In this document: positions 1-46,402 of the stretch, in pieces | Numbering within the stretch: position 1 is the stretch's first letter | Layout of the letters: every line of letters starts with the position of its first letter | IMG/VR virus record: IMGVR_UViG_3300036760_000229 | Span: 1 to 46,402 of that record | Direction: 5' to 3' (one strand) | Length of the DNA stretch: 46,402 bases | Source: a virus | Position numbers and translations under genes: made by a program | The notes under the pieces: model-generated | The model's input: the letters and a program-made list of their open reading frames with translations, nothing else | What the model was told of the DNA's origin: nothing | Database searches by the model: none

Positions 1-43
1 AACCTATCTCTTTGAGGTCGGCCACAAGCTTCTTGGTTCTGGC
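1..43. repeat. Left copy of terminal overlap
   Basis: These 43 bases match 46360-46402 at 42 of 43 positions; base 11 is T here and G at 46370. The overlap lies inside one reading frame, where the mismatch changes a Lys codon (AAA) to an Asn codon (AAC) on the minus strand. It is most simply the redundant end of a circular assembly, with the mismatch reflecting strain variation or an error. Confidence 0.85.
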
Positions 44-238
44 CTCGGTTATGCGTAGACGGAAAGCGATGTCCCGATAGTTGGGCGGGATCGTGCCGCT
101 GTGAACCTTCGCCAAGGCCAGCAGCTTGATCCAGCCTCGGAATTGCGCATCGCTCAGCCGTTCGCTCTTGGCGTCGTCCAAGATCGAGCAGTAGAGCCGA
201 AGCCATGGGCCCAGGTGATACGTCTTGTTCACGGTCAT
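1..238 (-). CDS. Replication initiator (replisome organiser), N-terminal part
   Basis: This is the first 79 codons of a gene that continues across the circular join into 46359-45557, giving a protein of about 346 residues. The start ATG at 238 overlaps the TGA of the upstream gene (ATGA). The N-terminus (MTVNKTYHLGPWLRLY...) and the helix-turn-helix-like stretch around RDIAFRLRITEARTKKLVADL resemble the DNA-binding part of phage replisome organisers, which bind the phage origin and recruit the helicase loader. It lies in the leftward early operon just ahead of a loader-like gene. The call rests on domain style and context, not on a catalytic motif. Confidence 0.75.
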   Translation of the reverse strand, partial: MTVNKTYHLGPWLRLYCSILDDAKSERLSDAQFRGWIKLLALAKVHSGTIPPNYRDIAFRLRITEARTKKLVADLKEIG

Positions 239-621
239 ATATCCCCTTCCTCCATCGCTTCGTTGACGTAATCGGCCATGGTCTTGGCGCGGCGATCTGG
301 GCGCGGGCCATCGACGACGCAGGACGTTTTCTGCTTGGCGTTGTAGCGCTTGCCGTAATGACCGTTTTTAAGAACTACGCCCATGTCCCGGAAGGTAATG
401 ATGCAACCCGCCGCCACATCGACAACGGGGAATAGCGTGCGGCCCTTGAAGCTATAGAAAAACGTCGTCGCGGCGCCGTGGCTGTTGGTCCACATCTTTG
501 TCGCCCGCCCGTCTTTCGTGGCGCGCAGGATTTCGAGCATGTCGGCGGCGGAGAGCGCCAGGCCGTAATGCTCCCATGCGCGGTCAATCGAATGCGCGGT
601 GTAATATCGGGCTGCGGTCAT
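235..621 (-). CDS. Hypothetical early protein, 128 aa
   Basis: The start at 621 overlaps the preceding stop and the stop overlaps the next ATG, both as ATGA, so it sits firmly in the leftward operon. The product is soluble and mixed-charge, with a conserved-looking centre (TTFFYSFKGRTLFPVVDV) and a basic, Lys/Arg-rich C-terminal third ending in an acidic tail. I see no membrane segment, signal peptide or known catalytic motif and do not recognise the family. Its place directly before the replication initiator suggests a role in replication, as inference only. Confidence 0.75.
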   Translation of the reverse strand: MTAARYYTAHSIDRAWEHYGLALSAADMLEILRATKDGRATKMWTNSHGAATTFFYSFKGRTLFPVVDVAAGCIITFRDMGVVLKNGHYGKRYNAKQKTSCVVDGPRPDRRAKTMADYVNEAMEEGDI

Positions 622-821
622 GCCGCATATCCGTCGTTCGGCTGGATTGGTGAGACGTGATGCTCCTCGGGGAATGCTGAGCGCAGGGTCTTGAGCGCGT
701 CGCCGCGTAGCCCTTGCTCGAGCTGGATGCGGGCCTCGCGGATAATCATTTCGAGCGCTTCAATTCGGTCGCGCAAAAGCGAGGCTGTAGCGATTTTCGG
801 CATGGGCCAGGGCTTGCTCAT
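618..821 (-). CDS. Small hypothetical protein, 67 aa
   Basis: I chose the ATG at 821 (MSKPWPMPKIATASLLRD) because it overlaps the stop of the preceding gene as ATGA, matching the pattern of the whole operon; the frame is open further upstream but that stretch is low-complexity. The middle is an amphipathic, probably coiled-coil helix (LLRDRIEALEMIIREARIQL) followed by a leucine-rich helix, which suggests a small oligomeric protein. Function unknown. Confidence 0.7.
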   Translation of the reverse strand: MSKPWPMPKIATASLLRDRIEALEMIIREARIQLEQGLRGDALKTLRSAFPEEHHVSPIQPNDGYAA

Positions 822-1000
822 CTGCGCCGCGCCTTCCGCTTGCGCTTCTTGCGGCCGATGCGCTGGCGGATCGTGGTGTCGGGATTCGCGCGGGCAAACC
901 GCTGGCTCACAAACATGCCGGTGATCGCGCTGCGAAATAGGCAATAGGCTTTGCGTGCTTTCATCATGGCTTGGGCTCCTAGGAGGGCGATGGCGCTCAT
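818..1000 (-). CDS. Small very basic protein, 60 aa
   Basis: It is bounded on both sides by ATGA overlaps (818-821 and 997-1000), which strongly supports coding. The C-terminal third is extremely basic (IGRKKRKRKARRR), typical of small phage nucleic-acid-binding proteins. A second Met pair at residues 12-13 could be an alternative start, but the first Met gives the operon-style overlap. No family recognised. Confidence 0.65.
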   Translation of the reverse strand: MSAIALLGAQAMMKARKAYCLFRSAITGMFVSQRFARANPDTTIRQRIGRKKRKRKARRR

Positions 1001-1839
1001 GGCACGACCGCGTAACGTGTTTGTTTGATGCCAAGCGCTGCATCACCGCGCCAATGGGCGCGCACCCACTCCAGATTGCCCCGCCTTATGCGAAGATGCT
1101 TTCGAACAAAGTGCAGCGCTTTTTTGCCGGTTAGGTGATCTTCGTGAATTTCCCCGTCAAATTCCGGTGGCCTTGAGACTTCAAGTTTAAGTTCAGTCCA
1201 TGCGTGGAGCGGAAAGCTGCCGATCATTGGCTTCGCAGCTATCATGCGCTTCTCGAAAGCGCGGTGTGGCATGAACTGGCGTCTCCCGATGATGCGCGGC
1301 GTGTTAATCAGAAGCACAAAGAGCATCAGCCGCCTAAGCAGAGTGTTGATAGCTTCTTCTCTTGGAACCGCGAGCTCGCCGAACGGCCACGGCTTTTCTA
1401 TATTTTGCGAAACATCCTCCCCTTTATCTTTTAAATCTTGCAGAAAATTGTCTCTCGTAAGAAAGGTGCAATCGTGGAAATGAATGACACCGAGGATAAA
1501 ATAACTCCACTCAGGATCCCCTTTCCATGCCGTAATTATCGCCATTTTCCCAGAGGGATGCGTTTGGCACAAAAAACCCATCCGGCCGTCATAAGGACAA
1601 TGGTATTCGATCCAGGTTTTAGGGGCCGGAAGGAACATGAGATTTCGGAAAAGCTCGGTGTCGAACTTTGCCACAAGCTGCTCATGCAAAATCCAAATGA
1701 GAGGTTCTACGAGTGTGCATTCAAAAAAATGCGTGTCCTCCAGCGATTCTCGTAGGAAGCTCGTGTCTTTCCAATTTGGAAGGCGGTCCTTCACAGGAAG
1801 AATGAGCTGCTCCGCAAACTGTCTCGCTAATGGCGTCAT
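997..1839 (-). CDS. Hypothetical protein, 280 aa
   Basis: A 280-residue protein linked by 4-bp overlaps to the RuvC-like gene upstream and the 60-aa gene downstream. The central part is rich in aromatic residues and the C-terminus carries the pattern RRGNLEWVRAHWRGDAALG, which I recall as recurrent in uncharacterised phage and prophage proteins. A hydrophobic run near residues 170-180 (LMLFVLLINTPR) is too short to call a membrane segment with confidence. Its position among resolvase, methyltransferase and replication genes suggests DNA metabolism, as inference. Confidence 0.8.
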   Translation of the reverse strand: MTPLARQFAEQLILPVKDRLPNWKDTSFLRESLEDTHFFECTLVEPLIWILHEQLVAKFDTELFRNLMFLPAPKTWIEYHCPYDGRMGFLCQTHPSGKMAIITAWKGDPEWSYFILGVIHFHDCTFLTRDNFLQDLKDKGEDVSQNIEKPWPFGELAVPREEAINTLLRRLMLFVLLINTPRIIGRRQFMPHRAFEKRMIAAKPMIGSFPLHAWTELKLEVSRPPEFDGEIHEDHLTGKKALHFVRKHLRIRRGNLEWVRAHWRGDAALGIKQTRYAVVP

Positions 1840-2402
1840 GCGGCCCTCGCCATCGGCTGAGCGGCCAGCACGAAATCAGGATTGTTGCGGGTCAGCGCAA
1901 AACTGAGGAGGGCGATGCTGTCCGCGTCGTTATCGTCCACCGGCTTGAACCCTCGGCGGCGACATTCAGCCTCGATCCGGTCTTTCAGCCAGCGGCGGCG
2001 GGCGAACGACGAGAGCAGCGGCCCGCCCTCAGTCTCGCGCTTGGGCCCGCGCGCGACGCCGATCCAATGCTTGCGAATGTCGGTCAGGTTCGCCTCGGTG
2101 CATGGCACCTGGGCCTTCCAGGCGACGAGCTCGACGAACGCCGCCATCGAATAGAGCTTGCGCGCCGTTTGCAGCGATGTTGTGCGGCCGAGCACGGGGG
2201 ACTCGAAAACGACGCGGGCGACGTTATGGCGCGCAATCTTGTCGGCAAGCCAAACACCGAACACGCCGAGGAATTCACCGATGCCCGCGCCCACGGGGAG
2301 CTTCGGAGTGTAAGACCCGTGTTCCAGCAATCCGTCGGCAACCGAGCCGAGCGCGTAACCGCTCGTGGTGGCCGCATCAATTGCTAAGACGGGCGGTGTC
2401 AT
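1836..2402 (-). CDS. RuvC-like Holliday junction resolvase
   Basis: A 188-residue RNase H-fold nuclease of the RuvC/phage resolvase type. Visible acidic residues are D9 in the first strand (LAIDAATTSGYA), E67 at the end of a core strand (RVVFESPV), and a C-terminal acidic helix start (D156, D157, D159, D161 in DDNDADSIALL), the expected order for the catalytic set. It would resolve branched DNA before packaging. The start at 2402 was chosen over an upstream in-frame Met because it overlaps the methyltransferase stop as ATGA. Confidence 0.85.
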   Translation of the reverse strand: MTPPVLAIDAATTSGYALGSVADGLLEHGSYTPKLPVGAGIGEFLGVFGVWLADKIARHNVARVVFESPVLGRTTSLQTARKLYSMAAFVELVAWKAQVPCTEANLTDIRKHWIGVARGPKRETEGGPLLSSFARRRWLKDRIEAECRRRGFKPVDDNDADSIALLSFALTRNNPDFVLAAQPMARAA

Positions 2403-3070
2403 GCGGCCCGCCTTTGCTGGCAGAACTTCATCGCTTCGCGGCCTATGAACTCGGAATAGGCCGGGGGGATGGCCTCGGAAAGTTCTTGGCCCGTCATCCA
2501 ATTAATCCCCATTGCGTTGCGCCGTGCCTCGGTCGAGAAATCTTGCGTATTGACCTTGCGGCGGCGGTCACGCCCATGACCGCCATAGACGCCGATCACG
2601 CGCTCATGCGTTCCGTGCGCGCAGCAGGGCAGACCAAAGATCGGCATGTGCCACGAAAGCTCGAAGTGACGATGGCGGCGAAGCTCCGCGCCTTCCACGC
2701 CCAGGCCGAACATCGTCCCACAAAGCATCAGACCGCAATTAAGAGGTGCCCCCGGTACGTTCTCAATCGAGAACGGAACGCCCGCCTTAACCAGCATGGC
2801 CCGCGTAGCTGGGATGAGGTTGCCGCGCTTCTTAGCGTTCCACATCCAGCGTAGCGTGACAAAATCCTGACACGGCGGGCTCGCCCAAATGAAATCGAAC
2901 TGGCGAATGTCAAGCGGCGGATTGAGCGCGTCGGCTTGCACGAACACATCGCCGCAATAGCGGGGCTGCGGACGGTTATCAACGCCGGTGACATGGAAGC
3001 CTGCGTTTTGCAGGCCCTTCGTCGCGCCGCCAGCGCCGCAAAACAGGTCGAGCGCGCGGGGAGCGGCCAT
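2399..3070 (-). CDS. DNA (cytosine-5) methyltransferase
   Basis: At 223 residues this is a compact C5 cytosine methyltransferase. Motif I (DLFCGAGG, residues 8-15) binds S-adenosylmethionine, motif IV (SPPCQ, 64-68) supplies the catalytic Cys67, and motif VI (ENV, 103-105) supplies the catalytic Glu. An RxR-like stretch (RRHRHFE) fits motif VIII. The target-recognition region is short compared with typical C5 enzymes of over 300 residues, as in some solitary phage methyltransferases. No restriction endonuclease partner is adjacent, so protection against host restriction or a regulatory role is more likely than a restriction-modification pair. It starts 1 bp after the GapR-like gene ends. Confidence 0.92.
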   Translation of the reverse strand: MAAPRALDLFCGAGGATKGLQNAGFHVTGVDNRPQPRYCGDVFVQADALNPPLDIRQFDFIWASPPCQDFVTLRWMWNAKKRGNLIPATRAMLVKAGVPFSIENVPGAPLNCGLMLCGTMFGLGVEGAELRRHRHFELSWHMPIFGLPCCAHGTHERVIGVYGGHGRDRRRKVNTQDFSTEARRNAMGINWMTGQELSEAIPPAYSEFIGREAMKFCQQRRAA

Positions 3071-3433
3071 CTAGGCTGCCTTCAGCGCAGCTTGGCCGAG
3101 CGGCGTATCTTTCAGCATCCCGAGCGCATTGCACAGAAGATCGAAATTATCCTGATCCTCGCCCTCCAAATCCTCGCGCACATTCTCGCGGTCACGATCA
3201 AGCTGGCGCGCGTGCACGACGGCCTTGAGCGCTTTCTTAGGTATCCCCTCGGCCTTCGCCTCTTTGTAGATTTCCTTGATGTCGCCGTGGAGAACCTTGC
3301 AGCGCTGCATGGACTCGCCCTTCTCGGTGGCGATCTGCCCGAACATGTTCTCAATCCGCGAGACATAACCCTCGACCACTTCCGGCTTGAAGCCGTTGCC
3401 GGTCGCCGCTTCCGTCTTTTCACGTTTTGCCAT
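3071..3433 (-). CDS. GapR-like (DUF2312) DNA-binding protein
   Basis: The 120-residue product carries the GapR/DUF2312 signature: a first helix (VEGYVSRIENMFGQIA), then a Lys/Glu-rich helix (DIKEIYKEAKAEGIPKKALKAVV) and a final helix. GapR of Caulobacter is a nucleoid protein that encircles overtwisted DNA ahead of replication forks and transcription. A short C-terminal extension (DLLCNALGMLKDTPLGQAALKAA) is typical of alphaproteobacterial homologs. In the replication operon it may help handle supercoils during phage replication or displace host GapR, as inference. It overlaps the preceding gene by 14 bp. Confidence 0.85.
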   Translation of the reverse strand: MAKREKTEAATGNGFKPEVVEGYVSRIENMFGQIATEKGESMQRCKVLHGDIKEIYKEAKAEGIPKKALKAVVHARQLDRDRENVREDLEGEDQDNFDLLCNALGMLKDTPLGQAALKAA

Positions 3434-3653
3434 TGATGCTCTCCCTCGGTGAATGTTTCGCGCGGTTGCTGAGCGCGTAGCGCCGGTAGCCCTTCGTTGC
3501 GTGGTAAAAATGCTCGTGGGTGGGTTCGTCTTTGTCAGCTTTTGAACGATAAAACAGGCGTCTGTTGGCGGCGCCGCGCGCCGTTATCCTGCGGTTTTTT
3601 CTGCGCTTGCCGAGCCAGCCCTCCGGCCGCAACCTGGATTTTGCTTTACTCAT
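3420..3653 (-). CDS. Small basic hypothetical protein, 77 aa
   Basis: A highly basic product (about a third Arg/Lys/His) with N-terminal KAKSRLRPEGWLGKRRKNRR, likely to bind nucleic acid. It overlaps the GapR-like gene by 14 bp and the gene before it by 4 bp. No recognised domain. Confidence 0.6.
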   Translation of the reverse strand: MSKAKSRLRPEGWLGKRRKNRRITARGAANRRLFYRSKADKDEPTHEHFYHATKGYRRYALSNRAKHSPRESINGKT

Positions 3654-3859
3654 CCGCTCGCGCCCTCTCGCAATGCTTTCTCTACCGCAGCCCTGATCTG
3701 ATGCAGCGCCGCTTCGTAAACCCGCTGGCGCCGCTCCACCGGCGGCCCATGCCCCATCGCATCGGCAACAATCCGGGCGCGTATTTCATGGGATGGAAGC
3801 GGGTCCGGTAACCTTACCGAAGGATTTGATTTTTCATCGTCAGGATCGAGCGTAGTCAT
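3650..3859 (-). CDS. Small hypothetical protein, 69 aa
   Basis: Bounded by ATGA overlaps at both ends (3650-3653 and 3856-3859). The N-terminal half is acidic and disordered-looking; the C-terminal half (RRQRVYEAALHQIRAAVEKALREGA) is a clear amphipathic helix. Function unknown. Confidence 0.65.
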   Translation of the reverse strand: MTTLDPDDEKSNPSVRLPDPLPSHEIRARIVADAMGHGPPVERRQRVYEAALHQIRAAVEKALREGASG

Positions 3860-4212
3860 GGAGAATGGACCGGGGACCGCGGCACTTCTTTGAAGCGCAC
3901 ACCGCAGTCCCCGGCCTTTGCCGGGAGTTGTTCAGTTCCAGGCAATCCCCTTCCTTCGCGCGCGTTCGAAATTGTTCGCCGTGGAACATTCGGCGAAATG
4001 CTTTGCAGAACAACGATGTTGCGCTCATAGCGCGGCGTAAGTTTTATGTAGCCGCGATATTCGAGACAGCGCAGAAGCCGATCCGCGCCGCTCCAATTTT
4101 GCAAGCCAAGAAGCAACGCAAGCTCGCGCCTGGTCGGCGCAACACCGTGACGCGCGATGAAAGCCTCGACCGCGACGAGCGCCTCCCGCATCCGGGGCGT
4201 CAGGCCGATCAT
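3856..4212 (-). CDS. LexA-like winged-helix DNA-binding protein
   Basis: Residues 1-70 match the N-terminal DNA-binding domain of LexA-type regulators: LTPRMREALVAVEAFIARHGVAPTRRELALLLGL, then the recognition helix and a wing (GYIKLTPRYERNIVVL). The rest (to residue 118) lacks the Ser/Lys autoprotease domain of LexA, so it is a stand-alone DNA binder. It is the first gene of the leftward early operon, and the inverted repeat at 4237-4265 in its leader could be a binding site, as inference. Confidence 0.8.
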   Translation of the reverse strand: MIGLTPRMREALVAVEAFIARHGVAPTRRELALLLGLQNWSGADRLLRCLEYRGYIKLTPRYERNIVVLQSISPNVPRRTISNAREGRGLPGTEQLPAKAGDCGVRFKEVPRSPVHSP

Positions 4213-4236
4213 GGGCGGGCCTTGGAAAAAGACGAG

Positions 4237-4265
4237 CCGGAAGCGTCCTTGCGTTGTGCTTCCGG
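4237..4265. promoter_or_regulatory. Perfect inverted repeat in leader of leftward operon
   Basis: CCGGAAGC at 4237-4244 and GCTTCCGG at 4258-4265 are perfect 8-bp arms separated by 13 bp. It lies 25 bp upstream of the LexA-like gene start and between two divergent genes. An operator or an RNA hairpin in the 5' leader both fit; there is no T-run to make it a terminator. Confidence 0.5.
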
Positions 4266-4339
4266 CCCGTGTTCGCCTGTATCCCTATCGATTCCAGACG
4301 AAGCAGATTTTGATGAAGGAAGGCCAAACCGCCCGGACG

Positions 4340-4528
4340 ATGGCTTGCGACCGGGTAGAGCTAGCAATCGGAATTTCTCAGAGCGGGAAGCGATCCGTAT
4401 TGATGACACCGCTTCTACGCGGACAACCGCTTCTGCCCCATGCGATTGCGCTTTCCGGCGACGAGGCGCGGGCTTTCGCTTCCGAGCTTTTGCGCAAGGC
4501 CGATCTGCTCGATCAGGCCGAGAATTAG
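4340..4528 (+). CDS. Small hypothetical protein, 62 aa
   Basis: The 62-residue product (MACDRVELAIGISQSGKRSV...) has a plausible beta-strand then helix pattern and ends with an amphipathic helix (GDEARAFASELLRKADLLDQAEN). I chose the ATG at 4340, preceded by an AAGGAAGG purine run 16 bp away; an in-frame ATG at 4313 is the alternative. It lies between two leftward genes, so readthrough from 4784 would be antisense to it. No function assigned. Confidence 0.55.
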   Translation: MACDRVELAIGISQSGKRSVLMTPLLRGQPLLPHAIALSGDEARAFASELLRKADLLDQAEN

Positions 4529-4553
4529 CGCGCATTGGTGGCCCCCTGCCCGA

Positions 4554-4784
4554 TCATGCGGCTTGCTCGTTTGGGGCGGGTTCGGGCGCTTGTTCTTCGT
4601 CGGGAATGAAGTCGTTCGGCGTCACGGCCCCGCCTGTCGCGGCCATGATTTTGTCGAGCGTTGACCAATCCGGCTTGCGCTCACCGCTGATGATCCGGCT
4701 GATGGTCGATGGATCAAGGCCAGCGCTAACGGCCAGCGCCGCGCCAGTAATGTCATTTTGCTGTAGCCAGTCGGCTAGCTTCAT
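4554..4784 (-). CDS. Cro-like HTH transcriptional regulator
   Basis: A 76-residue XRE-type DNA-binding protein: MKLADWLQQNDITGAALAV, then the recognition-helix region LDPSTISRIISGERKPDWSTLDKI. Size and single-domain form resemble phage Cro or YdaS-type regulators. The start at 4784 was chosen over an in-frame upstream Met (4817) because the latter would fall inside the -10 region. It faces the XRE repressor-like gene across a short intergenic region, the arrangement of a phage genetic switch. Confidence 0.85.
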   Translation of the reverse strand: MKLADWLQQNDITGAALAVSAGLDPSTISRIISGERKPDWSTLDKIMAATGGAVTPNDFIPDEEQAPEPAPNEQAA

Positions 4785-4814
4785 GGTGGCGGAAATTGGC
4801 ACACCGCCAAGTTT

Positions 4815-4844
4815 CATTCAAGTCCAAAATTGACAGGGTGACAA
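4815..4844. promoter_or_regulatory. Overlapping divergent promoter region of the switch
   Basis: Leftward, TTGTCA (4844-4839) and TTGAAT (4821-4816) are spaced by 17 bp and end about 30 bp from the Cro-like start. Rightward, a consensus -35 TTGACA lies at 4830-4835, though no good -10 follows at 16-18 bp. The two elements overlap physically, so polymerase or repressor binding to one would affect the other. Confidence 0.5.
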
Positions 4845-4879
4845 TGGTGTTAATTGCCACTACGGCACAATCTGTGGAT

Positions 4880-5233
4880 ATGTCGAACCGAGGGCCATAC
4901 CGGAAGAAGACCCCCAAGGTGCCGCGCCATTACATTCGGGCTTGGCGCGAATTTCGTAGGCTGACGCAAGAGCAGCTTGCCGGTCGCACTGATATGAGCG
5001 TCCCCCAAATCAGCAAGATCGAAACTGGCAAGCGTGATTATCGCCAGTCTACCCTTGAACAATTCGCCGAAGCTCTAAATTGCTCGCCCGCCGACCTGCT
5101 TAGGCCTCCAGAGGGCCCAGGAAACGAACTGGCGGCTTTCGTGATGCGCCTGGATGATACACGCCGCCAACAGGCTTTGCGTATCCTGGAGGCTGCTATG
5201 GGCTCTGGTGACAAAAGTGGGAGGGCCGCATGA
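4880..5233 (+). CDS. XRE-family repressor-like regulator
   Basis: The 117-residue product has a complete HTH_XRE domain at about residues 18-75 (IRAWREFRRLTQEQLAGRTDMSVPQISKIETGKRDY...LEQFAEALNCSPADLL) and a short C-terminal helix. It lacks a LexA-type peptidase domain, so any induction would not be by RecA-stimulated self-cleavage. The start at 4880 lacks a clear Shine-Dalgarno; an in-frame ATG at 4844 is possible. It opens the rightward operon and overlaps the next gene by ATGA, so it may control its own operon. Confidence 0.85.
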   Translation: MSNRGPYRKKTPKVPRHYIRAWREFRRLTQEQLAGRTDMSVPQISKIETGKRDYRQSTLEQFAEALNCSPADLLRPPEGPGNELAAFVMRLDDTRRQQALRILEAAMGSGDKSGRAA

Positions 5234-5652
5234 ATACCCACAGATTTGCAGCTGCCGTGTTTGCTAGCTGCCTCTTAGGGCTGCCCGTGCTGGCCCAAAC
5301 CGCAGATGGGATGGCAGAACACCAGAAGTTCATCGCCTATGGCGATTGCATCAGGCGCCAGGCAGTCAGGCTATCCCCGAGCGGTGCCGAACCCGGCCAA
5401 ATTGTCGAATCAGCCATTTTGGCTTGCATCGAGTTTTCGCAGATTTATCGCGGCGCTCTTGAGGGACGGTATAAGGCCCAGCACGGCGAGCTAAACGATG
5501 ATGACAGGCTAGCGGTCGCGGACACCCTTAAGTTTGCTGAATCATTCGCTGGCAAGATCGCAATGCTTGATGTTCTAGAAACGCGCTCGCACCTGCCGCT
5601 TAGCTATCCGCCATTCATTAAGCCAGCCAAAGCCAGCCCAAAAACCCCATAA
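5230..5652 (+). CDS. Secreted/periplasmic hypothetical protein, 140 aa
   Basis: A clear Sec signal peptide is visible: basic N-terminus, hydrophobic core (FAAAVFASCLLGLPV) and a cleavage-type end VLAQ-TADG near residue 23. The mature part has two cysteines (in YGDCIRRQ and LACIEF) that could form a disulfide. Phage-encoded periplasmic proteins next to a repressor are often superinfection-exclusion or host-modifying factors, but no family is recognised. ATGA overlap with the repressor-like gene supports co-transcription. Confidence 0.75.
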   Translation: MNTHRFAAAVFASCLLGLPVLAQTADGMAEHQKFIAYGDCIRRQAVRLSPSGAEPGQIVESAILACIEFSQIYRGALEGRYKAQHGELNDDDRLAVADTLKFAESFAGKIAMLDVLETRSHLPLSYPPFIKPAKASPKTP

Positions 5653-5846
5653 TCTCCGAATCGAATGTTGCCGCTGCGGGATATCCACATCCGGCATATT
5701 GCCACTGTGTCAAATTTCCCTTGCGTCCGTGTTGGCGCTGTGGCAATAACCATTCCAGCGTCGCGGAACACGGCGCTTGTTACCGGAGCTGCTGCCGACC
5801 TTGTGGACCCTCGGTCGGCAGCGGCGCTCCGAAAGGGGGGGAAGCG

Positions 5847-6113
5847 ATGGCGCTCAGGGATTTGGAAAGCGACGTGGCGACCGCGCAAGGCAAGCTGATG
5901 GTCGCGATTGATGCGGCCGAGCGACCCTTCGCGATGTTCGCTACCCACTCAGGGCCCTGGCAGGAAAAATTTGAAGCGATCAAAAATCTGCTTTTTCTCC
6001 TTGGCAACATTCTGAAAGCGAAAATCCGCTATGACGCCGCCCGCCTGGCGCTCGGCGATGCGCGCGAGAAAGCAGCCATCGCGCCCGGGCGCCCCGTGGA
6101 AGTGGTGCATTGA
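5847..6113 (+). CDS. Hypothetical helical protein, 88 aa
   Basis: The ATG at 5847 follows a strong purine-rich ribosome binding site (GGGGGGAAG). The product is almost all helix, beginning MALRDLESDVATAQGKLMVAID, with a moderately hydrophobic middle (IKNLLFLLGNILKAKI) too short and charged to call a membrane span. The frame stays open upstream to a TTG at 5721 through a cysteine-rich segment. The stop overlaps the next start (TGATG). Confidence 0.65.
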   Translation: MALRDLESDVATAQGKLMVAIDAAERPFAMFATHSGPWQEKFEAIKNLLFLLGNILKAKIRYDAARLALGDAREKAAIAPGRPVEVVH

Positions 6114-6403
6114 TGCCCTCCCCCGCGCTCGAACGCGAAGCGGAAAGGCTGAAAGTGGGCGCGCCCATCACCCTCCCCGCCTATTGGGACGAGCTGAAAG
6201 CCCACGATTGGGGCTTCGAGGACTACGACGATCCCGAAATGTATCGCAACGGCCGCGCACGCCACGAGCGCATCAGAAAGATGGCCGACCAATCGCCGGA
6301 ACACATGGCGCTCTATCGGGCATTCGAAAAACTTTGGCCCGCATGGGGCGAATGGCCGAGCGAAGATCAATTCCCGCAGCGACCGTTGGAGAAAGCAGCT
6401 TGA
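6113..6403 (+). CDS. Hypothetical protein, 96 aa
   Basis: A 96-residue acidic, tryptophan-rich product (YWDELKAHDWGFEDYDD..., FEKLWPAWGEWPSEDQFPQ). Its start overlaps the previous stop as TGATG and its stop overlaps the TTG start of the lipoprotein gene. No membrane segment or known motif. Confidence 0.7.
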   Translation: MPSPALEREAERLKVGAPITLPAYWDELKAHDWGFEDYDDPEMYRNGRARHERIRKMADQSPEHMALYRAFEKLWPAWGEWPSEDQFPQRPLEKAA

Positions 6404-6594
6404 GCCGCGCAGCCCTGCTCGCCGCCTGTCTGCTGCTCGCCTCTTGCGGGCCGAGCGGTTACGTCGATGGTTTCACTGACGGCTACCGTGCCGGACGCGA
6501 TGACGGAAAGGCCGATGCTGCGCGCGAGATCGCGCTGGCGATTCGCGCTCAAAACCACAACCGGCAACTCGTCATGCGGAAAGCGTTGCCATGA
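6400..6594 (+). CDS. Small lipoprotein, 64 aa, TTG start
   Basis: The likely start is TTG at 6400, overlapping the upstream TGA as TTGA and preceded by GGAGAAAG at proper spacing. The product starts MSRAALLAACLLLASCGPSG: a short signal peptide with the lipobox LLASC, so Cys16 would be lipidated. The mature part has a glycine-zipper-like GFTDGYRAGRDDGKADA stretch then a helix. Probably anchored in the outer or inner membrane; function unknown. Confidence 0.65.
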   Translation: MSRAALLAACLLLASCGPSGYVDGFTDGYRAGRDDGKADAAREIALAIRAQNHNRQLVMRKALP

Positions 6595-6719
6595 CCCGCG
6601 CCCTCCAACAAGCCATCGCCGCAATCGGCCTCCCGCGCGACCCGTGGGAATACATCGCTGGCCTCGCCATCTTCGTGTTCGCGCTCAGCGTATTTTGCTT
6701 CGCGGCGTTCGTGGCATGA
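6591..6719 (+). CDS. Single-span membrane micro-protein, 42 aa
   Basis: This 42-residue frame has ATGA overlaps at both ends (6591-6594 and 6716-6719), which is strong evidence of coding. Residues 22-42 form one hydrophobic helix (YIAGLAIFVFALSVFCFAAF) after an amphipathic N-terminus. Function unknown. Confidence 0.65.
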   Translation: MTRALQQAIAAIGLPRDPWEYIAGLAIFVFALSVFCFAAFVA

Positions 6720-7675
6720 GCGACAAGATCACCAAATCCGGAATCTACAGCGGCATTTCGATGGACGCCTATCACGGCGATCTTTGCGCGGGGCCAAGTG
6801 TTTCCTCGTCGGGCTTGCGAACGATCTTCCTTCAATCCCCTGCGCATTATTGGGTTTCGTCGTATCTCAATCCCGCGCGTACCGAGCAGAAAGACAGTGC
6901 CGCGCTCACTCTCGGACGCGCTGCGCATCATCTTCTCTTGGGCGAGGATGATTTCTCGACGCTGTTCATCGCGCGTCCCGCTGAGATCGCGGGCAAACCG
7001 TGGCAGGGCAACCGGACGGAATGCAAGGAATGGATCGCCGCTCAGGTGAAGGCCGGGCGCACTGTGCTTGTCCCCGATCAATTCGAGCAGATACGCGGCA
7101 TGGCGCGAGCGCTGGCCGATCATCCGCTGGTCCGCGCTGGCATCCTCAATGGCGAAATCGAAAAGTCCCTCGTGTGGAAGGATAAAGAAACCGGCGTTTG
7201 GTTGAAGGCACGCCCCGACGCGATCCCTAACGAAAGCGGAGATTACGCGGATCTGAAAACCACGTCGAAGGTTGGAAGCGAACTCGACCGCGAAGTGTCG
7301 AACAGACGGTATGACGTTCAAGCCGCATTGACCGGCATCGGCGCCCGCGAGGTTATCGGCAAGGAAATGTCGAGCTTCTCATTCGTGTTTGTCGAAAGCG
7401 AGCCGCCCCACAGCGTTGACGTTCTGACGCTCGACAAGGCCGACATCGAAGCCGCCGAGAAAGATTTGCGCGCGGCGCTACGCACCTTCGCCTGGTGCCA
7501 TAAGAACTCGAATTGGTTTGGCCCGAGCGGAACGCAACTCGACGCCCGCTATGTCCATATTTCCGATTGGGCGCGCGAGAACGCCGAATACCGCCGCGAC
7601 TTCCTAGAGCGCGAAATCAAGAAGGCCGAGAGCGCCAGCGAAGGCGATACCGAATCCACTTTAGCAGCAGGGTGA
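6716..7675 (+). CDS. RecE-like exonuclease (PD-(D/E)XK family)
   Basis: At 319 residues this matches phage RecE-type exonucleases. The N-terminus (SGIYSGISMDAYHGD...GPSVSSSGLRTI) is the usual opening of this family; GRAAHHLLL at 68-75 carries the conserved His; the nuclease core shows E150, RPD at 166-168 and the DLK triad end at 179-181. The enzyme would resect double-strand ends 5'-3' to make ssDNA for the RecT-like annealase encoded 5 bp downstream. Together they form a two-gene homologous recombination module. Confidence 0.9.
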   Translation: MSDKITKSGIYSGISMDAYHGDLCAGPSVSSSGLRTIFLQSPAHYWVSSYLNPARTEQKDSAALTLGRAAHHLLLGEDDFSTLFIARPAEIAGKPWQGNRTECKEWIAAQVKAGRTVLVPDQFEQIRGMARALADHPLVRAGILNGEIEKSLVWKDKETGVWLKARPDAIPNESGDYADLKTTSKVGSELDREVSNRRYDVQAALTGIGAREVIGKEMSSFSFVFVESEPPHSVDVLTLDKADIEAAEKDLRAALRTFAWCHKNSNWFGPSGTQLDARYVHISDWARENAEYRRDFLEREIKKAESASEGDTESTLAAG

Positions 7676-7680
7676 ACCGA

Positions 7681-8637
7681 ATGGCCGTGCAAGACCTAGA
7701 AAAGATCGAGCAGAAGATCGACCGCGCAGAAGCCGGCGCCATCGCCATCAGCGACAACGTAGGCGGCGTCATGTTTGAGAACATGAGCGGCGTCTTAGAA
7801 TTCGCCAAATTGATGAGCGTTTCGCAAACGGCAATCCCGAAGCACTTGCGCGGCAATCCCGGCGGGTGCCTCGCTGTCACCATCCAGGCGCTTGAGTGGA
7901 GAATGTCACCTTTCAGCGTCGCCAATCAGTCGTACGAAGTGAACGACCGCATTGCATATCAGTCCATGCTCATCCATGCCGTCGTCGAGGCTCGTGCGAA
8001 ATTGAAACAGCGGCTTCGCGCACGATATGAGGGCGAAGGCGATAACCTTTGCTGCATCGTGTCAGGCCAATTCGAGCATGAGACTGAGCCTTTAGAATAT
8101 CGTTCCCCGCCCGTCGGCAAGATCAAAGTGAAAAACTCGCCACTTTGGACTTCCGATGTTCAACAACAGCTTTGGTATTTCTCAACGCGAGCGTGGGCGC
8201 GGCGTTACTGCCCGGAAGTTCTTTTAAGCATTTACACCGAGGAAGAACTGCGTGAGGTCGGGCCTGACAACGCGCGCGATATCACACCAAGGCCCGACGT
8301 TGCGAAGCGCCTGACCGGCAAGAAGGGCCGCGGCTTCGACAAAGATCACGTTGACGGTCAGATCGGCAAGGAAGCTGGCGTCGCCGAGGTTGTCGAGCAG
8401 CCCACAACCGAAGTGCAGCCCGTCGCAACGCAAGCGCCACAGGTCGAGCCCGTCATGCTTGGCGATGCCGGCGAAGCGTTGCGTGCTGATGGCCGTGACG
8501 CCGCCAAGAAGGGCCAAGCCGCCCTAATCAAATGGTGGAAGCACGATTTGACCAAGGCGCAGCGCGACGAACTCGAGGGCTACAAGGATTCCATCCTCAA
8601 ACCGATGGCCGATGAAGCGGAGAAGAAAGCCGCATGA
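7681..8637 (+). CDS. RecT-like single-strand annealing protein
   Basis: The 318-residue product shows the RecT core: LRGNPGGCLAVTIQALEWRMSPFSVANQSYEVNDRIAYQSMLIHAVV at roughly residues 60-105, followed by a beta-rich segment and QQQLWYFSTRAWARRYCPEVLLS. The C-terminal 100 residues are charged and probably flexible. RecT-type proteins coat ssDNA and anneal complementary strands; the adjacent RecE-like exonuclease supports this. The start at 7681 follows the RecE stop by 5 bp with a purine-rich site inside the RecE 3' end. Confidence 0.9.
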   Translation: MAVQDLEKIEQKIDRAEAGAIAISDNVGGVMFENMSGVLEFAKLMSVSQTAIPKHLRGNPGGCLAVTIQALEWRMSPFSVANQSYEVNDRIAYQSMLIHAVVEARAKLKQRLRARYEGEGDNLCCIVSGQFEHETEPLEYRSPPVGKIKVKNSPLWTSDVQQQLWYFSTRAWARRYCPEVLLSIYTEEELREVGPDNARDITPRPDVAKRLTGKKGRGFDKDHVDGQIGKEAGVAEVVEQPTTEVQPVATQAPQVEPVMLGDAGEALRADGRDAAKKGQAALIKWWKHDLTKAQRDELEGYKDSILKPMADEAEKKAA

Positions 8638-9023
8638 CCGGCCGCCGCGAATTCAGCAAGGTCACGAGGCGATCCGCGCGCGCCCGCTCAGGCGGATTGT
8701 GCGAGGCCGCGGGCGAGCTTTATGGCTTGATGCCCGGCCAACGCTGCAACGCTCCGCTGAAATTCGGCGTCGAATACGATCATGTCGATCCTGACCGGAA
8801 TTCGCGCGATAATTCTTTGGAGAATTGCTGCGCCGCATGTCCGCGCTGCCATGCCTTCAAGACCAATAATCACGATAAGCCGATGCTCGCGAAAACACAG
8901 CGGCAAGAGGATAAGAACGCTGGCATCCGCCGAGCGCCTTCACGCATCAGCACGAAACGATGGAAGCGCAAGCTCCCGACAAAGGCCAATCCTTTCGGAT
9001 CGACGGTGCTGCGCAATGGCTGA
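8634..9023 (+). CDS. HNH endonuclease
   Basis: The 129-residue protein has a zinc-bound HNH motif: Cys38 (QRCNA), DHV with H50, N64 (SLEN), then CxxC (C69, C72) with H73 (CPRCHAFKT). A basic C-terminal tail follows. Phage HNH proteins can be homing nucleases, packaging nucleases or recombination-associated nickases. This one directly follows RecT by ATGA and lies far from terminase, so a recombination or replication role is more likely. The zinc Cys set looks complete, so it is probably active. Confidence 0.88.
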   Translation: MTGRREFSKVTRRSARARSGGLCEAAGELYGLMPGQRCNAPLKFGVEYDHVDPDRNSRDNSLENCCAACPRCHAFKTNNHDKPMLAKTQRQEDKNAGIRRAPSRISTKRWKRKLPTKANPFGSTVLRNG

Positions 9024-9285
9024 ACACACACAACCCAAAGCATTTCACGACTTTGGTGGCGAGAAATGCCCGCTGTGTGAATACAACGGCCCCGCGCTAT
9101 GTGGACAAAATATTGCCGCGCACGATCAGATAACAATCCTCAAATCCCGCGTGGCTGAGTTGGAGAAAAGTTATCGGCATAATTTTGAGGCGTATGGCGA
9201 GAGTGACGCCTCCCCGGTCCACCAAGCAATCGCGTGCGATTGGATTTATTGGGACTATGAATTTCCAGACTTGAGGAACCCATGA
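9016..9285 (+). CDS. Hypothetical protein with CxxC pair, 89 aa
   Basis: Overlaps the HNH gene by 8 bp and the next gene by ATGA. Residues 10-30 show a CPLCEYNGPALCG motif suggesting zinc binding, then a short coiled coil (ITILKSRVAELEKSY) and an aromatic acidic tail. Family not recognised. Confidence 0.7.
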   Translation: MAEHTQPKAFHDFGGEKCPLCEYNGPALCGQNIAAHDQITILKSRVAELEKSYRHNFEAYGESDASPVHQAIACDWIYWDYEFPDLRNP

Positions 9286-9827
9286 CCATCCCCATTGCTG
9301 ATGCGACGACGATTGCGGCGAACGCTCGCGCTCTTGTCCGTGATCCGCAAAGCAAGGAGCGCGATCTGCGCGGCGCCATCAAAGGCTTGCTGAATGTCCT
9401 CGACCCACTCCTAGCCCCTATTGGGGATGAGGAAACGCAGCGGGCTATCGCTTTTCTGTCTGCGCTCGATCATACAGAAACGTGCGGCTTTGCGCTGTAT
9501 GGACCACCGGCACTTTGCACCTGTTATTGTGCGCCAATGAGAATTGTCGGTCGCGCCATACGCCAGCAACAGGCAGCGATGGCGTGGAGGACGATAGATT
9601 CAGCGCCGAAGGACGGAACGCGCATCCTGATTTGTGGCGGCGAATATCAGGACGCATCTGAAACATGTCCTGAGTGGCGGTCACTGGGTCGCTCTGAGCT
9701 TGTTCATTGGCATGACGGTATGGAAAGCGGATGGCGTGGCGAGCAGACAGAAACCTATGATGAGTTCTATTGGTATCGTCCAACCCACTGGCTCCCGTTA
9801 CCCAATCCACCTGAGAAGGAGAGATGA
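9282..9827 (+). CDS. DUF551-like protein, copy 1 (181 aa)
   Basis: The C-terminal half fits the DUF551 pattern: WRTIDSAPKDGTRIL near the middle and the closing YRPTHWLPLPNPP. These small beta-rich domains are common in phage accessory operons and have no established function. The N-terminus holds LDPLLAPIGDEE, shared with the paralog at 12027-12542, and the last residues are identical in both because of the 95-bp repeat. Proteins of this type are often combined with variable N-termini, as here. Confidence 0.8.
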   Translation: MTIPIADATTIAANARALVRDPQSKERDLRGAIKGLLNVLDPLLAPIGDEETQRAIAFLSALDHTETCGFALYGPPALCTCYCAPMRIVGRAIRQQQAAMAWRTIDSAPKDGTRILICGGEYQDASETCPEWRSLGRSELVHWHDGMESGWRGEQTETYDEFYWYRPTHWLPLPNPPEKER

Positions 9828-9874
9828 GAGTCGCTGATGAGTAAGAAGGCTATACCTGTAAGAACACTTGCGCC
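9780..9874 (+). repeat. 95-bp perfect direct repeat, copy 1
   Basis: Identical to 12495-12589 over 95 bp. It spans the 3' end of the DUF551-like gene, the junction, and the first 13 codons of the next gene (MSKKAIPVRTLAP). Beyond the boundaries the sequences diverge sharply. Confidence 0.97.
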
Positions 9875-10064
9875 AAAAATAGGAGATACAATCCGTTATT
9901 TTGGCGACGTCGTCGGAATCGTTACGGCAGTTGAGGGAAATTTGTGTTGGCGAACCTATCCTGACGGAGAGCGCCTTCCGTTTATTTGGCGCTTCCACGA
10001 CATTGGGCTTAACCCAGTACATGATTGGCCCGGCAAACCAAAAATAGCAGAAAGAAAAGCATAA
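9837..10064 (+). CDS. Hypothetical protein, 75 aa
   Basis: A 75-residue beta-rich product (IGDTIRYFGDVVGIVTAVEGNLCWRTY) resembling a small SH3-like fold, with a basic C-terminus. Its first 13 codons lie inside the 95-bp repeat and are shared with the frame at 12552. The Shine-Dalgarno-like GGAG is unusually far (about 16 bp), so translation may be coupled to the upstream gene. The stop overlaps the next ATG (TAATG). Confidence 0.65.
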   Translation: MSKKAIPVRTLAPKIGDTIRYFGDVVGIVTAVEGNLCWRTYPDGERLPFIWRFHDIGLNPVHDWPGKPKIAERKA

Positions 10065-10150
10065 TGAGCATTGGTGGAATTTTAGTAATTGTTCTCGGCG
10101 TTCTTGTTGTTAGCGTCATTGCTTTTGATATGGGGAGGCATTTGCCATGA
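10064..10150 (+). CDS. Membrane micro-peptide, 28 aa
   Basis: Starts within TAATG of the preceding gene and ends in ATGA of the next. It consists almost wholly of one hydrophobic helix (GGILVIVLGVLVVSVIAF) with a short charged tail, and is AT-richer than its neighbours. The tight coupling on both sides supports translation despite its size. Confidence 0.55.
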   Translation: MSIGGILVIVLGVLVVSVIAFDMGRHLP

Positions 10151-11283
10151 CCGAAGCAGAGCGTAACCGTGCGGTAGAGGCTGTGCGTCAATACATAACG
10201 CCGCTAATTCGGCTTGGCCTTAATACTGAAATGTGCGATGCCGCGCTAAATGCCGTTATGGCAGTCGAACAGCTTGGCCTCTTGGCTGGCGGCGGTTTAT
10301 TCAAGACTGGGGCGTTTGTTCTGCACTCAGGCGAACAGTCTCAATGGAAAATTGATTGTGATGTTTTGACCGACGAAGATTGGGCTACGCTGGCGCACCT
10401 CATCGCTGACCAAATTATATTCAGCGCAGTCGAGGGCGTTCCGGAGGGCGGCCTCAAGTTGGCAGCGGCATTGCATAAATTGTGCTATGAAACTGGCCCG
10501 CTTCTAATCGTAGATGATGCGCTGACAACCGGCGCGAGCATGGAGAAGTGGCGCTGCGGTCGTGAAGCTATCGGTGTTGTTCTGTTCGCTCGCGGCCAGT
10601 GTCCAGCATGGGTGCGGCCCGTCTTTCAATTCGCGTTGGCTGGCGGCGGTGTGGCTGATGGCGCTGAAAGCGTGACGGATGAAATAGCGCGGCAAGTCGC
10701 TATAGCGCGGCGGCGCATCCTAGTTGATTTGGGCTGGGGCGGTTACGCCTTGTTTGGGAATATGAATGAGACGCTGCAAACACAAGAAGTTGATGCTACT
10801 CGCCGCGCCCTCGAAGCCGCCCTTAGCGTATCTAAGCCTGATGTTGCGGGCGTGACGGAAGGTAGTGTGGGCTGGTCTGACGAAGCGATTGAGCGCGCTA
10901 CAATGATTATCGCAACGCGGATAGAATTTTGCGGCTCGCCAGACAATGACGCGCAGCAAGCAAACCGTTTTCGCCGTTGGCGCGAAGAATGGCAAGAAGA
11001 AGATGCCTTAAGAGGCGGCGAATATATTGTGCGCGGCAAAAGGTGGTGGCGGGAACAAGTCAGAGCAGGGGTTGCTGCCGCCCTTCTCCCCAACCAGACA
11101 GGCGAGCAGGATGCGGTTCCTTCGCGCAACGATGTGCTGGAGGAAGCTATGCAGCACGTTCGCCATGAGTGTGGCGCTTGTGAAGGCTCTGGCCATGCCG
11201 ACGAGAATACCGAGTGCGAATACTGCGGTCGCCCAATGTCCGCCATCCACGCACTCAAATCAAAGGAGACTAAGACGCCATGA
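10147..11283 (+). CDS. Phosphoribosyltransferase-like protein with extra N- and C-terminal regions
   Basis: A 378-residue fusion. Residues 1-45 form a helical lead. Residues 46-165 form a type I phosphoribosyltransferase-like domain with the PRPP loop IVDDALTTGAS (121-131) and the phage-typical WKIDCDVLTDEDW before it. Residues 195-330 are helical and charged. Residues about 343-365 carry a CGACEGSGH...CEYC zinc-knuckle-like motif. Such domains use PRPP in nucleotide salvage or, in phages, possibly to act on nucleotides or as an effector. The long C-terminal addition is not typical of the stand-alone phage enzymes I know. Confidence 0.8.
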   Translation: MTEAERNRAVEAVRQYITPLIRLGLNTEMCDAALNAVMAVEQLGLLAGGGLFKTGAFVLHSGEQSQWKIDCDVLTDEDWATLAHLIADQIIFSAVEGVPEGGLKLAAALHKLCYETGPLLIVDDALTTGASMEKWRCGREAIGVVLFARGQCPAWVRPVFQFALAGGGVADGAESVTDEIARQVAIARRRILVDLGWGGYALFGNMNETLQTQEVDATRRALEAALSVSKPDVAGVTEGSVGWSDEAIERATMIIATRIEFCGSPDNDAQQANRFRRWREEWQEEDALRGGEYIVRGKRWWREQVRAGVAAALLPNQTGEQDAVPSRNDVLEEAMQHVRHECGACEGSGHADENTECEYCGRPMSAIHALKSKETKTP

Positions 11284-11483
11284 ATAATAAGCTCATACCA
11301 AGATGCAAAGCTCTAGCCCGCGAGTTAGCGCAAAATTCTGGTCTTGCCCCAGACTACATCGTGCAACTTGAAGAAGATGGTGATGTTGGAGTGGCCAACT
11401 GGATTTTCTTCGTGTCTGAGGCGAATAGCATATTGAAACAACAAGATGCGATAGCCAAGGCGGGGAAAGCAGTTAAACCATGA
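11280..11483 (+). CDS. Small hypothetical protein, 67 aa
   Basis: Coupled by ATGA overlaps on both sides. The product is acidic in the middle (IVQLEEDGDVGVANWIFFVSEA) and basic at both ends. No family recognised. Confidence 0.65.
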   Translation: MNNKLIPRCKALARELAQNSGLAPDYIVQLEEDGDVGVANWIFFVSEANSILKQQDAIAKAGKAVKP

Positions 11484-11734
11484 CCAAGCAGCGCGCGAAG
11501 CCTAAAGCGGTGAAGGCTAGACCAAGCCGTAAGCCACAAGAGATTGACGATCAAAATTGGTACTATGAACACCCCGGTTCGATCCTGCTGGTGCATGAAG
11601 AGTGGGAAGAGGGTGGCAAACTTTTAGGAACGGCCCAGATAAGGATTTCATGGTGCAAGCTAATGACGTCGGCGTGGCGTTGCGGGCGGCACATCACCCC
11701 AGCTAGGAAATCAAAGAAGCAGGAGAAGAAATGA
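11480..11734 (+). CDS. Small basic hypothetical protein, 84 aa
   Basis: Strongly basic termini (TKQRAKPKAVKARPSRK and ARKSKKQEKK) flank a short central beta-rich segment. ATGA overlaps at both ends place it in the rightward operon. Likely nucleic-acid binding by charge; otherwise unknown. Confidence 0.6.
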   Translation: MTKQRAKPKAVKARPSRKPQEIDDQNWYYEHPGSILLVHEEWEEGGKLLGTAQIRISWCKLMTSAWRCGRHITPARKSKKQEKK

Positions 11735-12030
11735 GCGAGCCAATGATCGGACAATCAATAAAGGTTCATTTGCGTGGTGAATCTCCGTGGGCCAAGTGCG
11801 CGTTTATCTATCCTGACGGCTCTTGGGACGGAGTGATCGAGAACAAGCTCTTTCATGAATATAGCGAAGCCGAAAGAGCAGGGTGGGTTGGCTCTAATTT
11901 TGAGGGCGTTACTAAACCGCTGCCAAAGCTCCATGACTATAAGCAGGGGCAAGTGGTGCGGTTTGAAAAACAGAAAACCGATGAATGGGGAATCTGGGTT
12001 CCGTCAGATAAGAAAGCCGCAACAGCATGA
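11731..12030 (+). CDS. Hypothetical protein, 99 aa
   Basis: A beta-rich 99-residue product (IKVHLRGESPWAKCAFIYPDGSWDGVIEN...) ending in a basic tail, bounded by ATGA overlaps. No known motif, membrane span or signal peptide. Confidence 0.65.
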   Translation: MSEPMIGQSIKVHLRGESPWAKCAFIYPDGSWDGVIENKLFHEYSEAERAGWVGSNFEGVTKPLPKLHDYKQGQVVRFEKQKTDEWGIWVPSDKKAATA

Positions 12031-12542
12031 CCATCCTTCCTGATGCGAGAGAATTGACAGCGCTTGAAAAAGAGGCCCGTTATTTTGCGGACAAAGATCG
12101 CGGGAGCGTGTTTTATGCGCCGTCAGTAACCTTGCTTGATAAACTCGCCAACGCTCTCGAATCCCTCGCCCCACTCCTAGCCCCTATTGGGGATGAAACG
12201 ATTAGGGCGGTTGAAGATAGGCACAACGAAATGTCGGCGCGCTCATGGCGCGGGCGCATTGTTGGCCTCTACGATTTGGAACAGGCAGTTCATGACCGCG
12301 CTACCCTCCTTACCGCCCTACGCCAGCAACAAGCCGCGATGGCGTGGAGGCCAATATCTAGTGCGCCGAAGGGTGGGACTTATATTTTGGCCTTTGTCCC
12401 CAAGTGGGGCATTCCGTGGCAAGCAATTTATCGAGAGGAGGGTGGGCGCTGGTTTATGCTCGATGACCAAAGAGATGCTTATGGGGCTTTTGAACCAACC
12501 CACTGGCTCCCGTTACCCAATCCACCTGAGAAGGAGAGATGA
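12027..12542 (+). CDS. DUF551-like protein, copy 2 (171 aa)
   Basis: Paralog of the 9282-9827 gene. Both share LAPLLAPIGDE/LDPLLAPIGDE near residue 50, RQQQAAMAWR, a SAPK.GT motif and an identical C-terminus (PTHWLPLPNPPEKER). The middle parts differ, so the pair arose by duplication followed by divergence, or by shuffling of variable cores between conserved ends. Function of DUF551-like domains is not established. Confidence 0.8.
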   Translation: MTILPDARELTALEKEARYFADKDRGSVFYAPSVTLLDKLANALESLAPLLAPIGDETIRAVEDRHNEMSARSWRGRIVGLYDLEQAVHDRATLLTALRQQQAAMAWRPISSAPKGGTYILAFVPKWGIPWQAIYREEGGRWFMLDDQRDAYGAFEPTHWLPLPNPPEKER

Positions 12543-12589
12543 GAGTCGCTGATGAGTAAGAAGGCTATACCTGTAAGAACACTTGCGCC
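12495..12589 (+). repeat. 95-bp perfect direct repeat, copy 2
   Basis: Identical to 9780-9874, offset by 2715 bp. Recombination between the copies would delete the phosphoribosyltransferase-like gene and five small genes while leaving a functional junction. Confidence 0.97.
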
Positions 12590-12842
12590 GGAGGACTTGC
12601 CACAGTGCGAGAACGGTATTGTGCGAATCTGTGTTGGTAAACCGCACTGTCCACGCGACCCAAGTTGTCTCAATCTTTGTAATTTTATGGCCGCCTACAG
12701 CGACAGCATTATCATTCCTCAATTTTTGGCGAAAATGGCTGCACAATATCTGCCGTTCCCCGACGCGTTCCTCAAACGACTGGGGCCGAGAATTCCTCGG
12801 TTCAAGCGCGCCGGCGCATTCCGGCTTTTGAGGAGAATGAAG
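12552..12842 (+). other. Open 5' segment sharing its start with the 9837 gene
   Basis: The first 13 codons repeat those of the 9837-10064 gene, then the sequence diverges into a cysteine-containing stretch (CENGIVRICVGKPHCPRD...) and a basic run. The frame has no stop before it reaches the secreted-peptide gene at 12843, so it could be translated as a 154-aa fusion or be the relic of a gene truncated by recombination at the repeat. Confidence 0.4.
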
Positions 12843-13016
12843 ATGAAGCGCTTGATCTTTCGGACGACAATCGCGGTTGCAATGTTGGCAGCTTCGGCAT
12901 TGTCAGGTGAAGCCATTGCTGGCGGCGGCAATGGGGTGGCCAAATTCTGCGAAAAGCACCCGGCATATTGCCCGTGTACCAATCCGCCGGCACCTTTGCC
13001 TTTTTGCAGTAAATAA
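12843..13016 (+). CDS. Small secreted cysteine-containing peptide, 57 aa
   Basis: The ATG at 12843 has a GGAG site 7 bp upstream and opens a textbook signal peptide (MKRLIFRTTIAVAMLAASALSGEAIA). The mature peptide of about 30 residues has four cysteines (FCEKHPAYCPCTNPPAPLPFC), which could form two disulfides in the periplasm. It is the last gene before the operon terminator. The same frame is open upstream to 12552, so the true start needs experimental support. Confidence 0.6.
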   Translation: MKRLIFRTTIAVAMLAASALSGEAIAGGGNGVAKFCEKHPAYCPCTNPPAPLPFCSK

Positions 13017-13038
13017 CGACGAGTGAGTTACGAGTGTT

Positions 13039-13067
13039 GGGGCGGTCAGCAATGGCCGCCCCTTTTT
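13039..13067. terminator. Rho-independent terminator of the rightward operon
   Basis: GGGGCGGTC (13039-13047) pairs with GGCCGCCCC (13054-13062), with one G-U pair, around a short loop and is followed by TTTTT at 13063-13067. It sits between convergent operons, 22 bp after the last rightward stop and 1 bp beyond the last leftward stop. Confidence 0.85.
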
Positions 13068-13068
13068 C

Positions 13069-13422
13069 TTAGCCACCGCCCAACGTCTTGATCTGTTGGT
13101 CTATGCAATCGTCGGCGTTCTTTCGCTTTTCCGTCGCGCCCGCGACGTTCCTACGTTCCTGATCCGCGTAAATGTCGCGGGCATATTGGCAACCGCGCAG
13201 GGTCGAGCCGATGGTCGCGTTGTCGTTCTTCTGTTGCTGCTTCATCCAATCCTGGCGGAATTGTTTGAAGTCATCGGAAAGCTGAGCGAACGCCCTGCCA
13301 GATGGCGGGATGATCTCGGCCGCAGCGTCGAACCCGCCGGCAAGCGTAGCGACGAGGCTTCCCAGCACCACGACGGTCCCCGCGACGAGGCCGATTCTTT
13401 CCCAAGTCCAATGCCGTTTCAT
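13069..13422 (-). CDS. Membrane-anchored hypothetical protein, 117 aa
   Basis: One N-terminal transmembrane helix (IGLVAGTVVVLGSLVATLAGG, residues 11-31) is followed by a long helical, Gln/Lys-rich soluble part with two cysteines. It is the last gene of the late operon, just after the lysis genes. Accessory lysis or host-membrane functions are possible; no family recognised. Confidence 0.65.
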   Translation of the reverse strand: MKRHWTWERIGLVAGTVVVLGSLVATLAGGFDAAAEIIPPSGRAFAQLSDDFKQFRQDWMKQQQKNDNATIGSTLRGCQYARDIYADQERRNVAGATEKRKNADDCIDQQIKTLGGG

Positions 13423-13616
13423 TATCGTTGCCTCTTATGGAGGCCGTTTTGATCGCGCCGATAATCGTCCTTCGACACGAAGAACTCGTGAATGTATGTC
13501 TTGAGCTCAGCCAAATCGGCGCGCGTTTTCATATGCTGATAGGAATTGAACGCCTGAATTGCGAGAACCACGACGCTCAGAAATACGCCCAAGACTGTCC
13601 AATCAATGTTTGGCAT
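13422..13616 (-). CDS. Small membrane protein, 64 aa (holin-type candidate)
   Basis: An N-terminal transmembrane helix (TVLGVFLSVVVLAIQAF, residues 7-23) is followed by a basic, helical cytoplasmic-type tail. Size and topology would suit a class III holin or pinholin, but many phage membrane proteins look the same. Its stop overlaps the next start (TAATG), and its own start overlaps the previous gene by 14 bp. Confidence 0.6.
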   Translation of the reverse strand: MPNIDWTVLGVFLSVVVLAIQAFNSYQHMKTRADLAELKTYIHEFFVSKDDYRRDQNGLHKRQR

Positions 13617-13830
13617 TTGGATCCATCTTTTCTACGACGCGGCTCGCTGTTATGTCGGCAAGTTCCTGTTTGAATTTAGTCATCACGAACCGACTGAAAT
13701 CGAGGAATTTGCGCTGGACGTAAAATGATCGGCACACCAGCGCCAACAGAAGGCCTAGATTTATCGTAATAAGGATCGTGTTGACGAAAGGCCACGATGC
13801 TTGAACGCCGCAAAATGAGAAGGGCGACAT
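13603..13830 (-). CDS. Small membrane protein, 75 aa
   Basis: Begins MSPFSFCGVQASW with a transmembrane helix at residues 17-33 (TILITINLGLLLALVC), then a basic amphipathic helix (VQRKFLDFSRFVMTKFKQEL). The start at 13830 lies 4 bp after the Rz1 stop; in-frame upstream Met codons fall within Rz1 and give no structure. Possible holin or antiholin by size and position. Confidence 0.55.
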   Translation of the reverse strand: MSPFSFCGVQASWPFVNTILITINLGLLLALVCRSFYVQRKFLDFSRFVMTKFKQELADITASRVVEKMDPNAKH

Positions 13831-13834
13831 CGTG

Positions 13835-14131
13835 CTACTCGCTAGATGGCGCTGGCGTATCAGCGCGCGGCCATTTGCCGACTGTGACATCGATGGCATT
13901 GAGCTTCGTTCGGCAATCATCGCCAGCCCGGCCTAGCGCGTCAAAATAGGTAGCCCATGCAGCATCGTCAGCATCCATGGACGGAATAACCGGCGCGGGC
14001 TCACATTTGGTTGACGGCATTGCGGGATAGATCAGCTCGTGGCTTACGAGCAGGTCAGTTGCCTTGGCGCAAGCTGTCAATGAGAGCGCGCATAGCAGGG
14101 CTAGAGGCGCAAGCCTTGGTACTAGGAACAT
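13835..14131 (-). CDS. Rz1-like outer-membrane spanin lipoprotein
   Basis: The 98-residue product opens MFLVPRLAPLALLCALSLTAC, a signal peptide with lipobox (LTAC) for lipid attachment at Cys21. Its first 77 bp lie out of frame inside the Rz gene, the classic nested Rz/Rz1 arrangement. Rz1 spans from the outer membrane to meet Rz and fuses the two membranes as the last step of lysis. The mature part is proline-rich near Cys43 (KCEPAPVIP), as usual for Rz1. Confidence 0.8.
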   Translation of the reverse strand: MFLVPRLAPLALLCALSLTACAKATDLLVSHELIYPAMPSTKCEPAPVIPSMDADDAAWATYFDALGRAGDDCRTKLNAIDVTVGKWPRADTPAPSSE

Positions 14132-14444
14132 GGCGAAGTTTCTCCGCGAGGGCGGCGGACCTTGCAGCCCTCCTGTTTGCCGCTTCGGCTGTTGCTTTGT
14201 CGGCGGCGAGAGCTTGGTCGATGGATTGCTTAAGGCCAGTAAGCGCAATCGTGTTGGCGGTTGCCACGTCGGTCGCGCGATCTTTGAGGCAGCTTTCGGT
14301 TGCCGTCCTGGCTTCGGCGAGCGGGCCAGCGTCGAGTTCGTGCGCGACATAGGCGCCAGCGATACCGGCTGCGAGCGCGGCGCCAAGCACCCACCATGTC
14401 CCGAGACCGCCGGTGACCATGCCAAGGATTGCGCGCGGGTTCAT
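14055..14444 (-). CDS. Rz-like inner-membrane spanin
   Basis: A 129-residue protein with an N-terminal transmembrane helix (WWVLGAALAAGIAGAYVAHEL, residues 17-37) and a long periplasmic coiled coil rich in Ala, Lys and Glu. This topology and the overlapping lipoprotein gene identify the i-spanin. Its start overlaps the stop of the preceding gene as ATGA within the lysis cassette. Confidence 0.82.
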   Translation of the reverse strand: MNPRAILGMVTGGLGTWWVLGAALAAGIAGAYVAHELDAGPLAEARTATESCLKDRATDVATANTIALTGLKQSIDQALAADKATAEAANRRAARSAALAEKLRHVPSTKACASSPAMRALIDSLRQGN

Positions 14445-14716
14445 TGGGCCTCTCCATTGAGCTTGGCCGAGAGATTGATGCGATTGACTTTCGCAATATG
14501 TGTCCCGGCTTTCAGCGCACCAACCGCACCAACAATGTCCATAATATGATTCCAGTTGGCTGCGAAGATATGCAGAATTTCAAAGGCCCCCGCCACGGAG
14601 GTGCTAACCCCTGTGAACATAAGTCCCGCAGACGTAGCGGCATCGGCGGCTTTGTGCCAACTAATCTGCTTAGGGTTCTCGTCTTTCGCTATATCTAGGT
14701 TTTGCATCCAAGTCAT
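14441..14716 (-). CDS. Holin candidate, 91 aa
   Basis: The likely start is 14716 (MTWMQNLDIAKDENPKQISW); open sequence upstream lies in the lysin gene. Two moderately hydrophobic segments (TSAGLMFTGVSTSVAGAFEIL and HIMDIVGAVGALKAG) could span the membrane with a short turn between, the topology of a class II holin. It sits between the lysin and Rz genes, the usual place for a holin. Hydrophobicity is modest, so this is a positional call. Confidence 0.55.
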   Translation of the reverse strand: MTWMQNLDIAKDENPKQISWHKAADAATSAGLMFTGVSTSVAGAFEILHIFAANWNHIMDIVGAVGALKAGTHIAKVNRINLSAKLNGEAQ

Positions 14717-14720
14717 TTTG

Positions 14721-15074
14721 TTACCGCACGACTTCCAAATCTGTGTCGCCGCTGTCGCGGATGAAATGGCGGATCGTCGGGCCAGCCACCAAACAGCCAA
14801 GGCTTGCGTCGTTCGCCGCGTTGTTGCCGTGGATGCGAAAGGCTGAGCGCCCGTGAGCATCATGGCCTACCGGATCGAGGTTCATCACGCATGGGCCTAA
14901 ATGCGGATGATCGTATGCCGGGCCGATCTTCCATTCGCCGCGCGGGATCGGGCCTATGCCTTGGTCGGATTCCTCGGCAGGATTGTTCCTGCCAGCGGCG
15001 TGACCGCTGTAGCCAGTGCCGACAAATTCGCCGTTATGAAGAAGCTGGCCGTCGCTTTGCCGATAGGTGAACAT
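14721..15074 (-). CDS. DUF2778-type L,D-transpeptidase-fold protein, probable lysin
   Basis: The 117-residue product carries the catalytic pattern of the L,D-transpeptidase fold: GIGPIPRGEW (39-48), IHG with H82, and SLGC with C94 (FRIHGNNAANDASLGC). DUF2778/Tlde1-type proteins cleave or remodel peptidoglycan cross-links. Lying first in the lysis cassette, ahead of holin-like and spanin genes, it is the best endolysin candidate; no lysozyme or amidase gene is present there. The ATG at 15074 follows the late motif at 15107-15118 by 32 nt. Confidence 0.8.
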   Translation of the reverse strand: MFTYRQSDGQLLHNGEFVGTGYSGHAAGRNNPAEESDQGIGPIPRGEWKIGPAYDHPHLGPCVMNLDPVGHDAHGRSAFRIHGNNAANDASLGCLVAGPTIRHFIRDSGDTDLEVVR

Positions 15075-15106
15075 GGCGCGGAGGATGTCGGGCGAGTGCG
15101 GCGGCG

Positions 15107-15118
15107 GGCAACGCACCT
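15107..15118 (-). promoter_or_regulatory. Late motif copy A, AGGTGCGTTGCC
   Basis: Perfect 12-bp copy read leftward, 32 nt before the lysin ATG. The TAA stop of the upstream tail gene overlaps its first bases. Confidence 0.6.
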
Positions 15119-15591
15119 TATTGATGGATGCGCTGTCTGCGCCGGATCGCGCGGCGCTTGACCTTTCGTCTTGGCCTAGATCGCGCCCTCGACGTGAACA
15201 CCGGCGCGACGACGGTGAGATCGGCGGATCGCTTCCAGGTTGCCCCGTCCCAAAATGCCAGCGTAGCGCCGCCAGCGTCGTCCGAAATGTAGATGATCTG
15301 CCCCGGCACCCCCCCCATTGGAAGGCTCGCAACGGTGTAGGCAGGGGCCGTGAGCGGGGTAAATTCGAGCGCCGAAGCGCCGGCGTTCACGCGGGCATAT
15401 TTTCCAGCGGTGCCAGTATAGGAAACCGGCGTGTCGCTGAGCCCGGCGAATGTGCCGATCAATCCCAAGGCTAACCGGCGAACGCTGGCATCTATGAATT
15501 GCGCCCACCTGGCCCATCGCCTCGTGAGCCGCTTTTGAGGATCGACGAACTTATCGTCCTTTGGTAATCGCGCTGTTGGTATCGTGGTCAT
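15118..15591 (-). CDS. Tail-associated protein with polybasic C-terminus, 157 aa
   Basis: Residues 1-45 are helical and basic; residues 45-125 are a beta-rich tail-fibre-like segment (LSDTPVSYTGTAGKYARVNAGASALEF and PGQIIYISDDAGGATLAFWDGATWKR). The last 27 residues, from VFTSRARSRP, are more than half Arg/Lys and match the repeated FTPR modules of the neighbouring 824-aa protein. The start at 15591 overlaps that gene's stop as ATGA. A virion fibre or receptor-binding accessory is likely. Confidence 0.7.
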   Translation of the reverse strand: MTTIPTARLPKDDKFVDPQKRLTRRWARWAQFIDASVRRLALGLIGTFAGLSDTPVSYTGTAGKYARVNAGASALEFTPLTAPAYTVASLPMGGVPGQIIYISDDAGGATLAFWDGATWKRSADLTVVAPVFTSRARSRPRRKVKRRAIRRRQRIHQ

Positions 15592-18062
15592 GCGAGCGTC
15601 CAATTGCCAGCTTTCCAAGCGACAAACCAATGGCCCTTTCTCACCGACACAAGTTCGATCATCGCACCAATCTGCGTGCTGGTGATCGTCGTTCCTGTGG
15701 TCGTGCCGTCATGGATTGTGTCACCGGCCAAGGCGCTGACCTGCACGGTGTCCACAACGCCGAAAAGCATCTGCAAACCGGATGATGCGGACGGCAAAGT
15801 GAACGCTGACGGCGCAGGGATCGGAGCCGGATAGACGGTAAGGCGTATCGAGCGCGGGAGGCGCGGCTTACGAAGGCCGATCTTCCGACGCTTTGGCGAG
15901 CGGCGCTTCGGCTTGAGTGGAACCGGCCCGGTGATCGGGACGTAGGGGATGAATACGAGAACTTTCCTGCGCCTGGTCTTACGAAGTTTCAGCGCGGCCA
16001 GCAGTTTCTTGCGCGGCCGGACAAAGCGTTTCGGTGTGAATACAGGTGCGACGGGTTGCGCCTGAACGATCTTGCGGATGATGCGCGCACGACGTTTTAG
16101 ATGCTTGACGATCCGGCGGCGGCCAAATGCGCCCCTCGGTGTGAATACTGGCGCTGCGGCGGGCTGTGTCTGTGGCAAGCGGCGCGAGCTTCGGCCGCGA
16201 GCCAACCGCGCATTAATCCTGCGCCGCGCACGTTGGCGGAGTTTCGCAAGGAACTCAGGTGCGATCCTGAGCGCCATGATGAGCTGTTCGTCGAAAGCGG
16301 AAGCTACAACTGGCGCATGAGTTCTTGCATTTGCATCGCCGCTGACTTGATAGGCGAGTGTCATGGTCAAATTTGTGCTTGCAACGCCGCCTGTCGTTCC
16401 TTTTTTCGCCAGGATGCTTGTCCAGCCGTTTGCAGCATTTTCGGCATAGGCATTGGTGGATGGTCCGAGGCCAACATAAGCAGCGAACATTAAATCGTAT
16501 GCCCGCGAAGGCGTTCCGCTGGTGAGCGATGGATTTGTTTCTGCGCCACCGCTCGATCCGCGGTGTGCTTGAACGACTACATCTTCAACCCAAGGAACTG
16601 TTGGAATGAAATATGCCGCCAGAAAACCGCGCGCATATCCGGCACCGCTTATTCCGGCAAAATCAACCTGAATCGTGCTGACAGCAGAGCGGGCGATTGT
16701 CCAAAAGAATTGCGTCTTTTCATTACTGACCGCATTGTCGCTGACGGATGGAATATAATCATTGAGCGCATCGTCCGAAACAGCAATGTCAACAACGCTT
16801 GAAGTGTTCTCCGCTGCGAGAATGACAATGAGCGCGCCCGCTGGCACTCCGACAGAGTTCAATGCAAATGATGAGTTTGTCTTATCGAATGTCGAGCCGA
16901 TTGGGATTGAAGTTCCCCAAATCGTTGCAAGATATGGCGGCGGCACACGAAGATGCTGACGCCTGCGAACACCGGCTCTGTGGCGCAGTCTCCCGCGTCC
17001 TTTTGGAGTAAATACAGCGGCTGCTGCGGCTGGCTGCTCTTGCGGAAGCCGCGTCGAGCGTTTGCGAATGACGCGCGCAACTGGCTTCCGATGGCGAGCC
17101 TTCTGCTTTGGCGGAACGATCTTTTGCGGAGCCTGTGGACTGAATATCGCGGCGCGCGGCCTGAGCGTGCGCTTGCGCGGCGGCTTGATCCGAAGCGGAG
17201 GTTTCCGTCGCGCTGGCTTTGTCGGTAAAGTTTTCGGCGGCGCCTGGATGCTGAAAATTGCCGAACGAGGCGGACGAATACGACGGCGGCCAGCAATCTT
17301 ACGGCGGCGATGTCTTGAACTCGGAGGAAGAACGCGAGCGCCTTCGCGGCCGGAGATTATCGTCGGGCGCTGATGCCTTACGCGGCGGGCCGGAACGTGG
17401 CGTTTGCGAGTGCGCGCTCGTGGTGTGAAGGCTGCTGCGGCAGCCGTCTCTACCAGCAGCACATAGCCGGAGCGAGGGGTGTTACCAGAACCTAAATCAT
17501 CTTGGTCGATAGAATGATCTGCGGGGCTGGAATTATAAATCTTGTACCCGGCTAGAAGACTATTGGTAGTCCCAACCGTAGCATCAAATGCGGGACTTGC
17601 AGTGCTGAATGATGCTGGCGTGGCGGTTGTTACATAAGCCTGTCCTAGAACGAGAAGCGGTGCCGCCTGCCCAGAAGCGGAGACTGTTTGTAAAGCTGGA
17701 TTGCCGCTTGTTAATTCTCCATTCCATGTTGATGGCGTTGCACTGACAAACGCGCTAAGATTGCTATGGAATACGAGAATTACTTTTTGGTTGCGAAGAT
17801 CGCCATTTACGCCAGTAATGCTCGACCCCGGCTCCCCGGCCGCGAGAATTTTGTAACTAACAACAGAGCGTGAGCCACCGACACCGCCAATGCTTAGAGA
17901 CGCGCCTATTTGTGTAAACCCAGTAGGAACTACCTCCGCTGGCGCGCCGCTTGAATTTGAACCATCATCAAATAATACCGCCAAGTCGCCAATAGATGCG
18001 CCAGCCGGAATAGTAACTGTGCTGGATGTCGATGTCGCGCTATCTACAAAAGAGACGGTCAT
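15588..18062 (-). CDS. Modular tail protein with Arg-rich FTPR linkers, 824 aa
   Basis: Domain order: beta-sandwich-like domain 1 (1-206), polybasic linker 1 (212-375), beta-rich domain 2 (377-600), polybasic linker 2 (606-742), and a C-terminal fibre module (745-824) homologous to the C-terminus of the 20707-21384 protein. The linkers repeat the pattern [IV]FTP or IFSPQAP followed by Arg/Lys/Pro-rich stretches (near residues 212, 269, 306, 350, 639 and 674). Beta domains and position suggest a tail fibre or receptor-binding protein. Its start lies right after a terminator, so it may have its own expression control. Confidence 0.75.
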   Translation of the reverse strand: MTVSFVDSATSTSSTVTIPAGASIGDLAVLFDDGSNSSGAPAEVVPTGFTQIGASLSIGGVGGSRSVVSYKILAAGEPGSSITGVNGDLRNQKVILVFHSNLSAFVSATPSTWNGELTSGNPALQTVSASGQAAPLLVLGQAYVTTATPASFSTASPAFDATVGTTNSLLAGYKIYNSSPADHSIDQDDLGSGNTPRSGYVLLVETAAAAAFTPRARTRKRHVPARRVRHQRPTIISGREGARVLPPSSRHRRRKIAGRRRIRPPRSAIFSIQAPPKTLPTKPARRKPPLRIKPPRKRTLRPRAAIFSPQAPQKIVPPKQKARHRKPVARVIRKRSTRLPQEQPAAAAAVFTPKGRGRLRHRAGVRRRQHLRVPPPYLATIWGTSIPIGSTFDKTNSSFALNSVGVPAGALIVILAAENTSSVVDIAVSDDALNDYIPSVSDNAVSNEKTQFFWTIARSAVSTIQVDFAGISGAGYARGFLAAYFIPTVPWVEDVVVQAHRGSSGGAETNPSLTSGTPSRAYDLMFAAYVGLGPSTNAYAENAANGWTSILAKKGTTGGVASTNLTMTLAYQVSGDANARTHAPVVASAFDEQLIMALRIAPEFLAKLRQRARRRINARLARGRSSRRLPQTQPAAAPVFTPRGAFGRRRIVKHLKRRARIIRKIVQAQPVAPVFTPKRFVRPRKKLLAALKLRKTRRRKVLVFIPYVPITGPVPLKPKRRSPKRRKIGLRKPRLPRSIRLTVYPAPIPAPSAFTLPSASSGLQMLFGVVDTVQVSALAGDTIHDGTTTGTTITSTQIGAMIELVSVRKGHWFVAWKAGNWTLA

Positions 18063-18076
18063 GGGGCGGCGCTACC

Positions 18077-18118
18077 TCAAAAAGAAAAGCCGCCGAAACC
18101 ATGTCCGGCTTCGGCGGC
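18077..18118 (-). terminator. Rho-independent terminator inside the late block
   Basis: Read leftward, GCCGCCGAA (18118-18110) pairs perfectly with TTCGGCGGC (18097-18089), followed by TTTTCTTTTT (18088-18079). It lies between the 88-aa gene and the 824-aa tail gene and would limit transcription into the tail-fibre and lysis genes. Confidence 0.85.
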
Positions 18119-18147
18119 GAACCTCATGCTTTCACTCGATCCGGCTG

Positions 18148-18414
18148 CTAGCCGACTTGCTTGACGCGAATGATCGGCTTTCCCTTCATCGGGCTTTCAT
18201 CGAGATCGTCGAGTAATTGAAGCGCCAGTGTTCCGGCTTGCGCGCGAGGCATTTCGCAACGCGCTATCGGGATGCCGTCGCCGCCAGCGATGATGAAAGC
18301 CACCTTGTCCTTCTCGACGCTGACGCCGATCTGGCGGCCCGATGGATCAAACAGGCGTGGGCCGGATGCGCCGAACACCACGCCATTCTGTTTGATCGGC
18401 AGAGGCCCGTTCAT
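18148..18414 (-). CDS. Hypothetical virion-associated protein, 88 aa
   Basis: The start at 18414 overlaps the preceding stop as TAATG. The product is beta-rich (NGVVFGASGPRLFDPSGRQIGVSVEKDKVAFIIAGG) with a short C-terminal helix and basic end. Its position among tail genes suggests a minor structural or assembly role. No family recognised. Confidence 0.65.
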   Translation of the reverse strand: MNGPLPIKQNGVVFGASGPRLFDPSGRQIGVSVEKDKVAFIIAGGDGIPIARCEMPRAQAGTLALQLLDDLDESPMKGKPIIRVKQVG

Positions 18415-18932
18415 TACGCGCCCAGGCCAGCTTCGGTGAAGGTCAGGCCGCCGGACGCTTTGGGCGTACCCTGGACGGCGGTGGAATTGACACGCCAGCA
18501 AACGGTCGTACCGGCCGCCGTGATCGACTTCGAGATCGCGAACGGACCAAGGCCCTGCACCGCGCTGTCGTAGCCGTTGTAAAGATGGAACGTCTGTTCA
18601 TCGAGCGTGACCGCCGTGCCGGAAGTCGTGGCAACGGTCGTATCGCCAACGCGCGCCGTGCATTTGGCCGCGATGTCGCCCTGATCGGTCTTGGCTGGCG
18701 TTGCCGCCGATCCGCCCGAACCAATCGTGACGGTCGCAGGCAAGAACACGAGCTGCCCGTTGAGCATCTGCGCCGTGTTGAGTGTGTTGTCTGAGGAACC
18801 CATCCACCAGCGCACCACCTGAACATCGGTGACGTTCGCCGCCGTCGAGGTCACGAGCGTCACAAGCGATACGAGATCGCATGAGTTCGTGAACGTCATG
18901 CCGTGGAAGGTGAGCTGGTAGAGCCGGGCCAT
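18414..18932 (-). CDS. Putative structural protein, 172 aa
   Basis: Rich in Thr, Ala, Ser and Val with alternating beta pattern, as in phage decoration or tail proteins (MARLYQLTFHGMTFTNSCDLVSLVTLV...). No signal peptide. I chose 18932 because the longer frame lacks a better start and the late motif copy F lies 54 nt upstream. Exact role unknown. Confidence 0.7.
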   Translation of the reverse strand: MARLYQLTFHGMTFTNSCDLVSLVTLVTSTAANVTDVQVVRWWMGSSDNTLNTAQMLNGQLVFLPATVTIGSGGSAATPAKTDQGDIAAKCTARVGDTTVATTSGTAVTLDEQTFHLYNGYDSAVQGLGPFAISKSITAAGTTVCWRVNSTAVQGTPKASGGLTFTEAGLGA

Positions 18933-18986
18933 GGTTTTCCTGTCCTCTAATCCGAGGGTGCCGACTGTGACCAATGGCGGGTCACC

Positions 18987-18997
18987 TTCAACGCACC
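18987..18997 (-). promoter_or_regulatory. Late motif copy F (diverged), GGTGCGTTGAA
   Basis: Shares GGTGCGTTG with the other copies but differs at the 3' end and lies farther (54 nt) from the next ATG. It begins 7 bp after the TAA of the fibre gene. Confidence 0.4.
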
Positions 18998-19004
18998 GCT
19001 AGGC

Positions 19005-20702
19005 TTACATCAGGATCAGGGAGCCGCTTTGGGATGCCTCGAAATCGGTGGGGTCCACGAAACCGACCGTCGGATAGCGATAGCGAATCAAATGCTGCGC
19101 GCGCTGACGCACCCACGGCGTCTCGAATGAGCGATTGAGCGCGGCCATGATGAGTTCGCCGGTGAGATAATCCGTATCGCGGGCGGGCGCCGGGTCGCTC
19201 CAAATGCGGACAACAGCATCTTCGACCGCCGTATCGAGCGTCACATAACCGCCCTTGAAGCCGGGATAGGGGTTGTTTTTTTCGATGAAATTGGGATCGG
19301 CCTGAATGGCGTCAGCATCATCCCATCCTGGGAAACGAACGAGTTTGCCGGTGAAGGTGAAATCCGCCTGCTCAAGCTCAATGTCGTTCACGGTCACGCG
19401 AAGATCGGCCTGCACCATGACGCGGAAGGTGATCGGAAATTTCGAGCGCGCATCGCCAACGCGATATTCGTTAAATGGCCTTTGCTCAAACGGCAAAAGC
19501 TGGCGGACGGTATATTCGACCGCAGGGCATTCGCGCTCGGCGGGATCATCGTCTCCTTCGACCGGAGTGAAGGCATCGCCTTCAAGGCCGAGAAAATAGA
19601 GGCCCAATCCCTCATTCGCTGTGCCTGGGCCGGGCGACCAAATTGCTCCCTTGAACGGCTCGTATGTCAAAGAATATGCCAGCGGCATCCACGGATCATC
19701 TGGCCAGAGTGTCACGTTGTAGATCGTCTCAACGCCCGTCTCACGATTGAACAGCGCAAAATCCCATTGGGTGTCGATGATCTTCCTGCAGAATACTGGA
19801 TCTTCGCGCCAGTTCATCAGATCGGCGATAAATGAAAGATTGCCGCCGCTCTCGTTCACAATCCCACGACTATCCATTGTGAACACGTCGCCAACGAGAA
19901 CGCAGGTGGTGGGATTCCAAAAAGCCACTCGCCCGCTGTCATACCAAAGGATGAAGCGGTTGAGCGACGGGATATTTGTCATTTTCATCAGGGGATCGCC
20001 GTCGCCATAGGGCGTGTAGGTGGCCTCGAATGTTGCGGTTATCACGCCAGCGACTTCGGTCAGCCCGTAGCGCGCGAGCTTTCCATTATTCGATGAATAC
20101 CAAAGCTTGCCTGCGTTATCGAAGTGGCAATCTTGCAGGGGGGCCGCGAACGCAAGCTGGCCGGCGCGCGTGGTGAGAAAGGAGTTGCTCGGTATGTGAT
20201 AGATGCTTCGCGTGTTGTTGTCTGCCGCGAGCGGAACGCTGATCCCGGCGGCGAAGGTTTCGGTGCCATCAATCGCAATGTGGGTGATGTTGTTGTCAAC
20301 GGAGCTACCACCGACATTGTGGCCGCTGTGCTGGACGTAGGCCAACGTCTCGCGGTCGAATACGGTCCAAAAGAGCCCGGTGGTGGCATCCGGCGGCGCA
20401 TTCCATCCTGTCGTCGTGACGATGTATTGCCCGCCAGGCGCGAGCGCGAGAGGAGTTTTGGTTGGCCCGCTCATCCCCGTGACAGAAGGCCAAACGCCGG
20501 AACCGTCAGCGTCGGGGATGGCGCTCGATATCAGCGCGCCGATGTTGTTCCACTTCGAAAGGTATTCATAATCATTGGTGCCACCGCTGTAGATATAGAC
20601 GCGATGTTCCGCTTCCTCTCGAATTAGCACATGAACGAAATTCTGAATCGTCTGATCGGGAATTTCGAACAGAGGATCAATTACTGTGTCGGTATATGCC
20701 AT
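19005..20702 (-). CDS. Tail fibre-like protein, 565 aa
   Basis: Residues 1-390 are rich in beta strands with repeated aromatic-acidic turns, compatible with a propeller or beta-sandwich. Residues about 415-520 resemble the T7-type fibre N-terminal domain (FPITFRVMVQADLRVTVNDIELEQADFTFTG...GGYVTLDTAVEDAVVRIWS). The C-terminal 45 residues are helical and basic. A virion-attached fibre or adsorption protein is the best reading. It starts 4 bp after the 20707 gene ends. Confidence 0.75.
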   Translation of the reverse strand: MAYTDTVIDPLFEIPDQTIQNFVHVLIREEAEHRVYIYSGGTNDYEYLSKWNNIGALISSAIPDADGSGVWPSVTGMSGPTKTPLALAPGGQYIVTTTGWNAPPDATTGLFWTVFDRETLAYVQHSGHNVGGSSVDNNITHIAIDGTETFAAGISVPLAADNNTRSIYHIPSNSFLTTRAGQLAFAAPLQDCHFDNAGKLWYSSNNGKLARYGLTEVAGVITATFEATYTPYGDGDPLMKMTNIPSLNRFILWYDSGRVAFWNPTTCVLVGDVFTMDSRGIVNESGGNLSFIADLMNWREDPVFCRKIIDTQWDFALFNRETGVETIYNVTLWPDDPWMPLAYSLTYEPFKGAIWSPGPGTANEGLGLYFLGLEGDAFTPVEGDDDPAERECPAVEYTVRQLLPFEQRPFNEYRVGDARSKFPITFRVMVQADLRVTVNDIELEQADFTFTGKLVRFPGWDDADAIQADPNFIEKNNPYPGFKGGYVTLDTAVEDAVVRIWSDPAPARDTDYLTGELIMAALNRSFETPWVRQRAQHLIRYRYPTVGFVDPTDFEASQSGSLILM

Positions 20703-20706
20703 GGCG

Positions 20707-21384
20707 TCAGGCCACGGCCCAGGTGCCGTTCTTCGAGGCCACGGACCAGCTTTCTCCGGTGAGGCAGATGAGGCGCAGGATGCTTCCTATGGCGCTGGCT
20801 GAAATGGCCGTGCCGGATGAACTTACGTCCCTGATGGTGTCCGTGCCGTCCGCTCCGATGGTCAGGGTAGCCGCGCGCACGATGGCGAATTCGATGGTCA
20901 GGCCAGCGCTCGCTGGCGGAAGCGTGTATCCGGCGACGGTGCCAAGATTGGTGAAAAGCTGGCCGCAATCTTCGAGCGCGATAACCGTTGGCGCATTGAA
21001 GGTGAGAACAGGCGTCCGCTGAGCGCGGAGGCGGAGATCGCGGGCCCGCGCTGTCAAGCGGTCAAACTCCGTGTTGGCCGCCCGCGTCGGAAGCCCGCCG
21101 CCTTCGGTGAAATCAGTGACGCGAACGGGCGGTATTTCGGACCAAATAAGCACCGTGCAACTCGACACGGCCACATCGAGCGTCACCGTGCCGCCAGGGT
21201 AGCCGCCCTCCAAACCGGGCGTGCCGACAATCTCGAACGCATCCTGCGCCAGCTCGACATTATCGACTGTGATCCGAAGGTCCGACTTATCGAAAAAGGT
21301 GAAGTTGATGTCGAACGTCGCATCGGCTCCGGTAACGACAAATTCGTTGAGCGGGATCTGATCTGGGACGGTGATATGGGGCAT
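20707..21384 (-). CDS. Tail fibre protein with T7-type N-terminal domain, 225 aa
   Basis: Residues 10-100 match the T7-like fibre attachment domain (FDINFTFFDKSDLRITVDNVEL...GGTVTLDVAVSSCTVLIWSEIPP), a helix around 105-130 suggests trimerisation, and residues 150-225 form a beta module shared with the 824-aa protein. It is short for a full fibre, so it may be an adaptor on which other fibres dock. The late motif copy B sits 32 nt upstream, right at the edge of the cargo cassette. Confidence 0.8.
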   Translation of the reverse strand: MPHITVPDQIPLNEFVVTGADATFDINFTFFDKSDLRITVDNVELAQDAFEIVGTPGLEGGYPGGTVTLDVAVSSCTVLIWSEIPPVRVTDFTEGGGLPTRAANTEFDRLTARARDLRLRAQRTPVLTFNAPTVIALEDCGQLFTNLGTVAGYTLPPASAGLTIEFAIVRAATLTIGADGTDTIRDVSSSGTAISASAIGSILRLICLTGESWSVASKNGTWAVA

Positions 21385-21416
21385 AGCGCGTCATTCGCGC
21401 GCCGAGTGCGGTAATC

Positions 21417-21428
21417 GGCAACGCACCT
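21417..21428 (-). promoter_or_regulatory. Late motif copy B, AGGTGCGTTGCC
   Basis: Perfect copy, 32 nt before the ATG of the fibre gene at 21384. It would allow expression of fibre and lysis genes despite the opposite-strand transposase gene upstream. Confidence 0.6.
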
Positions 21429-21477
21429 CAATGGCCTCCGACAACCTTCGATGGCGGGAAAATGGGCGTATATGTAC

Positions 21478-21506
21478 TTGACAAACAGGACGGGATAACC
21501 TAGCTT
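21478..21506 (+). promoter_or_regulatory. Sigma-70-like promoter of the transposase gene
   Basis: A consensus -35 TTGACA (21478-21483) is followed after 17 bp by TAGCTT (21501-21506) as a weak -10. An AAGGAG ribosome binding site follows, 9 bp before the transposase ATG at 21528. Confidence 0.55.
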
Positions 21507-21527
21507 ATAGGTCAAGGAGTTAGACCT

Positions 21528-22478
21528 ATGAGCATTTTAGATAAGCCCTACTTCCGCACCGAGGAAGCCGCCTACGCCAAGCTGGAGGCCGTCCTATGGC
21601 CCCAAGGCCCTGAGTGTCCGCACTGTGGCGTGGTGGATGACGCCCATAAGATCGAGGCCAACTTAAAGGCCAAGGTCAGGCACGGCCTCTATCGCTGTAA
21701 TTCGTGCGCCAAGCAGTTCACGGTGACCGTGGGGACCGTATTCGAGTCCAGCCACATTCCGCTCCACAAGTGGATGCAAGCCGCCTTCCTGCTCAATTCC
21801 AGCAAGAAGGGCATCAGCGCCAAGCAGATCGAGCGCACGTTGCAGGTCACCTACAAAACAGCGTGGTTTATGATGCACCGGCTACGTGAGGCTATGGCCC
21901 CGGCGGGCAAGCAAAGCCCAATGGGCGGCGAAGGCTACGTAATCGAGGCCGACGAAACCTATCTCGGCAAGCGCGATGGCAGGAAAAGCAAGCCCGACTC
22001 GTTTGTGACCGGCTTCGGCTGGGTATCGCACCCCAAGATCGACACGCAACGCAAGATTGTGGCGTTGGTCGAGCGTCACGGCTCTGCCCGGTCGTTTGTC
22101 GTGGATCGCGTGAACAAGAAAACCATCCGCAAAGTGCTTTTGGACAATGCGGACAAGCAATCCACGCTAATGACAGATGAGCATACGGTTTATCCGGCAA
22201 CCGGCGCGCACTTTAAACAGCACTACACGGTGAACCACAGCGCCTACGAATACGCTCGCGGCATGGTTTCGACTAACACAGTCGAAGGCTACTTCAGCAT
22301 TTTCAAACGCGGCATGAAGGGCATTTATCAGCATTGCTCGGAGAAGCATTTACATCGTTATTTGGCCGAGTTCGATTTTCGCTACAGCAACCGCGGAGGT
22401 ATCGGTGTGAATGACATTGCTCGCACTGATCGCGCCTTAAGGGGCGCTAGGGGCAAACGGCTCATGTATCAATCCTAA
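21528..22478 (+). CDS. IS1595-family transposase
   Basis: At 316 residues this is a full-length IS1595 (ISXO2-like) transposase: N-terminal zinc ribbon (C30, C33, C57, C60), a helical DNA-binding part, then the RNase H-fold core with D142 in IEADETYLG, D217 in LMTDEHTVY and E253 in STNTVEGYFSIFKRGMKG. It is on the strand opposite to all late genes and interrupts the fibre region. I could not find convincing terminal inverted repeats, so whether it is a mobile insertion or fixed cargo is open. Confidence 0.92.
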   Translation: MSILDKPYFRTEEAAYAKLEAVLWPQGPECPHCGVVDDAHKIEANLKAKVRHGLYRCNSCAKQFTVTVGTVFESSHIPLHKWMQAAFLLNSSKKGISAKQIERTLQVTYKTAWFMMHRLREAMAPAGKQSPMGGEGYVIEADETYLGKRDGRKSKPDSFVTGFGWVSHPKIDTQRKIVALVERHGSARSFVVDRVNKKTIRKVLLDNADKQSTLMTDEHTVYPATGAHFKQHYTVNHSAYEYARGMVSTNTVEGYFSIFKRGMKGIYQHCSEKHLHRYLAEFDFRYSNRGGIGVNDIARTDRALRGARGKRLMYQS

Positions 22479-22617
22479 GTCCATTCTTAACCGCGAAAGA
22501 TATATTGACCACGCGTCATCTTCCTTTGACTCCGCGTTTTCCTATTGATTCTGCGGGAAAACGTTCTTGTAACGCAGCCCTTGATTCGCATTATCTCACT
22601 TGGGTTTAGCGAAAAGT

Positions 22618-22633
22618 CCTGGATGGCTTCGGT
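22618..22633 (-). repeat. 16-bp tRNA-Leu fragment next to the first tRNA
   Basis: Identical to 23209-23224, which is the anticodon-stem and variable-arm part of the tRNA-Leu-like gene. Here it directly follows the first tRNA without the rest of a cloverleaf, so it looks like a relic of a decayed or recombined tRNA. Confidence 0.7.
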
Positions 22634-22646
22634 CCTAGACCCAGTG

Positions 22647-22719
22647 CGCGCCCGGCAGGATTTAAACCTGCATCTCACCGTTCGGTAAACAGTTGCTCTA
22701 TTCGTTGAGCTACGGGCGC
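22647..22719 (-). tRNA. tRNA with Arg-type body, anticodon loop reads ACC
   Basis: A 73-nt cloverleaf: 7-bp acceptor (GCGCCCG/CGGGCGC), 4-bp D stem (GCTC/GAGC), 5-bp anticodon stem (ACTGT/ACGGT with one G-U), 5-nt variable loop and 5-bp T stem (GCAGG/CCTGC). Discriminator G73; no CCA is encoded. The 7-nt loop TTACCGA places ACC at 34-36, formally Gly (GGU), but the body and G73 look like tRNA-Arg. The D loop has A where G19 is usual and the T loop has T at position 56, a matching pair change. Isotype is uncertain. Confidence 0.8.
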
Positions 22720-22726
22720 AAATTGG

Positions 22727-22754
22727 AAAGGCCGGGGGGTAACTCCCGGCCTTT
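22727..22754 (-). terminator. Hairpin terminator after the winged-helix gene
   Basis: AAAGGCCGGG (22727-22736) and CCCGGCCTTT (22745-22754) form a perfect 10-bp stem with an 8-nt loop, 3 bp after the stop of the 22758 gene. Read leftward it ends in TTT, a weak T-run, so termination may be partial. Confidence 0.65.
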
Positions 22755-22757
22755 CGT

Positions 22758-23153
22758 CTAATTACTTGATACTACTGATATTTTCGGCTCCTTTGTTGGC
22801 ACCAAGATGTACTCGGAGCCGTTGTAGGACAATGTCCCCTCACGTTTGAGGCGACTCAAAAGCGATGAAACAGACCCACGATCAAGAGTGATGCCTTCTA
22901 CCGCAGCCTTTGCGACTACGTCATTGGCACTTAACCCTTTTGGGCCAGCGGCTTGAACGAGCCGAAGGACATGGTCTTTGACGTTACGGGTACGTTTACG
23001 TGGTCCCAGAATGCCGTCCGTCACCTCGCCCTCGGTAACAGTGCGGATAGCCATTTCCACGCCAGCGAGTTGATTCTTAAGGCTTTCGATCTGAGTTTGC
23101 AGGGTTTCCCGCAGTTTCTCTAGGTTTTCCAGTGACTTCATCTTCTTCGCCAT
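22758..23153 (-). CDS. Coiled-coil winged-helix protein, 131 aa
   Basis: Residues 1-40 form a coiled coil (LENLEKLRETLQTQIESLKNQLAGVEMAI). Residues 60-120 look like a winged helix (VKDHVLRLVQAAGPKGLSANDVVAKAAVEGITLDRGSVSSLLSRLKREGTLSYNGSEYIL). This layout is known from small chromosomal regulators in Proteobacteria. It lies between two tRNA genes in the cargo cassette, has its own terminator, and is probably bacterial cargo. Target unknown. Confidence 0.75.
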   Translation of the reverse strand: MAKKMKSLENLEKLRETLQTQIESLKNQLAGVEMAIRTVTEGEVTDGILGPRKRTRNVKDHVLRLVQAAGPKGLSANDVVAKAAVEGITLDRGSVSSLLSRLKREGTLSYNGSEYILVPTKEPKISVVSSN

Positions 23154-23180
23154 GTTAGAACCTCATAGGCTTAACGAAAG

Positions 23181-23262
23181 TGGCCCCGACCGGACTTGAA
23201 CCGGCACGCCTGGATGGCTTCGGTTTTAAAGACCGCTGCGTCTACCATTCCGCCACGGGGCC
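23181..23262 (-). tRNA. tRNA-Leu-like gene with UUA (ochre-reading) anticodon
   Basis: An 82-nt class II cloverleaf: acceptor GGCCCCG/CGGGGCC, leucine-type D arm (GGCGGAATGGTAGACGC), long variable arm (GCC...GGC), T arm GCCGG-TTCAAGT-CCGGT and discriminator A73. The anticodon arm is GCGGT-CTTTAAA-ACCGA: CGGT/ACCG fixes a 7-nt loop with TTA at 34-36, which pairs with UAA stop codons. Ordinary tRNA-Leu(UAA) would have TTTAAAA as its loop. One mismatch (27-43) sits at the stem end. CCA is not encoded. Confidence 0.85.
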
Positions 23263-23356
23263 ATTCACACGCTACAGCAGGTGAATTGCGTTACGCAAGT
23301 AGGCAACCCTAGATCAGCAAACGTCAGTATACGGATCAGAAGGTAAGGCATTGAAT

Positions 23357-23575
23357 ATGCAAAGAAAACACAGCGTTACTGCCGCAAAAACGCAGTCCAA
23401 AACGACGCTAAACAAGGGCGGATTGCCGCACAATTTCAAGTCCGTCGCCCGCCGACTCGGCTGCGACGAATCCGAAGCTGCGTTTGATAAGGCGCTGGGA
23501 AAGATTGGCGAGGCTAAAGTTCAATCGAACGCGTGCCGCAAGCCAAAGCGCAGAAAATCTACCGCCCGCACCTAA
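23357..23575 (+). CDS. Small basic hypothetical protein, 72 aa
   Basis: Starts at ATG 23357 (MQRKHSVTAAKTQSK). The middle (FKSVARRLGCDESEAAFDKALGKIG) is a pattern I recall from short uncharacterised proteins of Rhizobiales chromosomes. It ends with a basic tail that overlaps the convergent lipoprotein gene by 17 bp. Likely bacterial cargo rather than a phage core gene. Confidence 0.65.
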   Translation: MQRKHSVTAAKTQSKTTLNKGGLPHNFKSVARRLGCDESEAAFDKALGKIGEAKVQSNACRKPKRRKSTART

Positions 23576-23909
23576 AGCGCATATCGACGTTGCCAGCTGC
23601 AAACACGCCGCCGCCGAAGCTGCCGCCAGACGAGTTCCAAGAGCCGCCCATGCCACCCTGATAAACGTCTCTAGCGTTCGCATCTACGACAATCGCGTGT
23701 GACCCGGACACCCTCTCCGCGCAGAACTTTTGCGCGTCTTGGTAGGCCACACGGTTTGCGCCAGTCGCCCCGCCCCTGACTGGGGCGGCATGAGCGGAGA
23801 TCATGTAAATGCCATTCCCCATATCCATGACATCACTGGTCATGGCACACCCAGCCAAGACAAAAAGCGGAATCGCTGCGACTGCAAAGGTCAATTTGGA
23901 ATAAGTCAT
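23559..23909 (-). CDS. Bacterial-type lipoprotein, 116 aa
   Basis: The N-terminus (MTYSKLTFAVAAIPLFVLAGC) is a signal peptide with lipobox LAGC, giving a lipidated Cys21. The mature domain (GNGIYMISAHAAPVRGGATGANRVAYQDAQKFCAERVSG...) and its glycine-rich loop resemble small outer-membrane lipoproteins of Alphaproteobacteria. It could alter the host surface if expressed from the prophage or during infection. It points leftward and is the last cassette gene before the late genes resume. Confidence 0.75.
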   Translation of the reverse strand: MTYSKLTFAVAAIPLFVLAGCAMTSDVMDMGNGIYMISAHAAPVRGGATGANRVAYQDAQKFCAERVSGSHAIVVDANARDVYQGGMGGSWNSSGGSFGGGVFAAGNVDMRFRCGR

Positions 23910-23979
23910 GATGCTCCCCCGAACGATATTCAGCGAGGGATGTTATCAGACTTCGGGCTACTGCGGGTCCCGGGCGCGC

Positions 23980-24318
23980 CTAATCTATTATTTGGCCTAT
24001 ATCGCCCAAGGTTTTGAACGGCGCTGGTATGTCCCTCTTATGCTCGGAGGGGACAGTTTGATAGGCGTTTTCCATTTTTTGCCATGCGGTAACCGCCGAC
24101 TGAATCAACTTAAAAAGATCATCGCGGCTGGGCCAGTCGGGAACTTTATGCGCCACTTGGCGCGGGTCATCCCGCAAGGCACTCGCAAACCGCTCGATTG
24201 CCGCCCTCAGGACAGCAAACTGAGTAGCTACTCTCTCAGCCTCATTTCGGGCAGTCAGATATTCCTCAATCGAGGTCAATAGGGGCCACTCCCACCGATT
24301 CTCAGGGTAGTTTATCAT
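23980..24318 (-). CDS. Hypothetical helical protein, 112 aa
   Basis: Overlaps the end of the large internal virion gene by 17 bp and is read in the same direction, so it belongs to the late operon. It is helical (TSIEEYLTARNEAERVATQFAVLRAAIERFASAL) with a tryptophan-containing second half. Possibly an assembly factor; no known family. Confidence 0.65.
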   Translation of the reverse strand: MINYPENRWEWPLLTSIEEYLTARNEAERVATQFAVLRAAIERFASALRDDPRQVAHKVPDWPSRDDLFKLIQSAVTAWQKMENAYQTVPSEHKRDIPAPFKTLGDIGQIID

Positions 24319-26836
24319 CTAGGCCCCCTGTTTGTGAAGTATATATACGCCGGAAAATGTAGGTCTGATCGTTCTCGCGCTTGAGGCGTTGCTCGGAGCG
24401 CTTGAGATAACCCGGCGAGGCCATCTCTTGCAGATTGTAGAAAATCAGGTAATCGAGCGCGAGCTTCGTATAGAACAGATTCGCGAACGGCGTATTGCCG
24501 CGCACGAAGCGAATCGCATCGGCCGGCAAAGCATGGCGGCCTTGGCTTGTCCGCAGGTCAGACCATACCTTGAGAAAATCCGCCATCGTGCCGAATGTTG
24601 GGCCAGCGGCGGTTTCAAGCGGCGATGCGCCATAACGGCTGAATTCCCCGAATAGATAATCGCCGTAAATGCCGAGGCCGCCGCCCTGAGTAAGCGCCGA
24701 CGCCCAAACTTGCGGCCAGCTATCCGAGAACGGATTGCGCGGAGTGCGGCCCTTGAGGATTTCCTTCGCTTGCAGCGAAATCATTCCCATGGCCGTGGTA
24801 GCTGCGATCAGATGCGCGAGCCCCTGAATGTCGCCACGGCCCTTCAATAAACCCTGCACGAGCCCAAGCCCGCCAAGATCGCGCCCAATGGCTTTCGTGG
24901 CAAAGGTCAGCGGGAATGATTTGAATTGCCAGAAGAAGCGCATGGATTCGCCCATCCATGTGCCGCGATGAAGCCCGCCGTGCATCAGAGCGCGTTCGCG
25001 GGAACCTGGTGTCAATACCGCAAAGTCTGTCCGATCAACATAGAAAGCTTGTAGCGCTGTTGAAAGTTCATCGCGGGCGCGCGCCGCATTATTCCCGAAC
25101 CCGGAGAACGCCTCATCAGGAAGCGCGCGCACGCCGTCAGGCGTAAGGTATGAGCGGCCATCCAGCGCGGCTTGCTTGCCCTTGCGAATGACGGCCCATT
25201 TGGCTTCGTCGATTCCGTAGCCTGAAATCGCCTCGCGGAACTTCGAATCGAGCGACGGCCAAGACCGCCTCGCCTGTTCGGCCGCGCGCCACGCCATCAT
25301 CTTACCGGCGCCGACTTTCACGCTATCGGTCCACCAGCTCAGCAAGTTGGCCTTAAAGAAAAGGCGCATCGTTTTCGAGGCGATACCAGCGGCGTCGTCC
25401 TGCGCATTGAAACGGCTTGAGATATGGCCGAGCGCGCCTTCCATGCCAACGCCGATATTCGCCGAGAGGATACGTTGTTCGCCGGAACTGTGGCCTTCAA
25501 GGAAATTGGCAAAGAGATTGGTGTAAGCCGTGCCGAGATTTTCGCCCTGATAGCGAAGCTCTGCCGCCGCTGTAGGAACATCGGAAAAGCTGGATAGCAT
25601 CGAGAAACCAAGTTTCGCCATCGACTGAATTGCGCGGACGCCTTCGCCCCATTGCGCGAGCGTGGGGTTGTCCACGATCTTCGTCGTGCCGTCGATCTCA
25701 CTGAATTGATGATCGATGCGCGCGGAATTGATTTTTTGGTTCCAATCGGGATGCTCGTCGCGGTATTTGGACGCCGCCCAGGCGCGCAGATCATCAAACA
25801 TGGCGCGCGGGTTTGTGCCGAATGTTTCCATCAGCGCGATGTCGCGCGATGAACGCTCGAAGCCGCCGAATATCGCTTCCGTCAGGCTGCGGGTGCCGAA
25901 GCGATTGTTGTAAGCGAGGAAGGCGTCAGCATCCTTGAAATGCAGCACGCGCTCATGGCTGAGTTTCTTGGCGAGATTGGCCGGTCCCTTGAAGGCAAGA
26001 TCGGTGAAGCTGCCCTGCGATTTGACATGAAGCCCGGACGCCAGCGCGGAATACGTCGAGTTCAGGAATTCAGCTGGATCGTTGCCGCCGAAGGTCTTTT
26101 CGTTATCGAGCAGCGGGCGAATGAAATTGACCCATGCCTCGCGGCCCGCCCGCATGATCCTGGTCTGATCGTGGCTTTGGCGAACGATGTAATTTACGGC
26201 GCGGCCGACGAACGATCCGGCCCGGTTTGTGCGAAGCCGCGCGACTTCCTGCCATTTATTGACGATCTCGGCGATGCCTTTGGCTTCTGTCGAAACCTTG
26301 GCCGTGACCTTGCCATCCTCACCGATTGACCACATCGCTCGGGCGATGTCGGTATCGAGCACGCCCTTATCGCGGCCAAGCAGCCCAAGGCGGCGCGACA
26401 TGAATTCCCATAGGCCAGCCTTTTCAAGATCGCCGATCATTCCGCCGACAAGCTCGGCCGTGACCGCCTTCTGCCGCGCATCAACCGACATGCGGGCGCC
26501 GGGAACTTTCTTGTTGATGCCGACGGCTAGCGCCTCGATGGCTTCATGGGCCTTGAGGCCACCGTTGACGCCAGTTTCGACAAAATCTTGCAATCGCTTT
26601 CTGGCGAGAATGTTGAGCGCCTTATTGCGTGCCGTCACGCGGGCGACCTTATCGGCCTCAGAGCCGAAATCCTTGGCCGCCTGGTCTAGCGCCTCGCCAT
26701 CGCTGAGCATCTTGTCCCGGCGCTGCTTGGCGCGGGCCCTGCGCTGCACGTCCTCGGCGATGGCCTGAATATCGTCGTCCGTGAGTTCTTTGCCCGCGAG
26801 CGCCCGAATTTCCTTAATGCAATCCTTGATCGCCAT
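24302..26836 (-). CDS. Internal virion (ejection) protein, 844 aa
   Basis: A large, mainly helical protein (N-terminus CIKEIRALAGKELTDDDIQAIAEDVQRRARAKQ) with several amphipathic or hydrophobic stretches toward the C-terminus (HLIAATTAMGMISLQAKEI). Size, composition and position after two other internal virion proteins match the T7 gp16-type DNA ejection proteins of short-tailed phages, which leave the head and form a channel across the envelope. No peptidase motif was seen here; that activity is in the 839-aa protein. Confidence 0.8.
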   Translation of the reverse strand: MAIKDCIKEIRALAGKELTDDDIQAIAEDVQRRARAKQRRDKMLSDGEALDQAAKDFGSEADKVARVTARNKALNILARKRLQDFVETGVNGGLKAHEAIEALAVGINKKVPGARMSVDARQKAVTAELVGGMIGDLEKAGLWEFMSRRLGLLGRDKGVLDTDIARAMWSIGEDGKVTAKVSTEAKGIAEIVNKWQEVARLRTNRAGSFVGRAVNYIVRQSHDQTRIMRAGREAWVNFIRPLLDNEKTFGGNDPAEFLNSTYSALASGLHVKSQGSFTDLAFKGPANLAKKLSHERVLHFKDADAFLAYNNRFGTRSLTEAIFGGFERSSRDIALMETFGTNPRAMFDDLRAWAASKYRDEHPDWNQKINSARIDHQFSEIDGTTKIVDNPTLAQWGEGVRAIQSMAKLGFSMLSSFSDVPTAAAELRYQGENLGTAYTNLFANFLEGHSSGEQRILSANIGVGMEGALGHISSRFNAQDDAAGIASKTMRLFFKANLLSWWTDSVKVGAGKMMAWRAAEQARRSWPSLDSKFREAISGYGIDEAKWAVIRKGKQAALDGRSYLTPDGVRALPDEAFSGFGNNAARARDELSTALQAFYVDRTDFAVLTPGSRERALMHGGLHRGTWMGESMRFFWQFKSFPLTFATKAIGRDLGGLGLVQGLLKGRGDIQGLAHLIAATTAMGMISLQAKEILKGRTPRNPFSDSWPQVWASALTQGGGLGIYGDYLFGEFSRYGASPLETAAGPTFGTMADFLKVWSDLRTSQGRHALPADAIRFVRGNTPFANLFYTKLALDYLIFYNLQEMASPGYLKRSEQRLKRENDQTYIFRRIYTSQTGGLDDKLP

Positions 26837-26842
26837 GTTCGC

Positions 26843-28060
26843 CTATGGGTGCAGGTTCAAGCAGCGGGATGCCGCGAGCGCCGCATCGCCATCCTGCTTT
26901 GCCCGCTTGATGTCCTCGGAACCGGAGCGCGCTTCGGTGGCTTGCTCCGGTGTCAGAATTCCTTGCTTTTCGTGATCGGCCACAGTCGCCAATGCCTCTT
27001 GTAATTGGGCCTCGATGTCGTCGCCCTGCTTAACCTTGAGCGCCTCGTCGGCGTTGATGGATGCTTCCGGCGAAACGGCGGTGCCGGGTTCCTGTCCGCG
27101 ATTGAAGGCTTCCGTCTTGCTACGAGACTCGTCCAGCGTGCGCGCCGCGATATTGGGCTCATCCCCGCCCATAACCGGATCAGCCGCCATGACAGCGCCC
27201 ACGTCCACTGGACGGCCTTCTGCCGCTTGGGCCACAGCCGAGCGAAGCGCCGCCTCGCGCGTGCCAGCACCAGCCTTGGTGAGCAAATCGGAAATCGCGC
27301 CGAAGCCCGCATGAAGCCCGCCGCCCAGGACCGAGCCGAACGCGACATTGATGAAAGCGTCGAGCGGGCCGTATTCATTTTGGAATGCTTTGTCGTAGCC
27401 AGCCTCAAGGGGCTGCAAGGCCGCTGCACCCACGCCACCCTCGATTCCGCCCCTTGCCAGCCGCGCCCCTGTAGCCCCAAATTTGGCCGCCCAGAGTCCA
27501 TAGCGGGCCTCACCCACAATCGGCATGAAGGACGCGGCCACGTTCACCGGATCGGTCGCGGCGACCGCGAGTTGCGTCAGAAACTTGATGCCCTGGAAAA
27601 GCACCCCTGATGGCCCGCGCGCCAATAGCTGTTGCCGTCTGTTCTCATCCTCCTTGGCGGCCACGATGATGTCGACGGCCCCTTTCCGCATGGGCCGGTC
27701 GAAGCTCAATCCCAGGCTTTCGCCATACTGTTTGTTGAGGGTTTCAGGATCGATGAATTCATCCGCTGCGCCACGGTCGCCGACCTGAGTATTTTTCATG
27801 GCTTCAAGCGGCTGGTAGAGCAGGCTTAAGCCTGTGGGCAATGCGCTGAGCACATACCCAGCACCCTTAATCGGCGCGCGGAGCGCGGGAAACATGGCTG
27901 ATGCCAACTCGACACCGCTTTTACCTTCCGGATTTGGACTATGCACCCACATTTCTTCTGCCGCCGCACCGAGCGCGTCGGAGAACAGCACATTCACGCG
28001 GTCGAGAACATTTGATCGCGCATAATCGCTTTCTTCGAAGGCTCCGCCGAAGCCGCTCAT
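26843..28060 (-). CDS. Internal virion protein, 405 aa
   Basis: Begins MSGFGGAFEESDYARSNVLDRV; the middle has long Gly/Ala-rich, weakly hydrophobic segments (AALQPLEAGYDKAFQNEYGPLDAFINVAFGSVLGGGLHAGFGAI) and the C-terminus is charged and helical. It is placed between two large ejection-type proteins, 6 bp from the downstream gene and overlapping the upstream gene by ATGA, so it probably is part of the same internal core complex. Confidence 0.75.
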   Translation of the reverse strand: MSGFGGAFEESDYARSNVLDRVNVLFSDALGAAAEEMWVHSPNPEGKSGVELASAMFPALRAPIKGAGYVLSALPTGLSLLYQPLEAMKNTQVGDRGAADEFIDPETLNKQYGESLGLSFDRPMRKGAVDIIVAAKEDENRRQQLLARGPSGVLFQGIKFLTQLAVAATDPVNVAASFMPIVGEARYGLWAAKFGATGARLARGGIEGGVGAAALQPLEAGYDKAFQNEYGPLDAFINVAFGSVLGGGLHAGFGAISDLLTKAGAGTREAALRSAVAQAAEGRPVDVGAVMAADPVMGGDEPNIAARTLDESRSKTEAFNRGQEPGTAVSPEASINADEALKVKQGDDIEAQLQEALATVADHEKQGILTPEQATEARSGSEDIKRAKQDGDAALAASRCLNLHP

Positions 28061-30576
28061 CGTGCGCGCGCCAGATTGCGGCGGCGCCTGGCGTCAAGAT
28101 CGGAACCGAACGAAGCGAAGAAGCCCCCCGTATCGCCAGATTGCCCGACAAGCTCGCCCCAGGTGAAGCGCATCCAATTGCCGTTCGCGTCACGAGCGGG
28201 GACAAATCCAGCCTCGGCCGGGTAAAGAAGCTGCAAGCCGGAATCGTCGGGCAAAGTGGCCCACACGCCATTGTTCCGCAGCGTGCGCGCGGCGAGATCG
28301 CGGCGGGTCGCCTCGTTCATCGTCTTATCGCCCGAGCCTTCGGGAAAGACCTTCTCCGGCGTGAGCGCGTTCTGAATTTCATTCGCTGCCGTCTCGACGT
28401 CGCCAAGCGGGATGCCTACAGGAACGCGATAGGTGTCTGAGAACTGATAATGCTTGCCGATGATGTCGGCCACCGCTTGCGCTCCGGCCTCGTCCGGGTC
28501 TTTACCTTCGAACGCGAGCTGATAGCCATAAAGCTGAGCCGCCTCGGCTTGAAGAGCGCTGATCTTTGAGCCGTCCACATTGCCGACCAATGTGGCGTTG
28601 AAATCGGCCAAGCCAGCCGTTACCGCCTTATCGATCTGCTTCGGATTGGGTGCGACCTTGCGGAGTTGCTCGCGGCCCGTATTGACCGCCTGCGCCATGC
28701 GCGCGGCCACAGGCGGATCATGCTGGACCTGCGCTAGCGCGAGCGCCTCGGATGGTAGGCCGCCCTTTTGCAGTTCGGCCATGACCTGCGGGTAATACTG
28801 GCCGAAGCGAGATTCGAGCGCGGAGATCGTGCCGACCATCGTTGCCGCTCGGTTCGCCGGATCGGCGGCGCTTTGGAATTGGCCGACAATCGCGTTGGTC
28901 TGCGCTTCGTCGAGAATGCGCGGCTTCGTGGTGCCGATGTCTGCCTCAATTTGCAGCAGCGAGCGCACGCCGTTTTGAACAACGGCCGGGTCTTTGGATG
29001 TGAATTGCTGCGCGATGTCGGGACGGTTGCCCAAGACGTATTGCGCCGGGTCTTTGGCAAGCGCCTGGCTGCGCTCGGCCACGGCTTCGGTGAAAGCCTT
29101 ATAGACGCGGGCCTTATCAGCGATGCCCTCGCCCTTCGCGCCGCCCCATCCCCAATGAATGTGATCGCCTTCATTTATCAATTCCGTAACCGGCAATCCT
29201 TTGTCCGTGAGCGCCTTGCGAACCTGATCGGTCGAGACGCCATTTGGGACCACAAAATCGAGCGCTTGGCCAGAAAGGTGCATGGAGTTCGCCACGCCGC
29301 CAACGTCCGCATTATGCTGCGGTGAACGTTCGCCGCTCGTGATCGTGGCGTCGGGGAAAGCATCCTTGATGGCGGATTGCGCGTTGATCTCTGTCAGGCC
29401 CGGCGGCGCTGCCTTTGGCACTGTCCCCAAGTTCGCCGGATTGTAACGTTTCGCCATGTCGGCCAGATCGGCCGGCGTCGCCATACCGACGGCTTTGCGC
29501 ATCGAATAGGTTTCGGTCGCAGCATCAAGTTTGCCGATGATCGAACGGCCTTCCGGGCCAGGGAATGCCCGCATAATTTCATCGTCCGTCATTACGCTGG
29601 ACCTGTCGCCAGTTGCCAACGCTGCGGCTGTCGCATCATCGATCCGATAGGATAGCGAGCGGCGCAACTCATCGCGGTCGCCGCGGTCTATCGCATCGAG
29701 CTGGCGGATTTCCTGACGGGCCTGCGCATCAAACGAGCGGCGTTCCTCAGGCGACAAATTCAACGCCGGATCATCGAGCATATCGCCGACGCGCTTTTCG
29801 GCTTCCGCGCGTCCATGAATTTGATATAGCCTACCCACGCTGCCGATAATGGCCTCGCCTTTCAGCGTGCTTAGGAATTCGTTGATGGCGAGATTGGTTT
29901 CCTCTTTGCTGATGCCGAACGCGGGATTGGACCCAAGATTGCGATAAAGCTGAATGTTCTGATTGATCAGGTCCGCCGCACGCGGATCGCCAAGCCGGTT
30001 CTGTCGCGCAAAGCCAACAAGCTCGTTCGTATTGCTCTTGATCAGCGCCTCGGCGGAATTCTGAGCCTCTTTGACATCGGAATTGATCTTGGCTCGCGCG
30101 ATCTCATCCAGTGCCGAAATGCCCTGCTTGTCCACCATCGCTTCGATGTCAGCATGGAATTCAGGCGGCGCGTTTTTGATTGCGCCGGTCTTGATGCCAT
30201 CGAGCGAAGCGGCAAAGCCATTGGGGTCGCCAATGTGTTTCTCCTGCAAATCGCGGATTTGCGTGGTGAGATCGAGTTGGGTTTCGGTCAGATATTTGAG
30301 GCGCGCGGCATGATTGTAAGCCGCATCGGCTTCGGTGAATTCGGTATGCAGTTCTCCCGACATCGCGCCAGTATCGGTGCGTTTACCGGCGACAGTGCCA
30401 AGCGATGCCGCTCGTTCATTCAGCGCAGGCTGAAAGAATTTCTTGTTGATCGCTTCCGCTTGGTCGGCCAGCATTTGAAAGCCGGAGCCAGCGTTTTGAT
30501 CATAGACTACGGGTGCTGGCTTAAGTGTCGCCGGGCCGTATTCAAGTTGTGGCAGGCCGCCTAGTTTGCTGACCAT
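28057..30576 (-). CDS. Internal virion protein with M15 peptidase domain, 839 aa
   Basis: Residues about 395-475 contain a peptidase M15 (D,D-carboxypeptidase-like) domain: TSGERSPQHN (413-422), H433 and D440 in SMHLSGQALD, and H474 in DHIHWGW, the expected zinc ligands and catalytic set. Long helical regions flank it on both sides. In the virion it would open the peptidoglycan during DNA entry, the role played by transglycosylase domains in T7 gp16. The C-terminus is strongly basic (DARRRRNLARAR). Confidence 0.85.
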   Translation of the reverse strand: MVSKLGGLPQLEYGPATLKPAPVVYDQNAGSGFQMLADQAEAINKKFFQPALNERAASLGTVAGKRTDTGAMSGELHTEFTEADAAYNHAARLKYLTETQLDLTTQIRDLQEKHIGDPNGFAASLDGIKTGAIKNAPPEFHADIEAMVDKQGISALDEIARAKINSDVKEAQNSAEALIKSNTNELVGFARQNRLGDPRAADLINQNIQLYRNLGSNPAFGISKEETNLAINEFLSTLKGEAIIGSVGRLYQIHGRAEAEKRVGDMLDDPALNLSPEERRSFDAQARQEIRQLDAIDRGDRDELRRSLSYRIDDATAAALATGDRSSVMTDDEIMRAFPGPEGRSIIGKLDAATETYSMRKAVGMATPADLADMAKRYNPANLGTVPKAAPPGLTEINAQSAIKDAFPDATITSGERSPQHNADVGGVANSMHLSGQALDFVVPNGVSTDQVRKALTDKGLPVTELINEGDHIHWGWGGAKGEGIADKARVYKAFTEAVAERSQALAKDPAQYVLGNRPDIAQQFTSKDPAVVQNGVRSLLQIEADIGTTKPRILDEAQTNAIVGQFQSAADPANRAATMVGTISALESRFGQYYPQVMAELQKGGLPSEALALAQVQHDPPVAARMAQAVNTGREQLRKVAPNPKQIDKAVTAGLADFNATLVGNVDGSKISALQAEAAQLYGYQLAFEGKDPDEAGAQAVADIIGKHYQFSDTYRVPVGIPLGDVETAANEIQNALTPEKVFPEGSGDKTMNEATRRDLAARTLRNNGVWATLPDDSGLQLLYPAEAGFVPARDANGNWMRFTWGELVGQSGDTGGFFASFGSDLDARRRRNLARAR

Positions 30577-31073
30577 CAGGGACCACCACCACCACCACCA
30601 CCGCCGCCGCCGCCGCCGCCCGTGTTGAGATAATTTGCGGCGTCGTTACCTGCGCCGAACAATCCTATGCCGCCTTTGATGATGCCGCTGTAAAGCGACA
30701 TCTGCGCTTGTGATCGCAATATCCCGGCCTGCGTTCGATTGGCTTGTGCCTCTCGGCCATAATTCAGCCTTTCGGTCGCAATGCCGCGTTCGGCCTTTTT
30801 CGTATAGGCGTCTCGCAAGGCGATTCCTGTCGGGCTGGAAACCTCAAGACCGCGACCGGCGCGAATGGCGTCCACAGCCGAAAGTGTTGAAAGCAGATCG
30901 TCGCGCCGCGCGGCTTCGGCCTGATCAGCCGCGATCATCGCCACCTTGGCGTTGCGTTTGTATTGATCGGCGGCAGATTTTTCCGCATTGCTCTTGGCAA
31001 TACCACCAGCAATTTCGAGGCCTGACGAAACCACCGTGGCCGCAATCGCCATTGTTACCGGATCGAAGCCCAT
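30576..31073 (-). CDS. Internal core protein with poly-Gly tail, 165 aa
   Basis: The N-terminus has a hydrophobic glycine-rich helix (VTMAIAATVVSSGLEIAGGIAKS), the centre is an Ala/Arg-rich helix, and a second small hydrophobic part follows (GIIKGGIGLFGAG). This matches T7 gp14-like internal core proteins. The C-terminus is 13 consecutive glycines then Pro, encoded by a GGN triplet run (30582-30620) prone to slippage. The stop overlaps the next start. Confidence 0.78.
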   Translation of the reverse strand: MGFDPVTMAIAATVVSSGLEIAGGIAKSNAEKSAADQYKRNAKVAMIAADQAEAARRDDLLSTLSAVDAIRAGRGLEVSSPTGIALRDAYTKKAERGIATERLNYGREAQANRTQAGILRSQAQMSLYSGIIKGGIGLFGAGNDAANYLNTGGGGGGGGGGGGGP

Positions 31074-33212
31074 CTAAAAATCGACCTCCATCATCAGCGA
31101 TAACACGATCAGCGGCGCGGGCGCGCATTGGGCGATTATCGGAACTAGCGTATCGCCACGTCCTGGCACCTTGAACTTCTTTGCTTCGGTGCGGAGCGGC
31201 GGCGCAATGTCCAAAGCCTCGCCCGTGCGATAGGCCGGGCTGAGTTGGCTATTGAGGGTATAGGAACCCGTATCCTTCACATGGATCAGGACTTGCGGGA
31301 TGCCGTAGCGTTGGCCATGGCGGAAGGCCGGATGCTGGATTTTCGGCGGTAATGGAGAGACATCGACGTTGGCATGAAGCCCGGCGACATAAGCCCCATC
31401 ATCGAGATCGAATGTGGTCAGCACTCCGCCCGCGCTAGTCGTATAAAGCCCATGAAACCATGTCGTTTCGCTGATCACATCGAGCTCGGTTGAAGGATAG
31501 TCCGCAAGCGTGACAGAGGGTGCGGTAAATGCCACCGCACCGTCGATCAGCAAATCCTCGTCGAATTCCTCAAGCCACCACACTTCCACATCGTTGATAA
31601 GCCGCTGCACGATGGCGAAATTCTTGCCACCGGCGCAGAACATCGAGCGGAAGCTGCCGTTGGTCGTCCATGGTGTCCAGCCAATCGGAACATCGCTGGT
31701 CACGGATTGATATTTGGCGCAGGCGATAGAGCCGTCGTCGTTGACCACATAGGCATAACGTTCATCGCGCGATGTAATGCCGATGTCGGCGGCAAGCCCG
31801 CGCGGGCCAGTAATCTGCTCGGTCCAGAATGTCGTGAGATTTTGCGTCTGCCATGGGCCTTGCACGTTGCCTGTCGGCAAAATGCCAAGCACCCGGTTTG
31901 CGCCCTCCTCGACGAAGGCGAAGCCCAATTCGGTTGAAACCGGCTTCACCGGCGAAGCGCCCACCGGCGAGATAAGCCGGAAGTCGATGGTCGAAGGCGT
32001 GACCACTTGCGTCCCGTATTCGGGAATGTAGTAGCAAGCCTTATCGGTCAGCACGATGCCCTGATCGGCGGTGATCAGATGAAGCGCGCGCTGACCCTTG
32101 TAATCGGGGATCAGTTCAAAGAACGCATCGCCATCATTCGCGCCAATCTTGAAATACTCCGGGAAGCCAGCAGCCGAAGCCGTAATGCCGCGTGGCAAAT
32201 CTCGCATGTTGAGAAAATACAACCGCCCACGATGAACCGCGCATGTGCCGGGATAACCGCGAACCGCCGAGAACGCTTGTTCATCCCAATCGACCACGGC
32301 GGCCGGCGTCGTATCCGTCGGGCCAAAGACGATGTCGGATTGCGCATTGTTGTCGCCGACCAGCGTTTCGCCATTGGTGAAGCCAGTCAGGCCACTTGTA
32401 TAAACAATGGTGAGGACAACCCCCGCCTTATTGACGATGATGCCCTTGGCACCGGAATCCAATCCTTCGCAACTGGTATCCACCATGAAGCCATCGCCAT
32501 TTGATACTGAGACGATGACGGTTTTCGGCAATGTTGAAACGATTGTGCCGGTCGCAGTTAACGGATCGATGACTGCGGTGATCAGAATTTCGTAGCCCAG
32601 ATAGCGGAAATATGTGTCGGTATGATTGGCGTCGAACACATCATCACTGGCGACCAGCGTGATTGACCCCGTGACCGCGCTCGGCTGCAATGTGATCCCT
32701 TTGTCTGCATAGCGCCAATAGGGTTGCGCAGGAGCGCCAGCCGGTCCCGCCTGAAAGACAAAATCATCAAACGACCAAACTCCCGCATCATCGACCGAAA
32801 TCACTTGCGGCCAGAACGTCGTATGCGTGACGATGAATTTCCCATCGTCGAGCGAAAAGCACATGACATCGATGATCGATGATCCCCACGGCGCCCCGGT
32901 CAGCGTATCGACGAGCGCATTATCCTCGTCGAAAATATCGACCTCGGTATGCCGGAAGACCAGCTTGAAGATGCTGCCATCGGGCGCAACATATTCGACG
33001 CCGACGGCCTTCCCGTCGAGCGTCACGCGCTTCCATGTGCCAGCCCTGCGCTTGAGCGCGCCGCCCGCGAGGATGCGCGTATTCAGGCCAGTGGTCAGAC
33101 CATTGTTATAGATTTGCTTCGAGCGGTCTTTGCGCGCGCGGCTGTCGATCTGACCGGCTGAGAAATTGGTGACTTCACATTCTTCGAGGGGCACTTCCGA
33201 GCCTCCTCGCAT
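31074..33212 (-). CDS. Tail tubular protein B (nozzle)-like, 712 aa
   Basis: The protein is almost all beta, with the opening EVTNFSAGQIDSRARKDRSKQIYNNGLTTGLNTRILAGGALKRRAGT that is typical of podovirus tail nozzle (gp12/TTPB or stabilisation) proteins, and it directly follows a TTPA-like gene. It forms the distal tail tube through which DNA exits. The start used (33212) overlaps the preceding gene by 38 bp; an in-frame GTG at 33194 is possible. Confidence 0.85.
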   Translation of the reverse strand: MRGGSEVPLEECEVTNFSAGQIDSRARKDRSKQIYNNGLTTGLNTRILAGGALKRRAGTWKRVTLDGKAVGVEYVAPDGSIFKLVFRHTEVDIFDEDNALVDTLTGAPWGSSIIDVMCFSLDDGKFIVTHTTFWPQVISVDDAGVWSFDDFVFQAGPAGAPAQPYWRYADKGITLQPSAVTGSITLVASDDVFDANHTDTYFRYLGYEILITAVIDPLTATGTIVSTLPKTVIVSVSNGDGFMVDTSCEGLDSGAKGIIVNKAGVVLTIVYTSGLTGFTNGETLVGDNNAQSDIVFGPTDTTPAAVVDWDEQAFSAVRGYPGTCAVHRGRLYFLNMRDLPRGITASAAGFPEYFKIGANDGDAFFELIPDYKGQRALHLITADQGIVLTDKACYYIPEYGTQVVTPSTIDFRLISPVGASPVKPVSTELGFAFVEEGANRVLGILPTGNVQGPWQTQNLTTFWTEQITGPRGLAADIGITSRDERYAYVVNDDGSIACAKYQSVTSDVPIGWTPWTTNGSFRSMFCAGGKNFAIVQRLINDVEVWWLEEFDEDLLIDGAVAFTAPSVTLADYPSTELDVISETTWFHGLYTTSAGGVLTTFDLDDGAYVAGLHANVDVSPLPPKIQHPAFRHGQRYGIPQVLIHVKDTGSYTLNSQLSPAYRTGEALDIAPPLRTEAKKFKVPGRGDTLVPIIAQCAPAPLIVLSLMMEVDF

Positions 33213-33768
33213 CTATGAGCGGGGACGTTTTTACGTCCTTCGGGAATTTCTGCTTCGAGTCCTGGAAACGCGCGCGGGCGAATTTCCTTTCCGCGCGGCC
33301 TTCGGCTTCGTTCGCATCATTGGGCTTTTTGTCAGCCCGGAGATAAAGCGCTTCAAGGCGGCAAATAATGCCTTCCTTGAAATCAGCGGGCCATAAATCT
33401 TCCGCCGCGCGATAGGTATAGACCGCGTAAACGTCCTCATCGGTGTTGGAGAGAACGACGCCATCTTCGTCGAGCTGATATTCGATGGGCTGACCATTCA
33501 CGATGATCGTGAGCAATTTCAGAACATCGCTCGGAAGCGTTAGAGCGAAAGAGAAATCCTCATCAACCGGCGCATCGGGAAGCAGCGTGCAGGCGTCAGT
33601 CTTGCGCGCGAAGCTCCAAGGAGCCTCGCTTAAAGCCGTTTGAACGATTTGCTCGTAATTGGTGCTGGCGAGGATGGCTTCGACCGTTCCGTCATCGACG
33701 CTCGTGATCGGATTATCCTGCGCGCGGGCTATCGCTGCATTGATGAGGACGATTGATTCCGCGGACAT
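33175..33768 (-). CDS. Tail tubular protein A (gatekeeper)-like, 197 aa
   Basis: The pattern SAESIVLINAAIARAQDNPITSVDDGTVEAILASTNYEQIVQTALSEAPWSFARK, then a beta-rich middle and LWPADFKEGIICRLEALYLRA, fits podovirus head-tail adaptor (T7 gp11/TTPA) proteins, which bind the portal and the nozzle. Its place between capsid genes and the nozzle gene agrees. Confidence 0.83.
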   Translation of the reverse strand: MSAESIVLINAAIARAQDNPITSVDDGTVEAILASTNYEQIVQTALSEAPWSFARKTDACTLLPDAPVDEDFSFALTLPSDVLKLLTIIVNGQPIEYQLDEDGVVLSNTDEDVYAVYTYRAAEDLWPADFKEGIICRLEALYLRADKKPNDANEAEGRAERKFARARFQDSKQKFPKDVKTSPLIDARRLGSAPRRM

Positions 33769-34373
33769 CAGTCATCGCCGAGCAACGCCACGAGAACTGA
33801 AATCGTGCCGGTGACATCGATCGTGCTGGTGGCATCAATCGTAGCTGCAGTGCCTGACCAATTCAGGTAAAGATCGGTGGCCGTTGTCGTGCCGTCGAAG
33901 ATGGCAACCGTCGCGCTATGCTTCGTGCCTGCGCCAGTGCCCGCCAAATTCGTGATCGTGGCGGTCACGGCGCCAAAATCGACTTCTGTGGAGGTCAGCG
34001 CGCCATCGCCAGCGTTTGCCGCAACCGAGCCAAGCCCCATGACGAACGCCGCATCGCCAGCCGCGGTTGTAAGGGCCGAGCCTTCGGCGAAGGCGGTGTA
34101 ATCCTGGCGGCAAGCCAGGGCGACGACGGACGCATTGACGAAATCGAAAATCTTGAGCGAAGCGCTTGAACCGCTCCCCGCCGCATCCGTGACGGCAAGC
34201 TGGACGGCGGTAAGCGTGAAATCGAGGCGGGCGAATGGGCCCATCTTGACGATGTTGAGCGTCAAACCGCTTGCCGGATTGAGGCCGCCAACATTCAGAT
34301 CGCCAACGTCAACATCGGATTCCCTGATGCTGCCGCCCGTTGTGGTCTTTCTGACCCTGACCGTTGTTGCCAT
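33768..34373 (-). CDS. Putative virion structural protein, 201 aa
   Basis: A Thr/Ala/Gly-rich, beta-predicted protein with no charged helices in its second half (TNLAGTGAGTKHSATVAIFDGTTTATDLYLNWSGTAATID). Lying between capsid and tail genes, it could be a head decoration or tail-attached protein. No specific family recognised. Its stop overlaps the next start by 1 bp. Confidence 0.7.
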   Translation of the reverse strand: MATTVRVRKTTTGGSIRESDVDVGDLNVGGLNPASGLTLNIVKMGPFARLDFTLTAVQLAVTDAAGSGSSASLKIFDFVNASVVALACRQDYTAFAEGSALTTAAGDAAFVMGLGSVAANAGDGALTSTEVDFGAVTATITNLAGTGAGTKHSATVAIFDGTTTATDLYLNWSGTAATIDATSTIDVTGTISVLVALLGDD

Positions 34374-34374
34374 C

Positions 34375-34617
34375 TCAGGTTTCTACCGAGGGAGCGGAAG
34401 CTCCTTTGGCCCTCTTGTTGTTCTTGGGTTTCTCGTCGTCACCTGTGGACGCGTCAGCCGCCGCTTCGCCGCCAATACTTGCCCGATGGCCTTTCAGCTT
34501 GCCGGAAGCCAGCGCATAGATTGAATTCTCGCTGTCGAGAATTGTCTTTGCATCGACGGTGTAATGCTCACTCGTCTCGCCGGTTTCCTTGTTGCGAAGC
34601 GTGACCTTCCGGGGCAT
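34375..34617 (-). CDS. Small hypothetical protein, 80 aa
   Basis: Starts MPRKVTLRNKETGETSEHYTVDAKTILDSENSIYAL: a small beta hairpin with a helix, then a long disordered basic/acidic tail (DASTGDDEKPKNNKRAKG). I chose 34617 over longer in-frame starts because those lie inside the neighbouring structural gene. Probably a minor virion or assembly protein. Confidence 0.65.
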   Translation of the reverse strand: MPRKVTLRNKETGETSEHYTVDAKTILDSENSIYALASGKLKGHRASIGGEAAADASTGDDEKPKNNKRAKGASAPSVET

Positions 34618-34625
34618 GGCTGCTC

Positions 34626-35075
34626 CTAGAGCTTCTTGCTGATGAAGGCGGTGTAATTGATGCCCGTGGCGATTGTGCCGCCGACGAAGGTGTAAACGCG
34701 CAGATAGGGAAACACGGTGTTGACCTGCACATTTACGAATGGAATTTCGTAGCGGCCAACCACGGAATCCTGCGCGGCGCCATCGCGAACTTCGGTAGCG
34801 CCAAGATCGAGGCACCCAAGATCTTCGATGGCGCTGGCAAACGTTGCCGAGGTCGAGCCCTCAATATGGATGCGGTAATGCTCATCATTCGAGGCGATTT
34901 CGATGGCCGAGACATCGATCACCAGCACGCCTTCGAACACTTCCGAGCCGACAGGGACGATCTTTGCAGCGCCATCGACGGTTGCAGCAGCCGAAGCCGC
35001 GACAAGACCCGCATCCTTCATTTCGAGAGCAGCATCGAAGGTGTAGCTGCGGCGATTTGTGATTGTAGATGTCAT
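34626..35075 (-). CDS. Putative head decoration protein, 149 aa
   Basis: A beta-rich product (TSTITNRRSYTFDAALEMKDAG...YRIHIEGSTSATFASAIEDLGCL...YEIPFVNVQVNTVFPYLRVYTFVGG) encoded just after the major capsid gene (36 bp gap). Position and composition fit a capsid-stabilising decoration protein; I do not recognise a named family. Confidence 0.72.
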   Translation of the reverse strand: MTSTITNRRSYTFDAALEMKDAGLVAASAAATVDGAAKIVPVGSEVFEGVLVIDVSAIEIASNDEHYRIHIEGSTSATFASAIEDLGCLDLGATEVRDGAAQDSVVGRYEIPFVNVQVNTVFPYLRVYTFVGGTIATGINYTAFISKKL

Positions 35076-35111
35076 TTCGGTTTTCCTCTGAGCCTCTTGC
35101 TCTCGTTCTGT

Positions 35112-36050
35112 TTACGCGACGATGGCGCCGGTCTTGACGCCCCACAGGCGGGTCGCAGAGTTCTTGCCGTAGATCACCATGCTCAGATACCACTCGACGC
35201 GGGTGCGCCAAACGGGGAGCGTGTTGAGTTCGCCAAGATCGCGAACATCGATGCCGCCGTTGGAAATTCCAACAACGCCATCTTCGCCGAAATTCACGAC
35301 ATAGATGGATGTGCCGACAGCCGAGCCGCCGCCGGGGTTGGCTTCGGTGTATGGCAGGATCGCGGTGTTCTGATTTTTCGGATAGCCGACCAAAATTGGT
35401 AGTCCGCCATAGGAGAGAACGTTCTTTCCCATGTCGTCCATGCTCATCATAATGTTCGGGAAGGTCGATGAGCGATAGGCCGCCTGGAAAAGAAGCCGTT
35501 GTGCACGAGACATGATGAGATGCGTCGGATCGGCCGTGTTGTCGATTGCGGAATCGAGCTTGGCGAGGCTGAGTACGTCGCCGCCCGATGTCGAGCCGTT
35601 GGCGACAAGCGCGCCCGCCGTAAGACGGGATTGCAGCCCGTCGAAATCGCGCGGGTCGCTCGAATTGTCGCCCTTTATGATCACGTCGGTCACGTCCTGG
35701 GCGAGCGCCTTCACTTTCAGCGCCTCATGCCGCGTGCGGACTTCCATGCCCATTGTCTTGATCAGGAAGCGGTCCACATCGAGATCGCCGCCAAACAGAT
35801 AGAGGGCTTCCTTCTGCGGATTGAAATTGCCCGCGTCGGCGGTGAAGCCTTCGTTGATGCCGCGCGAACCGGATGCCGGTAGATCGCCTTCCTGATTGAA
35901 GGTGATCGCGCTTCCGGTGATACCCTCGAAGCGCATGGCCTGGAGAACGTCGGAGCGTTCCGAATAGAGCGAAATCACGCCCGCGCGTTTGGTGTCGCCA
36001 TCATTCAGCGCCAGCTTCGCGGCTTCGTTAAGAGTAATTGCAGCGGTCAT
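35112..36050 (-). CDS. Major capsid protein (HK97-fold type)
   Basis: At 312 residues, following portal and scaffold genes, this is the expected major capsid gene. Recognisable parts are the N-arm, the E-loop-like segment (INEGFTADAGNFNPQKEALYLFGGDLDVDRFLI), the helical spine (RHEALKVKALAQDVTDVIIKGD) and the C-terminal segment (VWRTRVEWYLSMVIYGKNSATRLWGVK) seen in HK97-fold proteins of podoviruses. No protease gene is present, and a separate scaffold is encoded, so maturation would follow the scaffold route. Confidence 0.88.
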   Translation of the reverse strand: MTAAITLNEAAKLALNDGDTKRAGVISLYSERSDVLQAMRFEGITGSAITFNQEGDLPASGSRGINEGFTADAGNFNPQKEALYLFGGDLDVDRFLIKTMGMEVRTRHEALKVKALAQDVTDVIIKGDNSSDPRDFDGLQSRLTAGALVANGSTSGGDVLSLAKLDSAIDNTADPTHLIMSRAQRLLFQAAYRSSTFPNIMMSMDDMGKNVLSYGGLPILVGYPKNQNTAILPYTEANPGGGSAVGTSIYVVNFGEDGVVGISNGGIDVRDLGELNTLPVWRTRVEWYLSMVIYGKNSATRLWGVKTGAIVA

Positions 36051-36061
36051 TTGGTGTTACC

Positions 36062-36817
36062 TCACTTTTTCGCGTTCGCCTCGGCGAGGGCCGCGCGACC
36101 GAAACCTGGTTTGCCGACTTGTTGCTTCAATTCGCCGTTTTCGGGTTGCTCGCCTTGCGTGCCTTTGCCGGACATCTTCGAGCCGGTGGCTTTCTGAATG
36201 AGCGCCTCGATTGCCATTACGGCATCGGCGGACGTGGCCGACATGAGAAGGGCTGCGGCCTGATCCTTTGTCAGATTGGCGCTGGCCCAATTCGAAACCG
36301 CTTCAAGGCGCTTTGTGGCAGCATCGCCATCGCCGAGCTTTTTCATTTCGGTGGTGAATACTTCGTTGGCGGCATCGACAGTCGCCTTTTTCTCCGCTGC
36401 GTCGGCCGTTGCCCATCCTGCTACAACTTTGGAAACTTGAGCTTGCGATAGACCAAGCTCTTTCGCCAAAGGAGTGAATGCCGCAACTTTCGCTTCGCTG
36501 ACCTTCCAGCTTTGGACAAATTTGTCGTTGAGGCCCTCTGGCCTCTCCCAATTTTTGGGAATGGCAAAATCGTATTTGCCATCTGCGGGGATGAGCTTCG
36601 TGCGTTCGGCGGCCTGCTGCTTTAGTGTGAGCCCTTCGTTGACGGCGGCGACCAAATCCTTTGTCGCCAGCGCGCCGTCTTTGCCGATGAACGTTTCTGG
36701 AAGGCCAGCGGCTTTCAGATCGTCGAGCGCAACGGCGTTGACGGCGGACCCTTTGTCGCCGCCGCCTTCGCCAGCGCCTTTATCTGCGCCGTCTTGACCT
36801 TCGCCTTCACCAGCCAT
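36062..36817 (-). CDS. Scaffolding protein, 251 aa
   Basis: Acidic and glycine-rich at the N-terminus, helical and Lys/Ala-rich through the middle (AEKKATVDAANEVFTTEMKKLGDGDAATKRL), with a basic C-terminus (KPGFGRAALAEANAKK) that would touch the capsid protein. Such a profile, directly upstream of the major capsid gene, is typical for scaffolds (capsid assembly proteins) that guide procapsid formation and then leave. Confidence 0.82.
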   Translation of the reverse strand: MAGEGEGQDGADKGAGEGGGDKGSAVNAVALDDLKAAGLPETFIGKDGALATKDLVAAVNEGLTLKQQAAERTKLIPADGKYDFAIPKNWERPEGLNDKFVQSWKVSEAKVAAFTPLAKELGLSQAQVSKVVAGWATADAAEKKATVDAANEVFTTEMKKLGDGDAATKRLEAVSNWASANLTKDQAAALLMSATSADAVMAIEALIQKATGSKMSGKGTQGEQPENGELKQQVGKPGFGRAALAEANAKK

Positions 36818-36823
36818 TCGAAA

Positions 36824-37084
36824 TCATTCCTCTGAGCACATTTGCTCGATAAGCGCGGCGAGTTGACGTTTGCCCTCATGCTCCCGCAACGCACCGTCAG
36901 AAACGCCAGCGCCCAATGAACGATGAATTGTCGTTGCCATCAGCCATCCGAGCGCGGTCTGACCATCCGGCGTTTTCGCTATGCGCCGCCAAGCCGCTAC
37001 TACCTGCGCTTTGTCTTTCGCGTGTTCGGATTTGAGTTTGGGATCGCCGCGAAGATTGTCGAAGGTGCGCGCTTGTTGCTTCAC
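36824..37084 (-). CDS. Small hypothetical protein, 86 aa
   Basis: Starts MKQQARTFDNLRGDPKLKSEH at an ATGA overlap with the portal stop. Two helices separated by a tryptophan-containing turn (VVAAWRRIAKTPDGQTALGWLMATTIHRSLG). Small proteins of this kind between portal and scaffold are common in podoviruses; role unknown. Confidence 0.7.
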   Translation of the reverse strand: MKQQARTFDNLRGDPKLKSEHAKDKAQVVAAWRRIAKTPDGQTALGWLMATTIHRSLGAGVSDGALREHEGKRQLAALIEQMCSEE

Positions 37085-38691
37085 GGCCCGGCCCCGCCGC
37101 CGCCCTGTTGCTGATCAGGACTTGGGATTTGGCCTAGCGCCTGCCCGGCCTGCACTGATGTCTTGACGATTTGCTTGATGTCCTCCTCGGAACGCAGGAT
37201 CACCGCGTCAGCGCCGAGCATTTCCTTGATCTTCACAGCGGTCTTGAGCGTATCGACGAACAGCGGAACCACTTGCGGGCCGCCCAAGCGCACGCCGAAA
37301 ATCTCCAGACAGCGATCAGCCAGATTCACGCCTTGCTGGCGCTGCGCCTTGATCAGCGGGCTTTCGGGACGAAGGCGGATAACCTTGCCGTTGAGGTCCA
37401 CGCTCGGAAGCACGCCGCGTTTTGCCATCAGATAGGCGAAGCGAGCGAAAATCGCCCATTGCCATTCCGTTGTAAGCCGTCCGATAGGTGCGCCCATGCG
37501 CTGTGCGGTGCGCGCGCGCTCATCGAGCCATTGGCCCAGCGTCGGCGGCGTCTTGCCAGGTTGCTCAGGCTTGTCCTGAAACAGCGCGCGCTTGATCTGC
37601 GTCTGCATTTCGGAACGCTCGAAAAACGCCGTATTGAGGTCGCCTTCGCTTTCGAGAATTTCAGGCGCCTTCGAGCCTTGGGCGCGCGCTATTGCGGTGC
37701 CCGGCGTCAATCCGTTTTCGAGATTGATCACACCGTCGTCCTCGTAAGAGGTCGCCGGATCGACGCGGAAATTCAGATGCTTTAAGATTAGGTAGCAAAG
37801 CTGATCGAGCGTCTTGATCGTGGGAATGACGACATAGAGCGCGCCAGTGCCAAGCGCCGTCGTCGAGTCAGTGCGCCAGCGTGCGACGATGATCGGGCAG
37901 GAACCCGTTCCTTCGAAAATATCATCTTCGGCGAGCTTGTTGTCGATGAGCAGGCAATACTGCCAGCGCTCCATCGGCTTCTTATCCCACAGACGCCACA
38001 CGCACTCCCGCACGCAGATAGTCGCGCCAGCATCCTTTTCAGCCAAGCGCTTCACGCTGGCCGGGATGGTCGCATTCGGATATGTCGGAGCCAGATCGCG
38101 CACGCGCATGTTGCGAATTTCTCGGCAACGGAAATCGACGCCGCCATAAACGCCGCGCGCTATCAGCAAGTCCGTTATCGGAATTGCCTGACACTGGATT
38201 GGCTGCGTGATGTCGATGTCCTGAATGCACATCGAGGCGGTGCCAGCGGCGAGATCGGGATAGGCTTCCTGGCTTGCCTCATGGAAATTTGAGCGGCGGA
38301 TTTCTGCGAACACGGTGCGTTTGTAATTTGCAATCGGTGCCTTCAGTTTTTCCTTTTCGAATTCCTGCATTGTTTCTGCGGGCTCGACGCCGAGCCAATC
38401 ATCATCTGGCGGCGTGAATGTCGCTTGCATGTCGGCGGTAAAATCCGCCGTAGCCTCGATGGCCGTCGGATCGAATAATTCGTCCTGATCGTGGACCTGT
38501 TTCCATGAGCTTGGCCTACGCCGCCATGGAAGCGCGAAACGATAAACATCGCGCAGCCAGGTTTCATGCGAGCGGCGATCAGCTTCCGCTTCGGCAATGT
38601 ATTTGACCGCCTGTTGCTCAAGCGATTTGCGGCCCGCTTCCAGAACTTCGCGGTTTCGGCCTTGCGGTGTTTTGAGTTCGACGACACCCAT
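37081..38691 (-). CDS. Portal (head-tail connector) protein, 536 aa
   Basis: The T7-like connector pattern is visible: WLRDVYRFALPWRR near the N-terminus, DPTAIEATADFTADMQATFTPP, LNFRVDPATSYEDDGVINLENGLTPGTAI in the middle and RMGAPIGRLTTEWQWAIFARFAYLMAK in the helical barrel part. It forms the dodecameric gate at the packaging vertex. The C-terminal end is Gln/Gly-rich. Located between the terminase and scaffold genes as expected. Confidence 0.9.
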   Translation of the reverse strand: MGVVELKTPQGRNREVLEAGRKSLEQQAVKYIAEAEADRRSHETWLRDVYRFALPWRRRPSSWKQVHDQDELFDPTAIEATADFTADMQATFTPPDDDWLGVEPAETMQEFEKEKLKAPIANYKRTVFAEIRRSNFHEASQEAYPDLAAGTASMCIQDIDITQPIQCQAIPITDLLIARGVYGGVDFRCREIRNMRVRDLAPTYPNATIPASVKRLAEKDAGATICVRECVWRLWDKKPMERWQYCLLIDNKLAEDDIFEGTGSCPIIVARWRTDSTTALGTGALYVVIPTIKTLDQLCYLILKHLNFRVDPATSYEDDGVINLENGLTPGTAIARAQGSKAPEILESEGDLNTAFFERSEMQTQIKRALFQDKPEQPGKTPPTLGQWLDERARTAQRMGAPIGRLTTEWQWAIFARFAYLMAKRGVLPSVDLNGKVIRLRPESPLIKAQRQQGVNLADRCLEIFGVRLGGPQVVPLFVDTLKTAVKIKEMLGADAVILRSEEDIKQIVKTSVQAGQALGQIPSPDQQQGGGGAGP

Positions 38692-39002
38692 CAGAGCAGA
38701 TGCGACAGGCCGCCATCGCCCGTCCCTCCACCACCTGAAGAACCGCTGCTTGTCGTTCCATAGGCGCCACCTAATGCGCCACCGAGATTGCCGCCGAACA
38801 ACGGAATGCCGCCGATGCCGCCGCCTGCCCCGCCCGAAAACATCGAGCGGCGGCCATACATGCGAAGGCGAAGCAAATCCTCGGCGCTTAATTGTTCGGA
38901 GAGCAGCGAAATTCTATCGCGCCGCGCCAGCGCCGCCTGCGCCTTTTGCTGCTTGTCGAGAAGCTTGTCCTGTTTGGTGGGGGATGGAGAACCGAAGCCC
39001 AT
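38691..39002 (-). CDS. Small glycine-rich protein, 103 aa
   Basis: The first half is helical and charged (TKQDKLLDKQQKAQAALARRDRISLLSEQL), the second half is glycine-rich (GGAGGGIGGIPLFGGNLGGALGGAYG). It starts 32 nt after the late motif copy C and its stop abuts the portal start. Similar small proteins occur next to portal genes; function unknown. Confidence 0.7.
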   Translation of the reverse strand: MGFGSPSPTKQDKLLDKQQKAQAALARRDRISLLSEQLSAEDLLRLRMYGRRSMFSGGAGGGIGGIPLFGGNLGGALGGAYGTTSSGSSGGGGTGDGGLSHLL

Positions 39003-39034
39003 GCGCGGGACAATGGGCGGGGGGCTTCAAATGC

Positions 39035-39046
39035 GGCAACGCACCT
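39035..39046 (-). promoter_or_regulatory. Late motif copy C, AGGTGCGTTGCC
   Basis: Perfect copy, overlapping the TAG stop of the terminase gene and 32 nt before the ATG at 39002. It would drive or mark the portal-capsid-tail segment. Confidence 0.6.
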
Positions 39047-40844
39047 AACGGCGCGCTAGAAGCGCAAATCGTTTCTCAGGCTTATCGCCGCGGCTGAGCG
39101 GATCGAAATGCCGACGCACATTCACCGCCGCCGGCCTCGATTGCCGGCCCATCATGGTCCTGCCCTCGCCAGCGCCAAGGAACAGATATTGTAAAGCATC
39201 GGCGATATTCGATGCCGGGTTCTTTTCAGGCTCCGGCGTGTATTCCTCACGTCCCGCCACCTGCAAGCGGCGATAGCGATATGCCCCATCGCAAGCCGCA
39301 ATCAGCATCCGGCAGCATGGCGACACGACCACCCGGAACGTATCGATGATCACTTCGGCCGTCGTCAGCCGATGCTCGATCGTATTCCCGCCTGGCGCCG
39401 CAAGCAGCCTAATCCCATGCTTGGCGAACACGCTATCGACCGTCTGATCGTCAATGTCCGAACGCTGAGAATGCGGATCGCGGTAAAACACGATGGTCAT
39501 GCGATCTATCGTCAGCCCGCATGGCCGAAGCAAATCCGCAATCTTGCGCCGCACCATCGGCGCGAAGGTTTCGCAATTCACATCGCGCACCACCAGCTCG
39601 CCACAGATATGCCAGCGATTGTGAATTACCTGGGCGAACACCGCGGCCGGGCTGCGCCCCGTCGAATCGATCCCGACATGCAGAATGAAATTCGGATCGA
39701 CCGGAATATCCTTCGCGGCGACATGCTTTTCTCTATCGAAATTCGGCCAAACCGGCTTGCCGGAAACGCTCTCGCCAAGCTTGTTGCAGAAATTCACCCG
39801 TATCCATGAACGGGGCTTGCCGCCGATGCCATCGAGATAAGCCTTATGGCCGCCCCGCAGATTATGAATATTCTCAGCCTTCGAATTGGGAACGAATTGC
39901 GAGCGCCCGGCCTCATCCTTCACTTCCAACAGCGCGCCAGGCTGAATGTAATACACCCAGTTTTTCGGCTTGACCAAAGCCGAACGATCATCGTCGCTCA
40001 CATCTTCGGGGATCGGCACTTCCCCCATCATCTGCGGAAGCCAATGGGTTTCCGACGGCGCGTTGGTATCCATGAACACGCCGGCCCACGTCGCGCCACC
40101 ATCCCTCATCGGAGGGAAGCGCGCTTGCATGACGCGGCCGATCAAATCGTCGATAATCGGCTTGCGGATTTCGCGGGCTTCATTCACCCATGCCCCGGTC
40201 AATTCGAGCGAAAGCAGCTTTTGGCGATCTTCCTCGTCGGCCAGCGCGAGAAAAATAACCTCCATCTCGATTGTCGTTTGGCCATCATTATCGTCGAGCG
40301 GCCCATTGCAACGGATCATATGTTGCAAAGGCCGCGATTTCCGCATCTGCCCATAAATATGCTCGGGGAACCATTCCAGCCACGTCCTGATCGTCGTCTC
40401 TTGAAGGTTCGGATATGAATCGCGGACCACGGCCCAGCGCGAACGCCGCACGCCGCGACGATCCGGCGCTTGCAGCCCCGCCGCTTTAAACAGCTTCCCG
40501 ACGCAGGCAACGCTTTTGCCCGAGCCCCACGGCCCGCGAATAATCGTGACCTGGCTGAAATCCTGCATAAAGCGTTCCAGCACTTCGCCGTCCGGCGTCA
40601 TGCCGAGGATGCTTGATATCTCCGGGGCCGGGTTGGACCGCGCAGCGTCCGCCGCGCGCTTCTTTGCTTGATGATCCTTCTGCCTTGCCGCGCGCTTAGC
40701 TTGCGTCCGCTCAAACGCTTCCAGCCGAGGCACCTTCGAGCTCGGTCGCACCCTCCTTAACTTATCGAGGTAATATCCCTCAGGAACTTCCGGCGCCGCG
40801 GCCGGCACATCACCCGCGGGAGATACGGGCTCGGATCCCGCCAT
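39045..40844 (-). CDS. Terminase large subunit, 599 aa
   Basis: The ATPase part shows Walker A GPWGSGKS at 104-111 and a following TGAWVNEAREI that fits the Walker B/coupling region. The C-terminal nuclease domain starts near HVGIDSTGRSPAAVF with the RNase H-type Asp and ends with NPASNIADALQYLFLG. It packages concatemeric DNA into the prohead and cuts it. It starts 1 bp into the preceding stop (TGATG). Confidence 0.93.
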   Translation of the reverse strand: MAGSEPVSPAGDVPAAAPEVPEGYYLDKLRRVRPSSKVPRLEAFERTQAKRAARQKDHQAKKRAADAARSNPAPEISSILGMTPDGEVLERFMQDFSQVTIIRGPWGSGKSVACVGKLFKAAGLQAPDRRGVRRSRWAVVRDSYPNLQETTIRTWLEWFPEHIYGQMRKSRPLQHMIRCNGPLDDNDGQTTIEMEVIFLALADEEDRQKLLSLELTGAWVNEAREIRKPIIDDLIGRVMQARFPPMRDGGATWAGVFMDTNAPSETHWLPQMMGEVPIPEDVSDDDRSALVKPKNWVYYIQPGALLEVKDEAGRSQFVPNSKAENIHNLRGGHKAYLDGIGGKPRSWIRVNFCNKLGESVSGKPVWPNFDREKHVAAKDIPVDPNFILHVGIDSTGRSPAAVFAQVIHNRWHICGELVVRDVNCETFAPMVRRKIADLLRPCGLTIDRMTIVFYRDPHSQRSDIDDQTVDSVFAKHGIRLLAAPGGNTIEHRLTTAEVIIDTFRVVVSPCCRMLIAACDGAYRYRRLQVAGREEYTPEPEKNPASNIADALQYLFLGAGEGRTMMGRQSRPAAVNVRRHFDPLSRGDKPEKRFALLARR

Positions 40845-40963
40845 CAGCCCTCATCCCGGCCCCAGGGCCCAAATACCGCCGCCAGCGTCAAAATCACGCC
40901 GGCCAAGAACGCCGCAATCAGACCAAACGGCAGCCCCAATACGCAGGCCCCATCAAGCCCCAT
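40844..40963 (-). CDS. Membrane micro-protein, 39 aa
   Basis: Start ATG at 40963 overlaps the stop of the gene before it, and its TGA overlaps the terminase ATG. The product is one hydrophobic helix (VLGLPFGLIAAFLAGVILTLAAVF) with a short charged tail. Coupling on both sides argues that it is translated. Confidence 0.6.
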   Translation of the reverse strand: MGLDGACVLGLPFGLIAAFLAGVILTLAAVFGPWGRDEG

Positions 40964-41064
40964 CACGACCGCCCCCGCAAAATCTCGTCAGCCCCGCCAG
41001 CAATATCCACAATCGCCCCTACAACGACCGAGAGAAACAGAAAAAATCCCCGTAGCGCCCTCAT
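40963..41064 (-). CDS. Membrane micro-protein, 33 aa
   Basis: MRALRGFFLFLSVVVGAIVDIAGG..., a single hydrophobic helix with basic N-terminus, joined by ATGA and TGATG overlaps to its neighbours. Function unknown; a small holin-like or membrane-targeting peptide is possible. Confidence 0.55.
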   Translation of the reverse strand: MRALRGFFLFLSVVVGAIVDIAGGADEILRGRS

Positions 41065-41255
41065 CGCGGTAATCCGAAAAAAATCACCGCCAACACAACA
41101 GCCGTCCCAATCCAAAGCAAAACCCGCAACCAAATTTCAGAAATGAAAAAATTCCTGCGCCGCGCGGAAACTACCCCAGGGATTTCAGCGCCAGCCGATT
41201 TTCCCCCCGGCTTCGCTGCACGCGGATCGGCCAATCCCCCGGATAATTCGCTCAT
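41061..41255 (-). CDS. Small membrane protein, 64 aa
   Basis: N-terminal 35 residues are Gly/Pro/Arg-rich and soluble; residues 38-62 form one transmembrane helix (EIWLRVLLWIGTAVVLAVIFFGL). ATGA overlaps with both neighbours. Third of three consecutive tiny membrane-protein genes between the terminase subunits. Confidence 0.6.
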   Translation of the reverse strand: MSELSGGLADPRAAKPGGKSAGAEIPGVVSARRRNFFISEIWLRVLLWIGTAVVLAVIFFGLPR

Positions 41256-41788
41256 TTCCGCGCGTTCCTCATGGCTGGGTGGGGAACGGGGATGGGCAAG
41301 CCATTGTCAGACTTGGCGCTTTCGACTTCGACCGCCTGACCATCTATCAGCAGCGCGGTTTCTGGCTCAGTCCAATCACGCGAATAGATGATCTGTAGCC
41401 CAGGGATCGAGTGTTGATGAATATGCTGATGCTGGCTGCGTTCTATCGGGCCTTTGCCATCGAGCTTGAGCAGCAATTCATTGGCTCCGAGCTTCACATG
41501 CTCGGATTCCGCACCACCGGCCAGAACATCGATGCGAGCAATGCTTTTCGCCGCTGCGCTGGTGCGTATCAGGTCTATCTGCGTATTCATGTACGCGAGC
41601 ACTTCTGGCTTTTTGAGTGCTTTACGGACTGCATCATCAGTTATGAGCGCGGCGCTGGCTCCTTGAGCCCTGTTTCCGCCTTCGTAGACCATGAAGTCGA
41701 TTGCGCGTCTGATATTGCGGGAAATGCGCACGGTCTTGGGGCGGTGTGCGTGCGGATGCTGGATTGTGACGGTTTCGAGGGCTGCCAT
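41252..41788 (-). CDS. Terminase small subunit-like protein, 178 aa
   Basis: The start at 41788 (MAALETVTIQHPHAHRP) is preceded by the late motif copy E at 34 nt. The N-terminal half (RPKTVRISRNIRRAIDFMVYEGGNRAQGASAALITDDAVRKALKKPEVLAYM) is a helix-turn-helix-like segment as in phage small terminase or phBC6A51-type proteins, which recognise the packaging site. The rest is helical then acidic. Its place just upstream of the large subunit, and a strong dyad upstream, fit this role. Confidence 0.7.
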   Translation of the reverse strand: MAALETVTIQHPHAHRPKTVRISRNIRRAIDFMVYEGGNRAQGASAALITDDAVRKALKKPEVLAYMNTQIDLIRTSAAAKSIARIDVLAGGAESEHVKLGANELLLKLDGKGPIERSQHQHIHQHSIPGLQIIYSRDWTEPETALLIDGQAVEVESAKSDNGLPIPVPHPAMRNARK

Positions 41789-41822
41789 GGCGAAGGGACG
41801 GTGCTGAGCGTATGGCTTGAGC

Positions 41823-41833
41823 GGCAACGCACT
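41823..41833 (-). promoter_or_regulatory. Late motif copy E, AGTGCGTTGCC
   Basis: Differs from the consensus by one missing G; 34 nt upstream of the small terminase ATG at 41788. Confidence 0.5.
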
Positions 41834-41906
41834 GGCGATTTGGAGGCTGAAGGAACAGGGGGCTTTGGAGGCGCGGCGCTGTTTGTCCGGTTGCGCGTTA
41901 ACGATT

Positions 41907-41957
41907 GAGACAGGTGTGTCCGCAGCATAAGAAGTATGCTGTACCCGGACCTGTCTC
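41907..41957. repeat. 51-bp two-armed dyad upstream of small terminase
   Basis: Outer arms GAGACAGGT (41907-41915) and ACCTGTCTC (41949-41957) and inner arms CAGCATA (41923-41929) and TATGCTG (41935-41941) are all perfect, with symmetrical 7-bp internal loops and a 5-bp centre. It fills the gap between two genes. No T-run follows, so it is not a standard terminator. A packaging (pac/cos) or protein-binding site is possible. Confidence 0.75.
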
Positions 41958-41958
41958 A

Positions 41959-42534
41959 TTAACCTTTGAGACGCCTATACCATGTGGCGCGGGAGCATTT
42001 GGCCGCTAGCCATGGTGTCTGCTTGGCGATTGATCGGGCGAGATATTGGGCGCGGCGAAGGGCGCCCTTTTCGCGGCGTTTGGCTTCCTTTGCGGCGCGG
42101 TTTCTGACCTTTCGGGCTTTGCGGCGTTCGGCGGCCGAGAGATCGCATGCGCCGATTGTGGTTATGCCGAGGTTTGCGCGCTCTTTCTCATAGAGGCCGA
42201 GCATCCATGCTAGCTTGTCGGCCTTCCATAGTTTCGGGCGCGACATCACATCGGCGAAGAGGTCGAGGGTTTGCTCGTAGCCGAACCAAGGCGCGGAACA
42301 TGCCAGGAAGTCCTTGAGGCGTGGCCGCTGGTCGCCTGGCAAGCGGGCCAGATGGTGGCAAATCACTGTGGCCAAGCATCGGGCGGCCGGGTGTTCCGGC
42401 ATGGCTTCGCCGCGATAGCGGGTGCGCATGAGGCGCATGAGTTCCTTAATGCGCACGGAATTGAGATTGACCGTCGAATGGCGGCGTTTGCGCTGGTGTG
42501 GCCGCGGGGTGGCACGTGAGAGCGGGCTATTCAT
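41959..42534 (-). CDS. Basic HTH-like hypothetical protein, 191 aa
   Basis: Strongly basic, with a helical centre and a C-terminus ending SIAKQTPWLAAKCSRATWYRRLKG, a helix-turn-helix-like ending I recall from phage and integrative-element proteins of Alphaproteobacteria. Residues 140-165 are an Arg/Lys/Ala-rich helix. It may be a DNA-binding regulator in the late region. The start at 42534 overlaps the preceding small gene. Confidence 0.7.
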   Translation of the reverse strand: MNSPLSRATPRPHQRKRRHSTVNLNSVRIKELMRLMRTRYRGEAMPEHPAARCLATVICHHLARLPGDQRPRLKDFLACSAPWFGYEQTLDLFADVMSRPKLWKADKLAWMLGLYEKERANLGITTIGACDLSAAERRKARKVRNRAAKEAKRREKGALRRAQYLARSIAKQTPWLAAKCSRATWYRRLKG

Positions 42535-42682
42535 TGAGGGCCAGCTCGGCGCATCTGCGCATGTAATCAGCCATGCGCTGGTTGCCAGCGGATTCCAGCT
42601 TTTCAGCGTATGCGCGGCACCAAGCGGCGTAATGCTCGCGCTCGGCGGGCGTCATGCCCAAGAAGAGTCGATCATCCGCCAT
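42527..42682 (-). CDS. Small hypothetical protein, 51 aa
   Basis: MADDRLFLGMTPAEREHYAAWCRAYAEKLES..., a two-helix product overlapping both neighbours (11 bp and 8 bp). The frame and composition look coding; function unknown. Confidence 0.6.
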   Translation of the reverse strand: MADDRLFLGMTPAEREHYAAWCRAYAEKLESAGNQRMADYMRRCAELALNE

Positions 42683-42869
42683 GCTTGCGGAGCCGTTCTA
42701 GGGCTGCGGTGGCAATGCGGATGGCTTCGATTGAGCGGGGGTTGATGTGCCTGACGGGAGCGGGTTCTAACTCCGGGGCGCGGCGGGCCTGGTCATGGAT
42801 GAAGCGCGCAATCTCGGCGCGCAAGTCTCGATCATATTTGTTGCGTTCGTAAGAGCGCGTTTGGCGCAT
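42672..42869 (-). CDS. Small hypothetical protein, 65 aa, first late gene
   Basis: Start ATG at 42869 (MRQTRSYERNKYDRDLRAEIARFIHDQARRAPE); a TTG two codons upstream is the alternative. Basic and helical. It is the first gene of the leftward late block, 30 nt after the late motif copy D, and overlaps the 51-aa gene. Confidence 0.65.
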   Translation of the reverse strand: MRQTRSYERNKYDRDLRAEIARFIHDQARRAPELEPAPVRHINPRSIEAIRIATAALERLRKHGG

Positions 42870-42899
42870 GGCCAAGGCTCATGGCGGGGCGGGAGCGTC

Positions 42900-42920
42900 G
42901 GCAACGCACCTAACGCACCT
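42900..42920 (-). promoter_or_regulatory. Late motif copy D with tandem half-copy
   Basis: Perfect AGGTGCGTTGCC at 42911-42900, preceded by an overlapping AGGTGCGTT (42920-42912). This tandem arrangement stands at the head of the late block and beside the divergent early promoter. Confidence 0.6.
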
Positions 42921-42921
42921 A

Positions 42922-42959
42922 TTGACAGGCGCTTTCCTTATGTCGTACAACGCGACATA
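42922..42959 (+). promoter_or_regulatory. Rightward promoter with operator dyad
   Basis: A consensus -35 TTGACA (42922-42927) is followed after 18 bp by TACAAC (42946-42951). The inverted repeat TATGTCG (42939-42945) / CGACATA (42953-42959) surrounds that -10, the usual position for a repressor operator. It would drive the 43000-44047 operon. Confidence 0.6.
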
Positions 42960-42979
42960 GCTTCGGCATAGGCCGAAGC
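42960..42979 (+). promoter_or_regulatory. 5' leader hairpin
   Basis: GCTTCGGC (42960-42967) and GCCGAAGC (42972-42979) form a perfect 8-bp stem with a 4-nt loop in the leader, 20 nt before the first start codon. It could stabilise the transcript or affect translation. Confidence 0.55.
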
Positions 42980-42999
42980 GCAACGGCATGGAGGCCGAT

Positions 43000-43365
43000 A
43001 TGACGAAGATCAAAACACATACGCCGAAAGAGGGCGCGCGAATTGAACTGCGGATTTGGGGCGACAATCTCCCCATCGAGAGCGATCTATCAGAGGCTTT
43101 TGTACCGCATTTAGAGCATGTCACGCGCATGTGCGGCGAGGGCTACAACAGCGGCGAAATCTGCGACGAGCGGTTTTCGGGCTGGTGGGACGTTCGCGCG
43201 GATGGCGAGGATCAGCGCGTGAAAGACGCCGCGCCGGAATTACTGGCGGTATGTGAGCGCGTGCTGCTGGCGATTGAGTGGAGCACTAGCGATGAACGCA
43301 TGACGCCGAGAGAACAAGCTAGGGCGCTTCGCGCCGCAATCGCCAAGGCTACAGGTGGCGTATGA
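43000..43365 (+). CDS. Hypothetical protein, 121 aa
   Basis: The ATG at 43000 has GGAGG directly upstream at good spacing; an ATG at 42988 lacks one. The motif NSGEICDERFSGWWDV near residue 50 is, as I recall, frequent in uncharacterised phage proteins. The C-terminal half is helical (AAPELLAVCERVLLAIEWS). First gene of the short rightward operon, probably early expressed. Confidence 0.75.
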   Translation: MTKIKTHTPKEGARIELRIWGDNLPIESDLSEAFVPHLEHVTRMCGEGYNSGEICDERFSGWWDVRADGEDQRVKDAAPELLAVCERVLLAIEWSTSDERMTPREQARALRAAIAKATGGV

Positions 43366-43586
43366 GCGCCAACACCATCAAACGCATTTACATCCGCCGT
43401 TACCGCGACAATGGCCAAACGATGGCTTACTGTGACTGGGCGGACGGTTCACGTACTGAGGCAACAGCGCAGCATTATTATGAGCATCCAAGCTACAAGT
43501 TCGCGCCGCGCTTCGGTGTTCACATGCACCAGCTATTCGCCCGCGCCAAGCGCGAGGGGCTTAAGCTGCAACGTGAGACGTGGTGA
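43362..43586 (+). CDS. Hypothetical protein, 74 aa
   Basis: ATGA overlap with the previous gene. Basic and aromatic (IKRIYIRRYRDNGQTMAYCDWADGSRTEATAQHYYEHPSY); small beta fold likely. No family recognised. Confidence 0.65.
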   Translation: MSANTIKRIYIRRYRDNGQTMAYCDWADGSRTEATAQHYYEHPSYKFAPRFGVHMHQLFARAKREGLKLQRETW

Positions 43587-43589
43587 CGC

Positions 43590-43823
43590 ATGAGCGGGGC
43601 GATGCAAATCACGCCAAGCCTTGCAATGGCGGCCGCGGTTGACGCTGGTAACGCCCACGCCCGCAAGCATGGCCGCAAGCCCTCTAACCTCGGCCCATGG
43701 CCCGCTGAGGAATGGACGCATGAGGATTGGGACGCCTATGCCGTGGTGCTGGTGCGCCTCTACAAGCTCATGGACGAGGGGATTGCGGGCTGCATTGCAA
43801 GGCAATATGGGGTTGCAGGATGA
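43590..43823 (+). CDS. Hypothetical protein, 77 aa
   Basis: A helical product (ITPSLAMAAAVDAGNAHARKHGRKPSNLGPWPAEEWTHEDWDAYAVVLVRLYKLM) starting 3 bp after the previous stop and overlapping the next gene by ATGA. Function unknown. Confidence 0.65.
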   Translation: MSGAMQITPSLAMAAAVDAGNAHARKHGRKPSNLGPWPAEEWTHEDWDAYAVVLVRLYKLMDEGIAGCIARQYGVAG

Positions 43824-44047
43824 AACTGACAGCCGACACCTTGGCCGACATCGGCGAGGCACTATTCGGGCCCCATTGGGTTGCGCCGTTGGCCGATGCG
43901 CTGGACGTTAACTTGCGCACCATGCAGCGTTGGGCGGCCGGTCAATTCGCCATTCCCGACACCTTGCGCGGCGAACTCGCTACCCTGTGCCGGGCGCGCG
44001 GGCGCGGGCTTGAGCGGTGGGCGGAGAAACTCACGCGCCAAGGTTAA
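43820..44047 (+). CDS. HTH-domain protein, 75 aa
   Basis: MKLTADTLADIGEALFGPHWVAPLADALDVNLRTMQRWAAGQFAIPDTLRGEL contains a clear helix-turn-helix (LADALDVNLRTMQRWAAGQF). It is single-domain and ends the rightward operon. Likely a small transcriptional regulator; the start at 43820 overlaps the preceding stop as ATGA. Confidence 0.75.
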   Translation: MKLTADTLADIGEALFGPHWVAPLADALDVNLRTMQRWAAGQFAIPDTLRGELATLCRARGRGLERWAEKLTRQG

Positions 44048-44061
44048 GAACTCAGGCGTTT

Positions 44062-44790
44062 TTAGGCCGCCGCCTTGAGATCCGCCAGCCGCACGACTTT
44101 CAGTCCTATCCCGAGCGCTGCCAGCCATACATCGAACAGCGGATGAACCGCGTTGCGGCCCGAATCCGAGCCCGGCTGTTCCAGCTTGCCGAGATAGCCA
44201 TCCTCGAAACCGTTGCCGACGCCAAATATCTCGTTGCTGCGATAAACGATTTCCTCCTGGCTGACGCCAAGGCTCTTGCGGGCCTGGGTGAGCAACCAGA
44301 CGAGTTCGGGGTAGCAGGTGGCGACTTCCTCGATAGCGGGCGCGCGGGGCTCTACAAGCGCGTGGGGGCGCTGGTTGAGCTTGCGACCGCCGCCCGCCTG
44401 TTTCAGCAGCTCAAACGATTCCTTGACGGTCAGTTTGGGGTGAATGCGACCATCCTCTACTGCGGCTTGGTAAAACGTATCTGGCAGCTTGCGCAGGTTG
44501 TCCATGAGGGCCACGCCCGGCATGGCTGGCAAAGCGTGCAATGTTGCACCCTCTTCAAAGCGGGGATCGCGCGCCACCCGCATAAAGCGGCGGGCATAGC
44601 TGGCCGTGAACGGCAGATCATTCTCGATCATGGCTTCGAACTCGCCGTGCGCCAATGCGTCTTTCGCGGCGTTCAGCTTGCGGCCTATATCCCTAATGTT
44701 TTCATAGCCGCGGTGCCAAAGATCAGCGATCTCAGCGACAAACGCGCTTCGTGTCGGCGTATTCGTTGGCAATTTCTCGGCCGCACCCAT
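44062..44790 (-). CDS. DUF3102-like protein with C-terminal HTH, 242 aa
   Basis: Residues 15-75 resemble DUF3102-type domains (RDIGRKLNAAKDALAHGEFEAMIENDLPFTASYARRFMRVA), and residues about 165-205 look like an HTH (LTQARKSLGVSQEEIVYRS...DGYLGKLE). Such proteins occur in phage and plasmid replication or partition regions. The start at 44790 was chosen because the frame above it covers the divergent-looking end of the HAD-motif gene. Last gene of the leftward early operon. Confidence 0.75.
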   Translation of the reverse strand: MGAAEKLPTNTPTRSAFVAEIADLWHRGYENIRDIGRKLNAAKDALAHGEFEAMIENDLPFTASYARRFMRVARDPRFEEGATLHALPAMPGVALMDNLRKLPDTFYQAAVEDGRIHPKLTVKESFELLKQAGGGRKLNQRPHALVEPRAPAIEEVATCYPELVWLLTQARKSLGVSQEEIVYRSNEIFGVGNGFEDGYLGKLEQPGSDSGRNAVHPLFDVWLAALGIGLKVVRLADLKAAA

Positions 44791-44803
44791 ATTTTGCTCC
44801 CCG

Positions 44804-45070
44804 TTACGCTGTGTCACGCTGCCTATACCGAATTCGATGGCAAGTTTGCGTTTCCTCGTCCCATGCCGCGTCTTGTGGTTGTCGCGGAATATGCGCTGGC
44901 ACCACATTCAGGTTTTTCATCCACAATTCAGGGGGCCCATTCCCATCGCGGCGCGGGATTTTTACTGCGGAACCGTTTGCCCGGATCAATCTCTGTTGCC
45001 CGCCAATTCCATTGTCGTAGCAAGCGAGAACCCCGTCCACGTCGAACACCAGAACTTCGTCGCGCATCAT
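44804..45070 (-). CDS. Short protein with HAD motif I, 88 aa
   Basis: MMRDEVLVFDVDGVLACYDNG carries the DxDG signature of the HAD phosphohydrolase superfamily, but at 88 residues it lacks the rest of a HAD domain. It could be a truncated gene or a small protein with a chance match. The double Met start overlaps the loader-like stop as ATGA, so it is translated with the operon. Confidence 0.6.
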   Translation of the reverse strand: MMRDEVLVFDVDGVLACYDNGIGGQQRLIRANGSAVKIPRRDGNGPPELWMKNLNVVPAHIPRQPQDAAWDEETQTCHRIRYRQRDTA

Positions 45071-45786
45071 GCTGCGCCTTCATGCATCTGTTCGACTCGG
45101 CGTTCAAGAGCGCGGCCTATTTCGCTTTGCGTTTCGCGCTCGTTCGTTTTGATGCGGTCGAAGCCAATCAGCGCCGTCCGGTAAAGATCGGGCGGCAATC
45201 CTTTCAGACCGGCTTGGGTTTTCTGCTCACGATGCAGCGCCCATGTCCGCATATCGTTCAGCGCGGCGCCTTCCGGCAATTTGCCATGATCGAGGCAATG
45301 CAATTTGAGCGACCACGCCCACCCATCGCGGGCGGCATCGCGCGCCATATCGCTGCGCCGCGCGGTGTTGCGCCAGAATTCGGCGTTTTCTTTTAGCTTT
45401 CGGCCTTCCGCATAGCGGATTTCCTCAGGCTTTTCGCCTTTCGGGTCGAGTTCGCGGCAAAGCTCGACCAGCTCGCCAACAGCCGGAAAGAATTTGGATT
45501 CCGGCCGCTTGCGGTAGGCATCACACGCGCGCTCGATTGTCGGAACCGGAAAGCCTTCAAGATCGGTCAGGTAAATGTCCAGCCTCGCGCTCTGTTCCGC
45601 CTTCTCCCCCTTCCGCCAGGGACAAACGAGCAGGAGTTTCAGTAAGGCCGACGTCACCGCCTGGTCGCGGTTGTCCGCTTCCGTTTTCGGACGCTCGGCG
45701 CCGGCGTCGGACGTCGAGAACGTCCTCGGCAGCGGCAACGGTCCTAGCGAATCCCTGAGCGGCTTCGCTTGAGTTCCGGTCGTCAT
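45067..45786 (-). CDS. Helicase loader-like replication protein, 239 aa
   Basis: The ATG at 45786 has a strong GGAGG site 7 nt upstream, inside the initiator gene. Residues 40-95 (VTSALLKLLLVCPWRKGEKAEQSARLDIYLTDLEGFPVPTIERACDAYRKRPE) resemble a helical domain found next to initiators in alphaproteobacterial phages. No Walker motif is visible, so it is not a DnaC ATPase. Its first 230 bp overlap the initiator's C-terminus in another frame. Role in loading the host helicase is inferred from position. Confidence 0.7.
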   Translation of the reverse strand: MTTGTQAKPLRDSLGPLPLPRTFSTSDAGAERPKTEADNRDQAVTSALLKLLLVCPWRKGEKAEQSARLDIYLTDLEGFPVPTIERACDAYRKRPESKFFPAVGELVELCRELDPKGEKPEEIRYAEGRKLKENAEFWRNTARRSDMARDAARDGWAWSLKLHCLDHGKLPEGAALNDMRTWALHREQKTQAGLKGLPPDLYRTALIGFDRIKTNERETQSEIGRALERRVEQMHEGAA

Positions 45787-46402
45787 ATTTGCCCTCCATG
45801 AGGCGGGTAAAAGTTGCTTCTTTGAGGAAGAAATCGAGGTCCGGCGTCCATTTTTCGTGCGCGTCAGAACGTCCAGTTTCCCCGCGCAGGAACGGCGAGA
45901 CAGCCGCGCGCTCCATCGCCGCGCGCCACGCATCAACGCCGCCGCAATCGGCTAGGCGCGCTCGCAATCGCGCCAACCGCGTTTGTGTGAGTTTCTGGGC
46001 CACAGGCCATCCGACGCGGGAGGCGATTTCGTTGTAAGCCTCAAATGCTGCGTGTTCCGGCCTTCGGTCGAGGCTTTTGGGAAGCTCAGGCTCCGAAAGG
46101 ATCAGCGCTTTTTGCCCATCGTCCGCGCCTTCCGCGGACAAACCCGAACGAAGTGAGGGTTGATCTTTCTTTCTTTCTGACTCTGCTTCTGTATCTGCTT
46201 CTGACTCTGTGGGCGTTACATTCACCGTTTCATGAAACGTTTCATCCCGTTTCACTGACCGTTCCCGAAACGCCTTAACGCGGTCGGTTGAAACGTCCGA
46301 TTGGAATTGGCGCTCATGCCAGTCATGCGGCGTGATCCCCTGCTCGTTGATATCGGCCAAACCTATCTCGTTGAGGTCGGCCACAAGCTTCTTGGTTCTG
46401 GC
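45557..46402 (-). CDS. Replication initiator (replisome organiser), C-terminal part
   Basis: This is the continuation of the gene starting at 238; joined across the overlap, the product is about 346 aa. After the HTH comes a charged, low-complexity linker (TPTESEADTEAESERKKDQ), then a conserved-looking C-terminal segment (WPVAQKLTQTRLARLRARLADCGGVDAWRAAMERAAVSPFLRGETG, ...WTPDLDFFLKEATFTRLMEGKYDD) typical of phage replication proteins. The last 75 codons overlap the loader-like gene in another frame and look non-conserved (Arg/Gly/Glu-rich). Confidence 0.78.
   Translation of the reverse strand, partial: ARTKKLVADLNEIGLADINEQGITPHDWHERQFQSDVSTDRVKAFRERSVKRDETFHETVNVTPTESEADTEAESERKKDQPSLRSGLSAEGADDGQKALILSEPELPKSLDRRPEHAAFEAYNEIASRVGWPVAQKLTQTRLARLRARLADCGGVDAWRAAMERAAVSPFLRGETGRSDAHEKWTPDLDFFLKEATFTRLMEGKYDDRNSSEAAQGFARTVAAAEDVLDVRRRRRASENGSGQPRPGGDVGLTETPARLSLAEGGEGGTEREAGHLPDRS
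46360..46402. repeat. Right copy of terminal overlap
   Basis: Matches bases 1-43 with one mismatch (G at 46370). Supports closing the sequence into a circle of about 46359 bp. Confidence 0.85.

Follow-up and report, generated by a model that had tools for sequence, protein, structure and literature searches.

A repeated box before late genes as the putative front half of a late promoter with mostly leaderless mRNAs in a group of short-tailed phages

The motif repeated before late genes of the phage analyzed here reads as the front half of a late-gene promoter that a large and poorly studied group of short-tailed phages has in common. The mRNAs made from it appear to start at the start codon itself, and a small phage-encoded DNA-binding protein probably turns the late promoters on. 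The proposed promoter would consist of GTGCGTTG(C), 17–19 nt (the count starting two bases after the 8-mer), and a -10-like hexamer CANNNT that in most copies ends 5–7 nt before the ATG, with transcription predicted to start at or within 1–2 bases of the start codon. Most copies would thus yield leaderless late mRNAs, and a minority would serve genes that have a Shine-Dalgarno (SD) sequence in a short leader. The TTG of the box would occupy the position of the -35 hexamer, and the GTGCG ahead of it would be an additional sequence read by a phage-encoded activator of the XRE family. This activator, whose gene lies ahead of the late genes, would help the RNA polymerase of the host, with the primary sigma factor, to act at these weak promoters. 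The joint explanation (sigma-70-like late promoter, mostly leaderless mRNAs, XRE activator acting with the host RNA polymerase), argued here from sequence comparison, is one that we consider likely.

The window, i.e. the whole stretch of 46,402 nucleotides of IMG/VR record IMGVR_UViG_3300036760_000229, carries four exact copies of the 12-mer AGGTGCGTTGCC (15118-15107, 21428-21417, 39046-39035 and 42911-42900; Table 1), all on the minus (late) strand and at the places given in a previous sequence-only reading of this DNA. Simple arithmetic predicts ~0.006 copies. Neither an exact 12-mer on the plus strand nor any copy of a reversed control pattern is present. Copies with up to three mismatches show no overall excess (44 observed versus 54.9 expected), so that the signal lies only in the strong copies. 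The two variant boxes reported by the same reading are as described except that each is one base longer at its 5' end (41834-41823, matching 10 of 12 positions, and 18998-18987, matching 9 of 12), and the distances to the ATG at the six sites (32, 32, 32, 30, 34 and 54 nt) were found to be correct. A further box within a short ORF, CGGTGCGTTGCG at 36896-36885, had been overlooked; it would be a weak or leadered promoter for 36817-36062, and other phages have boxes similarly placed inside coding sequence with CANNTT 18 nt downstream. The 12-bp motif is therefore real and strand-biased, but its conserved core is the 8-mer GTGCGTTG, the flanking A/G and CC being largely the window phage's own version.

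Table 1. Positions of the boxes, the candidate reader gene and the gene for protein X in the window.
Feature	Positions	Strand	Details
Candidate box reader	44062..44907	-	DUF3102-like amino-terminal part; carboxyl-terminal XRE/HTH_3-type domain 44065-44325
Putative late promoter, head of late gene block	42870..42920	-	Box AGGTGCGTTGCC 42911-42900, exact 12-mer; 9-bp tandem half copy 42920-42912; -10-like GAGCCT 42880-42875; ATG 42869, 5 nt on
Protein X, conserved orphan family at late operon head	41959..42534	-	From alignments
Putative late promoter before small terminase gene	41788..41834	-	Box CAGTGCGTTGCC 41834-41823; -10-like CACCGT 41803-41798; ATG 41788, 9 nt on
Putative late promoter over large terminase stop codon	39002..39046	-	Box AGGTGCGTTGCC 39046-39035; -10-like CATTGT 39015-39010; ATG 39002, 7 nt on
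Box in 3' end of ORF 36824-37084	36861..36896	-	Box CGGTGCGTTGCG; TCAACT at expected -10 place
Putative late promoter before tail-fibre-like gene (product by PHROG 1640)	21384..21428	-	Box AGGTGCGTTGCC 21428-21417; degenerate -10 GCGAAT 21398-21393, no NANNNT at offset 17–19; ATG 21384
Putative leadered late promoter	18932..18998	-	Box CGGTGCGTTGAA 18998-18987; -10-like CACAGT 18969-18964; ATG 18932 preceded by SD-like AGAGGA
Putative late promoter	15074..15118	-	Box AGGTGCGTTGCC 15118-15107; -10-like CATCCT 15087-15082; ATG 15074, 7 nt on

Within the window the leaderless geometry is exact at three of the seven sites (42911, 39046 and 15118) and approximate at two (41834 and 21428). A standard -10 is missing at the perfectly spelled 21428 box and also at 36896. 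The 54-nt site (18998) appears to be a leadered form of the same promoter, as its SD-like sequence lies ahead of the ATG and its -10-like hexamer 31 nt before it. The small terminase was identified through PHROG 2538, and the protein downstream of the 15118 box belongs to PHROG 24118, of unknown function. In the relative IMGVR_UViG_3300029892_000020, the promoter matching the one at the head of the late block is a perfect copy (12/12) 31 nt before an ATG, and CAGTGCGTTGAC is found 31 nt ahead of the small terminase ATG.

Some copies begin inside an upstream stop codon, which had been taken to place them at module borders. The overlap is meaningful at 15118, where it follows 196 open codons, and at 39046, where it follows the large terminase (601 open codons), but the TGA at 21428 closes just 23 open codons. 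The location of copies at gene borders, two of them over stop codons, is what a boundary or recombination sequence for module exchange, the alternative raised in the sequence-only reading, would predict. That reading is scarcely credible, since neither the fixed spacing to the -10 and the ATG nor a box that is respelled before orthologous genes has a role in recombination, and these features make it unnecessary.

The geometry extends well beyond this phage. In 57 de-duplicated phage loci, collected through terminase similarity and not through the motif (22 of 79 loci were removed because another record covered >40% of their length at 90% identity), 31 late-strand copies of GTGCGTTG lie 28–33 nt ahead of an ATG, versus 2 on the other strand (shuffled control: mean 0.75, maximum 4). 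The scan of both strands in related phages that had been put forward as a check thus upheld the strand bias. Twelve phages, after leaving out G008 and G002 as duplicates, have 19 exact GGTGCGTTG cores 26–36 nt before an ATG, with a gap peak at 29–32 nt, versus a mean of 0.19 and a maximum of 2 for 150 shuffled cores. Note that a scan of IMG/VR DNA for the motif followed by an ATG returned at least 118 stretches, mostly chance matches inside genes; among the matches listed, only L048/L068 (one relative, present twice) are kin with the box in place.

When start codons are ignored, NANNNT is found 17–19 nt downstream of 159 of 235 GTGCGTTG copies from 81 records, a set that contains G001, found with the motif, and ten records found with protein X (see below); shuffled 8-mers have it in ~10% of cases. 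It ends 5–7 nt before the ATG at 65 of 87 sites (shuffled spacers: mean 7.1, maximum 16; control starts: 77/684), and an SD-like 4-mer occurs in the leader of a single one of these 87 sites versus 200 of 684 control starts. This spacing, the short distance to the ATG and the SD absence together mark the motif as an extended -35 element, most of whose mRNAs should be leaderless. The hexamer has A at position 2, T at position 6 and the canonical distance to the -35, as in sigma-70-like promoters, but its first base, T in TATAAT, is C in 125 and T in 17 of 212 cases. Additional gap peaks at 37, 46 and 53 nt correspond to boxes within coding sequence or to leadered promoters, which were excluded from the 87-site counts and included among the 235 copies; the 37/46 group keeps a single spacing, and conservation of the protein could account for the box there. 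No site in the ATG geometry is found in 37 of the 81 records, many of which are short fragments.

Distant phages carry the box ahead of the same late genes, and an orthologous tail gene is preceded by a box of this type in ~24 of 35 records inspected by eye. Its spelling is uniform within a record and differs between phages (concordance 586 versus a maximum of 482 in 2000 shuffles), which points to a phage-encoded reader. The aligned flanks contain no conserved inverted partner of GTGCGTTG; the box is asymmetric and not a palindromic C-box. Its fixed -10 spacing, its restriction to the late strand and its recurrence before the same genes support the earlier suggestion of a phage-specific late promoter or activator site used by the host polymerase, and a repeated phage-specific element in this position is expected for activator-dependent promoters. 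No RNA polymerase family is found among the 30 window proteins scanned against PHROGs, in line with what had been noted and differently from phages with T7-like promoters. The sequence-only reading had not included the -10 element, the leaderless geometry, the wide distribution, the uniformity within each phage or a candidate reader.

A simpler scheme has the host RNA polymerase alone, through a primary or alternative sigma factor preferring GTGCGTTG-N17-19-CANNNT, act on these promoters with no phage reader. The box TTG stands at a sigma-70-like distance from the -10 hexamer, and leaderless mRNAs are common in some hosts: passages of PMC4117421 report 375 in Caulobacter and cite 171 for S. 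meliloti. We nevertheless find this scheme rather unlikely. The box spelling varies by phage. In 190 genomes sampled from a single bacterial class, which may not be that of the hosts, the full pattern with an ATG gave 29 matches (25 genomes) versus 7 for the reversed control, so that it does not serve these bacteria as a general promoter. Among 385 genomes sampled from one bacterial class, 14 have terminase relatives, and longer stretches of five of those loci hold 6 box-like 8-mers, none with a -10.

For the preferred reading, with a phage activator, the XRE/HTH_3 protein encoded at 44062-44907 is the best candidate reader, proposed from its distribution and from the position of its gene, which lies on the late strand and precedes the late block. 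Its amino-terminal part belongs to Pfam PF11300. The model of the XRE domain (pLDDT 86.7) matches the XRE proteins HipB and C.Esp1396I in the PDB, with Foldseek E values above 0.1 and probabilities up to 1.00. HTH_3 exceeds the Pfam cut-off of 23 in two of ten members (L142, 23.7; L211, 23.8) and is sub-threshold in four more; the window domain alone gives no match. Of 38 records with at least 6 kb of DNA upstream of the terminase, 31 have the domain there according to an HMM built in part from the window protein, as do 22 of 25 loci outside the training set of the HMM. The pairing of box and XRE domain is imperfect: L273, L279 and G401 have boxes and no XRE match, and L282, L277 and L239 have the XRE domain and no box with a -10 in any of the four spellings. 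Shared descent alone could also let the box and the XRE type travel together.

The XRE slot is the position of the annotated Q antiterminator in Ab31, a more distant relative. The box might accordingly be the site of a Q-like antiterminator loaded at the promoter and acting on elongation more than on initiation; GafZ of the Caulobacter gene transfer agent (GTA), as described in part of PMC11150451, binds between -35 and -10 and antiterminates. This appears quite improbable: pure antitermination would make it redundant to repeat promoters at the start of many late genes, the box lies over the -35 position and not in the spacer, and no Q family match was found among the window proteins scanned. 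Protein X was also considered, as nearly all loci fetched with it carry the box before its gene and before the next one. It has no PHROG or Pfam family and its structure no PDB match, both at E 0.001 or better, and it is found in none of the 385 genomes of the sampled class. Its absence from Mwe-JY08, G409 and other box-bearing phages makes it a very improbable reader of the box, and the first two led us to rule it out as a general one, though it may have a role in the phages that carry it.

Tentatively, and with somewhat less than even confidence, the XRE activator scheme may be extended to a form of late control not yet described, in which an XRE protein that occupies the Q slot in a large clade of podophages recognizes an asymmetric GTGCG fused to the -35 of a leaderless late regulon, and box and reader co-evolve. 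Related phages would have changed from one to another of the spellings GTGCGTTG, GTGCGGTG, GTGCAGTG and GTGCATTG, which would keep their late genes insulated from each other. Respelling by phage and the presence of the candidate reader gene in most genomes make this co-evolution directly testable. The literature searched describes no promoters of this phage group, nor this promoter in particular (papers with the 8-mer and “promoter” were sampled by title and start of abstract). The scheme would account mechanistically for late transcription across a broad phage group where no RNA polymerase gene is seen. The box also helps to set start codons, such as that of the window small terminase at 41788 instead of 41959. 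It would be unusual for a phage to have an entire late regulon of leaderless mRNAs, and such a regulon would link late expression to the efficiency with which the host translates them.

Repeated phage-specific upstream elements combined with a sigma-70-like -10, a phage-encoded reader and the host polymerase are features of the T4 MotA, Mu C, P2 Ogr and phi29 p4 systems. Their activator families and boxes differ from those of the window phage and, to our knowledge, their promoters are not leaderless. At lambda PRM, the HTH activator CI binds beside the -35 and the cI mRNA is leaderless, but this is a single lysogeny promoter whereas the window boxes would serve a late regulon. Ab31-like podophages resemble the window phage in their virion genes and have the annotated Q, in place of the XRE protein, in the corresponding genome slot; in Ab31 the boxes have a -10 in one of five cases, which is chance level. 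In the Caulobacter GTA, a phage-derived late cluster is activated by GafY/GafZ with the host RpoD; its DNA elements and proteins, as presented in part of PMC11150451, are unlike those of the window, the ZBE lying between -35 and -10. The C-protein promoters (C.PvuII, C.Esp1396I, C.Csp231I) are alike in activator fold and transcript: passages of PMC4824078 and PMC2997769 describe an XRE-fold activator that binds within the promoter, and leaderless transcripts as a common trait of such operons. C.Esp1396I, like HipB, is matched by the model of the window XRE domain, whose protein is here a candidate reader. C-boxes of type II restriction-modification systems are palindromes controlling one small autoregulated operon, whereas the box of the window phage is a single asymmetric 8-mer repeated before many late genes.

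The 12-bp motif, with its conserved core GTGCGTTG, appears from sequence comparison to be the extended -35 box of a late promoter that is completed by a downstream CANNNT hexamer and is common to a wide phage clade. The late promoter proposed in the sequence-only reading is supported by the fixed spacing of the motif to a -10-like hexamer, its bias to the late strand and its recurrence across phages. The four perfect copies and two variants reported there were recovered (the variants to within one base), all on the minus strand and with correct distances to the ATG; a seventh strong copy is listed with them in the table. In a scan of both strands of the window, the plus strand lacked exact copies and the reversed control gave none. 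Allowing up to three mismatches yields no excess of copies over the whole window (44 observed versus 54.9 expected), and the signal therefore resides in the strong copies. Between ~43 kb and 14 kb the minus strand encodes podophage proteins, namely both terminase subunits (small and large), the portal and capsid, and tail and internal virion proteins; recombination genes lie on the plus strand.

Motif copies and other features of the window
Feature	Position	Strand	Motif to ATG (nt)	Remark
XRE candidate domain	C-terminal part of ORF 44062-44907			XRE profile
Perfect copy	42911	-	30	Leaderless geometry matched exactly
Protein X ORF	41959-42534	-		
Variant copy	41834	-	34	-10 to ATG 9 nt
Perfect copy	39046	-	32	Leaderless geometry matched exactly
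Seventh strong copy	36896-36885			Within short ORF
Tail gene	33175-33768			No box upstream in the window
tRNA, anticodon TTA	23180-23262	-		tRNA-Stop by ARAGORN
tRNA-Gly	22646-22719			
ORF	21528-22478	+		PHROG matches all of unknown function
Perfect copy	21428	-	32	-10 poor
Variant copy	18998	-	54	Leadered form of promoter, with SD
Perfect copy	15118	-	32	Leaderless geometry matched exactly

The motif is also present in related phages, both in loci gathered by protein X and, independently, in those gathered by terminase similarity. A pattern scan retrieved one distant relative (records G001/G002, terminase 39% identical to that of the window). In it a perfect copy precedes the ATG of the protein X gene by 31 nt, and additional copies precede the small terminase gene and one tail gene. 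In 12 phages there are 19 exact copies of GGTGCGTTG at 26-36 nt ahead of an ATG (150 shuffled cores: mean 0.19, maximum 2), the gap peaking sharply at 29-32 nt. Across 57 de-duplicated loci retrieved solely through their terminase, GTGCGTTG with the ATG geometry occurs 31 times on the late strand versus 2 on the other. Among 50,697 phage records the 22 kb stretch 20001-42000 has no close relative; relatives of window proteins include those of Microcystis phage Mwe-JY08, Pelagibacter phages and Pseudomonas phage Ab31. The IMG/VR records G003 and G014 are probably complete genomes because identical direct repeats (123 and 126 bp) lie at or near their ends. Protein X, whose gene frequently follows the first late promoter directly, has an all-helical model and matches neither a PHROG nor a Pfam family at E ≤ 0.001; it forms a conserved orphan family in loci L154-L167.

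The tRNA with anticodon TTA, near the tRNA-Gly, is possibly ochre-suppressor-like. The plus-strand ORF between these tRNAs and the 21428 promoter presumably resembles ISXO2/IS1595-type transposases, and its homologue sits upstream of a late promoter in G001 and G002.

Alignment anchored at the ATG shows a conspicuous A at -11 and T at -7. In the pooled 81-record set NANNNT ends 5-7 nt before the ATG at 65/87 sites (shuffled spacers: mean 7.1, maximum 16; control starts: 77/684). When the ATG condition is dropped, it lies 17, 18 or 19 nt downstream of 159/235 GTGCGTTG copies (shuffled 8-mers: mean 10%), with 42, 81 and 39 copies at the respective offsets and a background of ~5 per offset. The hexamer is CANNNT, not TATAAT, with C at position 1 in 125/212. 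The TTG of the box would occupy the -35 element position, preceded by GTGCG as an extra conserved block. The full pattern has 29 matches in 190 bacterial genomes of one sampled class (7 for the reversed control) and is therefore not a general promoter in that class; no description of it was found in the literature searched. None of the 30 window proteins scanned against PHROGs matches an RNA polymerase family.

A -10 whose end lies 5-7 nt ahead of the ATG predicts a transcription start at or adjoining the start codon. That the mRNAs from box promoters would be largely leaderless is supported by SD-like 4-mers in 1/87 of their leaders versus 200/684 control starts; such mRNAs are described as common in Caulobacter (PMC4117421). 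Sites with a 53-nt box-to-ATG distance form a class followed by SD-like GGAG. Other boxes, in loci such as L246, L256, L247, G005 and G010, fall within coding regions, are followed by CANNTT at 18 nt and have ATGs at 37 or 46 nt; they could be internal promoters or reflect protein conservation.

The spelling of the box varies between phages. Ahead of one tail gene, the homologue of that listed for the window, a box of this family was seen by eye in ~24/35 records, with spellings including GTGCGTTG, GTGCGGTG, GTGCATTG, GTGCAGTG and GTACGTTG. Uniformity within records is far above chance (586; highest of 2000 shuffles 482; 214 sites, four spellings), a figure to be read with shared descent left in place by the shuffles. 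This pattern suggests that the box is read by a protein which the phages themselves encode. Five records (L260, L211, L215, L212, L232) have GTGCGGTG only, G403 has GTGCAGTG only and most others have GTGCGTTG. Records G404, G406 and G410 carry a GTGCAT-type box; in their XRE proteins the amino-terminal part contains cysteines (CP..GC) and the recognition helix differs (DHLAK and the like).

Clustering of ORFs across an interim set of the phage records identified a small HTH protein preceding the late genes in 12 records. A profile of this XRE protein, built from 15 records, matches upstream of the terminase, in the same orientation, in 31 of the 38 records offering 6 kb or more of upstream sequence (22/25 among loci outside profile building). 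The Pfam HTH_3 cut-off is passed by 2/10 members; the window domain gives a good model (pLDDT 86.7), which matches the XRE proteins HipB and C.Esp1396I, though at Foldseek E-values >0.1. The profile's best match in five outgroup phages is at E 0.002, and boxes with a -10 occur there near chance level (4/30). Two sets of records count against an XRE reader: L273, L279 and G401 carry boxes yet lack an XRE match; L282, L277 and L239 encode the XRE protein but have no box of the four spellings with a -10. The chances that this protein reads the box are judged to be about even. In L273 a small protein ahead of the terminase (6800-7165, plus strand) resembles by eye the DnaA DNA-binding domain, which recalls GafA/GafY; in the Caulobacter GTA, GafY and GafZ are described as exerting control at promoters together with RpoD and by antitermination (PMC11150451). 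In restriction-modification systems the C proteins, as portrayed in PMC4824078 and PMC2997769, share with the proposed window system the fold, promoter-embedded binding sites and leaderless transcripts, but their sites are palindromic.

Follow-up and report, generated by a model that had tools for sequence, protein, structure and literature searches.

The window analysed here, the whole stretch of DNA under study, is a single 46,402-base virus record of IMG/VR, and the features discussed below are collected in Table 1. Judged by sequence similarity, its structural genes belong to the epsilon15/phiV10/Ab31 kind. Besides its Ab31 counterpart, the large virion protein matched SPN1S, Tyrion and others more weakly, and the region 24302-31073 codes for the ejected and internal virion proteins. 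Ab31 (vB_PaeP_Tr60_Ab31, a Pseudomonas phage) has structural genes like those of AF and a virion like those of epsilon15 and phiV10 (PMC3974807). Sited between the virion genes and the lysis genes are two adjacent reading frames, designated P1 and P2, which overlap by four nucleotides. A transposase gene sits among the late genes, is encoded on the strand opposite to them and adjoins the fibre cluster; because its best relatives are alphaproteobacterial (the top one, 62% identical, was found in a MAG), the host of the virus is probably an alphaproteobacterium. The phage also encodes exonuclease-VIII-like and RecT-like recombination proteins. The gene at 14721-15073 (minus strand), which carries a Tlde1 (PF10908) domain and matches phrog_24118, is placed just ahead of an Rz-like spanin gene, so that its product is a candidate lysis enzyme.

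Table 1. Coordinates of the fibre-locus features and of the recognised late genes in the window.
Feature	Position	Strand	Basis
P1, 824-aa tail-fibre-type protein	15588..18062	-	ORF from ATG
D1 (residues 1-210), phage tail beta-sandwich domain	17433..18062	-	relatives in viral contigs; AlphaFold model; fold matches
Linker A (211-376), polybasic, net +51	16935..17432	-	composition, motif, frame tests
D2 (377-604), folded-looking, no relatives detected	16251..16934	-	
Linker B (605-748), polybasic, net +48	15819..16250	-	composition, motif, frame tests
Amphipathic cationic segment RRIVKHLKRRARIIRKIV (649-666) in linker B	16065..16118	-	hydrophobic moment 0.84
Cap (749-824), tail-fibre C-terminal domain, with stop codon	15588..15818	-	similarity to 225-aa ORF and Ab31 gp17
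P2, 157-aa fibre-shaft-type protein	15118..15591	-	ORF from ATG; 4-nt ATGA overlap with P1
Basic C-terminal module of P2 (128-157), net +13 in 30 aa	15121..15210	-	
565-aa protein, adaptor-like domain at C-terminal rather than N-terminal end	19005..20702	-	
225-aa protein, N-terminal tail-fibre adaptor and cap domain as in P1	20707..21384	-	phrog_1640 (adaptor)
IS1595/ISXO2-type transposase	21528-22478	+	
Virion protein	24302-26836		phrog_684 match; 38% identity to Ab31 counterpart
Tail protein	31074-33212		
Tail protein	33175-33768		
Major head protein	35112-36050		
Head-tail adaptor (portal position)	37081-38691		
Terminase	39045-40844		

The initial annotation had described two adjacent reading frames with polybasic linkers carrying a repeated FTP-type module, and the reading frames, composition and motif counts confirm that description. 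Lysine and arginine make up 32% of linker A and 33% of linker B, and the two linkers pooled contain no aspartate and only 0.6% glutamate. The rest of P1 is slightly acidic, with net charges of -8 for D1, -8 for D2 and -1 for the cap. Charge density in the linkers is about +31 and +33 per 100 aa. The highest value among the other window genes tested was +19 per 100 aa, in a gene of unknown function (41959-42534), and the recognised virion and packaging genes of the window did not exceed +11. The fibre proteins neighbouring P1 and P2 have no basic stretch and reach at most +2 per 100 aa. That such extended charge is unusual for a tail protein was borne out by comparison with 33 tail or structural proteins from four other phages, where the maximum was +17 per 100 aa.

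Peptides read out of frame from this GC-rich phage are Arg-rich and acid-poor, and for this reason the objection that the basic runs reflect a frame error is a serious one. Codon scores for linker A alone and for the P2 tail alone do not separate the frames, and the P2 tail contains rare Arg codons. Out-of-frame translations, however, contain 3% stops as well as Cys and Trp, while the 310 linker codons contain no stop, Cys or Trp; by our own arithmetic the probability of finding no stop in 310 codons is about 8e-5. The synonymous codon preference of linker B (0.13) equals that of the phage genes (0.13 +/- 0.05), compared with -0.06 and -0.15 out of frame. One motif recurs in the same frame in three separate stretches, and its copies differ at 111 of 168 third codon positions against 60 of 168 first and 53 of 168 second positions. 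This roughly twofold excess at third positions is as would be expected if the residues were selected in this frame. The linkers are real coding sequence, and a frame or assembly error as the source of the basic runs is extremely improbable.

The module starts at seven positions in P1, four in linker A (F212, F270, F307 and F351) and three in linker B (F640, F675 and F704), with irregular spacing, and in 20,000 shuffles of the linker residues the observed motif count was never matched. P2 does end in the P1 module as had been proposed, but the start previously given requires correction: with the ATG at 15591 taken as residue 1, the basic tail comprises residues 128-157 and its single module starts at F132. 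Local alignment of the P2 tail with linker B was equalled by 2 of 2000 composition-preserving shuffles, that of the two halves of linker A by 22 of 2000, and that of linker A with linker B (RLPQEQPAAAAAVFTPKG / RLPQTQPAAAPVFTPRG) by 50 of 2000. The alignment of linker A with the P2 tail was weak (132/2000). By these tests the modules are related beyond their shared composition, and since the alignments between linker pieces beat shuffled sequences they support module duplication. Expansion of the repeat by duplication or recombination, as the initial annotation had suggested, thus receives moderate support, with the comparison of linker A and the P2 tail weak when taken alone.

With respect to the folded parts of P1, the cap shares 38% identity with the final part of the 225-aa protein encoded nearby. 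It is also a homologue of the domain that closes the Ab31 tail fibre gp17 (E 2.6e-5 among 40 proteins; 0/5000 shuffles). D1 has relatives in viral contigs at 28-41% identity, in which the domain occurs alone or after a Gly-rich tail domain. Structure prediction, which had been proposed as a check, returned a beta-strand domain for D1 but no usable model for D2, so that the description of the linkers as set between two beta domains finds support for D1 but none for D2. The D1 model matches the predicted structures of many phage proteins (E 1e-11 and weaker), among them minor tail proteins of Mycobacterium and Gordonia phages, and the search of solved structures gave no meaningful match. By these relatives and the predicted fold, D1 is a widespread phage tail beta-sandwich. 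Its codon usage is unlike that of the rest of the phage (CAI 0.49, GC3 0.42), and a D1 profile search found no member in 99 genomes of one genus or in 289 of the class. For D2 no relatives were found and no kinship to D1 was detectable. The linkers were modelled without stable structure, mostly at pLDDT <50, although D2 and the cap scored low too, which makes this a weak indicator of disorder. One of the D1 relatives (contig L086, 4905-5603) opens with SRFIRSGLIAPIFTRSVIAP before its D1 domain; this bears a faint likeness to the APVFT module and may be due to chance.

In P2, residues 45-80 form a shaft repeat with approximately nine matches in gp102, a tail protein of Caulobacter phage Karma; gp102 has no basic tail and reaches a maximum of only +3 per 100 aa. 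No relatives of P2 were found in four related or D1-bearing virus records. The assignment of both proteins to the tail agrees with the cap homology to the Ab31 fibre, the D1 fold, the P2 shaft repeat and the gene order. On the strength of the cap homology, the fold match and the shaft repeat, P1 and P2 are probably proteins of the adsorption apparatus, and a location in the virion would follow from this.

Searches of phages, plasmids, viral contigs and genome contigs recovered no full-length homologue of P1. There was no match for P1 in Pfam or PHROGs, and D1, D2, linker B and the cap, each searched alone against phage records, gave none either. DNA patterns built from the repeat and motif, scanned against IMG/VR, matched 15 viral contigs, none of them related, and found no linker module in 385 alphaproteobacterial genomes, with pattern scans of this kind detecting close matches only and the searched sets possibly leaving out the records nearest the window. 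Within that reach, the proposed search for the repeat, carried out on proteins and DNA, placed the FTP-type module in P1 and P2 only. The D1-type beta-sandwich proteins of contigs L086, L087, L090 and L094 share the homologous domain, and the minor tail proteins from the fold search share its predicted fold, but neither group has polybasic linkers. The literature searches turned up no description of tail fibres with polybasic linkers. Cationic Arg/Pro-rich antimicrobial peptides have a similar Arg/Lys/Pro content; the P1 linkers, however, show no homology to them, match no known peptide family and form part of a large protein of the fibre type. Proteins of this kind are known, and what is new in the sets searched, which may omit the nearest records, is the polybasic, repeat-built linkers.

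In the window, in Ab31 and in a sister contig, L003, whose virion protein is 65% identical, the fibre locus follows the large virion protein. At the corresponding place L003 encodes a single 757-aa fibre, and Ab31 gp17, the C-terminal domain of which is homologous to the P1 cap, is one 783-aa chain with a maximum of +6 per 100 aa. P1 differs from gp17 in lacking an adaptor domain, beginning instead with D1, and in carrying D2 and the polybasic linkers. In the window the adaptor is present twice, once in the 225-aa protein and once at the C-terminal end of the 565-aa protein, for which no relatives were found in viral contigs; the cap likewise occurs twice, in the 225-aa protein and in P1. The simplest reading is that the fibre locus was rebuilt by recombination. 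The fibre cluster is separated from the virion protein gene by the transposase, a pair of tRNA genes and a small gene. One tRNA gene (23180-23262, minus strand; Rfam 57.6 bits) has a long variable arm and an anticodon loop CUUUAAA, from which the anticodon may be read as UUA, ochre-suppressor-like; since TAA still terminates the capsid gene, there is no suggestion of global TAA recoding. An exact 16-base copy of part of this tRNA is found at 22618-22633 (the original at 23209-23224, 591 bases apart), possibly as a remnant of duplication or integration, and the second tRNA gene (22646-22719, anticodon ACC) lies between the two.

We tentatively favour, at somewhat below even confidence, a reading in which the linkers act as flexible cationic tethers that hold the fibre domains and attach non-specifically to the anionic envelope. 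P1 would have been assembled by recombination from D1, D2 and an Ab31-like fibre C-terminal domain, joined by polybasic FTP linkers, and P2, a small shaft-type fibre protein ending in one FTP module, would be translated together with it. The linkers would spread D1, D2 and the cap apart as electrostatic tethers and would keep the virion non-specifically attached to the anionic surface of a Gram-negative cell (LPS phosphates, acidic capsule) as the folded domains locate their receptors. This proposal is based on the in-frame coding, the selection on the motif, the charges of +51 and +48 with near-zero acidic residues, the module common to P1 and P2, the cap, D1 and shaft homologies, the gene position and the weak disorder model. 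Counted against it are that no relatives of the linkers were found, that P1 itself lacks an adaptor domain, and that phage tail proteins, to our knowledge, do not normally carry charge of this extent. The usual account of phage adsorption invokes folded domains that bind receptors specifically. A bolder version, unlikely on present evidence, is that the repeat-built disordered polycationic stalks would themselves be the main binding element of a new kind of adhesin, whose charge grip on acidic envelope polymers would provide a broad, non-specific first adsorption step.

The absence of an adaptor from P1, the acidity of D1 and D2, the lack of any basic stretch in the neighbouring fibre proteins and the presence of the same module in co-translated P2 would also fit a role in assembly, in which the basic modules dock P1 and P2 to acidic virion proteins or to acidic domains on one another and are not turned towards the host. 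L003 and Ab31, however, build a single-chain fibre at this locus and no candidate partner was identified, and we regard this role as unlikely. It is distinctly unlikely that the modules spread by duplication and drift as spacers only, without selection for binding: their irregular spacing, the lack of relatives and the acquired character of the region beside the transposase would agree with this, but the motif copies differ chiefly at third codon positions, and the near-absence of acidic residues over 310 codons would hardly be expected without selection.

The initial annotation had likened the linkers to membrane-active peptides, which might help to open the envelope at entry or lysis. Pro/Arg-rich stretches do resemble known cationic peptides, lysis genes lie just downstream, and the amphipathic segment at residues 649-666 hints weakly in this direction, its hydrophobic moment being reached by 1.7% of shuffles and the best of three segments tested. 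The other two linker B segments were not amphipathic, and in Pro-rich linker A no strongly amphipathic segment was found; we consider membrane activity improbable. Binding of nucleic acid, with P1 and P2 acting on phage DNA in packaging, ejection or intracellularly, draws on composition, as the Arg/Lys content of the modules resembles that of DNA-binding tails. It is highly doubtful, given that the fibre cap, the D1 tail fold and the P2 shaft repeat indicate the adsorption apparatus and that the genes for ejected and internal virion proteins lie in another part of the window.

If the tether reading is true, a fibre-type protein with 310 near-purely positive residues would represent a testable case of charge-driven capture, and the FTP module could be used as a polyanion-binding tag. 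At the level of the phage lineage, the locus also shows how a single-chain fibre can be taken apart and rebuilt inside one lineage.
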